44,578 nucleotides of DNA, taken from assembly GCA_013426785.1 (NCBI GenBank), contig JACDZI010000021.1:1-44578 (forward strand), read 5' to 3'. A program made the position numbers and the translations under genes. Positions 1 through 44,578 of the stretch are shown piece after piece. The first letter of the stretch is position 1. The number at the start of each line of letters is the position of its first letter. Source of the DNA: Rhodocyclaceae bacterium. GTDB taxonomy: Bacteria; Pseudomonadota; Gammaproteobacteria; Burkholderiales; Rhodocyclaceae. The notes under the pieces are model-generated. The model had not been told where the DNA came from. It did no database searches and saw nothing but the letters and a program-made list of their open reading frames with translations.

Positions 1-62
1 TGACTTCAGGCATCATCACGCTTCACTTTTTGCACTTGGTCATTGAAACCGCCCATCCATTC

Positions 63-929
63 ATGCCCCTCGACGATCCGCTGGCACTGATTGCCGCCTG
101 CGCGCTGTTCGGCCTGCTGATCGGCAGTTTTCTCAATGTGGTCATCCATCGCCTGCCAATCATGATGGAGCGCGCCTGGCAGGCCGAATGTGCCGAATTC
201 GCTGCCCAATCCATCACCGATGCCGTCCCGCCAGCGCCGACTTTTGAACACTTGTCGCTGGTCACCCCGCGCTCACGCTGCCCGCATTGCGGCCACCCGG
301 TAAGCGCCCTCGAAAACATCCCCATCCTGAGCTACCTGCTCCTCGGGGGTCGTTGCAAGGGCTGCGGCCAGCCGATCAGCCTGCGCTACCCGCTGATTGA
401 GGCGCTGACCGGACTACTGTTCGGCTACGTGGCTTGGCGTTACGGATTCAGTCTGGCAATGGCGGGAGCCCTCCTGTTCGTGGCGGCAATGATCGCCCTC
501 ACCTTCATCGACATCGATACGCAACTTCTGCCCGACGACATCACTTTGCCACTCTTGTGGGCGGGTCTGCTGATCAACCTGAGCGGCACCTTCAGCTCTC
601 TCGCCGATGCCGTCATCGGCGCGGTCGCCGGCTATCTGATCCTGTGGTCGGTATATTGGCTCTTCAAACTGGCGACCGGCAAGGAGGGTATGGGGTATGG
701 CGATTTCAAGCTGCTCGCCGCCGTCGGCGCCTGGCTGGGCTGGCAGTTGCTCCCCTTGGTGATTCTACTCTCCTCGGTGGTGGGCGCGGTCATCGGTATT
801 GTCCTGATGCTGTTTGCCAAGCATGGCCGCAACGTGCCCATCCCTTTTGGCCCTTATCTGGCGACCGCGGGCCTGATTGCACTATTGTGGGGAAAAACCC
901 TCAACCAGACCTATCTCGGTCTGTTCTGA
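63..929 (+). CDS. pilD: Prepilin peptidase / N-methyltransferase (type IV pilus)
   Basis: Inner-membrane aspartic protease that cleaves and N-methylates type IV pilin and pseudopilin precursors. From the ATG at 63 the protein has 288 residues. It has an N-terminal membrane segment with the GSFLNVVIHRLP signature, two CxxC pairs (C73/C76 and C98/C101) of the cytoplasmic zinc domain, the TFIDIDTQLLPD aspartate motif near 148-158 and GMGYGDFK near 209-216, then several hydrophobic helices. An upstream in-frame TTG at 30 would add 11 unconvincing residues. Residues 54-61 (AVPPAPTF) are encoded exactly by one perfect copy of the 24-bp dispersed repeat, placed in the variable stretch just before the first CxxC. 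The TGA at position 1 may be the stop of an upstream pilC, but that is not provable here. Confidence 0.95.
   Translation: MPLDDPLALIAACALFGLLIGSFLNVVIHRLPIMMERAWQAECAEFAAQSITDAVPPAPTFEHLSLVTPRSRCPHCGHPVSALENIPILSYLLLGGRCKGCGQPISLRYPLIEALTGLLFGYVAWRYGFSLAMAGALLFVAAMIALTFIDIDTQLLPDDITLPLLWAGLLINLSGTFSSLADAVIGAVAGYLILWSVYWLFKLATGKEGMGYGDFKLLAAVGAWLGWQLLPLVILLSSVVGAVIGIVLMLFAKHGRNVPIPFGPYLATAGLIALLWGKTLNQTYLGLF
222..245 (+). repeat. 24-bp dispersed repeat, copy 1 (exact)
   Basis: Exact consensus copy: starts GCCGTC, ends CAGCGCCGACTTTT. It lies in frame within pilD and is read as AVPPAPTF. Confidence 0.95.
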
Positions 930-1009
930 GCCGCTTGAATTTGCTGCCAGACGTCGCCATCTGGCCGCGTTGGGTGCGTTTCCACACCCTTGCCTTTGAG
1001 GCGCTTCGC

Positions 1010-1015
1010 TATAAT
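1010..1015 (+). promoter_or_regulatory. Candidate -10 box for the FmdB-type gene
   Basis: Perfect TATAAT at 1010-1015, 25 bp before the ATG at 1040, with GGAG of a ribosome binding site at 1030-1033. The best -35-like hexamer (TTGCCT at 990) is too close (14 bp), so the -35 is unresolved. A 6-bp inverted repeat (GCCAGA/TCTGGC, 946-965) without a T-run lies upstream. Confidence 0.5.
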
Positions 1016-1039
1016 CCCCCGAAATTATTGGAGAAATTC

Positions 1040-1294
1040 ATGCCGATCTATGCCTATCGCTGCAATCAGTGCGGTTTTGAAAAGGATGTCCTGCAAAAAA
1101 TCGCGGACGCTCCTCTGACCACCTGCCCGGAGTGCAAGACCGACAACTTCGCCAAGCAACTCACCGCCGCCGGCTTCCAGCTCAAAGGCAGCGGCTGGTA
1201 CCAAACCGACTTCAAGGGCGGCGCGCCCAAACCGGCTGCCGACAACCCGCCGCCATGTCAGGGCGGTACTGGCAGTTGCCCATCCTGCAATTGA
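1040..1294 (+). CDS. FmdB-family zinc-ribbon protein
   Basis: Small 84-residue protein of the FmdB/CxxC-CxxC regulatory-protein family. It opens with MPIYAYRCNQCG, followed by CPEC about 20 residues later, together forming one zinc ribbon. The middle has the family's FQLKGSGWYQTDF motif, and the tail is Gly/Pro/Cys-rich and ends CPSCN. Function in the family is not established; a regulatory or metal-binding role is usually assumed. The start is set by GGAG at 1030-1033, eight bases upstream. It heads a co-directional series with the DUF502 gene and aspS. Confidence 0.9.
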   Translation: MPIYAYRCNQCGFEKDVLQKIADAPLTTCPECKTDNFAKQLTAAGFQLKGSGWYQTDFKGGAPKPAADNPPPCQGGTGSCPSCN

Positions 1295-1304
1295 TTCCTG
1301 CCGC

Positions 1305-1949
1305 GTGCCTCCCCTGAAAAAATATTTCATTACCGGACTTCTGATCTGGATCCCGCTGGTGATCACCGCCTGGGTGTTGACGGTGATCATCGGCACCATG
1401 GATCAGTCGCTGCGCCTGCTGCCCCAGGCGATTCATCCGGAATACCTGCTGGGCTTCCACATCCCGGGGGCGGGTACCGTGCTGACGCTGGTGATTGTCT
1501 TCATGACCGGCCTCGTCACAGCCAACTTCATCGGCCAGAAGTTGGTCCGCTTCTGGGAAGCCCTGCTCTCGCGCATCCCGATCGTCAAATCGATCTACTA
1601 CAGCGTCAAGCAGGTCAGCGACACGCTGTTTTCCGGCAGTGGCGATGCCTTCCGCAAGGTATTGCTGGTACGTTATCCCCATCCGGAAGCTTGGTCGGTC
1701 GCCTTCCAGACCGGCACACCAACAAGCGATGTTTCGCAGCATTGCGACGACGATCTGGTCAGCGTATTCATCCCGACCGCGCCCAGCCCGGTCAACGGTT
1801 TCTTTTTCTTCGTGCGCAAGCGCGATACGGTCGAACTCGACATGAGCGTCGATGATGCTCTCAAGTACATCGTCTCGATGGGCGTAGTCGCCCCGCCCCT
1901 GAGTGGTAAGGACAGTCCTAACCTGATCGGTCGCGCCCAGAACGAATAA
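1305..1949 (+). CDS. DUF502 family membrane protein
   Basis: 214 residues from a GTG start, 10 bp after the previous stop. The beginning [24 protein letters not shown] is the typical DUF502 opening with a transmembrane helix, and a second hydrophobic segment follows near residues 48-72. The conserved stretch [19 protein letters not shown] is present, as is the [14 protein letters not shown] motif. The molecular function of the family is unknown. The position directly upstream of aspS is common in betaproteobacteria. Confidence 0.9.
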
Positions 1950-1961
1950 CCCTCCTGCGCC

Positions 1962-1985
1962 GCCGTCCCGTCGGCGCCGATATAT
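1962..1985 (+). repeat. Diverged candidate copy of the 24-bp repeat
   Basis: The 5' half matches the consensus (GCCGTCCCG), then differs at five positions, 19 of 24 identical. It is in the DUF502-aspS gap, and TATATT at 1981-1986 at its end could be a -10 box for aspS. It may be coincidental. Confidence 0.35.
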
Positions 1986-2002
1986 TTAGAACGGAAATCT
2001 CC

Positions 2003-3802
2003 ATGCGTACCCACTACTGCGGCCAATTGAATGCCGGCCATGTCGACCAGATCGTCACTCTGTGCGGCTGGGCCCACCGCCGCCGCGACCACGGCGGCGT
2101 GATCTTCATCGACCTGCGCGACCGAGCGGGCATCGCCCAGGTCGTCTGCGATCCTGATCGCCCCGAGATGTTCAAACTGGCCGAGGCCGTGCGCAACGAG
2201 TTCGTGCTCAAGATCACCGGCAAGGTGCGCCGCCGTCCCGCCGGCACCGAGAATCCCAACATGCCCTCCGGGGAAATCGAACTCCTCTGCCACGAACTGG
2301 AAACCCTCAACACTGCCGTCACGCCACCGTTCCAGCTCGACGAGGACAATCTCTCGGAAAATGTGCGCCTGACCCATCGTGTCATCGACCTGCGCCGCCC
2401 GCAGATGCAGAAGAACATGATGCTGCGCTACAAGACCGCACGGGCCTTCCGCCGCTTCCTCGACGACCACGGTTTCATCGACATCGAGACGCCGATGCTG
2501 ACCAAGTCGACGCCCGAAGGCGCCCGCGACTACCTCGTGCCCTCGCGCGTCCATCCCGGCCAGTTCTTCGCCCTGCCGCAATCGCCGCAACTGTTCAAGC
2601 AGTTGCTGATGGTCGCCGGCTTCGACCGCTACTACCAGATCACCAAGTGTTTCCGCGACGAGGACCTGCGCGCCGACCGCCAGCCGGAATTCACCCAGGT
2701 CGATATCGAAACCTCGTTCATGGACGAGACCGCCATCACCGGCATCATCGAGGAGCTGATCCGCTATGTCTTCAAGGACGCGATCGATGTCGATCTGCCC
2801 AATCCATTCCCGCGCATCGGTTACGCCGAAGCCATGCGCCGCTTCGGCTCAGACAAGCCGGACCTGCGCGTGACGCTCGAGCTCACCGAAGTCACCGATG
2901 CCGTCGCCGATGTCGCCTTCAAGGTATTCAGCGGTCCGGCCACTTCCGGCGGCCGCGTCGCCGCCCTGCGCATCCCCGGCGGCGCGACACTCACCCGTGG
3001 CGAAATCGACGGCTACACCGAGTTCGTCAAGATCTACGGTGCCAAGGGCCTGGCCTACATCAAGGTCAACGACGTCAACAAGCTGAACGAGGAAGGCCTG
3101 CAGTCACCCATCGTCAAGAATATCCATGCGGCGGCACTGGTGGCCATCGTCGAGCGCACCGGCGCGCAATCGGGCGACCTGATCTTCTTCGGCGCCGACA
3201 AGACCAAGGTCGTCAACGATGCCCTCGGCGCCCTACGCAGCAAGATCGGCCACGAAAAAGGCTACCTCAACGGCAAGGCTTGGGAACCGGTGTGGGTGGT
3301 CGATTTCTCGATGTTCGAGTACGATGAAGAGGACAAACGCTGGACCGCCTGCCACCATCCCTTCACCTCCCCGAAGGACGGCCACGACGAACTGATGAAG
3401 ACCGACCCCGGCGCCTGCCTGGCCAAAGCCTACGACTTGGCGCTCAACGGCTGGGAAATAGGAGGTGGATCCGTAAGGATCCACTCGGCGGCGGTTCAAG
3501 CGCGCGTCTTCGAAGCCCTTGGCATCGGCGAGGAAGAACAGCGCGTGAAGTTCGGTTTCCTGCTCGACGCACTCAAGTACGGTGCACCGCCCCACGGCGG
3601 CTTGGCCTTCGGCCTGGACCGCATCGTCACCATGATGACCGGCGCCGAATCGATCCGCGACGTGATCGCCTTTCCGAAGACGCAGCGCGCCCAGTGCCTG
3701 CTGACCGACGCCCCGTCCGACGTCGACGAGAAGCAGTTGCGCGAACTGCACATTCGCCTGCGCCAGAAGGTTGAGACGCAAGTCGAGGTTGGCAAGTCCT
3801 GA
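2003..3802 (+). CDS. aspS: Aspartyl-tRNA synthetase
   Basis: Class II synthetase that charges tRNA(Asp) with aspartate; 599 residues, normal for the bacterial type with a GAD insertion domain. An OB-fold anticodon-binding domain (about 1-105) is followed by the catalytic core: motif 2 [18 protein letters not shown] near 217-234, the GAD insertion about 290-420, [12 protein letters not shown] near 483-494 and motif 3 [10 protein letters not shown] near 533-542. Whether it also charges tRNA(Asn) cannot be decided here. Its stop overlaps the next start (TGATG). Codons 486-492 use an unusual run of rare codons (see the palindrome entry). Confidence 0.98.
3459..3484 (+). other. Palindrome and SD-like stretch inside aspS
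   Basis: TAGGAGGT (3459-3466) is a full Shine-Dalgarno-like match. It overlaps a perfect 8-bp inverted repeat, GTGGATCC (3465-3472) / GGATCCAC (3477-3484), with loop GTAA. The codons here are ATA GGA GGT GGA TCC GTA AGG, unlike the CGC/GGC/GTC-rich usage of the rest of the gene, although the encoded peptide is a conserved AspRS motif. Confidence 0.7.
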
Positions 3803-4143
3803 TGCGTCGACTGCTGTTCATGCTGCTGGCCTGCTGCTGCGGACTGGCGCAGGCACAGGACATCGCAGCGGGTGACCTGCCGCCGGAAGGGCGCGAGACG
3901 CTCACCCTGATTTACCGGGGCGGGTCTTTTCCCTACGCGCGCGACGGCAAACCCTTCGGCAACTTCGAGAAACGCCTGCCGCTGCAAAGGCGCGGCTATT
4001 ATCGCGAATACACGGTCGCCACGCCGGGCATTAAGCACCGCGGTGCGCGGCGCATTGTCTGTGGCGGCGAGCGGCCGCGTCAGCCGGATACGTGCTATTA
4101 CTCGGCCGACCATTACCGCAGTTTCCGGGAAATCATCCAATGA
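3802..4143 (+). CDS. Secreted guanyl-specific ribonuclease (barnase / RNase Sa family)
   Basis: 113 residues with a clear signal peptide (about 1-18, [19 protein letters not shown]). The mature part has the N1/T1 microbial RNase layout: YYREYTVATPG with catalytic Glu69, HRGARRIV with Arg80 and Arg84, and YYSADHYRSF with His104. These correspond in order and spacing to the Glu/Arg/Arg/His catalytic set of RNase Sa and barnase, so the enzyme should be active. The start overlaps the aspS stop by one base, and the stop overlaps the start of the barstar gene (ATGA), so toxin and inhibitor are translationally coupled. It could serve in nutrient RNA degradation or competition. Confidence 0.9.
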   Translation: MRRLLFMLLACCCGLAQAQDIAAGDLPPEGRETLTLIYRGGSFPYARDGKPFGNFEKRLPLQRRGYYREYTVATPGIKHRGARRIVCGGERPRQPDTCYYSADHYRSFREIIQ

Positions 4144-4574
4144 ACTATGCCGAGATCCTCACCCGCGTGGAGCGCGCCAGCGTTTATCACATGCCGCAGG
4201 ATGGCGAGGAAGCCTTGGTGGCCGCCGCCGAACAGAATGGCCTGCAAGTCTTCCGGGTCGATCTGTCCAGCGTCAAGGACAAGCGCAAGCTGCTCGACGC
4301 CATCGGCAAGGCGCTGGCCTTCCCCGAATGGTTCGGTCACAACTGGGATGCGCTGCTCGACTGCCTCGCCGACCTGAACTGGCGACCGGCGGAAGGTTAT
4401 GTCGTCATCCTCGAACATTGCGACGGCATCCACGGGCGGGCGGAAGAAGATTTCGTGCAGGCATTGCAAGTCTTCGAGGCTGCCGCCAACGAATGGCGCG
4501 AGCAGGGCATCCCGTTCTGGTGCTTCGTCGACATGCAGGCCGACGGCATCAACTGGCTTTCCGACATCGCCTAA
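4140..4574 (+). CDS. Barstar-family ribonuclease inhibitor
   Basis: 144 residues. The central barstar signature is clear: the FRVDLSSVKDKRKLLDAIGKAL helix region, FPEWFGHNWDALLDCLADL (family W-FG-NWDAL motif near residues 61-79) and an acidic helix. Barstar caps the active site of barnase-type RNases in the cytoplasm. The ATG lies inside the stop of the RNase gene (ATGA), so inhibitor is made wherever the toxin message is translated. It is slightly longer than the 89-residue Bacillus barstar, with extra N- and C-terminal residues, as is usual for proteobacterial members. Confidence 0.92.
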   Translation: MNYAEILTRVERASVYHMPQDGEEALVAAAEQNGLQVFRVDLSSVKDKRKLLDAIGKALAFPEWFGHNWDALLDCLADLNWRPAEGYVVILEHCDGIHGRAEEDFVQALQVFEAAANEWREQGIPFWCFVDMQADGINWLSDIA

Positions 4575-4578
4575 CCCC

Positions 4579-5027
4579 GTGGCGGGAAGCAAGCGCCCCG
4601 TTTCCGTACTGGTCGTCATCCACGACCCGCAGTTGAACATAGTGTTGCTTGAACGCGCCGCCCATCCGGGCTTCTGGCAGTCGGTCACCGGCAGCCAGGA
4701 GGCTGACGAAAACCTGGTCACCACGGCGGTGCGCGAAGTGGCCGAAGAAACGGGGATCACCTGCACCCCGGCCGAATTAAGTGACTGGCAGCTATCCAAC
4801 CGTTTCGAGATTTTCGCCGAGTGGCGAGACCGCTATCCGGCCGGCGTGACCCACAACATCGAGCACGTCTTCAGCCTGTGCATCCCGGCGGGCACTCAGG
4901 TCACCATGGCGCCGGGTGAGCATCGGTCTGTACGCTGGCTGCCCTGGCAGGTTGCCGCAACCGCCTGTTTTTCCTGGACGAATCGCGACGCCATCCTGAT
5001 GCTCTGCTTGCAAAAGTCGGCGCTGGC

Positions 5028-5040
<13 letters not shown>
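4579..5040 (+). CDS. nudB: Dihydroneopterin triphosphate diphosphatase (Nudix)
   Basis: Nudix hydrolase removing pyrophosphate from dihydroneopterin triphosphate in folate synthesis. 153 residues from the GTG at 4579, four bases after the barstar stop. KRPVSVLVVIHD, GFWQSVTGSQE and the complete Nudix box G38-x5-E44-x7-R52-E53-x2-E56-E57-x-G59 fit NudB, as does VTHNIEHVFSL. The aspS-nudB neighbourhood matches that known in enterobacteria, here with the RNase/barstar pair in between. The last eight residues (KSALAGRR) come from a copy of the 24-bp repeat, and the TAG stop lies in the loop of the following terminator. Confidence 0.88.
5012..5035 (-). repeat. 24-bp dispersed repeat, copy 2
   Basis: 23 of 24 identical (T instead of C at consensus position 8). 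It encodes KSALAGR at the nudB C-terminus, and its GGACGGC end forms most of the left arm of the terminator at 5028-5063. Confidence 0.95.
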
Positions 5041-5961
<921 letters not shown>

Positions 5962-5972
5962 GGACCGCCGCC

Positions 5973-8304
<2,332 letters not shown>

Positions 8305-8328
8305 CGGGATACAGGAGAGTGAATTACC

Positions 8329-8979
8329 ATGGCACGTTCGCTTAGGTTGCTATTATCGCTCGGCTCCATCGTTCTGGCCGCAAGCGCGCACGCCAATGAA
8401 GGCGCCACGCAACCCTACCCGGGCGATGCGGCCAGGGGGCAGCCGATCACCGCGACGGTATGCGCCGCCTGCCACGGCCCGGACGGCAACAGCCCGACGA
8501 CCGCCTACCCCAAGCTCGCCGCCCAGCATGCCACCTATTTATTCAAGCAAATGAAGAATTTCAAGCCGGACACCAATGGCAAGGTCGAGCGGGACAATGC
8601 CATCATGAACGGCATGATCGCACCCTACACCGAAGAACAAATGAAGGACTTCGCCGCCTACTTCGCGGCGCAAAAACAATCGGGCGGCGAGACTAGAACC
8701 CCCGAAGGCCGCGAACTCGGCAAAAAGCTCTGGCGCGCCGGCGATGCCGACAAGGGCCTGCCGGCCTGTGCCGGCTGCCACGGGCCCGCTGGCGCCGGCC
8801 TACCGGCACAGTTTCCGCGCCTCGGTGGTCAGCATCCCGAATATATCGAGGCCCAGTTGCGGGCCTTCCGGGTGGGCGAACGCGCCAACGACCCCAACCA
8901 GATGATGCGGATGGTGGCCGCCAAGCTGACCGATACTGAAATTCGTGCGCTCGCCGACTACATCGCCGGGCTGCATTGA
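8329..8979 (+). CDS. Cytochrome c4 (diheme, periplasmic)
   Basis: 216 residues with a signal peptide (about 1-22, ending ASAHA) and two heme c sites, CAACH (45-49) and CAGCH (147-151), in two homologous class I cytochrome halves; this is the c4 pattern. Family members carry electrons to cytochrome oxidases (cbb3 in many betaproteobacteria). Candidate axial methionines are in the MNGMIAPYT and [10 protein letters not shown] stretches. AGGAGA lies about 12 bp before the ATG. The gene usually following in relatives (ResB/CcsB) is not present here. Confidence 0.95.
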
Positions 8980-9045
8980 CTCACAGCGGACAGGCGGCCA
9001 TGTTCCGCAAGGCAGCACGGTGCCGTCTTTTTTCGTTCTCTCGCC

Positions 9046-9368
9046 ATGAAACCGCTCGGCATTCACCAACGCATCCTGATCGCCGCCCTGGCACCGTCGC
9101 CCGCCAGCTAGCTGCCGCAGCCGAGTACGAAATCTTTGTCGATAACCGTAAAAACCTGCAACGACTGCTCGACGCGGTGCGCAAGGAACCCGCATCCTTC
9201 TTTGTGGCAAAGCGGGTGATGACGGCGCCGAATTGACGGCCATGCTCGAACGCTGGAGCTATCGCGTCGACCGGGTGCAGACGAAACGGGAGATCGCGCC
9301 TGTGGTTCAACCGTCCTTTTCAGCCTGCGCGGCTACGGGCACTGCTGAACCACCTGGTTGGCTCATGA
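9046..9368 (+). pseudogene. Remnant of a hybrid sensor histidine kinase
   Basis: Three protein fragments in different frames follow one another. ATG 9046 gives MKPLGIHQRILIAALAP, the type of N-terminus seen before the first membrane helix of BarA-like kinases, with a stop at 9109. Another frame gives AEYEIFVDNRKNLQRLLDAVRKEP up to a stop at 9234. Then LTAMLERWSYRVD resembles helix 1 of a receiver domain, and LWFNRPFQPARLRALLNHLVGS (9300-9368) resembles a receiver C-terminus. This fits a hybrid kinase collapsed by large internal deletions. The family assignment is inference. The last bases overlap the bioC stop. Confidence 0.55.
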
Positions 9369-10184
9369 GCGATGCAGCTTGACGATGGCACGGCCATCGG
9401 CCGTCCTGTCAGCGCCGACTTTCCAGGCGTGACCATAGATGATCTCGAAACGCGCCGGCAGCAATCCGCCCGCGCGTTCCCACGCCGCAAACACTTTCCG
9501 CCATTCCCGCCAGCCCAGGCGACCGAGCAAGGCGTCACGCACGCCCAAGCGGCGCTGGTCGGCGAGGAAGGCGCACGGCGTCGCGTAGGTGAGCGTCAGC
9601 ATCTCCATTTCCATCACCGGGTCGGCGAAGCTTGTTGCGGCCAGCATGTCGCCGATGTCGTGCATGTCGAGAAAAGTCGGCGCCGGCAGGACGGCACCAA
9701 CTGTAGCTGCCGCCGTGCGCAGTTCCTTTAGCGTATCCGGCCCGAGCAAGGTGAAATGCAGCAGGCCTCCTTCGGCCAGGACGCGATGCAATTCGACTAG
9801 GGCAGGACGCAGGCCCGGGAGCCAGTGCAGCATCAGGTTCGACCAGACCAGATCGAGGCTGCCGGTCGCCAGCGGCAAGGCCCGCACATCGGCATTGACG
9901 CAAGCGGGCGCCTGGCCGCGCAGACGTTCCCACCAGCCTAACCTGGCCACCACGGTGGCCAGCATCGGCCGCGCGTAATCCACTGCCAGCGGCACGGCGT
10001 CCGGATAGCGGCGCATCAATTCGCGCACGCCATCACCGGTGGCGCAGCCGATATCGGCCAGGCGGCGCGGGGCCAGCCGTACCACGTCGAGCCGCTCGGC
10101 CATGCGCCGGCCGACCTCGCGCGCCAGCACGGCAGCGTTGTCATAAGATGTGGCAGCAGATGAAAATTTGCATCGCAAGTTCAT
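9363..10184 (-). CDS. bioC: Malonyl-ACP O-methyltransferase (biotin synthesis)
   Basis: SAM-dependent methyltransferase that masks malonyl-ACP for pimelate chain building. 273 residues from the ATG at 10184 (MNLRCKFSSAATSYDNAAVLAREV, the BioC opening); GGGGATG lies about 10 bp upstream. SAM-binding motif RLADIGCATGDG near 41-52, DLVWSNLMLHW near 111-121 and GGLLHFTLLGPDTLKEL near 139-155 are as expected. Two copies of the 24-bp repeat in opposite orientation are embedded: residues 164-171 (AVLPAPTF) and 255-262 (KVGADRTA). It is divergent from comF, as in many betaproteobacterial bioC-comF loci; the comF reading frame may overlap its 5' end. Confidence 0.92.
   Translation of the reverse strand: MNLRCKFSSAATSYDNAAVLAREVGRRMAERLDVVRLAPRRLADIGCATGDGVRELMRRYPDAVPLAVDYARPMLATVVARLGWWERLRGQAPACVNADVRALPLATGSLDLVWSNLMLHWLPGLRPALVELHRVLAEGGLLHFTLLGPDTLKELRTAAATVGAVLPAPTFLDMHDIGDMLAATSFADPVMEMEMLTLTYATPCAFLADQRRLGVRDALLGRLGWREWRKVFAAWERAGGLLPARFEIIYGHAWKVGADRTADGRAIVKLHRS
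9400..9423 (+). repeat. 24-bp dispersed repeat, copy 4
   Basis: 21 of 24 identical. It is antisense to bioC and read there as KVGADRTA near the C-terminus. Confidence 0.8.
9672..9695 (-). repeat. 24-bp dispersed repeat, copy 5
   Basis: 22 of 24 identical. In frame within bioC (residues 164-171, AVLPAPTF), opposite in orientation to the other bioC copy. Confidence 0.9.
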
Positions 10185-10899
10185 TGTCCGATCATCCCCA
10201 TTGGCTACACACTTGTCAATTTCGCCATTCCTCGACTTGCTCTTGCCACGCAGTTGCCTGCTGTGTGGCGCCAGCGCCGCAACAGCACTGTGCGCCGGTT
10301 GCGCGGCCGACCTGCCCGGCCTCGGCCCGCACACCTGTCCGATCTGCGCCATCCCGCTTGCCGCGCCGGCCCCGGCCTGCGGCGACTGCCTGCGCGCGCC
10401 TCCCGCATTCGACGCCACGCTTGCGGCCCTGCGCTATGCCTTTCCGGTCGATCATCTGGTGCAATCCCTGAAATTTGCCCACCGTCTCGCCAGCGCCGAC
10501 TTTTTTGCCGGACGATTGCTGGCGCTGCCACCGCCAACCGGAGATGTCGTCGTGCCGGTGCCATTGTCCCCCCTGCGTCTGCGTGAGCGGGGTTTCAACC
10601 AGGCGGTCGAGATCGCCCGGCCGCTGGCGCGCGCCTATCGGTTGCCTCTGGCGATGACGGGCATCGCGCGGATACGCGAAACCCTGCCGCAAAGTCGTCT
10701 GCCGTGGCATGAGCGTCAGCGCAACCTGCGCCACGCCTTCGAGTGTCGAGTCGATTTCACCGGCAAATCGGTCATCGTGGTCGATGACGTGATGACCTCC
10801 GGCGCGACGCTCAACGCCATTGCCCAGACCCTCAAGGATCATGGCGCGGTACGCGTCTGCAACCGAGTCGCCGCACGCGCGATAAAAACGCTTACTTGA
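10150..10899 (+). CDS. comF: ComF family phosphoribosyltransferase-like protein
   Basis: Double zinc-finger protein with a PRTase domain; the family is linked to processing of incoming DNA in natural competence. The N-terminal cysteines (CLLCG, CAGC, CPIC, CGDC) form the zinc ribbon, and VIVVDDVMTSGATLNAIAQTL is the PRPP-binding motif near the C-terminus. Up to 249 residues if the GTG at 10150 is used; this would overlap bioC head to head by 35 bp. A TTG at 10201 is a reasonable shorter start; neither has a good ribosome binding site. RLASADFF in the middle is read from a repeat copy. Confidence 0.88.
   Translation: MAADENLHRKFIVRSSPLATHLSISPFLDLLLPRSCLLCGASAATALCAGCAADLPGLGPHTCPICAIPLAAPAPACGDCLRAPPAFDATLAALRYAFPVDHLVQSLKFAHRLASADFFAGRLLALPPPTGDVVVPVPLSPLRLRERGFNQAVEIARPLARAYRLPLAMTGIARIRETLPQSRLPWHERQRNLRHAFECRVDFTGKSVIVVDDVMTSGATLNAIAQTLKDHGAVRVCNRVAARAIKTLT
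10481..10504 (+). repeat. 24-bp dispersed repeat, copy 6
   Basis: 22 of 24 identical. Sense orientation in comF, read as RLASADF. Confidence 0.88.
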
Positions 10900-11003
10900 G
10901 TTTCTGTTCGACGATAGCAACCCAGCAGGATGGCTACCACCAAAGGCGATTGTGATTCACGATTCAGGCGGCGGAAAAGGGCTGGGGTTTGTACGCTTAC
11001 AGT

Positions 11004-11028
11004 TCAGTCCCCACCAGCGCCGACTGTT
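11004..11028 (+). repeat. Diverged candidate copy of the 24-bp repeat
   Basis: The 3' half CCAGCGCCGACTGTT is almost perfect; the 5' half has a one-base insertion and substitutions. It lies in the 138-bp gap between convergent comF and pccA, 10 bp from the pccA stop. No other feature was found in that gap. Confidence 0.5.
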
Positions 11029-11037
11029 TATGACGTT

Positions 11038-13041
<2,004 letters not shown>

Positions 13042-13051
13042 ATCAGTATCC

Positions 13052-14584
13052 TCAGAGCGGGATGTTGCCGTGTTTGCGCCACGGGTTGTCGATCTTCTTG
13101 TTGCGGAGCATCACCAGCGAACGGCAGATACGCTTGCGGGTTTCATGCGGCTGGATCACGTCATCGATAAAGCCGCGCGCACCGGCGACGAAGGGGTTGG
13201 CAAACTTGGCCTTGTACTCGGCCTCCTTGGCCGCCAGCTTGGCGGGGTCACCCTTGTCCTCGCGGAAGATGATCTCCACCGCGCCCTTCGGGCCCATCAC
13301 CGCGATCTCGGCGCTCGGCCAGGCAAAGTTGACGTCGCCGCGCAGATGCTTCGAGGCCATCACGTCGTAGGCGCCGCCGTAAGCCTTGCGGGTAATCACG
13401 GTGATCTTCGGCACCGTGCATTCGGCGTAGGCGTAGAGCAGCTTGGCACCGTGCTTGATGATGCCGCCGTATTCCTGCGCCGTGCCCGGCATGAAACCCG
13501 GCACATCGACGAAGGTGATGATCGGGATGTTGTAGGCGTCGCAGAAACGCACGAAGCGCGCTGCCTTGATGGAGGACTTGATGTCGAGACAGCCGGCCAG
13601 CACCATCGGCTGGTTGGCGACGATGCCGATGGTCTGCCCTTCCATGCGGGCAAAGCCGATGATGATGTTCCTGGCGTGGTCGGGCTGCAATTCGAAGAAG
13701 TCGCAATCATCCACCGTCTTGATGATCAGTTCCTTGATGTCGTAAGGCTTGTTGGTGTTATCCGGCACCAGGGTATCGAGCGAGTAATCGAGACGGTCGG
13801 CCGGATCGGGCGTGGGACGGATCGGCGCCTTTTCCTTGTTGTTGAGCGGCAGGTAATTGACGAAGCGGCGCAGCATCAGCAGGGCATCGACATCATTCTC
13901 GAAAGCCAGGTCCGCCACGCCGGACTTGCTGGTGTGGGTCACCGCACCGCCGAGTTCCTCGGCCGTCACTTCCTCGTGAGTCACCGTCTTCACCACTTCC
14001 GGGCCAGTGACGAACATGTAGGAGGTATCCTTCACCATGAAAATGAAGTCGGTCATCGCCGGCGAATACACCGCCCCGCCGGCGCAAGGCCCCATGATCA
14101 GCGAGATCTGCGGAATCACTCCCGAGGCCATCACGTTGCGCTGAAACACGTCCGCATAACCACCGAGCGCCGCCACACCTTCCTGAATGCGCGCACCGCC
14201 CGAGTCGTTGAGGCCGATCACCGGGGCGCCCACCTGGATCGCCTTGTCCATGATCTTGCAGATCTTCTCGGCGTGCGCCTCGGAGAGCGCGCCGCCAAAC
14301 ACGGTGAAGTCCTGCGAGAAGACAAACACCATGCGGCCGTTGATGGTGCCGTAGCCGGTGACCACCCCATCGCTGGGAATCTTGGTCTCGCCCATGCCGA
14401 AGTCGCTGCAGCGATGCTCCTTGAACATGTCCCACTCTTCGAAAGTGCCGTCGTCAAGCAGCAGTTCGATGCGCTCGCGCGCCGTCAGCTTGCCCTTCTT
14501 GTGCTGGGCGTCGATGCGCTTCTGGCCGCCGCCGAGGCGCGCCAGTTCGCGTTTCTGGTCGAGTTGTTCAATGATCTCATGCAT
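13052..14584 (-). CDS. pccB: Propionyl-CoA carboxylase, carboxyltransferase beta subunit
   Basis: 510 residues, normal for PccB. The two crotonase-fold halves are recognisable: [24 protein letters not shown] in the N-half and [33 protein letters not shown] in the C-half, which form the acyl-CoA and carboxybiotin pockets. The C-terminus [13 protein letters not shown] is typical of PccB. AGGAGA precedes the ATG by five bases. Gap to meaB is 9 bp and to pccA 10 bp. Confidence 0.95.
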
Positions 14585-14593
14585 AAACTTCTC

Positions 14594-15589
14594 CTAGAAA
14601 TACCGGTTCATCAGATTCAACAGTCGCTGGGCTGCCGCCGTGGAGGTCGCGGCACCCTCGGTCACGGCACGCAGTGTATCGGGCAGGCTGGCTTTCACGG
14701 CAGGATGTTCGCGGAAGCGCTGGCGCAGGCCGGTATCGATCAACTGCCACATCCAGTCGATTGTCTGCCGGCGGCGCTTTTCCATAAACGCACCACTTTC
14801 CGTCATGGCCTCGCGGTATTTGAGCAAAGTCTGCCAGACCTTGTCGATGCCTTGGCCGTGCAGTGCGCTAGCCTGCAACACGGGGGGCTGCCAGTTCGGG
14901 TTGGCCGGATGCAACAGCGACAGCGCGGCGCGCATTTGCAGGGCGGCGCGTTCGGCCGCCGTGGCATCCAGGTCGACCTTGTTGTAGATCACCACATCGG
15001 CCAGTTCCATGATGCCCTTCTTGATGGCCTGCAGGTCATCGCCGCTGTTCGGCAGCTGCAACAACACGAACACGTCGGTCATGCCGGCCACCACGGTTTC
15101 CGACTGGCCGACGCCGACCGTCTCGACGATCACCACGTCGTAGCCGGCGGCTTCGCAGACCAGCAACGCCTCGCGGGTCTTCTCGGTCACGCCACCCAGC
15201 GTGCCGGCTGACGGCGACGGCCGGATGAAGGCAAACTCGTTCTGGCACAGCCGCTCCATGCGCGTCTTGTCGCCGAGGATGGAGCCGCCGCTGCGGCTCG
15301 ACGAGGGGTCCACCGCCAGCACGGCAACCTTCAGCCCCTGGTCGATCAGGTGCAGGCCGAAAGCTTCGATGAAGGTCGACTTGCCGGCACCGGGCACCCC
15401 CGTCAGACCGATGCGCAGCGATTTTCCCGTATGCGGCAGCAGCGCATCCAGCACAAGCGCCGCGCGCGCCTGATGGTCGGCGCGCGTCGATTCAACCAGC
15501 GTGATGGCCTTGGCCAACGCGCGCCGCTGCCCAGCCAGCACCCCGGCGACGCGATCGCGGTCTTCCGGAGTCAAGCCGAGCTCTGCCAT
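14594..15589 (-). CDS. meaB: Methylmalonyl-CoA mutase-associated GTPase MeaB (ArgK family)
   Basis: G3E-type P-loop GTPase that protects and reactivates the B12 mutase. 331 residues: P-loop [17 protein letters not shown] (about 60-76), [20 protein letters not shown], the [12 protein letters not shown] switch region and NKVD specificity motif ([11 protein letters not shown]). It lies between mcm and pccB, its expected place. The gap to the mcm stop is entirely a copy of the 24-bp repeat. Confidence 0.95.
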
Positions 15590-15591
15590 CC

Positions 15592-15615
15592 GCCGTCCCG
15601 CCAGCGCCGACTTTT
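15592..15615 (+). repeat. 24-bp dispersed repeat, copy 7 (exact)
   Basis: Exact consensus. It fills the mcm-meaB gap and supplies two bases of the mcm stop codon (TAA at 15616-15614 on the minus strand). Confidence 0.97.
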
Positions 15616-17779
15616 AGGCCGAGGCGGGCAAATGAGCGGCACTGATCGCGCGCAACACTTCATGCGCGCATTGCGGGATCGGCGTGCCGGGGCCGAAGAT
15701 GCCCTTCGCGCCAGCGGCGAACAGCGCCTCGTAGTCCTGCGCCGGGATCACCCCTCCGACGAACACAACGATGTCCTGCCCGCCCTGCTCCTGCAGTGCC
15801 TTGACCAGTTGCGGCACCAGCGTCTTGTGGCCGGCAGCCAGCGTCGACACCCCGAGGGCGTGCACATCGTTTTCGATCGCCTGACGGGCGGCTTCTTCCG
15901 GCGTCTGGAACAGCGGGCCGATGTCCACATCGAAGCCGAGGTCGGCAAAGGCCGTGGCCACCACCTTGGCACCGCGGTCGTGACCGTCCTGGCCGAGCTT
16001 GGCGATCATGATGCGCGGGCGGCGACCCTCGGCAGCAGCAAAGTCCTCGATCTGCTCGCGCAACTCATCGATGCCGGGACTGCTGCCATAAGCGGCGGAA
16101 TACACGCCGGAGACCACCTGATTGGTGGCACGATGGCGGCCCCAGACCTTTTCGAGCGCGTCGGAAATCTCGCCGACGCTGGCGCGCAGGCGGGTTGCCT
16201 TGATGGCAAGGTCGAGAAGGTTGCCCGAACCATCACTAGCGGCGGCAGTCAATGCAGCGAGTGCGGCCTGCACTGCGGCTGCATCGCGGCTGGCGCGAAT
16301 CTCCTTGAGGCGGGCGATCTGCGACTCGCGCACGGCATGGTTGTCGACGTCGAGAAATTCGATCGCATCCTGCTTCGCCAGCTTGTACTTGTTCACACCG
16401 ACGATCACGTCCTGACCGGAATCGATGCGCGCCTGCTTCTCGGCTGCGCACTTCTCAATCTGCAACTTGGCCCAACCGCTGTCGACGGCCTGGGTCATGC
16501 CGCCCATCGTCTCGATTTCCTGGATGGTGTTCCAAGCCATGTCAGCCATGTCCTGCGTCAGCTTTTCCATCATGTAGCTGCCGGCCCACGGGTCGACGAC
16601 GTTCGTGATGTGTGTCTCTTCCTGGATCAGGATCTGCGTGTTACGGGCGATGCGCGACGAGAACTGCGTCGGCAGCGCGATGGCTTCGTCCAGTGCGTTG
16701 GTGTGCAGGGACTGCGTACCACCGAACACCGCCGCCATCGCCTCGATGGTGGTGCGCACGACGTTGTTGTAGGGATCCTGCTCGGTGAGCGACCAACCGG
16801 AAGTCTGGCAGTGGGTGCGCAACATCATCGACTTCGGGTTCTTCGCGCCGAACTCTTTCATGATGCGCCACCACAGGAGGCGCGCGGCGCGCAGCTTGGC
16901 GACTTCAAGGTAGAAATTCATGCCGATGCCGAAGAAGAAACTGAGTCGCCCGGCGAAATTGTCGATGTCGAGCCCGCTCTTCATCGCCGTGCGCACGTAC
17001 TCCATGCCGTCGGCCAGCGTGAAGGCCAGTTCCAGCGCCTGCGTCGCGCCGGCTTCCTGGATGTGGTAGCCGGAGATCGAGATCGAGTTGAACTTCGGCA
17101 TGTGCGCAGCCGTGTAGCCGATGATGTCAGCGATGATGCGCATCGACGGCGCCGGCGGATAGATGTAGGTGTTGCGGACCATGAACTCCTTGAGGATGTC
17201 GTTCTGGATCGTCCCCGACAGCTTGTCCTGCGCCACGCCCTGCTCCTCGGCGGCGACCACGTAGCCGGCGAGGATGGGCAGCACGGCGCCGTTCATGGTC
17301 ATCGACACCGACACCTTGTCGAGCGGGATGCCGTCGAACAGGATCTTCATGTCCGCCACCGAATCGATCGCCACGCCGGCCTTGCCGACATCGCCGACGA
17401 CGCGCGGGTGGTCAGAGTCGTAGCCGCGGTGCGTCGCCAGATCGAAGGCGACCGACACGCCCTGCGCGCCGGCAGCCAGCGCCTTGCGGTAAAAGTCGTT
17501 GGAAGCCTCGGCGGTGGAGAAACCCGCGTACTGGCGGATGGTCCAGGGTCGCGCCGCGTACATCGTCGCCTGCGGACCGCGCAGGAAGGGCTCAAAGCCC
17601 GGCAGCGTGTCGGCATAGGGCAGGTCAGCGGCATCGGCCTTGGTGTAGAGCGGCTTGACGGTCAGACCCTCGGGCGTGGTCCAGACGAGTTTTGCCAGAT
17701 CGCCCTCCGGTGCGGACTTGCTTGCGGCCTTGTTCCAAGCATCGATGCCGGGAACGTTGACTTCTGGGTACTTGCTCAT
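15614..17779 (-). CDS. scpA: Methylmalonyl-CoA mutase (B12-dependent, single large subunit)
   Basis: 721 residues combining the substrate-binding TIM barrel (N-terminal about 550 residues, e.g. [22 protein letters not shown] and [15 protein letters not shown]) and the C-terminal cobalamin domain with [11 protein letters not shown], the DxHxxG motif with the cobalt-binding histidine, and [13 protein letters not shown]. It interconverts methylmalonyl-CoA and succinyl-CoA. GGGAGTGG precedes the ATG. First gene of the mcm-meaB-pccB-pccA operon; together with the epimerase-like gene at 22.5-23.0 kb it gives a route between propionyl-CoA and succinyl-CoA. The mature C-terminus ends two codons after LPA because the stop is provided by the repeat. 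Confidence 0.97.
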
Positions 17780-17840
17780 CGAACCACTCCCGCCGTATTC
17801 CGGCTAATGTAAGTATTAAAGAGCCGAATGATAACAACGC

Positions 17841-17864
17841 GCCGTCCCGCCAGCGCCGACTTTT
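17841..17864 (+). repeat. 24-bp dispersed repeat, copy 8 (exact)
   Basis: Exact consensus in the 177-bp divergent gap between mcm (start 17779) and the crotonase-family gene (start 17957). No clear promoter boxes are visible around it. Confidence 0.97.
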
Positions 17865-17956
17865 CATCGGCGCGCAAACGGTAGCCACTGCGGGCGGTGA
17901 CAGGCCCGGTCGGATTTGTCACAATCCGCAGCCTATTGTCTGGAAGAAAGATCCCC

Positions 17957-18733
17957 ATGAAGCCCGATATCCTGCTGGCCTGTGACGGGCCACTGGTCAC
18001 GGTTACCCTGTTCAACCCGGACAAGCTCAACGCGCTCAACGCCGCCATGTGGCAGCGGCTGGAAGCGGTGTTTCGCGACCTCGATGCCGACACCCATCTG
18101 CGCTGCATCATTGTCCGGGGCGAAGGCACAGCCTTCGCGGCCGGCGGCGATCTGGTCGAAATGCGCGCGGCGCGTGCCACGGTCGATGGGGCGCTGGCCT
18201 ACCACGAGCAGGTCGGTCATGCACTCGACGCCATCGCCGCGTGCCGCCATCCGGTCATCGCCAGCATCCTCGGCCCTTGCGTCGGTGGCGGCCTGGAGAT
18301 TGCGGCCACCTGCGACCTGCGCATTGCCGGCGAATCCGCGAAATTCGGCGCACCGATCAACAAGCTGGGTTTTTCGATGTATCCCGGCGAACTGGCCGGC
18401 CTGCTGAAACTGGCCGGCCCCGCCCTGGTCAAGGAAATCTTGCTCGAAGGCCGCCTGCTGACCGCCCGCGAAGCCCATGAAAAAGGCCTGCTGACGCGCG
18501 TGGTCGCCGATGCCGCAGTAGAGGACGAAACCCTGGCGACCACCCGGCGCATTGCCGCCGGCGCCCCGCTGGTGGCGCGCTGGCACAAGCAGTGGATCGC
18601 TCGCCTGCTGGACGGAAACCCATTGACGCCCAGCGAAAAGCGGGCATCCTTCGCCTTTCTCGACTCGGCGGACTACCGCGAAGGTATTGCCGCCTTCCTT
18701 GAAAAACGTCCGCCGCGTTTCACTGCTCAATAA
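17957..18733 (+). CDS. Enoyl-CoA hydratase/isomerase (crotonase) family protein
   Basis: 258 residues from the ATG at 17957 (GGAAGAAAG upstream). Crotonase landmarks: NPDKLNALNAAMWQRL, the oxyanion-hole stretch GEGTAFAAGGDLVEM and PVIASILGPCVGGGLEIAATCDLRIA. The first catalytic glutamate (GGGLE, equivalent to Glu144 of crotonase) is present, but the second (Glu164, normally in FGQPE) is replaced: here the sequence is FGAPINKLG. A standard hydratase is therefore unlikely; an isomerase, decarboxylase or thioesterase-type activity is possible. It is divergent from the methylmalonyl-CoA operon, which suggests an acyl-CoA role. Confidence 0.85.
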   Translation: MKPDILLACDGPLVTVTLFNPDKLNALNAAMWQRLEAVFRDLDADTHLRCIIVRGEGTAFAAGGDLVEMRAARATVDGALAYHEQVGHALDAIAACRHPVIASILGPCVGGGLEIAATCDLRIAGESAKFGAPINKLGFSMYPGELAGLLKLAGPALVKEILLEGRLLTAREAHEKGLLTRVVADAAVEDETLATTRRIAAGAPLVARWHKQWIARLLDGNPLTPSEKRASFAFLDSADYREGIAAFLEKRPPRFTAQ

Positions 18734-18742
18734 AGGAAGGCT

Positions 18743-19198
18743 ATGACCCGTTTTTCTCGACTGCTGTCAGGGCTGCTCGCCACCGCGCTGGTTGCCATCG
18801 CTCCCGCCACCCTGGCGGTGGAAAAAGTCGGTGCCGGCAGGACGGCAAAGCCGGCAGATAACCGCATCGTCATCCAGATCAACGAGGATGACTCGAAGAA
18901 ATGGCATGCGGTGCTCGGCAACATCCGCAACATCCAGGCCGATCTGGGGCGCAGCAACGTCGCCATTGCCGTCGTGGCGATCGGTCCGGGGTTGGGCATG
19001 CTGGTCGCCGATTCGCTGACCGCCAACGATGTGCAGGATGCTCTGGCAGCCAGGGTCGAATTCGTCGCCTGCGGCAATTCGATGAAAGCGCTACATATCG
19101 ACCCGGCCGACCTAGTGGCTGGCGTGAAGATCGCCAAGGCAGGCTATGTCGAACTGATGCAGCGGCAACGGCAGGGCTGGGCCTACCTGCGGCCATGA
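18743..19198 (+). CDS. Secreted DsrE-like protein (paralogue 1)
   Basis: 151 residues with a signal peptide (about 1-25, ending ATLAV) and a DsrE/DsrF-like fold: RIVIQINEDDSKKWHAVLGNIRNIQADL, VAIAVVAIGPGLGML and a late conserved Cys in VEFVACGNSM. Family members relay or bind sulfur, but the periplasmic subset is uncharacterised. AAAGGAAGG gives a strong ribosome binding site, 9 bp after the crotonase gene. Immediately after the predicted cleavage site the eight residues KVGAGRTA are encoded by the 24-bp repeat. The next gene is a paralogue of the same length. Confidence 0.82.
   Translation: MTRFSRLLSGLLATALVAIAPATLAVEKVGAGRTAKPADNRIVIQINEDDSKKWHAVLGNIRNIQADLGRSNVAIAVVAIGPGLGMLVADSLTANDVQDALAARVEFVACGNSMKALHIDPADLVAGVKIAKAGYVELMQRQRQGWAYLRP
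18823..18846 (-). repeat. 24-bp dispersed repeat, copy 9
   Basis: 21 of 24 identical. Antisense to the DsrE-like gene, read in it as KVGAGRTA just after the signal peptide. Confidence 0.88.
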
Positions 19199-19302
19199 TA
19201 AAAAAGTGGTTTTATCTCGCCGAACATGCTGCTAGCCTTTGGCCTCACCGCACACCAGATGCGGTACCCGAGACCAATGTCCTGACCATCCGAGGAGAAG
19301 CC

Positions 19303-19758
19303 ATGCACGACTACCTGATCCGCCCTGCCCGCCTGCTTTCCGCTGGTGCCTTGTTGCTCGGCCTGATGTTCGCAGGGATGGCGCCCGTCAGCGCCGCGGC
19401 TGATGACGAAGAGCGCGTCGTCTATCACATCAACGACAACGTCAATGCCCGCCCCCTGCTCAACAACGTGCGCAACCATTTGCAGGCGTCACCGAAGACC
19501 AAGATCGTCGTCGTCGGCCATGGCAAGGGCATCGACTTCATGCTGAAGAGTGCGCAGGATGCCGGCGGCAACCCCTACATCATCGGCATCGAAATGCTGA
19601 CCGACAAGGGCGTCGAGTTCCGCGCCTGCCGCAACACGCTCACCAGTCGCAACCTTAAGGATGACGCGGTGGAAGATCTGGTCAAGGTCGTCCCGTCCGG
19701 GGTCGCCGAGATTGGTCGCCTGCAGGCAAAGGAAGGCTACGTTTATCTCAAGCCCTGA
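19303..19758 (+). CDS. Secreted DsrE-like protein (paralogue 2)
   Basis: 151 residues from the ATG at 19303 with AGGAGA seven bases upstream. Signal peptide about 1-32 (ending APVSAAA), then ERVVYHINDNVNARPLLNNVRNHLQASP, KIVVVGHGKGIDFML and VEFRACRNTL, aligning with the previous gene over the whole length. The 104-bp gap to paralogue 1 holds no recognised site. It has no repeat copy. Tandem duplication is likely; the pair sits upstream of a nucleotidase and a FeoB-like transporter. Confidence 0.82.
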   Translation: MHDYLIRPARLLSAGALLLGLMFAGMAPVSAAADDEERVVYHINDNVNARPLLNNVRNHLQASPKTKIVVVGHGKGIDFMLKSAQDAGGNPYIIGIEMLTDKGVEFRACRNTLTSRNLKDDAVEDLVKVVPSGVAEIGRLQAKEGYVYLKP

Positions 19759-19759
19759 T

Positions 19760-20413
19760 TTGCCACGCCTGTCGGAAATTGACACCGTTCTGCTCGACAT
19801 GGACGGCACCCTGCTCGACCTACATTTCGACAACTACTTCTGGCAGGCGCATGTCCCCCGTCGCTATGCCGAGGCACGCGGGCTACCGCCGGATATTGCC
19901 CGGGAAGAGCTGATGGGGCGTTATCACGCCTGCGCCGGCACCCTCGAATGGTATTCAGTCGATTTCTGGGAAACCGAACTGGAACTGGACATCATGGCGC
20001 TCAAGGAAGAGGTGGCCCACCTGATCGCCGTCCACCCGACCGTCACCGACTTCCTGGCTGCGGTGCGCGCCAGCGGCAAGCGGCTGGTGCTGGCGACCAA
20101 TGCCCATCACAAAAGCCTGACCCTCAAGCTGGCCCGCACCAGCCTCGAACCGCATTTCGATGCGATCGTCAGTTCCCATGCGCTGGGCGTGGCGAAAGAA
20201 GCGCGTGGCTTCTGGGAAAAGCTCGCAGCCCTCGAAGGCTTCGATCCGCAGCGCACCCTGCTGGTCGATGACAGCCTGCCGGCGCTTGATGCCGCGTGTG
20301 ACTTCGGCATCCGCCACCTGGTCGCCGTGCGCCGACCCGACACCCACCAGCCCGACAAGGACACCGGCCCTTACCCGGCCATCGACAGCTTCACCGAACT
20401 GTTGCCTGGCTGA
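19760..20413 (+). CDS. HAD-family GMP/IMP nucleotidase (YrfG-like)
   Basis: 217 residues from a TTG start one base after the DsrE stop, where the homologous sequence begins. The HAD motif I LLDMDGTLLDL, the YrfG signature FDNYFWQAHVP, motif II LATNAHHKSL and motif III/IV LLVDDSLPALDAACDFGI are all present. YrfG-type enzymes dephosphorylate GMP and IMP. No good ribosome binding site is visible; translation is probably coupled to the gene before. Confidence 0.85.
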   Translation: MPRLSEIDTVLLDMDGTLLDLHFDNYFWQAHVPRRYAEARGLPPDIAREELMGRYHACAGTLEWYSVDFWETELELDIMALKEEVAHLIAVHPTVTDFLAAVRASGKRLVLATNAHHKSLTLKLARTSLEPHFDAIVSSHALGVAKEARGFWEKLAALEGFDPQRTLLVDDSLPALDAACDFGIRHLVAVRRPDTHQPDKDTGPYPAIDSFTELLPG

Positions 20414-20427
20414 AGCGCACCGATATT

Positions 20428-22464
20428 TTGTCCCTGCCGCCCCACACCTTTCCGCTGAACGGGCCGCTGCTGCGCGGCAGCCGGCGCCCGCGTGTCGCCC
20501 TGATTGGCCAGGCCCGCACCGGCAAGAGCCGCATCTTCGCTGCCGCATCGAGCACGTCGGTTCGCCACGAACGGCTGGCCGGCATCGGCCCGGCCTACGA
20601 GGAGTGCCAGGTCGAGGTGGGGCTGGACCAGATTTCGCTGGTCGACCTGCCCGCGATCGACAGCTTCCACCAACTGCGTGGCAACGTACCGGTGGTGCTC
20701 AAATACCTGCTATGGGGCGACCGCTGGCCGGCCATTGCCCGCCATGAGGCCCACCAGCCGGCAACGCCGTTCGCCGCACCGGACGTGCTGCTGCTGGTGA
20801 TGGACGCCACCGCGCTGGAGCGCGACCTCGAACTTGCGCTGGAACTCAGCCAGATCGGCAAGCCCATTGTGATCGCCCTCAACCGCATGGACGAGGCGCG
20901 CGCCAAGCGCCTGTTCATCAACGTGCGCGCCCTGTCGGAAAAACTCGGTGCCCCGGTGGTGCCGACTGTCGCCCACATGGGCATCGGCCTGGCAGACCTG
21001 TTCAGTACCGTCGTGCGTGCCGCGCGCGAAGGCCGCAGTCCCCACCCGCAACCTCCGAGTCCCCACATTGCGGCAACCCTGGCTCCGATCTCCGGCATCG
21101 CCGGCCGGGCGGAAGTCGCCACCGCCTTCGTGGTGCCGCCCATGCTGCTGGCCATGCAGCTCGCCGAAAACGACGACTATTTTGCCCAGGAGCTGGGCTG
21201 CCATTTCCCGGCCCAGGCGGACGCGCTATTCGCGGCGCGCGCAGCGGCCAACGCTGCCCTGCCGCGCCCGTTGGCCGAGGAAATCCACGCCGACCGGCAT
21301 CATCGCGCCGCCCTGCTGCACGAGGCGGTCACCCGACCGGGGGGCGGCGAAGCGATGCCGCACTGGCAACGCTGGGCCGACGAGGTGTTCCTGCATCCGC
21401 GCTGGGGCTTTGTTGGCAGCCTCGCCATCTTCGCGCTGGTACTGTTCTTCGTCTTCGAGGTCAGCGCCTTTCTCGACAGCCTCACCGTCGCGCGCCTGAT
21501 CGTCTGGGCCGAGCCCTGGCAGCCGACCGACCTCACGGGCATCCTCGGTCGCGCGATCCTCGACGGCTTCATCGGCCTAGCCGGAATCGTCATCCCCTAC
21601 ATGATTCCGCTGGTGCTGCTGCTGGTCTTCCTCGAAGAGTCGGGCATCATGCACCGCGTCGCCTTCGTGGTCGATCGCGGTTTCCACCAGTTGGGCCTGC
21701 ACGGCGGCGTCGCCCTGCCCTTCCTGATGGGCCTCGGCTGCAACGTGCCCGCGCTGGCCGCCACCGCTGCCGTCACCCACGGCCGCGACCGCACTGTCGC
21801 GGCACTGCTGATCACCTTCCTGCCCTGCTCGGCGCGCTCAGCCATCCTGCTCGCGCTGGGCGGCAAGTATCTCGGCGGGCTGGGCGTCTTCGCCCTGTTC
21901 ATGCTGGCGCCCATCGTCGTCAGCCTGATCGGCAAGTTGCTCAAGCGCCGCTATCCGGAAACCACGCCGGGCATGATCCAGGAAATCCCGCCCTACGCCC
22001 TGCCAACGCCGAGATCGCTATTCGTGAATACCTGGGCGCGCAGCCACGACATTGTCACCGTCGTCCTGCCCCTGCTGATCGCCGGCAGCGTGGTGCTGGC
22101 GCTGCTGGCCCATTTCGGGGCCGACGCCTGGATCAACCTGGGGCTGACGCCGGTCACGAGCTGGTGGCTGGGCCTGCCGGCCGTGCTCGGCGTACCCATC
22201 CTGTTCGGCGTGCTGCGCAAGGAACTTTCGCTGCTGATGGTCTTTCAGGCGCTCGGCACTCAGGAACTGGCGGGCGTACTTGATACCACGCAGATCGCCA
22301 CCTTTCTGGCGTTCCTGACCTTTTACGTGCCCTGCGTGTCCACCTTCGCGATGATGCTCAAGTTGCTGGGCCGGCGCGAGGCGGCGTTTTCGGTTGCATT
22401 GTCGGTGGGCGCGGCGCTGGTCGTCGCAGCCGCCGTGCGCTGGCCGCTGGAACTGATCCTCTAG
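20428..22464 (+). CDS. FeoB-like ferrous iron transporter with degenerate GTPase domain
   Basis: 678 residues from a TTG start, 14 bp after the nucleotidase. The N-terminal G domain has a P-loop (GQARTGKS) and NRMD in place of NKxD, but the G3 motif reads VDLPAID instead of DxPG, so GTP hydrolysis may be altered. The membrane part has the FeoB gate motifs GLGCNVPALAATAAVTHGRDRT and LPCSARSAILLALG, with a second gate LGVPILFGVLRKELSLLM and YVPCVSTFAMMLKLLG, and about eight hydrophobic helices. No feoA is seen nearby. It is shorter than E. coli FeoB (773). Ferrous iron uptake is the family role; substrate here is inferred. Confidence 0.85.
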   Translation: MSLPPHTFPLNGPLLRGSRRPRVALIGQARTGKSRIFAAASSTSVRHERLAGIGPAYEECQVEVGLDQISLVDLPAIDSFHQLRGNVPVVLKYLLWGDRWPAIARHEAHQPATPFAAPDVLLLVMDATALERDLELALELSQIGKPIVIALNRMDEARAKRLFINVRALSEKLGAPVVPTVAHMGIGLADLFSTVVRAAREGRSPHPQPPSPHIAATLAPISGIAGRAEVATAFVVPPMLLAMQLAENDDYFAQELGCHFPAQADALFAARAAANAALPRPLAEEIHADRHHRAALLHEAVTRPGGGEAMPHWQRWADEVFLHPRWGFVGSLAIFALVLFFVFEVSAFLDSLTVARLIVWAEPWQPTDLTGILGRAILDGFIGLAGIVIPYMIPLVLLLVFLEESGIMHRVAFVVDRGFHQLGLHGGVALPFLMGLGCNVPALAATAAVTHGRDRTVAALLITFLPCSARSAILLALGGKYLGGLGVFALFMLAPIVVSLIGKLLKRRYPETTPGMIQEIPPYALPTPRSLFVNTWARSHDIVTVVLPLLIAGSVVLALLAHFGADAWINLGLTPVTSWWLGLPAVLGVPILFGVLRKELSLLMVFQALGTQELAGVLDTTQIATFLAFLTFYVPCVSTFAMMLKLLGRREAAFSVALSVGAALVVAAAVRWPLELIL

Positions 22465-22465
22465 C

Positions 22466-22489
22466 GCCGTCCTGCCAGCGCCGACTTTT
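22466..22489 (+). repeat. 24-bp dispersed repeat, copy 10
   Basis: 23 of 24 identical. It occupies all but two of the 26 bases between the stop codons of the convergent FeoB-like and epimerase-like genes. Confidence 0.96.
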
Positions 22490-22490
22490 G

Positions 22491-22952
22491 CTAGCCGAGC
22501 GCTGCTACAACCTCGGGCGGTGCCTGCACCAGCTCGATCAGCACGCCTTCGCCAGCGATGGGAAACTCCTCGCTCGCCTTCGGGTGCAGGAAGCAGATAT
22601 CGTAGCCCGCCGCCCCCTTGCGGATGCCGCCCGGCGCAAAGCGCACGCCCTGCGCGGTGAGCCATTCCACAGCCTTCGGCAGGTCGTCGATCCACAGCCC
22701 GACGTGGTTGAGCGGCGTGGTGTGCACCGCCGGCTTTTTTTCCGGATCGACGGGCTGCATCAGGTCCACCTCGACCTTGAAGGCGCCCTTGCCCATTGCA
22801 CAAATGTCCTCATCGACATTCTCGCGTTCCGACACGAAATTGCCGGTCACTTCCAGACCCAGCGTGTCGACCCACAGCGTGCGCAGCCGGTCCTTCGAGG
22901 GTCCGCCAATGGCGATCTGCTGGATACCCAACACTTTGAATGGTCTGGTCAT
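22491..22952 (-). CDS. Methylmalonyl-CoA epimerase-like VOC protein
   Basis: 153 residues, two VOC (glyoxalase-fold) repeats. The C-terminal part [25 protein letters not shown] matches methylmalonyl-CoA epimerases. Metal ligands expected in the family: Glu (KVEVDL), His (LNHVGLW) and Glu (VLIELV) are visible, but the first histidine is Gln (GIQQIAIGG). It would convert (S)- to (R)-methylmalonyl-CoA between PccAB and the mutase. An alternative is another VOC lyase; databases often call such genes lactoylglutathione lyase. Its ATG overlaps the lgt stop (ATGA), so it is translated with lgt. Confidence 0.72.
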
Positions 22953-23731
22953 TTCCTGTTCCCCCTGATAAACAACACGACGCCGATGACGATCATCGGC
23001 AAGGATAGCCATTGTCCCATGCTGACAAGATAAGACTGGCCGAAAATTCCGTGGTCCGGTTCGCGGAAGTACTCGCCGCACCAGCGCGCGACCCCGTAGC
23101 CAACCAGAAACAGCGCCGAAACCTGCATGCGCGGCCGTTCCCGGCTGGAAAACCACCACAGCAGCGCCCACAACAGCAGGCCCTCGCCAACCGCCTGATA
23201 AAGCTGCGACGGGTGGCGCGGCAGGCTGTCGACCTGCGGAAAAATCATCGCCCACGAAAAGTCGGCGTTGGCAGGACGGCCCCACAGCTCGCCGTTGATG
23301 AAATTGCCGATGCGCCCCAGCCCTAGGCCAATGGGGACCAGCGGCGCGATGAAATCGGTGATCTGCCAGAAGCCCATCGCATGCTTGCGGGCGAACAGCG
23401 CCATGGCCACCAGCACGCCGAGGAAGCCGCCGTGGAAGCTCATGCCACCCTGCCAGATCGCCAGGATTTGCAGCGGATGCGTCAGGTAATAGCCCGGCTC
23501 GTAGAACAGCGCCTGACCGAGCCGGCCGCCGAGCACCACGCCCAGCACGCCGTAGAACAGCAGGTCGTCGACATGTTGCGGCGTCAGGCGATGCCAGGGC
23601 TGGGCGACGGCGCGACGCTTGCCGAGCCACAGGAAGGCGAGGAAGCCGGCCAGATACATCAGGCCGTACCAGCGCACGGCCAGCGGGCCGAGACTGATGG
23701 CGACGGGATCGAATTGCGGGTGGATCAACAT
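22949..23731 (-). CDS. lgt: Prolipoprotein diacylglyceryl transferase
   Basis: Integral inner-membrane enzyme that adds diacylglycerol to the lipobox cysteine of lipoproteins. 260 residues from the ATG at 23731 ([27 protein letters not shown]). Family motifs: [13 protein letters not shown] with the essential His, and [16 protein letters not shown], the Lgt signature, followed by [11 protein letters not shown]. Seven hydrophobic segments are visible. In the loop after NGELWGR the residues RPANADF are encoded by a repeat copy. A start six codons earlier (23749) is possible. Confidence 0.96.
23257..23280 (-). repeat. 24-bp dispersed repeat, copy 11
   Basis: 22 of 24 identical. Sense orientation within lgt, read as RPANADF. 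Confidence 0.92.
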
Positions 23732-23779
23732 GCCGCCATTTTGCCGCATTAACGGTTCTGCCAGCGAGAGACTTCCCGA

Positions 23780-23803
23780 GCCTTCCCGCCAGCGCCGACT
23801 TTT
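23780..23803 (+). repeat. 24-bp dispersed repeat, copy 12
   Basis: 23 of 24 identical. It lies 49 bp upstream of the lgt start in the 228-bp gap to the SDR gene; the rest of that gap shows no recognisable feature. Confidence 0.95.
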
Positions 23804-23959
23804 CTCGAAAGACGGCGCCTGGCGACCATCGACCCAGTTGAGACAGTAGAGGAAAATAGAAGCAGGCCTCGGCGGGAACCCTAGAAAATGGAAAGCTGTA
23901 GCTGTTATGTGTGGGTGATAGTCCTGCGATGAAGACTCTGATGTAGTCGTGGCGGCCTG

Positions 23960-24937
23960 TCAAATTGGTTTAGTAGTGCCGATGCGAAGATCGATCAACG
24001 ATTGCTGCAACGCTTGCCTTACTGGAGTTTCCGTCAACGGACCGACTCGCGCGGCAAGCCGGGAGCCATCGAGCAAATGTGGCACGCGCCACAGGTAGCT
24101 CATCTCAGCGATGGAATGCATCATGGGCATGAAAAGACCCAGGAAGCGGATAAAGCCCCAAGGCATCCCCGAATGACGCCAGGCGCCAGTTGGTTTCAGC
24201 CCCATGTCAGTGGCAGCAGATTGAATGGCATTGAGCAATTCCGCGCCAGTCAATGTGTGGCCAGCGAAATTAAACGTTTCGAATGGTGGCGCTTTGCCTT
24301 GTGCCGCAAGTTCGGCGACGGCGACAAAGGCTTTTCCTAAGTCCGGAAGATATGCCCAGGCATGAGCTTGGTCGAGTGGGCCTGGATACACCAACTTGCC
24401 AGAGGCAATCGATTTCACGATCACACGATCAAGCCAGGAACCCTCTCCACAACCGAAAAAGTCACCTGCGCGGATGACGGCAGCGCGCAGTCGCCCTGCC
24501 TCTGCACGCTCACGAAGTTCGTTTTCAAGCTGGACTCGCAAACGACCCTTCTCGCTACTCGGCTGTTCAGGGGTGCTTTCGCACAGCAGGGCAGGCATAT
24601 TTTCGCCGTAACCGTAAACATTTCCGGGCAGCATGAACAGGGCACCTAGCCGCTCGGCGATGTTAAGTCCCTGGCGGGCTAGTGGAAGCATCTGCTTGCT
24701 CCAATCGGCGTATAGCGGGTTGACCGCATAAACGACGATCTCCGTTCCTGCAGTGGCAGCGATAATTCCGTCGGTATCGGCCAGCGCAGCAGCCAAGTGC
24801 CTAGCTCTAGTTGGTAAGGAAGCGGGTGGGCGACGTGCTTGAGCGATCACGTCCCAACCGGCGGCAGCGAACTCAGACACGGCGACCCGGCCAAACCGAC
24901 CATTTGCGCCCAAGATCAGAACATTGCGATTAGACAT
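23960..24937 (-). CDS. SDR-type NAD(P)-binding epimerase/reductase
   Basis: 325 residues from the ATG at 24937 (GGGGATA upstream). N-terminal Rossmann motif [18 protein letters not shown] and the extended-SDR features [13 protein letters not shown] and [17 protein letters not shown] are present. The classical YxxxK pair is not obvious. It is transcribed away from a LysR regulator, the usual arrangement of a regulator and its target. The substrate is unknown. Base composition appears lower in GC, with more mixed third positions than neighbours, suggesting acquisition by transfer. Confidence 0.8.
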
Positions 24938-25002
24938 GATAGATATCCCCAGAAGTAGCGAACAGGACTGTGATGAGCGCACTTTGCACTGCTGCGCGGT
25001 AT

Positions 25003-25044
25003 TTGATAATTAGCCAAAAATGTAATTGAGCTATACTTTTTCGT
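25003..25044. promoter_or_regulatory. LysR-type operator and promoter region
   Basis: The 107-bp divergent gap holds an inverted repeat AATTA (25008-25012) - N10 - TAATT (25023-25027), a candidate LysR binding site. TATACT at 25032-25037 is a good -10 for the LysR gene only 8 bp before its ATG; no Shine-Dalgarno sequence fits between, so the transcript could be leaderless or nearly so. No good -35 is seen at the right distance. Confidence 0.5.
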
Positions 25045-25971
25045 ATGATCTCGGCAAAGCAAAATTCTAATTTTGACTGGGCGTTAGTGCAGAGCTTTGT
25101 GGCTGTACTTGACGCTGGAAGTCTGAGCGGTGCGGCAAGGAGACTAGGGATGCAGCAGCCGACGCTGTCGCGACAGATGGCGGCGCTTGAGGCTCAGATC
25201 GGGGCGCCACTCTTTGAGCGCACCGGTCGAGGCGTAGCTCCAACCGCCTTGGCGCTGTCGATTGCCGACGATGCTCGTACGATGCAGGTCGGTGCCGAAC
25301 AACTCCACCAGCGTTTGGCATGGAAGCGCACACAGAAAACCGGTACCGTCCGAATTACAACCAGCCAGGTGGCGGCCAGCTACCTGCTTCCACAGGTACT
25401 GGCAGCGCTTCAGGCGGCCGATTCGGGCATCGACGTTGAACTGCTGGCGTCGAATGAGATCACTAACCTCCTGCGACGTGAAGCCGATATCGCAATTCGC
25501 ATGACGCGCCCGGACCAAGGTTCGTTGGTGGCGAGAAAGTTGGCCGATATCCCGATCGTCGCCTGTGCTCATCAGAGCTACCTCGCTAACTCCGGCATGC
25601 CAGAACAGCCCGACGCTTTGCTGCACCATAGGCTCGTTGGGTACGATCAAGACGACACGCTGCTGAGAGGATTCGCGACAATGGGCCTTCCGATCCGCCG
25701 TGATCAGTTCGCGTTACGCACCGACGATCAACTTGCATACGGACGACTGGTGGCTGCGGGTGCAGGAATCGGCTTCATCGCCGCCTATACCCTTCACGCA
25801 CTACCAGGCGTAATACCCGTGCTGGCGATGCTGAAGATCCCGCCTTTGCCGTGTTGGTTGGCGGCACATCGCGAGATTCGTGGCAGCGCATTGCTGCGGC
25901 ATGTTTTCGATTTTCTGGCGAAGGAAATTCCGCGCGAGTTGGCTGCAACGACGTCGCTTGCCGCGTCATAG
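25045..25971 (+). CDS. LysR-family transcriptional regulator
   Basis: 308 residues. The winged helix-turn-helix is at the N-terminus (FDWALVQSFVAVLDAGSLSGAARRLGMQQPTLSRQMAALE in its usual position), followed by a periplasmic-binding-protein-like effector domain from about residue 95 (GTVRITTSQVAASYLLPQVLAAL). The typical N-terminal boundary supports the ATG at 25045. It probably controls itself and the divergent SDR gene. The effector is unknown. Confidence 0.9.
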   Translation: MISAKQNSNFDWALVQSFVAVLDAGSLSGAARRLGMQQPTLSRQMAALEAQIGAPLFERTGRGVAPTALALSIADDARTMQVGAEQLHQRLAWKRTQKTGTVRITTSQVAASYLLPQVLAALQAADSGIDVELLASNEITNLLRREADIAIRMTRPDQGSLVARKLADIPIVACAHQSYLANSGMPEQPDALLHHRLVGYDQDDTLLRGFATMGLPIRRDQFALRTDDQLAYGRLVAAGAGIGFIAAYTLHALPGVIPVLAMLKIPPLPCWLAAHREIRGSALLRHVFDFLAKEIPRELAATTSLAAS

Positions 25972-26181
25972 CGGAACACGGAAACCCGACCTCTATTGAT
26001 CCGGCTAATTGAAGATGTAAGTTTCAGGCGGCATATTGGATGCGTGGGTGTTGGAAGAAGCTATTGACTCGCCAATCCGTCAAAATCAGTAAGCCGCTGC
26101 CACCATTCAGAAAACTGTCGGGTGAATCGCGCCGACCCGCTGAATGCCCACGACGTTTTTACACAGTCTTGGCCGATTTGT
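25972..26181. other. Non-coding gap between LysR gene and vapBC
   Basis: Nothing recognisable: no convincing open reading frame, terminator or RNA. A minus-strand frame (26315 to 26061) is open but has no family resemblance I know and is read through a repeat copy. Together with the repeat and vapB promoter region the gene-free stretch is 300 bp. Confidence 0.5.
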
Positions 26182-26205
26182 GCCGTCCCGCCAGCACCGA
26201 CCTTT
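26182..26205 (+). repeat. 24-bp dispersed repeat, copy 13
   Basis: 22 of 24 identical. Located 67 bp upstream of vapB. Confidence 0.9.
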
Positions 26206-26210
26206 TTGCC

Positions 26211-26239
26211 TTGCCTTGGCCTATGTCTTGGCATATGCT
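26211..26239 (+). promoter_or_regulatory. Candidate vapBC promoter
   Basis: TTGCCT (26211-26216) and TATGCT (26234-26239) with 17-bp spacing, each 4 of 6 to consensus. The -10 overlaps the palindrome GCATATGC (26231-26238), a possible operator for VapB autoregulation. Confidence 0.35.
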
Positions 26240-26271
26240 TCACCTCTCGATATCGCGTCGAAGCAAAAATC

Positions 26272-26505
26272 ATGCAAACAGAACGCCTAGTCCGACTGTT
26301 CCGCAACGGGCGCAATCAGGCGCTACGCATCCCGCGCGAGTTTGAGTTACACCGCAATGAAGCCGTCGTGCGCACGGAAGGCAATCGCCTGATTGTCGAG
26401 CCGGCAGCGCCACATTCCCTGCTGGCGGTGCTGGCCGGCCTCCAGCCGCTGGCTGAAAATTCCCCGCCCATCGAGGAATTGCCGGCCGAACCCGTGGAGC
26501 TTTGA
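26272..26505 (+). CDS. vapB: VapB-type (AbrB/SpoVT fold) antitoxin
   Basis: 77 residues. The N-terminal swapped-hairpin DNA-binding domain is typical of VagC/VapB: VRLFRNGRNQALRIPREFEL and the basic/hydrophobic strand NRLIVEPA. The C-terminal 30 residues are acidic and Pro-rich (PPIEELPAEPVEL), as expected for the toxin-wrapping tail. It lies 3 bp upstream of the PIN toxin. It should neutralise VapC and repress its own promoter. Confidence 0.9.
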   Translation: MQTERLVRLFRNGRNQALRIPREFELHRNEAVVRTEGNRLIVEPAAPHSLLAVLAGLQPLAENSPPIEELPAEPVEL

Positions 26506-26508
26506 ACG

Positions 26509-26919
26509 ATGGCGGAACAGCGCTACCTGCTCGACACCAATATCCTTTCCGATCTGGTGCGCCCCCCCCTAGGGGTGATCGCCCACAAAATTGCTAAGGT
26601 CGACGAAGGTATGGTGCGTACCAGCATTATCGTTGCCTGCGAACTGCGCTATGGTGCTGCAAAGAAAAGCTCGTCACGGCTCATCGAACAACTCCAAGCC
26701 GTGCTCGCGCCGCTGGATGTTTTGCCGCTGGAAGCGGATGCCGACCGTCACTATGGTGAGATTCGCACCAAGCTAGAACGCAGTGGTCAGATCATCGGCC
26801 CCAACGATCTGCTGATCGCCGCGCAGGCGCTGGACGGCGGGCTGACCCTGGTGACCGACACTGTCGTTGAATTCGAGCGGGTGCCCGGTTTGCAGGTGCA
26901 GAACTGGCTGATGGCCTGA
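26509..26919 (+). CDS. vapC: VapC-type PIN-domain ribonuclease toxin
   Basis: 136 residues. The PIN acidic residues are in place: LLDTNILSDL (first Asp), ACELRYG (Glu), GPNDLLIAAQAL (third) and VTDTVVEFERVPGL (fourth; many homologues have TNN here). VapC toxins cleave tRNA or rRNA. It appears intact. It is followed after 8 bp by the ybhP-like gene, so the pair may drive or be read into the downstream lipid-synthesis genes. Confidence 0.92.
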   Translation: MAEQRYLLDTNILSDLVRPPLGVIAHKIAKVDEGMVRTSIIVACELRYGAAKKSSSRLIEQLQAVLAPLDVLPLEADADRHYGEIRTKLERSGQIIGPNDLLIAAQALDGGLTLVTDTVVEFERVPGLQVQNWLMA

Positions 26920-26927
26920 ATCCGCAC

Positions 26928-27683
26928 ATGCTGTCAATCGCTACCTGGAACATTCACAAGGGTTTCTCGCAGTTCAACCGCCGCCTGATGGTGCACGAAC
27001 TGCGCGAGAGCCTGCGTGCGCTTGACGCCGACATCGTGTTCCTGCAGGAGGTACAGGGCCACCACGAACAGCACGCCGAGATCCATGACAACTGGCCGGA
27101 GCAGCCGCAGCACGAATTCCTCGCCGAGGGCGTATGGAGCAACCACGCCTACGGCCGCAACGTCGTCCATGAACATGGCCACCACGGCAACGCCATCCTC
27201 GCCCGGTTCCCGATCACCCACGCCCACAACCAGGACGTGACCCACCTGCGCTTCGAGAAGCGCGGGCTGCTGCACTGCACCGTCGATGTGCCGGGGCTGG
27301 CGCTGCCGCTGCATTGCGTGTGCGCCCACCTGTCGCTGTTCGGCCGTTCGCGGCGGCACCAGCTGGATGCGCTGGCCTCGGCCATCGAACACACCGTGCC
27401 GGCGGAAGCGCCGCTGGTGATCGCCGGCGATTTCAACGACTGGCGCAACCGCGCCCATGACCTGCTCGCCACCCGGCTGGGATTGACGGAAGTGTTCGCC
27501 GACGAGCGGACGCGTCCCTCGCGCAGCTTCCCGGCGGCGCTGCCGCTGTTCCGCCTCGACCGCATCTACGCGCGTGGGCTGGCGCTCGAACGCTGCAGCG
27601 TCCACCACGGCCTGCCCTGGTCGGCCATTTCCGACCATGCGGCGCTGTCGGCGCATTTCCGCAGTCCGCCTGCCGCCCGATGA
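26928..27683 (+). CDS. Endonuclease/exonuclease/phosphatase family protein (YbhP-like)
   Basis: 251 residues. Motifs of the metal-dependent EEP fold: TWNIHKGF (7-14), DIVFLQEVQ with catalytic Glu, APLVIAGDFNDW and the terminal SDHAAL. In enterobacteria ybhP lies beside clsB and this order is kept here, with stop and start overlapping (ATGA). A role in phospholipid metabolism is suggested only by this linkage. Confidence 0.88.
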   Translation: MLSIATWNIHKGFSQFNRRLMVHELRESLRALDADIVFLQEVQGHHEQHAEIHDNWPEQPQHEFLAEGVWSNHAYGRNVVHEHGHHGNAILARFPITHAHNQDVTHLRFEKRGLLHCTVDVPGLALPLHCVCAHLSLFGRSRRHQLDALASAIEHTVPAEAPLVIAGDFNDWRNRAHDLLATRLGLTEVFADERTRPSRSFPAALPLFRLDRIYARGLALERCSVHHGLPWSAISDHAALSAHFRSPPAAR

Positions 27684-28858
27684 TTGCTGAATTCCTGCCG
27701 GGCAACGACATCGCGCTGCTTGAGAACGGGGCGCAGTTCTTTCCCGCCCTTGAAAGTGCCATCGCCGCGGCCGCCTGCGAGGTCCAGATCGAAACCTATA
27801 TCTTCGCGGATGACGCCACGGGACAGCGCATCGTTGGCGCACTCGGCGCTGCGGCCCGGCGCGGCATCGCCGTGCGCGTGCTGGTGGATGGTTTCGGCGC
27901 AAGCAAGTTTGCGACAGGCCTGGGACGAAAACTGGTCGAGGCCGGGGTGCAGTTCGAAACCTATCGTCCCAAGATTTCACCCCTGGGACTACAGCGCCAG
28001 CGGCTGCGCCGCCTGCATCGCAAGCTCGCGGTGATCGACGGCAGCATCGCTTTCGTCGGCGGCATCAACATTATCGACGATGTGAATAATGACCACGGGC
28101 CGGAGATGGGGCCACGCTGCGACTATGCAGTACTGGTCACGGGGCCGCTCGTCGCCCGTATCCATGCCAGCATGCAGCAATTGTGGCGACTAGTCGGCTG
28201 GGCGCGCTTGCAGCATCGCCCGCCCGTCATTCCGCCCACAGCCTGCGCCCGCGAACTGCCGGCCGGCGCCATCGCCGCCGCCTTCGTGGTGCGCGACAAC
28301 CTGAGGAACCGCCGCGCCATCGAGGACGCCTACCTCGAAGCTATCGCCGCGGCACGCAGCGAGGTGCTGATCGCCAGCGCCTACTTCCTGCCCGGCCTGC
28401 GCTTCCGCCACGCGCTGCGCGCTGCGGCCGGGCGCGGCGTGGCGATCACCGTGCTGCTGCAGGGCCAGGTGGAATACCCGCTGCTGCACTATGCCACGCA
28501 GGCGCTCTACCGCCAGCTGCTGGCCGACGGCGTGCGCATCCACGAATATCGTGCCGGCTTCCTGCATGCCAAGGTAGCGGTGATCGACGGCCACTGGGCG
28601 ACGGTCGGCTCGTCGAACATCGACCCCTTCAGCCTGCTGCTGGCACGCGAAGCCAACGTGGTGGTGCGGGATGCGGGCTTCGCGTCACGGCTACGCGCCA
28701 GCCTGCAACAAGCAATGACGGTTTCCGCCGGTGAAATCGGCCTTGCCCACTTGCAGGGCATGTCCCTGCCGGCGCGGGCGCTGCGCTGGATCGCCTATGG
28801 CGTGGTGCAGTTGATGCTGGGCATCACCCGCTACGGCGGCAACTATTACCGCGAGTGA
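27680..28858 (+). CDS. clsB: Cardiolipin synthase B-type phospholipase D family protein
   Basis: 392 residues with two PLD active sites: HRKLAVIDGSIAFVGGINI (HKD near residues 113-120) and HAKVAVIDGHWATVGSSNIDP (near 294-301). Members join phosphatidyl groups to make cardiolipin at the inner membrane. The N-terminal FLPGNDIALLENGAQFFPAL is typical of ClsB. Its 3' end overlaps the convergent CoA-binding gene by 13 bp. Confidence 0.9.
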   Translation: MIAEFLPGNDIALLENGAQFFPALESAIAAAACEVQIETYIFADDATGQRIVGALGAAARRGIAVRVLVDGFGASKFATGLGRKLVEAGVQFETYRPKISPLGLQRQRLRRLHRKLAVIDGSIAFVGGINIIDDVNNDHGPEMGPRCDYAVLVTGPLVARIHASMQQLWRLVGWARLQHRPPVIPPTACARELPAGAIAAAFVVRDNLRNRRAIEDAYLEAIAAARSEVLIASAYFLPGLRFRHALRAAAGRGVAITVLLQGQVEYPLLHYATQALYRQLLADGVRIHEYRAGFLHAKVAVIDGHWATVGSSNIDPFSLLLAREANVVVRDAGFASRLRASLQQAMTVSAGEIGLAHLQGMSLPARALRWIAYGVVQLMLGITRYGGNYYRE

Positions 28859-29265
28859 TGAAACAGACGCGTATGTTCGATCTTCGGACAGCGATCCATC
28901 ACCACATCAAGGCCGGCTGCGGCGGCTTGGCCGGCGGCCTCCGGATGGATCACCCCAAGCTGCAGCCACAATGACTTCGCGCCGATGGCAATGGCCTCGG
29001 CCGCGACCGGCGGCACGTCGGCGGAATTGCGGAACACATCGACCATGTCGACCGTGACCGGGATGTCGGCCAGGCGCGCATAGCACGGCTGGCCGAGGAT
29101 TTCGCGCTGGCCCGGATTGACGGGAATCACCGTGTATCCGTTCGCCAGCAGGTAACGAGCCACACCATGGCTGGGCCGCTCGGGCTTGGGCGACAGGCCG
29201 ACCATGGCGATCACATTGTGCTGTTGCAGGATGCGGCGGATGCCGGCGTCGTCGCTGACGATCAT
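28846..29265 (-). CDS. CoA-binding domain protein (YccU-like)
   Basis: 139 residues, a single Rossmann-like CoA-binding domain: NVIAMVGLSPKPERPSHGVARYLLANGYTVIPVNPG at the start, VDMVDVFRNSADVPPVAAEAI in the middle, and LWLQLGVIHPEAAGQAAAAGLDVVMDRCPKIEH at the end, the family's conserved C-terminal motif. AGGAGAAG precedes the ATG, which overlaps the gluQ stop (ATGA). Physiological role unknown. Confidence 0.9.
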   Translation of the reverse strand: MIVSDDAGIRRILQQHNVIAMVGLSPKPERPSHGVARYLLANGYTVIPVNPGQREILGQPCYARLADIPVTVDMVDVFRNSADVPPVAAEAIAIGAKSLWLQLGVIHPEAAGQAAAAGLDVVMDRCPKIEHTRLFHHSR

Positions 29266-30185
29266 GCGATCTTCTCCTGGATGGCAATGGCCGCAAGGCG
29301 CGGCACGCGGTCGAGCCTCCAGTGGGCCAGCGCCCACGCGAAAAACTCGGCGCCGGCAAGACGGCGCTCCGGCGGCGCGGGCAGGCCGAGGAAGCGCGCG
29401 GCGGCGCGCAGCACGGGGGCAGGATCGCGCGCATCGACCGGTGCGGCGCGAGTCTGCTTCGAGAGCTTCAGCCCCGCCGCATCGACCGCCACCGGCAGGT
29501 GGGCGTAGGCCGGCGTCGGCAGGGAAAGCAGGCGCTGCAGGAAGATCTGCCGTGCGGTCGAATGGATCAGGTCGGCGCCGCGCACCACATGGTCGACGCA
29601 CTGGTCGGCATCGTCGACCACCACCGCCATCTGGTAGGCGAACAGGCCGTCGGCGCGTAGCAGCACGCAATCGCCCACCTCGCGCGGCAGGTGCTGGGTT
29701 TGCCGGCCCTGTACCGCATCGGCGAAGGCGACCTCGCCCTCGACCCGCAGCCGCCACGCCCGTCCCGGTTTGCCGGCGGGCAGGCCGGCCCGGCAGGTGC
29801 CCGGATAGACCGGGGCGCCGTCGACGCCGGGTAAGGCAGCGGTCAGTTCGCTGCGAGTGCAGCCGCAGGGATAGACGGCCCCCGCCACCCTGAGCTGCTC
29901 GAACACCTCGCGGTAACGCTCGCTGCGCCGGCTTTGCACCATCACCTCGTCATCCCATTCAAAACCAAAGGCTTCCAGTGTGCGCAGGATGTCGGCGGCG
30001 TATTCGGGTCGGCTACGCGGCGTATCGACATCTTCCATGCGCACCAGCCAGCGGCCGCCACAGGCGCGTGCCTCCAGATAGGAGCCGAGCGCGGCGACCA
30101 GCGAGCCGAAGTGCAGCCGGCCGGTGGGCGACGGCGCGAAACGGCCACAGGAAATGTGATCGAGGAAGGGCATCGGGCTATTCAT
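29262..30185 (-). CDS. gluQ: Glutamyl-Q tRNA(Asp) synthetase
   Basis: Truncated glutamyl-tRNA synthetase paralogue that attaches glutamate to queuosine-34 of tRNA(Asp). 307 residues, no anticodon-binding domain. GRFAPSPTGRLHFGSLVAALG has the HIGH-like site, LKLSKQTRA the KMSKS-like site, and YPCGCTR ... YPGTC gives the zinc ligands. Near the C-terminus RRLAGAEFF is read from a diverged repeat copy. It is divergent from the thioredoxin gene, 65 bp apart. No clear ribosome binding site before 30185; an ATG four codons later is an alternative. Confidence 0.95.
   Translation of the reverse strand: MNSPMPFLDHISCGRFAPSPTGRLHFGSLVAALGSYLEARACGGRWLVRMEDVDTPRSRPEYAADILRTLEAFGFEWDDEVMVQSRRSERYREVFEQLRVAGAVYPCGCTRSELTAALPGVDGAPVYPGTCRAGLPAGKPGRAWRLRVEGEVAFADAVQGRQTQHLPREVGDCVLLRADGLFAYQMAVVVDDADQCVDHVVRGADLIHSTARQIFLQRLLSLPTPAYAHLPVAVDAAGLKLSKQTRAAPVDARDPAPVLRAAARFLGLPAPPERRLAGAEFFAWALAHWRLDRVPRLAAIAIQEKIA
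29342..29365 (-). repeat. 24-bp dispersed repeat, copy 14 (diverged)
   Basis: 20 of 24 identical. Sense orientation in gluQ, read as RRLAGAEF. It is the weakest of the accepted copies. Confidence 0.65.
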
Positions 30186-30250
30186 ACCATGAATGGCCAG
30201 CCCTGCGCCAAACCGGTAGGATGCCGGCTAACTCAACCACGGAGCCCATC

Positions 30251-30616
30251 ATGGCGACCCATCAGCTGACTGCCGAGAATTTCAAGGACATCATTTCGGA
30301 CAACGACATCGTGATCGTCGATTTCTGGGCGGACTGGTGCGGCCCTTGCCGCTCGTTCGCGCCGACCTTCGAGGCGGCATCGGAAAAGTATCCCGGCATC
30401 GCCTTCGCCAAGGTCAATACCGAGGAGGAGCGTGAGCTGGCCGGCAGCTTCAACATCCGCTCCATCCCGACACTGATGGTGTTCCGCGAACAGGTGATCC
30501 TTTACGCCGAAGCCGGTGCCCTGCCGGCCAGTGCGCTCGACCAGCTGATCACGCAGGTGCAGGCAATCGACATGGATAAGGTCCGCGCCGAGATCGCCGC
30601 CGCTGAGGCGGGTTGA
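30251..30616 (+). CDS. Thioredoxin-family protein
   Basis: 121 residues, slightly longer than E. coli thioredoxin 1 (109). VIVDFWADWCGPCRSFAPTF carries the redox WCGPC site and SIPTLMVF the cis-proline. An additional helical tail (AIDMDKVRAEIAAAEAG) follows. No signal peptide, so cytoplasmic. GGAG lies nine bases before the ATG. Stop codons of this gene and pfkB-like gene are directly adjacent. Confidence 0.93.
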   Translation: MATHQLTAENFKDIISDNDIVIVDFWADWCGPCRSFAPTFEAASEKYPGIAFAKVNTEEERELAGSFNIRSIPTLMVFREQVILYAEAGALPASALDQLITQVQAIDMDKVRAEIAAAEAG

Positions 30617-31552
30617 TCAGTCGAGCGCTTCGCCGTAGGCCGCGACGAACTGCAAGGCAATGTCGGCGCGTGTCGGCTTGTGGTTCTGCCCGCCACGGTG
30701 GGCAATCTTGATGCTGCCCATCAGGCCGGCCAGACGGCCGGTCTTCTGCCAATCCCAGCCCTGCGCAATGCCGTAGAGCAGGCCCGCCCGGTAGGCATCG
30801 CCGCAACCGGTCGGGTCGACCACCGCCGCCGGGGGCAGCACGGGAATGTCGATGATGCTGCCGTCGGCGTAGATGCGCGAACCGTTGGCGCCGAGCGTGA
30901 CGATCAGCGCCTTCACCTCCGTGGCCAGTTCATCCAGTGATTTGCCGGTGCGCTCGGTGAGCAGCTTGGCCTCGTAGTCATTGACGGTACAGTAGTCGGC
31001 GAGGCGGATGAAATCCAGCAGCTCCTCGCCGTTGAACATCGGCAGGCCCTGGCCCGGATCGAAGATGAACGGGATGCCGAGATCGTGGAACTCGCGGGCG
31101 TGCTGCAGCATGCCGTCGCGGCCGTCCGGCGCGACGATGCCGAGCCTGACGTCGGCGGCGTCGCCGATGCGGTTGAGATGCGACTGGCTCATCGCGCCCG
31201 GATGGAAGGCGGTGATCTGGTTGTCGTCGAGGTCGGTGGTGATGAAGGCCTGCGCGGTGTAGCTGCCCGGCACTTGGCGCACATGGGTGGCCGGCAGGTC
31301 GAGGTGCTTGAGGCGCAGCAGGTAAAGATCGCTGTCGTCGCCGACGGTCGCCATGATCAGCGGCTGGCCGCCCAGCAGCCTGAGGTTGTAGGCGATGTTG
31401 CCGGCGCAGCCGCCGTATTCGCGGCGCATGTCGGGCACCAGGAAGGCAACGTTGAGGATGTGGATCTGCTCCGGCAGGATGTGATGCTTGAACTTGTCGT
31501 GGAACACCATGATGGTGTCGTAGGCGAGCGAGCCGCAGATGAGTGTGTTCAT
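30617..31552 (-). CDS. PfkB-family carbohydrate/adenosine kinase
   Basis: 311 residues. YGGCAGNIAYNLRLLGG is the PfkB N-terminal signature and DPTGCGDAYRAGLLYGIAQG the C-terminal one with the catalytic Asp. Relatives of this length in betaproteobacteria are annotated as adenosine or ribokinase-like sugar kinases; the substrate cannot be read from sequence. It ends the minus-strand run that begins with aroQ, 15 bp after the DUF3426 gene. Confidence 0.88.
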   Translation of the reverse strand: MNTLICGSLAYDTIMVFHDKFKHHILPEQIHILNVAFLVPDMRREYGGCAGNIAYNLRLLGGQPLIMATVGDDSDLYLLRLKHLDLPATHVRQVPGSYTAQAFITTDLDDNQITAFHPGAMSQSHLNRIGDAADVRLGIVAPDGRDGMLQHAREFHDLGIPFIFDPGQGLPMFNGEELLDFIRLADYCTVNDYEAKLLTERTGKSLDELATEVKALIVTLGANGSRIYADGSIIDIPVLPPAAVVDPTGCGDAYRAGLLYGIAQGWDWQKTGRLAGLMGSIKIAHRGGQNHKPTRADIALQFVAAYGEALD

Positions 31553-31567
31553 GATGGTTTCCGTCGG

Positions 31568-32413
31568 TCAGGGATAGAAGAGATAGAGGCGATAGCCCAC
31601 CGCCGGCACTTCGGGGGCATCGAAAGTCAGCTTGACCGGCACCTCGCCGCGCGGGGCGAAACCGTCGACGGCACGTTTGCCTTGGGGGAGAAACTCCTGC
31701 GGGGTAAGTACCTTACGCACCACCGCCTCGTCACGGGTATCCGTCAGCGTCAGTTCGAGATGCGGATAGGTCTGCACGAAGGGCGCGCGATTGCGCAGCG
31801 TGGCCGTCAGGTCGAGCTGGCCATTGTCGCCCGGCGCGAGGTCGGAACTCTCGATGCCGACCAGATCGGGTTTCTGCGGGAACGGCACTGCGCAGGCGAA
31901 CGGCGCACAGACCGCTTCGAGCAGCGGCCGCAGGCCCGGCGCCATCACCGCCAGTTCGACGCGGAACAGCAACAGGGACTGGAGGAGAGCGAGGGCGAGC
32001 AGGGCGATTACACCCATTGTCCAGGGTCGGTCATTCCTGGGGGGCACCTCCGTGGCTGGCGCCGGTTCTGCCAAGGTCGGTTTTTCCTCTGGCGGGGTTG
32101 CCAACGCTGCGGCAGTTGTTTCTGGTTCTGGAATGACTTCCGGTTCTGGCTCCGGTTCGGGCTCCGGTTCGGGCTCGACGATTTCCGCCAGTTCCGGTTC
32201 CGGCGTGGTTACGGCGTCGACTTCTGGTGGTTTTGTCGGCGTTTCCGGCGGCAACTGGACGGGAGCGGCAACAACCGTCGGTTCGTCGGTCAGGCGATCG
32301 AGGGCATCGAAAACCTCGCGGCATGCGCCGCAGCGCACCTTGCCCTGACGCACCTTCAGTTGCTCGGGACTGACACGGAAGGTCGTTTCGCAATGGGGGC
32401 AACGGGTCAACAT
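31568..32413 (-). CDS. MJ0042 zinc-ribbon / DUF3426 membrane protein
   Basis: 281 residues in three parts: an N-terminal zinc ribbon (CPHCETTFRVSPEQLKVRQGKVRCGAC), a low-complexity Pro/Glu linker with a short EP dipeptide repeat, a single membrane helix (WTMGVIALLALALLQSLLLF, about 134-153), and a C-terminal DUF3426 domain (LDLTATLRNRAPFVQTYPHLELTLTD). Function unknown. Placement after prmA is conserved in betaproteobacteria. Its start overlaps the prmA end by 7 bp. Confidence 0.9.
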   Translation of the reverse strand: MLTRCPHCETTFRVSPEQLKVRQGKVRCGACREVFDALDRLTDEPTVVAAPVQLPPETPTKPPEVDAVTTPEPELAEIVEPEPEPEPEPEPEVIPEPETTAAALATPPEEKPTLAEPAPATEVPPRNDRPWTMGVIALLALALLQSLLLFRVELAVMAPGLRPLLEAVCAPFACAVPFPQKPDLVGIESSDLAPGDNGQLDLTATLRNRAPFVQTYPHLELTLTDTRDEAVVRKVLTPQEFLPQGKRAVDGFAPRGEVPVKLTFDAPEVPAVGYRLYLFYP

Positions 32414-33312
32414 GGCGCGAGCGTACCCAATTTTTGCCCTTCGAGCCGCACCCAGCCTTCATGCACCGCACCCACCGCAAGCGCCAGGTAAGGCGCGTAA
32501 GCGTCGATCACCTGCCCGGCCTGTGCTTCGAGGATGCCGGACAAGGCTAGTTGCCCGCCGGGCTTGAGACGGGAAGCGAGCAGCGGTGCCAGCACCAGCA
32601 ACGGGTTGGTCAGGATGTTGGCGATGACGACGTCGAAGCATTCATTGAGCAGCGCACCGGAATGGACCAACCGCAATGGCACGCCATTGCGGGCGGCATT
32701 ATCGGCGGCGGCCGTCAGCGCGGCCGGATCAATATCGAGGCCCAGCACGTCGCCGGCACAGAACTTGAGTGCAGTAATGCCCAAAATACCCGAACCGCAA
32801 CCGTAATCGAGCACGGAAACGTCAGGCCGGATATGCGCTTCGAGCCATTCGAGGCAGAGGCGCGTGGTCGGGTGGCTGCCGGTGCCAAAAGCCAGCCCAG
32901 GGTCGAGTTCCAGGTTGATCGCCGCCGGATCGGGAGCTGCATGCCAGGAAGGCACGATCCACAAGCGGCTTGAAATGCGGATCGGCTCGAACTGGGACTG
33001 GGTCAGCCGCACCCAGTCCTGCTCGGCGACCTCGTCGAAGCTCATGGCGACGTCAGGGTCCAGCCCGGCATCTTGCATGGCCACCACAATCCGGGCCGTC
33101 AGGTCGTCTGCGGGTTCGAACAGGGCGACGACGCGGCTGTCTTCCCAAAGGGGCGTATCGCTCGATCCGGGCTCGCCGAATTGCGGCGTTTCAAATTCCG
33201 TTCCGGCCCGCGCATCCTCGACGCTGACGGAAATTGCCCCGGCCGCCAGCAGGGTATCGGACAGTGCCTCGGCCCGGACGGCCTCGATTTCGACAGCGAC
33301 TGAGAGCCACAT
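32407..33312 (-). CDS. prmA: Ribosomal protein L11 methyltransferase
   Basis: 301 residues. An N-terminal substrate-recognition domain ([34 protein letters not shown]) precedes a SAM methyltransferase domain with GLAFGTGSHPTTRLCLEWLE, VLDYGCGSGILGITAL and DVVIANILTNPLLVLAP, the NPPY-like motif of PrmA. Its ATG overlaps the accC stop by one base, and its end overlaps the next gene, so all are likely cotranscribed. Confidence 0.96.
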   Translation of the reverse strand: MWLSVAVEIEAVRAEALSDTLLAAGAISVSVEDARAGTEFETPQFGEPGSSDTPLWEDSRVVALFEPADDLTARIVVAMQDAGLDPDVAMSFDEVAEQDWVRLTQSQFEPIRISSRLWIVPSWHAAPDPAAINLELDPGLAFGTGSHPTTRLCLEWLEAHIRPDVSVLDYGCGSGILGITALKFCAGDVLGLDIDPAALTAAADNAARNGVPLRLVHSGALLNECFDVVIANILTNPLLVLAPLLASRLKPGGQLALSGILEAQAGQVIDAYAPYLALAVGAVHEGWVRLEGQKLGTLAPC

Positions 33313-34679
33313 TATTTCCGGTGGGCTTCCTCACGGGCCGCGAGTTTCTCTTCGAGATAGTGGATGCTGGTGCCACCCTTGATGAAGCGCTCGTCCAGCA
33401 TCAGGTCCTGGTGCAGCGGAATATTCGTCTTGATGCCCGTCACCATCATTTCGGACAAGGCAATGCGCATGCGGCGAATGGCCTGCTCGCGGGTGTCACC
33501 ATAGGAGATCACCTTGCCGATCATCGAGTCGTAATGCGGAGGAACGGTATAGCCCGAATAGGCATGCGAATCGACGCGGATGCCGGGCCCCCCTGGCGGG
33601 TGCCATGTCATTATCTTGCCGGGACATGGCGTGAACTTGAAGGGATCTTCGGCGTTTATGCGGCATTCCACCGCATGCCCGCGCATCTCGATGTCACGCT
33701 GGCGGAACCACAGCTTCTCGCCGGCGGCGATGCGGATCTGCGCCTGCACGATGTCCAGCCCGGTGGTCAATTCGGTGACGGGATGCTCGACCTGCACGCG
33801 GGTGTTCATCTCGATGAAGTAGAACTCGCCATTTTCGTAGAGGAACTCGAATGTCCCCGCCCCGCGATAACCGATCTTCTTGCAGGCATCTGCGCAACGG
33901 TCGCCGATGCGCGAAATGGCGCGGCGGTTGATGTCCGGAGCCGGCGCTTCCTCAATCACCTTTTGGTGGCGGCGCTGCATCGAGCAGTCGCGCTCGCCCA
34001 GCCAGACCGCGTTGCGAAAATTGTCGGCCATGATCTGGATCTCGATGTGGCGCGGCGTTTCGAGAAATTTTTCCATGTAAACCATCGAGTTGCCGAAAGC
34101 GGCGCCCGCCTCGGCACGCGTCATGCTGACCGCGTTCAACAAGGCAGCCTCGGTGTGTACCACGCGCATGCCGCGTCCGCCACCGCCACCGGCGGCCTTG
34201 ATGATGACGGGGTAGCCGATACTTCGGGCAACTTTCACGATCTCCTTGGGATCTTCGGGTAACGCGCCCTCGGAACCTGGTACGCAGGGAACACCGGCGA
34301 CCTTCATTGCCGCCTTGGCGGATACCTTGTCGCCCATCAGGCGGATGGTCTCGGCCTGCGGGCCGATAAAGACGAAACCGGATTTTTCGACCCGCTCGGC
34401 GAAATCGGCGTTTTCCGAAAGGAAGCCGTAGCCAGGGTGGATGGCCTCGGCATCGGTCACCTCGGCTGCCGAAATGATGGCCGGGATATTCAGGTAGCTC
34501 AGGGTGGAGGATGGCGGCCCGATGCAGACCGACTCGTCGGCCAACTTGACGTACTTGGCCTCGGCATCGGCGGTGGAATGCACGGCCACGGTGCGGATGC
34601 CCAGTTCACGGCAGGCACGCAGCACCCGGAGGGCGATCTCGCCCCGGTTAGCGATCAGGACCTTCTCGAACATGGCCAT
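33312..34679 (-). CDS. accC: Acetyl-CoA carboxylase, biotin carboxylase subunit
   Basis: 455 residues, biotin carboxylase alone without a biotinyl domain, unlike the 667-residue Pcc[36 protein letters not shown] (ATP lid), and [16 protein letters not shown] are conserved. First committed step of fatty acid synthesis with AccB and AccAD. The start at 34679 lies inside the accB stop (ATGA); an ATG two codons on (34673) is equally possible. Confidence 0.97.
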
Positions 34680-35149
34680 CAGCCAATGATGAACATGGGT
34701 TGGTCGAATTCGACCGGTTGGCCATTTTCGACGAGGATGGCCTTGACGACGCCATCGGCATCCGACTCGATTTCGTTCATCAGTTTCATCGCCTCGATGA
34801 TGCAGAGCGTTTCGCCCTTCTTCACCACCGCGCCGACCTCGACGAAAGCCGCAGCACCCGGACTGCCGGAACGGTAGAAGGTACCGACCATCGGCGCCCG
34901 CACCGCATGGCCTTCAAGTTCTGGTGCCACAATATCTTCGGGCAGGGAAGTCGGCGCCAGCGGGGCGGCATTATTGCCCATCACTACCTGCGACTGCGCG
35001 CCCATCGGCATGCTCACCATGGTCGTGGTCGGCATCATGGGGGCATGCTTCGCGATGCGGATCTTTTCCTCGCCCTCGCTGATTTCCAACTCGGAAATGC
35101 CCGAATTCTGCACCAGTTCAATGAGGGTTTTCAGTTTTCTCAGGTCCAT
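34679..35149 (-). CDS. accB: Acetyl-CoA carboxylase biotin carboxyl carrier protein
   Basis: 156 residues from the ATG at 35149 (GGAGACAGC upstream). N-terminal [23 protein letters not shown], an Ala/Pro/Met-rich linker, and the biotinyl domain ending with [18 protein letters not shown] where the lysine of AMKLM is biotinylated; the [14 protein letters not shown] thumb-like segment is also present. A longer in-frame start at 35224 would run through the hairpins and is unlikely. Confidence 0.96.
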
Positions 35150-35161
35150 GCTGTCTCCATC

Positions 35162-35178
35162 GCCCGCGGATGGCGGGC
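35162..35178. other. Small hairpin upstream of accB
   Basis: GCCCGC (35162-35167) / GCGGGC (35173-35178), 5-nt loop, directly before the accB ribosome binding region. It is adjacent to a larger hairpin at 35184-35217. Confidence 0.5.
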
Positions 35179-35183
35179 AGTGG

Positions 35184-35217
35184 GCTCTGCCGGGCGCAAA
35201 GAGTCGCCCGGCAGAGC
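35184..35217. other. Strong hairpin between aroQ and accB
   Basis: Perfect 13-bp stem GCTCTGCCGGGCG (35184-35196) / CGCCCGGCAGAGC (35205-35217) with an 8-nt loop. There is no T-run on either side, so not a standard terminator. It may be an attenuator, an RNA-processing site or a stabilising element in the aroQ-accBC message. Confidence 0.7.
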
Positions 35218-35231
35218 GGTTCAATTGAAAG

Positions 35232-35732
35232 TCAAGGTCTTCGGATGCGCGTCAGGGCAGCATCCAGCGCCAGGGCATAGCCCTGCGCACCGAAGCCACT
35301 GATGGTGCCCACAGCGATATCGTCAAAATAGGAGTGCTTGCGGAAGTCTTCACGGGCATGCACGTTCGACAGGTGAACCTCGATGAATGGGATGCGCACC
35401 GCCGCCAGCGCATCCCGCAGGGCAACGCTGGTATGGGTATAGCCGGCGGGATTCAGGATGATGAACTCGATGCCCTCGCTGCCTGCCGCCTGTACGCGGT
35501 CGATCAGTTCCCCCTCGCCATTGCTCTGGAAACTTTCGATCTGCACCCCGTCGGCACGAGCGCGCGCTTCCATCATCGTATGGATATCGCCCAGGGTGGT
35601 ACGGCCGTAAATTTTGGGTTCACGGGTGCCCAGCAGGTTCAGATTCGGGCCATGCAGGACCAGAATACGTGGGCCGGCCGGCAATTCCTTATCGCTATTG
35701 ACAGAGTCCTTCTTGCTTTTTGGGTTCGACAT
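35232..35732 (-). CDS. aroQ: 3-Dehydroquinate dehydratase, type II
   Basis: Third step of the shikimate pathway. 166 residues, about 20 longer at the N-terminus than most type II enzymes (Lys/Ser-rich, [18 protein letters not shown]). The catalytic loop [35 protein letters not shown] and [17 protein letters not shown] are conserved. aroQ-accB-accC is a common betaproteobacterial order. No good ribosome binding site is seen before 35732; the true start might be later. Confidence 0.95.
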
Positions 35733-35771
35733 GACTGCAAGTTTGCCGCAAATGCGGGGGGTTTGTCCAGT

Positions 35772-36383
35772 TCACGTTTTTCCGCTGGCGCACAACGCCT
35801 CGACCGCCTCCACCCGCGCACGGCTGCGTGAGCGGCCATCGCGCCCCTTTAGAACGACCCGCTCTTCGCGCGGGGGAAGCACGATCAGGTTGGCCGGCAT
35901 TTCCTCGTCGTCGATCATCAGCACTGCCTCGACACGATCATTCCTGGGTTTGCCGTGGTGAAAGGGAATGTCGCGGTCAAGGAGAAATATTTCCACCTCC
36001 TTGGCGCTGTCCGGGTACAGCAGCAAGTCGATGCGGGCATGGCGGCCAGCCGTTCCTTCCAGTACCGATCCGGTCAGATAGGGCGCGAAAGGTGCCAGCA
36101 CCTGCATCAATTCGATCGACGCACTCCGCAGGAAAGCCAGGCGCTCACCGTGCTCCTCTTCCTGATAGACCGCCTGGTAGTCGCGCACTGCATCCTCGAC
36201 TTCGGCATTCCCCGGCAGGGGAAAGCCCTCGGGCAGACCCAGCTGGCGCACCGCCTTGCGCTTGGCCAGGCCATATTCCATGCCGTCTTCGGCGATCAGG
36301 CGTGCGGCAGCATTGACGAGCTCGGAGCGCAATGCTGAAGAATTCGGGTTGAGGATGCGGGCGGGTCGACTGCGGCGTGGCAT
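35772..36383 (-). CDS. Uncharacterised conserved protein, possible nucleotidyltransferase fold
   Basis: 203 residues, function not recognised. The N-terminal half is helical and basic (MPRRSRPARILNPNSSALRSELVNAAARLIAEDGMEYGLAKRKAVRQLGLP). The middle segment YLTGSVLEGTAGRHARIDLLLYPDSAKEVEIFLLDRDI resembles the GS..G.....D.DL arrangement of nucleotidyltransferases but lacks the full acidic triad. It is divergent from mpl with 53 bp between starts, so the two may be coregulated. No clear catalytic motif. Confidence 0.75.
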   Translation of the reverse strand: MPRRSRPARILNPNSSALRSELVNAAARLIAEDGMEYGLAKRKAVRQLGLPEGFPLPGNAEVEDAVRDYQAVYQEEEHGERLAFLRSASIELMQVLAPFAPYLTGSVLEGTAGRHARIDLLLYPDSAKEVEIFLLDRDIPFHHGKPRNDRVEAVLMIDDEEMPANLIVLPPREERVVLKGRDGRSRSRARVEAVEALCASGKT

Positions 36384-36396
36384 TACGGCACTCCCG

Positions 36397-36416
36397 TAGA
36401 ATGGGAGCCTATTCTA
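36397..36416. promoter_or_regulatory. Symmetric divergent promoter region of mpl
   Basis: TAGAAT (36397-36402) and its inverted partner ATTCTA (36411-36416) give one -10-like hexamer (5 of 6) on each strand, with CTCCC/GGGAG nested between them (36391-36407). The -35 regions would lie in the opposite genes and are weak. Confidence 0.4.
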
Positions 36417-36436
36417 TCCCCGCAACAGACCTCGTC

Positions 36437-37789
36437 ATGCACCTCCACATTCTCGGGATTTGCGGCACCTTCATGGGCGGCATCGCACTGATAGCCCGTG
36501 CCGCAGGCCACCGCGTCACTGGTTGCGACGCCAACGCCTATCCACCCATGAGCACTCAGTTGGAAGCCGAAGGCATCGAATTGATTGAGGGCTACGATGC
36601 CGATCAACTAACACTGGATGCCGATCTTTGGGTGGTCGGCAATGCCGTATCGCGTGGCAACCCGTTGCTGGAAGCCATCCTGGACTGCGGGCTGCCTTAC
36701 ATTTCCGGGCCACAATGGCTGGCGGAAAACGTCCTTCAGGGTAAATGGGTTCTCGCGGTAGCTGGAACCCATGGAAAAACAACGACTTCGGCGATGCTTG
36801 CCTGGATTCTTGAAGACGCCGGCCTGCAACCCGGCTACCTGATCGGCGGCGTGCCACAGAATTTTGGGAAATCTGCAAACTTCAGCGAATCCGCCTTCTT
36901 CGTGATCGAAGCCGACGAGTATGACACGGCATTTTGCGACAAACGATCCAAGTTCGTTCATTACTGTCCGCGCACTGCGGTACTGAATAATCTTGAATTC
37001 GACCATGCCGATATATTCGCCGACCTGGCGGCCATCGAGACCCAGTTCCATCACCTGGTGCGGACGATCCCCGGCAATGGTCTGATCGTCGCCAATGCCG
37101 GCGAACCGGCTCTTGAGCGCGTCCTCCAGCGCGGTTGCTGGACCCCCGTCGAGCATTTCAACGACCATCAGGGCTGGCATGCTTGCGGAGAGGATGCCAG
37201 CGGACAACTTTTGATTTATCAGCAACAGCAGTTAATTGGCGACATCTGCTGGCAACTTGCAGGCAATCACAACCGGAATAACGCCATCGCCGCCCTGCTC
37301 GCTGCGCGCCACGCCGGAGTGCCACTGGCGCGCGGGCTTGAAGCTCTGTCGCGATTTGAAAATGTCAAGCGCCGGCTGGAACTGCGCGGAACTGCGAACG
37401 AGGTTACCGTCTACGACGACTTTGCCCACCATCCGACCGCCATCGCCACCACGCTGGCGGGGCTGCGGGGCCGTGTAGGCGATGCTCGCATCATCGCGGT
37501 GCTGGAGCCGCGCTCCAATACCATGAAGTTGGGCACCATGAAGGCGACCCTTCCTCACAGCCTGATCGATGCCGACCTCGTTTTTTGCTTCGGTGCCAAT
37601 CTGGGCTGGGATGCAGCGGCGGCCCTTGACCCGCTGGGCGATAAAGCCCGTGTCGACAACGATCTGGATAACCTGGTCGCGGATATTTGCCGCGTAGCCC
37701 GTCCCGGCGATCAGGTGCTTGTGATGAGCAACGGTGGCTTCGGCGGCATCCACGACAAACTGCTGGCTACCCTGGCCGCGCCCGCGTAA
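36437..37789 (+). CDS. mpl: UDP-N-acetylmuramate:L-alanyl-gamma-D-glutamyl-meso-diaminopimelate ligase
   Basis: Murein recycling ligase that reattaches the released tripeptide to UDP-MurNAc. 450 residues from the ATG at 36437 (MHLHILGICGTFMGGIALIARAAGH, the Mpl opening, where MurC has a different one). ATP loop VLAVAGTHGKTTTSAML near 110-126, ADEYDTAFCDKRSKFVHYCPRTAVLNNLEFDHADIF and DDFAHHPTAI are typical Mur-ligase motifs. The in-frame upstream start at 36377 is not supported. Confidence 0.95.
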   Translation: MHLHILGICGTFMGGIALIARAAGHRVTGCDANAYPPMSTQLEAEGIELIEGYDADQLTLDADLWVVGNAVSRGNPLLEAILDCGLPYISGPQWLAENVLQGKWVLAVAGTHGKTTTSAMLAWILEDAGLQPGYLIGGVPQNFGKSANFSESAFFVIEADEYDTAFCDKRSKFVHYCPRTAVLNNLEFDHADIFADLAAIETQFHHLVRTIPGNGLIVANAGEPALERVLQRGCWTPVEHFNDHQGWHACGEDASGQLLIYQQQQLIGDICWQLAGNHNRNNAIAALLAARHAGVPLARGLEALSRFENVKRRLELRGTANEVTVYDDFAHHPTAIATTLAGLRGRVGDARIIAVLEPRSNTMKLGTMKATLPHSLIDADLVFCFGANLGWDAAAALDPLGDKARVDNDLDNLVADICRVARPGDQVLVMSNGGFGGIHDKLLATLAAPA

Positions 37790-38509
37790 GTGTTCATCAA
37801 GATCGTCATAGTCCTGCTGCTGCTCATCGTGGTGGCGAGTTTGCTGACGAACCGCAACCCGCAGGCACGCCAGCGCCCGTTGACGCGGGTGCGCCCCCTG
37901 ATGCTGCGTGTTGCCATCGTGCTGCTGGTCATCAGCAGCATCCTGGCCGGTTTACATCTGTCGGGTTGCAGCCGTGAAGCGGCAACCTTCCACTCCACCG
38001 ACATCAGCGGGGCGGATTTCGCCCGGCTGAAGGCGCTCGACAGCCTCAGCGATCACCGCGGTCGCCGTCTCGCCAGCGCCGACTTTTCAGGAAAGGTGGT
38101 GGTGGTTTATTTCGGCTACACCCTGTGCCCGGACATTTGTCCGACCACCCTGACGGCCATGAAGGAGGCGATGCAGCGGCTCGGTCCGGCAGCCGACCGC
38201 GTGCAGGTGCTGTTCGTGACGGTCGATCCCGAGCGGGATACGCCAGAACTGCTCGCCGCCTACGTGCCCTGGTTCGACGCCCGTTTTCTGGGCCTCCACG
38301 CCGCCCCCCAAACCACGCGGGAGATTGCCCGGGAGTTCCATGTCCTCTATAGCAAGGTCAAGGGCAGCGCGGCACTCGACTACAGTATCGACCACAGTGC
38401 GACCAGCTATGCCTACGATCCGGCCGGGCGGCTGCGACTGCTGATCCGTCACGGCGAATCGCCCGACAACATCGCGGCCGACTTGCGTCAATTACTGGCA
38501 GGAAAATAA
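37790..38509 (+). CDS. SCO1/SenC-type copper chaperone with extra N-terminal membrane segment
   Basis: 239 residues from a GTG directly after the mpl stop. The C-terminal 170 residues are SCO1: GKVVVVYFGYTLCPDICPTTL with the copper-binding CxxxC, VTVDPERDTPELLAAYV, and DYSIDHSATSY with the distal His. The N-terminus is unusual: a first membrane helix (2-20), then PLMLRVAIVLLVISSILAGLHLSGC, which alone would be a lipoprotein signal with lipobox LSGC. An ATG at 37901 would give a standard 202-residue SCO lipoprotein. So either a fused small membrane protein or an internal start. RRLASADF (about 92-99) is a repeat copy. Role: copper insertion into cytochrome oxidase. Confidence 0.85.
   Translation: MFIKIVIVLLLLIVVASLLTNRNPQARQRPLTRVRPLMLRVAIVLLVISSILAGLHLSGCSREAATFHSTDISGADFARLKALDSLSDHRGRRLASADFSGKVVVVYFGYTLCPDICPTTLTAMKEAMQRLGPAADRVQVLFVTVDPERDTPELLAAYVPWFDARFLGLHAAPQTTREIAREFHVLYSKVKGSAALDYSIDHSATSYAYDPAGRLRLLIRHGESPDNIAADLRQLLAGK
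38064..38087 (+). repeat. 24-bp dispersed repeat, copy 15
   Basis: 23 of 24 identical. Sense orientation in the SCO1 gene, read as RRLASADF. Confidence 0.93.
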
Positions 38510-39412
38510 TTACATCTGGGGTGCCAGAACGCCCTTCATCTTCTGCATGGCCTTGGCTTCGATCTGGCGAATGCGCTCGGCCGACACGCCATATTCGGCG
38601 GCGAGTTCATGCAGGGTCGCGACTTCCTCGCCGTCCTCGACCAGCCAGCGGCGTTGCACGATCGTACGGCTGCGCTCGTCCAGGCTAGCCAGGGCATTGC
38701 TAATCCCGCTATCGTGCAGCCGATCACGTTCCTTGCGCTCCAACTGGGCCGAGGGCTCGATGCCGGCATCCGCAGCGAGGTAGGCGATCGGCGCGTAGTG
38801 CTCGTCCTCATCGTCGGTCAGCGGTTCGAGCGAAACGTCCGTCCCGCCCATGCGGGTTTCCATCTCGACGACTTCCTCGGGCTTGACACCGAGTTGCCGC
38901 GCCACCGCCTTGACTTCCTCGGGGCCGAGGCCGGCGAAGCCCGCCTCGGTGTTCGCCTCGTGAGCGATGGCCGACTTCATGCTGCGCAAGTTGAAGAACA
39001 ACTTGCGTTGCGCCTTGGTGGTCGCCACCTTGACGAGGCGCCAGTTCTTGAGGATGTATTCGTGAATCTCCGCCTTGATCCAGTGCAGTGCGAACGACAC
39101 AAGTCGCACGCCGCGCTCGGGGTCGAAACGCTTGACCGCCTTCATCAGGCCGATGTTGCCTTCCTGAATCAGGTCGGCATGGGGCAAACCGTAGCCGAGA
39201 TAGCCGCGGGCGACGGCAATCACCAGCCGCAGGTGCGATGTCACCAAGCTGCGCGCAGCCTCAAGATCGCCGCTGTCGCGGAAGCGGCGCGCGAGGTCTT
39301 TCTCAACATCATCGGTGAGAAGCGGGACACGGTTTGCCGCGGAAATGTAAGCCTCGATACTGCCGGTTGCGGACGGCAGAGGGAACTGGGCAAGGGTCAA
39401 TGCATGGCTCAT
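38510..39412 (-). CDS. rpoH: RNA polymerase heat-shock sigma factor sigma-32
   Basis: 300 residues. Region 2 HADLIQEGNIGLMKAVKRFDPERGVRLVSFALHWIKAEIHEYILKNW, followed by the RpoH box KAQRKLFFNLR that separates RpoH from other sigma factors, and region 4 helix-turn-helix TLHELAAEYGVSAERIRQIEAKAM. Directs heat-shock transcription. A full AAGGAGGA (39420-39427) lies before the ATG. Upstream is a perfect CIRCE element. Its stop is immediately adjacent to the SCO1 stop (convergent). It follows ftsX as in E. coli, but with its own promoter. Confidence 0.98.
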   Translation of the reverse strand: MSHALTLAQFPLPSATGSIEAYISAANRVPLLTDDVEKDLARRFRDSGDLEAARSLVTSHLRLVIAVARGYLGYGLPHADLIQEGNIGLMKAVKRFDPERGVRLVSFALHWIKAEIHEYILKNWRLVKVATTKAQRKLFFNLRSMKSAIAHEANTEAGFAGLGPEEVKAVARQLGVKPEEVVEMETRMGGTDVSLEPLTDDEDEHYAPIAYLAADAGIEPSAQLERKERDRLHDSGISNALASLDERSRTIVQRRWLVEDGEEVATLHELAAEYGVSAERIRQIEAKAMQKMKGVLAPQM

Positions 39413-39434
39413 GTCAGGATCCTCCTTGATGCAA

Positions 39435-39464
39435 ATATTAGCACTCGTCGCGTATGAGTGCTAA
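39435..39464 (-). promoter_or_regulatory. Candidate rpoH core promoter overlapped by CIRCE
   Basis: On the minus strand TTAGCA (39464-39459) and TAATAT (39440-39435) are 18 bp apart and could be the -35 and -10. CIRCE overlaps both almost exactly. Transcription would start about 20 bases before the rpoH start. Confidence 0.5.
39438..39464. promoter_or_regulatory. CIRCE operator (HrcA binding site) of rpoH
   Basis: Perfect TTAGCACTC (39438-39446) - 9-bp spacer - GAGTGCTAA (39456-39464), the universal CIRCE consensus. A further half-site-like TAGCAC (39468-39473) forms a second overlapping dyad, GTGCTA-ATAA-TAGCAC. HrcA is the known repressor binding CIRCE. Confidence 0.95.
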
Positions 39465-39505
39465 TAATAGCACAAGTTTCCGACTATTTTAGTGTGCCTT
39501 TGTGG

Positions 39506-40396
39506 TTAATGTAGATGCTGCCGCATCGACAGCGCCGCCCCCAACCAACCAAGGAAACCGGCAACGCCAAGCAGCGCGAAGCTGTCCACTACAGAAGGCG
39601 GCTGGAGCGACAGAGAGAATCCATATAGTTGGGCCAGTTCGGCAACGGGACTCTGCAACCATAGCGTCGCTCCGGCGACAATCAACCAGGCGACGATCCC
39701 GCCCAGCAGCCCGAGTTGTGCGCCATGCCAGAGGAAGGGGCGGCGAATGAAACCATCAGTGGCGCCGAGCAACCAACTCACCTCCACCTCACGCTGCCGG
39801 GTCATCACTTGCAGGCGGATGGTATTGAAGGTGATCGTCACCAGCCCGATGCCGAGCAACGTGGCCAGTAGCAGCACGCCAGTGCGGGCAAGATTGACCA
39901 GCGCAGCGAAACGGCGTACCCAATGGGCATCAATCTGCACCAGTTCGACCTCCCGCCACTGGCGTGCCTCGGCAGCCAGTTTTTCGATGGCGGCGGGGCT
40001 GTCGTCAGCCGGCGTCACGACGATGGCGTCGGGGAAGGGGTTTTTCTGCAGCGCGGCGATCACGTCGGCCAGGCCCTCGGCCGCCTTCATGCGAGCGAGC
40101 GTGTCTTCGCGCAGCAGTATCAGGATTTTGGCGATGTCGCCGCGTTCCTTGAGACGGTCCACCACCGCCTGAGTGGCCTTGCGCTCGCCATCGACCTTGA
40201 GGAAGAGGGTGAACTGGGGAGTGGCCACGGTGCCGCTGCCCAGCGCCGATACCTGGCTCAACAACTCATACCCGCCAGCCGGCAAAGCCAGTGCGATGGC
40301 GATGCCCAGCACCGCCAGCAGGGTGTTCAGTGGCGCCGCCGCCAGGCGCACCAGCGCCAGGCGGGCAGCACGACCGTGGGCGACCAGCCAGTTCAC
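39506..40396 (-). CDS. ftsX: Cell division protein FtsX
   Basis: 296 residues, permease-like partner of FtsE that activates septal cell-wall hydrolysis. One N-terminal membrane helix (about 20-42), a periplasmic loop, then three further helices at about 170-190, 220-242 and 272-292. RQREVEVSWLLGATDGFIRRPFLWHG is the FtsX family motif. Its ATG overlaps the ftsE stop (ATGA). A 93-bp gap with the CIRCE promoter separates it from rpoH. Confidence 0.95.
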   Translation of the reverse strand: MNWLVAHGRAARLALVRLAAAPLNTLLAVLGIAIALALPAGGYELLSQVSALGSGTVATPQFTLFLKVDGERKATQAVVDRLKERGDIAKILILLREDTLARMKAAEGLADVIAALQKNPFPDAIVVTPADDSPAAIEKLAAEARQWREVELVQIDAHWVRRFAALVNLARTGVLLLATLLGIGLVTITFNTIRLQVMTRQREVEVSWLLGATDGFIRRPFLWHGAQLGLLGGIVAWLIVAGATLWLQSPVAELAQLYGFSLSLQPPSVVDSFALLGVAGFLGWLGAALSMRQHLH

Positions 40397-41037
40397 GTCA
40401 GCCGCCCATGATCGAGTTGCAGCCGCCGCGCACCGGGAAACAGGCTGTCGTCGTAAGTGGCGACCAGTACCACGACGCCGACGCGATTGAACTCGATGAA
40501 GATGCCCGCTACATCCCGCGCCGTAGCGGCATCCAGATAGGCCGTCGGCTCGTCGGCCAACAGCAAACCGGGGCGATGCACCACCGCCCGGGCGATGGCG
40601 AGCCGTTGCTGCTCGCCGCCGGAAAGCGCCACCGGCAAGGCTTTGGCACGCGGTAGCAGTCCAACCTTGTCGAGCGCCGCCTCGGCCCGGCGCTGGGCAT
40701 CCCTGCCGGGAAAGCCGGTGATCTCCAGCGGCAGCAGTACGTTAGCCAGCACGCTGCGATCAAAAAGGAGCTTCTGGTCCTGGAACACCAGCCCCATGTT
40801 GCGGCGCAGGTAGGGCAGCGCGCCGTGCCCGAGGCTGCCGACGTTCTGGCCATTCACCAGCACCACCCCTGCCGTCGGCCGTTCGATGCCGGGGATCAGT
40901 TTGAGGAGGGTCGACTTGCCCGCCCCGGAGTGACCGACGATGGTCACCAGTTCGCCGGCGGCGATCTCGGCGCTCACGTCGCTCAGGGCGGTGATGTCGG
41001 GCGGGTAGCGCTTGGCGATGCGGTCGAACTGGATCAT
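40393..41037 (-). CDS. ftsE: Cell division ATP-binding protein FtsE
   Basis: 214 residues, ABC ATPase: Walker A GHSGAGKSTLLKL, ABC signature LSGGEQQRLAIARA, Walker B LLLADEPTAYLD. The opening MIQFDRIAKRYPPDITALSDVS is typical FtsE. It forms FtsEX with the next gene. The ATG overlaps the stop of the preceding COG2509 oxidoreductase gene (ATGA), so ftsE is translationally coupled to that gene rather than directly to ftsY. Confidence 0.97.
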   Translation of the reverse strand: MIQFDRIAKRYPPDITALSDVSAEIAAGELVTIVGHSGAGKSTLLKLIPGIERPTAGVVLVNGQNVGSLGHGALPYLRRNMGLVFQDQKLLFDRSVLANVLLPLEITGFPGRDAQRRAEAALDKVGLLPRAKALPVALSGGEQQRLAIARAVVHRPGLLLADEPTAYLDAATARDVAGIFIEFNRVGVVVLVATYDDSLFPGARRLQLDHGRLT

Positions 41038-42647
41038 GGCGTCCGCACGATAGCAGATGAAACTGCTTCGGCCACCTCGATGCCATCGACCCCGGCGGAT
41101 AGGATGCCTCCAGCGTAGCCCGCGCCTTCGCCGGCCGGATAAAGGCCCTTGACGTTTAGGCTCTGGAAATCGGCGCCGCGCGTGATGCGTAGCGGCGAAG
41201 AAGTGCGCGTCTCGACGCCGGTCAGCACGGCATCGGCCATGGCGAACCTATGGATCTGCTTGTCGAAAGCGGGGATGGCCTCGCGAATCGCGGCGATGGC
41301 GTAATCGGGCAGCACGGTCGCCAGATCGGTCGGGGTGACGCCCGGCTGGTATGACGGGACAACCTCGCCCAGCCGTTCGCCCGGCCGGCCAGCGAGGAAA
41401 TCGCCAACGCGCTGGCCGGGTGCGTTGTAATTGCCCCCAGCGATCTCGAAGGCGCGGCGTTCCCAGCGGCGCTGGAATTCGATGCCGGCCAGCGGGCCTT
41501 CACCGCCAAAATCGACCGGCGAGACATTCACGACCAGGCCGGCATTGGCATTCCTTTCGGCGCGCGAATATTGGCTCATGCCGTTGGTGACCACGCAGCC
41601 GGGCTCCGAGGTGGCGGCCACCACCTGCCCGCCGGGACACATGCAGAAACTATATACATCGCGACCGTTCGCCGCATGATGGACGAGCTTGTAGTCGGCG
41701 GCGCCGAGCAGCGGATGGCCGGCAGACTTGCCGTAGCGCGCCTGGTCGATCAGCGCCTGCGGATGCTCGATGCGGAAACCCACCGCGAAAGGCTTAGCCT
41801 CCATGAACACGCCGCGCCGGTGCAGCATGGCGAAGGTGTCGCGCGCCGAATGGCCGAGCGCCAGCACCACGTGGTCGGCGCGAATTTCCACACCGCTGGT
41901 CAACACTACGCCGCGTACATGGCCGTCCTCGATGCGCAGGTCTGCCACCCGCGCCTCGAAACGGATCTCGCCGCCGAGCGTCTCGATCTCGCCGCGCATC
42001 TTCTCGACCATGCTCACCAGCCGGAAGGTGCCGATGTGCGGCCGGTTGACGTAGAGGATTTCCTTGGACGCCCCAGCCCTGACGAACTCGGTGAGCACCT
42101 TGCGGCCAAGATGGCGCGGGTCGCGGATCTGGCTGTAGAGCTTGCCGTCGGAGAAGGTGCCGGCCCCGCCCTCGCCGAACTGCACGTTCGATTCGGGGTG
42201 CAGGTAGTGCTTTCTCCACAAATCCCATGTGTCCTTCGTGCGTTCGCGCACCTTGCGGCCACGTTCCAGCACCAGCGGCCTGAAGCCCGCCTGGGCGAGG
42301 ATCAGCGCGGCGAAGATGCCGGCCGGGCCGAAGCCGACCACGACGGGACGCAATAAGTCGGCTCCGGTGGTACGGGCACGGGCAACGAATTCGTATGCCA
42401 TATCCGGCGTCGGTTTGATGTGCGTGTCGCCGGCAAAGCGCGCCAGTACCGCCGCCTCGTCGGCCAGTTCGAGGTCGAGGCTATAGACGAACTGCAGCGC
42501 ACTCTTCTTGCGCGCATCGGAGCTGCGCTTGTGGATGTGCAACGACTGCAACTCGGCTGGCGCAAGTTGCAGTCGTTGCAGGACGGCGGTGGTGAGTTGT
42601 TCCGGCGTGTGTTCCAGCGGCAGCCGCAGATCGGTAACTCTGATCAC
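41034..42647 (-). CDS. FAD-dependent oxidoreductase of the COG2509 type
   Basis: 537 residues from the GTG at 42647, seven bases after the ftsY stop. N-terminal domain of about 90 residues (LPLEHTPEQLTTAVLQRLQLAPAELQSLHIHKRSSDARKK), then a Rossmann FAD site PVVVGFGPAGIFAALILAQAGFRPLVLERG, LGHSARDTFAMLHRRGV and a C-terminal GLYPAGEGAGYAGGILSAGVDGIEVA. Such proteins are annotated as uncharacterised FAD-dependent dehydrogenases. Its insertion between ftsY and ftsE, with ATGA overlap to ftsE, is unusual. Confidence 0.88.
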   Translation of the reverse strand: MIRVTDLRLPLEHTPEQLTTAVLQRLQLAPAELQSLHIHKRSSDARKKSALQFVYSLDLELADEAAVLARFAGDTHIKPTPDMAYEFVARARTTGADLLRPVVVGFGPAGIFAALILAQAGFRPLVLERGRKVRERTKDTWDLWRKHYLHPESNVQFGEGGAGTFSDGKLYSQIRDPRHLGRKVLTEFVRAGASKEILYVNRPHIGTFRLVSMVEKMRGEIETLGGEIRFEARVADLRIEDGHVRGVVLTSGVEIRADHVVLALGHSARDTFAMLHRRGVFMEAKPFAVGFRIEHPQALIDQARYGKSAGHPLLGAADYKLVHHAANGRDVYSFCMCPGGQVVAATSEPGCVVTNGMSQYSRAERNANAGLVVNVSPVDFGGEGPLAGIEFQRRWERRAFEIAGGNYNAPGQRVGDFLAGRPGERLGEVVPSYQPGVTPTDLATVLPDYAIAAIREAIPAFDKQIHRFAMADAVLTGVETRTSSPLRITRGADFQSLNVKGLYPAGEGAGYAGGILSAGVDGIEVAEAVSSAIVRTP

Positions 42648-42654
42648 GCGCCGC

Positions 42655-43623
42655 TCATTGGCCAAATAGTGCTTCCACGAATTCCCTCGCCTTGAACGGC
42701 TGCAGGTCATCGATGCCTTCGCCGACGCCGATGAAGCGCACCGGCTTAGGGCACTGGCGGGCAATGGCCGCCAGCACGCCGCCCTTGGCGGTGCCGTCGA
42801 GCTTGGTGACGACCAGTCCCGTCACATTAATCGCCTTGTCGAAGGCCTTGACCTGGGCGATGGCGTTCTGGCCGATGTTGGCGTCGAGTACCAGCAAGAC
42901 TTCATGCGGGCCAGTGGGTTCCGCCTTATGGATCACGCGGCGTACCTTGGCGATTTCTTCCATCAGGTGCAGTTGCGTCGGCAGGCGGCCCGCCGTGTCG
43001 GCCAGCATCACGTCGATGCCGCGAGCGCGCGCCGCACCGATGGCGTCGAAGATCACCGCGCCGGGGTCACCGCCGTCCTGCGCGATCACGGTCACTTCAT
43101 TTCTGCGGCCCCATTCGGTCAGTTGCTCACGAGCAGCTGCGCGGAAAGTATCGCCCGCTGCCAGCAATACGCCATGGCCATCGTTCTGGAACTGTTTGGC
43201 CAGCTTGCCGATCGAGGTGGTCTTGCCGGCGCCATTCACGCCCGCGATCATAATGATGAAGGGGCGCTGGTGCTGGTCGGGATGATTCAGGTCGAGCGGC
43301 TGCTCGAGCGGCGCCAGCAATTCCGTCAGCAGGTCGATCAGCACTGCACGGAGTGCGGCCGGCGATTCGATGCGCTGCTTCCTCACCTGCGCACGCAACT
43401 CATCCAGCAGCCACTGCGTCGCCTCGACGCCGCAATCGGCCATCAGCAGGGTCGATTCCAGCTCTTCGAGGAGTTCTTCGTCGATCTTGCCACGGGCGAA
43501 CAGGTCGCCCAGCGGGGTGTTAAGCGTGACACGCGTGCGGGAAAGGCCCACCTTGAGGCGCTCGGTCCAGGAGAGCTTGGGGGCTTCAGGCGAGACATGA
43601 TCTTTTTTTTGAAAACCAAACAT
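42655..43623 (-). CDS. ftsY: Signal recognition particle receptor FtsY
   Basis: 322 residues, with a short N-terminal acidic domain compared with E. coli (497). SRP GTPase: P-loop GVNGAGKTTSIGKLA, AAGDTFRAAAREQL (insertion box), DTAGRLPTQ and VTKLDGTAKGG. Docks ribosome-SRP complexes at the inner membrane. Leading gene of the ftsY-COG2509-ftsE-ftsX-rpoH run. The 112 bp upstream contain a repeat copy; no strong promoter is obvious. Confidence 0.97.
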   Translation of the reverse strand: MFGFQKKDHVSPEAPKLSWTERLKVGLSRTRVTLNTPLGDLFARGKIDEELLEELESTLLMADCGVEATQWLLDELRAQVRKQRIESPAALRAVLIDLLTELLAPLEQPLDLNHPDQHQRPFIIMIAGVNGAGKTTSIGKLAKQFQNDGHGVLLAAGDTFRAAAREQLTEWGRRNEVTVIAQDGGDPGAVIFDAIGAARARGIDVMLADTAGRLPTQLHLMEEIAKVRRVIHKAEPTGPHEVLLVLDANIGQNAIAQVKAFDKAINVTGLVVTKLDGTAKGGVLAAIARQCPKPVRFIGVGEGIDDLQPFKAREFVEALFGQ

Positions 43624-43702
43624 GGGGACTCAGTCACAGGCAATGGCGCGCACGGCTTGATGCGCGTTTCTGATTTTAAAGCGCAAAGCCATACACCTCA
43701 CG

Positions 43703-43726
43703 AAAAGTCGGCGCTGGCGGGACGGC
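43703..43726 (-). repeat. 24-bp dispersed repeat, copy 16 (exact)
   Basis: Exact consensus, reverse orientation, between ftsY (start 43623) and the DUF5615 pseudogene (stop at 43736-43738). Confidence 0.97.
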
Positions 43727-43735
43727 AAGCTGCGG

Positions 43736-44086
43736 TTAAGGTCGCTTCACCCTGACCTTGTTTTCTGTCACAACAACAAAGCAACCCTGCCAGCCGGCGA
43801 TGTCGGTGAAATCGACGTAACGGCTGACATGAGCGCATGGGCTCCCGGCTCACGCAGGCGCAGGAGCAATAACCCGGCATGAGCCCCCCGGCGCAAAGCG
43901 ACGCGTGTCGGAAAAATTCAGGTCTTGCGAAAACAGGAAACGTTGTTCTGCGCAGGCGGCTCGCCAGATTTCCGCATCGGGTCGACCGGACAAATTTTCC
44001 TCGGGCACGGTATGGACGTCATGCCCGTGCGCGGCAAGCGCGGCCGCCAGTCGTACCGGCAGGTTTTCATCGATCTTGATCTTCAT
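43736..44086 (-). pseudogene. Frameshifted DUF5615 (PIN-like) toxin gene
   Basis: The first frame gives 78 residues: MKIKIDENLPVRLAAALAAHGHDV, SGRPDAEIWRAACAEQRFLFSQDLNFSDTRRFAPG, typical of DUF5615, then runs into a stop at 43850. Skipping one base in the G6 run (43883-43888 region) restores AHAGLLLLRLREPGAHAL, and a second shift near 43825 restores YVDFTDIAGWQGCFVVVTENKVRVKRP to a stop at 43738. Together they make a standard DUF5615 protein of about 115 residues. Two frameshifts point to a real pseudogene or sequencing errors. Its ATG overlaps the DUF433 stop. Confidence 0.8.
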
Positions 44087-44328
44087 GCCAACGCGGGCAT
44101 GGCGGAAAGGGGCAGATCTTCTTCGGCGGACACGGCAGCGAATGCAATCACCGCGCGCAGTGCAGGGGGACTCAGAGTCGGAAAGTCAGCCAGAACCTCC
44201 GCGTCGCTCATACCTTCGGCCAGGCTGGCCAGGATAGTGCGTACCGTGACGCGGGTGCCGGTAACGACCGGCTCGCCACCGCAAATGGTCGGATCACGGG
44301 TGATGTAGGGTTTGAAGTTCATGGTCAT
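44083..44328 (-). CDS. DUF433 family antitoxin
   Basis: 81 residues. YITRDPTICGGEPVVTGTRVTVRTILASLAEGMSDAEVLADFPTLSPPALRAVIAFA is a full DUF433 domain (winged-helix-like). DUF433 genes are commonly paired with DUF5615 toxins, and here the stop overlaps the toxin start (ATGA). AAGGA lies about 9 bp before the first ATG. With its toxin broken it may persist as an orphan. Confidence 0.88.
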   Translation of the reverse strand: MTMNFKPYITRDPTICGGEPVVTGTRVTVRTILASLAEGMSDAEVLADFPTLSPPALRAVIAFAAVSAEEDLPLSAMPALA

Positions 44329-44346
44329 GGCGGACGATCCTTGAGG

Positions 44347-44578
44347 TTATGTATCTACCCAATCAACTTCTCTGACAGCTTCGCCGGAGTTTCGTTTTTC
44401 GACGGTTATACGGATGGAATACCTGTAATGGAGTTTTTGACGAAACGTCTTCAGTGTGCGCATATCGTGGTCATTTGGAATGGAGGATGAGCTCTTCTTC
44501 ATTTCAATGACCAGCAAGTTATTTGCAGGCTGTTCACGGGTTTCCTATGGAAGAAATCTGTGGTTGAGATGAACGCGT
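44347..44578 (-). pseudogene. Broken fragment of a restriction-endonuclease-like hypothetical protein
   Basis: A minus-strand frame entering from the window edge reads RVHLNHRFLP, a TAG (44545-44547), then ETREQPANNLLVIEMKKSSSSIPNDHDMRTLKTFRQKLHYRYSIRITV... to a stop at 44347. The VIEMKK strand resembles the E-x-K part of PD-(D/E)XK nuclease folds seen in small hypothetical proteins. The reading frame continues sensibly on both sides of the TAG, suggesting a nonsense mutation. Base composition is lower in GC than neighbours. The 5' end is outside the window. Confidence 0.5.

Follow-up and report, generated by a model that had tools for sequence, protein, structure and literature searches.

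DNA uptake sequences are known from two families of mainly mucosal bacteria, Neisseriaceae and Pasteurellaceae, and their purpose is disputed, selection for kin DNA being set against a by-product of receptor bias (Mora et al. 2020, PMC7811141, in its available portion). According to the accessible parts of PMC3630211 and PMC2397512, the DUS of Neisseriaceae is present in hundreds to thousands of copies on both strands, has dialects that follow taxon, occupies permissive places of the core genome and is absent from recently acquired genes. The USS of Pasteurellaceae is relatively evenly spaced, evolves by substitution and avoids constrained genes and new segments (same portion of PMC7811141); its receptor, ComN/PpdA, is given as a prediction in the available text of PMC12616744. 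Based on the distribution and conservation of a 24-bp word, GCCGTCCCGCCAGCGCCGACTTTT, in a Rhodocyclaceae bacterium and its relatives, we propose that this element is likely to serve these bacteria as their DNA uptake sequence.

The window, i.e. the whole stretch of DNA analysed, comprises 44,578 nt of the Rhodocyclaceae bacterium assembly GCA_013426785.1 (contig JACDZI010000021.1, positions 1 to 44,578, forward strand). It contains 16 copies of GCCGTCCCGCCAGCGCCGACTTTT at up to four mismatches, nine on the plus and seven on the minus strand, four of them exact (222, 15592, 17841 and 43703); this recount is identical to the original prediction, which had described a sixteen-copy family in both orientations. 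The same prediction held that such a number is beyond chance, and indeed no copy at up to four mismatches was found in 50 first-order Markov sequences, which gave 0.04 per sequence at five. Two more places, at 1962 and 34946, have five mismatches and may be degenerate copies. The copies are distributed as follows:

222..245, plus strand: exact 24-bp element inside pilD (prepilin peptidase, ORF 30-929, plus strand), where it encodes AVPPAPTF
1962..1985, plus strand: possible degenerate copy, weak (5 mismatches), flanked by ORFs 1305-1949 and 2003-3802
5012..5035, minus strand: T-form element with 1 mismatch, at the 3' terminus of a NUDIX gene that ends at 5040
7797..7820, minus strand: element with 3 mismatches, within a gene (7612-8304, minus strand) that encodes an MMR_HSR1 GTPase domain
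9400..9423, plus strand: element with 3 mismatches, inside a gene for a methyltransferase (ORF 9363-10418, minus strand)
9672..9695, minus strand: element with 2 mismatches, in the same methyltransferase gene (9363-10418), in opposite orientation to the copy at 9400
10481..10504, plus strand: element with 2 mismatches, in the space that separates the methyltransferase ORF from a gene called at 10552
15592..15615, plus strand: exact element, filling the gap between meaB (14594-15589, minus strand) and methylmalonyl-CoA mutase (15614-17779, minus strand)
17841..17864, plus strand: exact element, flanked by the ORF that ends at 17779 and a gene called at 17957
18823..18846, minus strand: element with 3 mismatches, within a DsrE-like gene (18743-19198, plus strand)
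22466..22489, plus strand: element with 1 mismatch, directly after the feoB stop codon (20428-22464, plus strand)
23257..23280, minus strand: element with 2 mismatches, in lgt (22949-23749, minus strand), aligned without gaps with four word-less orthologues
23780..23803, plus strand: element with 1 mismatch, just upstream of lgt
26182..26205, plus strand: element with 2 mismatches, in a region without a confident gene call
29342..29365, minus strand: element with 4 mismatches, close to the 3' end of a tRNA-synt_1c gene (29262-30185, minus strand)
34946..34969, minus strand: possible degenerate copy, weak (5 mismatches)
38064..38087, plus strand: element with 1 mismatch, in a SCO1/SenC gene (37790-38509, plus strand)
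43703..43726, minus strand: exact element, upstream of an ftsY-like gene (42655-43623, minus strand)

Over 123 copies in 435 kb of the source genome, position 8 is C in 70% and T in 30% of cases, a 25th position (C or T) directly precedes the 24, and conservation is limited to these 25 positions, with a sharp boundary and no signal in the flanks. A genome-wide count at three mismatches had been proposed with the original prediction; made against a consensus that allows C or T at position 8, it yielded 734 copies in 3.24 Mb of the source genome (356 forward, 378 reverse) versus 0 + 0 for the reversed pattern, and the family is not confined to the window. The bias in strand or between oriC and ter that was to be looked for on the same proposal was significant neither for strand in the source genome (p 0.44) nor for replichore in the complete genome G017 (55/95 copies in 33 sampled stretches, p 0.15). 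Copies are more evenly spaced than expected at random, with a CV of 0.74 versus 0.99 +- 0.09 in the source genome (2000 simulations, p 0.0005) and of 0.58 versus 0.86 +- 0.07 in G017, where 0/2000 simulations were as even. Genes, according to home-made calls, are depleted of copies: 66/124 lie wholly in genes in the source genome versus a coding fraction of 0.80, and 54/95 in G017 versus 0.88. Among the 55 stretches examined, four of 20 kb are copy-free, and annotation of these four revealed rpoA/secY/rpsC/EF-Tu/EF-G in L005 (source genome), rpoB/EF-G in L230 (G017) and, in L278 and L235 (G017, ~50 kb apart), a recombinase, a phage-type primase domain, a DNA methylase and helicases; the latter two look mobile. 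Four other stretches have gaps of 12-15 kb. Even spacing, gene depletion, avoidance of the rpo/ribosomal and mobile-looking stretches and the lack of significant strand or replichore bias thus form the signature of an uptake sequence rather than of a mobile repeat or a chromosome-organising site, and these properties match those listed for known uptake sequences in the accessible parts of PMC7811141 and PMC2397512.

Like the neisserial DUS, as far as the available text of PMC3630211 describes it, the word occurs in many copies on both strands, in permissive places, with dialects, and in betaproteobacteria. It differs from it in length (24-25 bp versus 10-12 bp), in density (0.23 copies per kb in the source genome versus ~1900 copies in 2.2-2.3 Mb; PMC3630211) and in stop codons, of which it has none in any of the six frames, whereas UGA stands in one frame of all DUS dialects but one (same source). 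Close opposite pairs of copies are rare here, with two in the source genome, whereas closely spaced inverted pairs are described for Neisseria and Pasteurellaceae terminators. A strict neisserial DUS was rejected, the DUS 10-mer core being found 0 times in 455 kb of the source genome; the shared GCCGTC start, noted in the original prediction, is therefore no evidence of neisserial membership. A strict pasteurellacean USS was likewise rejected (core 9-mers 4 and 1 times in the same 455 kb, reversed control 6). With the USS the word shares relatively even spacing and the avoidance of constrained genes and new segments, but its sequence is unrelated and its carriers belong to a different class of bacteria. 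The lead idea of that prediction, a likeness to the uptake sequences of Neisseriaceae, gains support from the genome-wide density, the lack of strand bias and the even spacing. It is further supported by the way copies avoid constrained genes and two mobile-looking stretches, by turnover without gaps at many sites and by dialects at the level of genera.

A look at related genomes had been suggested as well: 17 of the 18 congeners sampled carry 199-728 copies and one (G005) carries none. In other genera the word is re-spelled at equal length, with G[CG]CGT...GACTTTY ends and a different centre. Five dialects have been found so far, and they follow taxonomy: A in six genera, B in g11, C in g69, D in g90 (15 rows, one genome) and E in g47 (8 rows, one genome). 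The bipartite pattern GCCGT-N12-GACTTTT marks dialect genomes within the family, to which the word is restricted; outside it, at most 8 matches per genome were found in 386 sampled genomes of the order. A search with the core GNYYGACTTTT, a pattern that excludes dialect A, gave matches in g11 and g90. The g11 species G244 has no copy of the bipartite pattern, and word counts showed no dialect in G005 (292 kb) or in two small samples, one from G244 (40 kb) and one from G290 (24 kb).

REP/BIME and MITE are short dispersed repeats enriched after genes, and the word shares these traits, its intergenic copies clustering within ~50 bp after stop codons. A protein-level test was used because nucleotide alignments contain too many gaps in intergenic DNA for insertion to be judged (197 pairs over all sites: 88 kept, 27 absent without gap, the remainder absent with gaps of many sizes); at 16/36 informative in-gene sites at least one partner carries an indel in the word, and at 7/36 there are only such partners. 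At the pilD site (222), a ~21-bp insertion fits, since 33 of the 42 orthologues that align here are shorter by exactly seven residues, and eight copies in G017 lie inside a longer hairpin repeat that is separate from the 24-bp element and contains the word. That the element is a small mobile or REP/BIME/MITE-like repeat inserting at new places is nevertheless quite improbable: it is not a palindrome, its flanks are not conserved, and more than half of the copies lie wholly in called genes, in both orientations. Furthermore, at 20/36 sites an orthologue that lacks the word aligns across it without a gap, and at nine of these the partner is at least 60% identical and its net length is unchanged within six residues. 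At sites other than pilD, any given net length change is seen in six pairs of one site at most, and no partner is exactly eight residues shorter. Nor would an inserting element be expected to keep its length while its centre is re-spelled in other genera.

KOPS, Chi and matS are short over-represented chromosomal signals read by proteins. The word is such a signal in its abundance, and its high information content and bipartite form, typical of protein recognition, as well as its even spacing would suit a sequence selected at each of its positions and bound by a protein that organises the chromosome or processes DNA (nucleoid protein, Chi-like, KOPS-like or matS-like). This explanation is unlikely, however, given the lack of significant strand or replichore bias in the 33 stretches of the complete G017, the total loss between close species, with no copy in the congener G005 and no bipartite copy in G244, and the re-spelling into dialects across genera. 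The mobile repeat and the chromosome-organising site, which the original prediction had kept as alternatives, thus fit less well than an uptake sequence. The crowding after stop codons could also point to intrinsic transcription terminators or another RNA-level element, as could the finding that 8/43 intergenic copies of G017 fold with their flank below -30 kcal/mol (shuffled flanks 0), with eight hairpins built on the word and one having matching changes on both arms. Yet 10/67 in-gene copies of G017 fold equally well (shuffled flanks 2), 1/57 intergenic copies in the source genome folds below -30 kcal/mol, exact complements in the flank are there near shuffle level, and the preponderance of in-gene copies in either orientation makes this explanation highly improbable. 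Terminator use of the word looks secondary, as described for DUS/USS in the available part of PMC1852404.

With regard to the uptake machinery, the source genome has PilD, ComEC, DprA and a PilE-type minor-pilin operon. For the window itself, the original prediction named pilD and comF; pilD is present, and comF has no match among the 24 window ORFs scanned. The neisserial DUS is read by the minor pilin ComP. As discriminating receptor here, ComP was rejected, pilins of the ComP_DUS family (PF16732) matching in 54/61 genomes with and without the word; the match in the source genome is PilE of the minor-pilin operon, and the word-rich G015 (83% complete) has no pilin of this family. The idea that word-less congeners have lost ComEC or DprA was also rejected, both genes being kept; ComEC is found in 53/53 genomes and DprA over the cut-off in 51/53. 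The word-rich G164 has no DprA match and the word-rich G019 has DprA only at E 3.8e-4, so that efficient transformation is disfavoured in these two, or the loss is recent. The word-less G005 and G244 retain the PilE-type operon. The pilin inventory of eight genomes gave 6 N_methyl matches in G244 versus 12 in its congener G211; G244 has a PilA-like pilin as well as the PilE-type set, and none of its matches fetched is a counterpart of the G211 cluster L309, which we take to resemble MSHA pilins. No receptor candidate emerged from this inventory and the comparison of pilin sequences, and carriers are not separated from non-carriers by ComEC, DprA or the examined pilins. A literature search found no paper on natural transformation in Sulfuritalea.

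For the uptake-sequence reading, we infer a mechanism in which a DNA-binding component of the type IV pilus or of the competence apparatus would prefer double-stranded DNA containing the 24-bp word. The receptor may read the two ends common to all five spellings, G[CG]CGT and GACTTTY, ~1.7 helical turns apart, and also the centre, with a strictness varying by genus. Kin DNA would be preferentially taken up, and recombination into the chromosome would copy the word into homologous loci; such biased uptake (molecular drive) could build and maintain hundreds of near-consensus copies where gene function tolerates them, evenly spaced and on either strand. A change of receptor would re-spell the word across a genus, giving dialects A-E, and the word would decay where the preference is lost.

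The word probably belongs to an uptake-sequence system that evolved separately, the third of its kind, in environmental betaproteobacteria related to Sulfuritalea, Sulfurisoma and Rugosibacter (seen in MAGs so labelled), with a 24-bp bipartite signal, at least five dialects in at least ten genera, and a receptor spanning nearly two helical turns that is perhaps neither ComP nor ComN. If this is true, biased uptake of kin DNA is not restricted to mucosal bacteria, and an environmental family with ready-made dialects, apparent within-genus losses and a longer signal would offer independent tests of both ideas on the purpose of uptake sequences. It would also provide a practical handle, as the word could be added to DNA intended to transform such species. 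A few genomes outside the carriers have clustered or mixed-dialect copies, and the word could there mark donor DNA. Exact matches to the word were also found in 27 stretches of viral contigs, in a collection of 2.9 million contigs.

The word GCCGTCCCGCCAGCGCCGACTTTT occurs 16 times in the window at up to 4 mismatches (nine plus, seven minus, four exact), the tally reached in the original prediction, and 0 times in 50 first-order Markov sequences generated as a control for the window. The genome-wide count now added finds it abundant: the 3.24-Mb genome holding the window has 734 copies at up to 3 mismatches with C or T allowed at position 8 (356 forward, 378 reverse), versus 0 matches to the backwards-read pattern at the same threshold. 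A profile built on 123 copies, taken from 435 kb, is conserved from position 0 (C or T) to 24, with no flank conservation on either side of this range; its information, a hand sum of per-position values inflated by the choice of copies within 4 mismatches, is about 39 bits. The word is a sharply bounded unit of 24-25 bp and not part of a longer repeat.

Copies are under-represented in genes: with a home-made gene caller, on which these figures rest, genes fully contain 66 of the 124 copies found in 455 kb of the own genome (coding fraction 0.80; binomial p 3e-11) and 54 of the 95 found in 648 kb of another sampled genome, G017 (coding fraction 0.88; p 5e-14). In-gene copies take both orientations (own genome, 32 sense and 34 antisense; G017, 22 and 32). 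The word holds no stop codon in any of its six frames, and the two frames of the PSRQRRL and KSRRWRDG types are almost unused (together 3/66 in the own genome and 1/54 in G017). Intergenic copies cluster less than about 50 bp downstream of stop codons. Spacing is more even than chance in both genomes (own genome, CV 0.74 vs 0.99 +- 0.09 for random placement, p 0.0005; G017, 0.58 vs 0.86 +- 0.07, reached in 0 of 2000 simulations). The proposed test for strand or ori/ter bias gave, beside the near-equal strand counts, 55 of 95 copies in one replication sense in G017 (p 0.15), where GC skew turns near 1.3 Mb. A gap longer than 11.5 kb was seen in eight of the 55 stretches examined, four of which are entire 20-kb stretches devoid of copies; gene content was read for these four.

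Stretches with a gap longer than 11.5 kb
L005 (own genome), copy-free: rpoA, secY, rpsC, EF-Tu, EF-G, end of rpoC
L230 (G017), copy-free: rpoB, EF-G
L278 and L235 (G017), copy-free: recombinase, D5_N primase domain, ParB/DNA methylase protein, helicases
L218, L228, L237, L280: the other four

Based on these features, the word is quite probably an uptake sequence, as the original prediction had proposed by analogy with the DNA uptake sequences (DUS) of Neisseriaceae. Density, presence on both strands, evenness, avoidance of constrained and mobile-looking DNA, and the existence of dialects all match, and are among the uptake-sequence traits listed in two articles (PMC7811141, PMC3630211). The word would be bound by a receptor, favor uptake of the DNA carrying it and thereby spread by drive. 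The own genome encodes PilD, ComEC, DprA and a minor-pilin operon; these genes do not separate carriers from non-carriers. Two word-rich, nearly complete genomes (G164 and G019) lack a DprA match above the family cut-off, and the genome G015, also rich in the word, gave no match to ComP_DUS. The word is neither the neisserial DUS, whose core occurs 0 times in the 455 kb sampled from the own genome, nor the pasteurellacean uptake signal sequence, whose cores occur there four times and once. Searches of open-access text with pieces of the word and its complement matched a single 12-letter piece, in four plant papers. No open-access PMC report was found on uptake sequences in Rhodocyclaceae or Sulfuritalea or on natural transformation in Sulfuritalea, and broader listings gave no title on uptake sequences in these bacteria; a description may exist elsewhere. 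We class the system as sharing the logic of known uptake sequences, the novelty being the bacterial family, the longer signal and its own set of dialects.

Turnover was followed at 136 in-gene copies from the own genome and G017; for 36 of them another genome offered an informative orthologue. Among orthologue pairs, the word was kept in 29, altered but ungapped in 34 and gapped in 86. By site, 20 of the 36 had a word-less partner without a gap inside the word; at nine of these 20 that partner shared 60% identity or more and showed no net change in length within six residues, as with four partners at the lgt site (23257 of the window). Gapped partners occurred at 16 of the 36 sites, and were the only kind at seven. 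In pilD, 33 of the 42 partners lack exactly seven residues at the site, most simply read as an insertion of about 21 bp; counting this site slightly lowered our confidence in the uptake-sequence reading. Turnover thus appears to be mixed, mostly by substitution but also by indels. In Neisseria as well, many recent DUS are described as lying opposite homologous sequence that does not resemble them, and were read as gained by recombination (PMC2397512); for Pasteurellaceae, PMC7811141 gives point mutation as the route.

Word counts in other genera revealed words of the same length but re-spelled. Their rows were selected by the 3' core, which is thus uniform by selection; the 5' end (GCCGT or GGCGT), not used in selection, is the independent evidence.

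Dialect words (A being the own-genome spelling)
B, G028 (genus g11): CGCCGTnCCGCgGnGACTGACTTTT, 20 rows in 140 kb
C, G136 (genus g69): cgCCGTntCcCCAGCGTCGACTTTT, 17 rows in 110 kb
D, G157 (genus g90): GGCGTgcCaCCacGGCTGACTTTC, 15 rows in 160 kb
E, G114 (genus g47): CGCCGTctCGCcGGCGCTGACTTTC, 8 rows in 140 kb

In 10 of 11 g11 genomes the exact bipartite pattern GCCGT-N12-GACTTTT is present 34-300 times each (0 in G244); G136 has 93 matches, and each of the 37 dialect-A genomes 6-616. Elsewhere in the family it reaches 19 in G114, 10 in G327 and 9 each in G147 and G238; no further family genome was seen to exceed 5, and reversed-pattern controls gave 0-5. Each of 386 genomes of the order outside the family has 0-8 (reversed control at most 15, in one). 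The top count there, eight, belongs to G434, of another family, whose words (contigs C5, C23, C34, C45, C67) include several A-like and several B-like; it has probably received DNA from carriers of both sorts.

Dialect A is rich in 17 of 18 sampled congeners (199-728 copies; 0 in G005). Across the family sample, 37 of 297 genomes have at least 140 copies and the remaining 260 at most 30.

Dialect-A carriers (at least 140 copies) by genus, counted by hand from the table of 297 family genomes
g1: 11/12
g2: 11/12
g9: 1/1
g62: 1/1
g70: 4/4
g88: 9/9

Within carrier genera there are apparent losses in G005 (g1, 0 copies), G244 (g11, 0 bipartite) and G327 (g2, 19 A copies), in a comparison resting on sampled, partly incomplete genomes (87% for G005). 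Among 50 named genomes, taken from 80 loci that a search with the window's aspartyl-tRNA synthetase retrieved, 11 have 159-743 copies and the other 39 have 0-11. The rich ones include two Sulfuritalea MAGs and others assigned to Sulfurisoma, Rugosibacter and Propionivibrio dicarboxylicus. The own genome is inferred to belong to the neighbourhood of Sulfuritalea, Sulfurisoma and Rugosibacter, whose NCBI family is Sterolibacteriaceae. In the Sideroxyarcus MAG G088 (source of stretch L148), all five copies (3 mismatches) fall inside 13 kb (C17:134520-147426), pointing either to an island that was acquired or to mis-binning of the contig.

G017 also carries a longer hairpin repeat, in which the word is followed by a short loop, then by a near reverse complement (mostly AGTCGGCGCCCGGCGGGACG) and finally by a T-rich tail that usually ends CCGCCAG. 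Its pattern has eight matches in 648 kb (L089, L268, L269, L276, L277, L282, L284) and none in the other sampled stretches. Four repeats lie between convergent called genes and three inside called genes, and one has matching changes on both arms; this is possibly a terminator or REP-like element that has co-opted the word. Also prominent in the word counts for G017 are GCTCAGGCTC/GAGCCTGAGC words repeated in a run (L078/L089, 28 kb; 11 occurrences).
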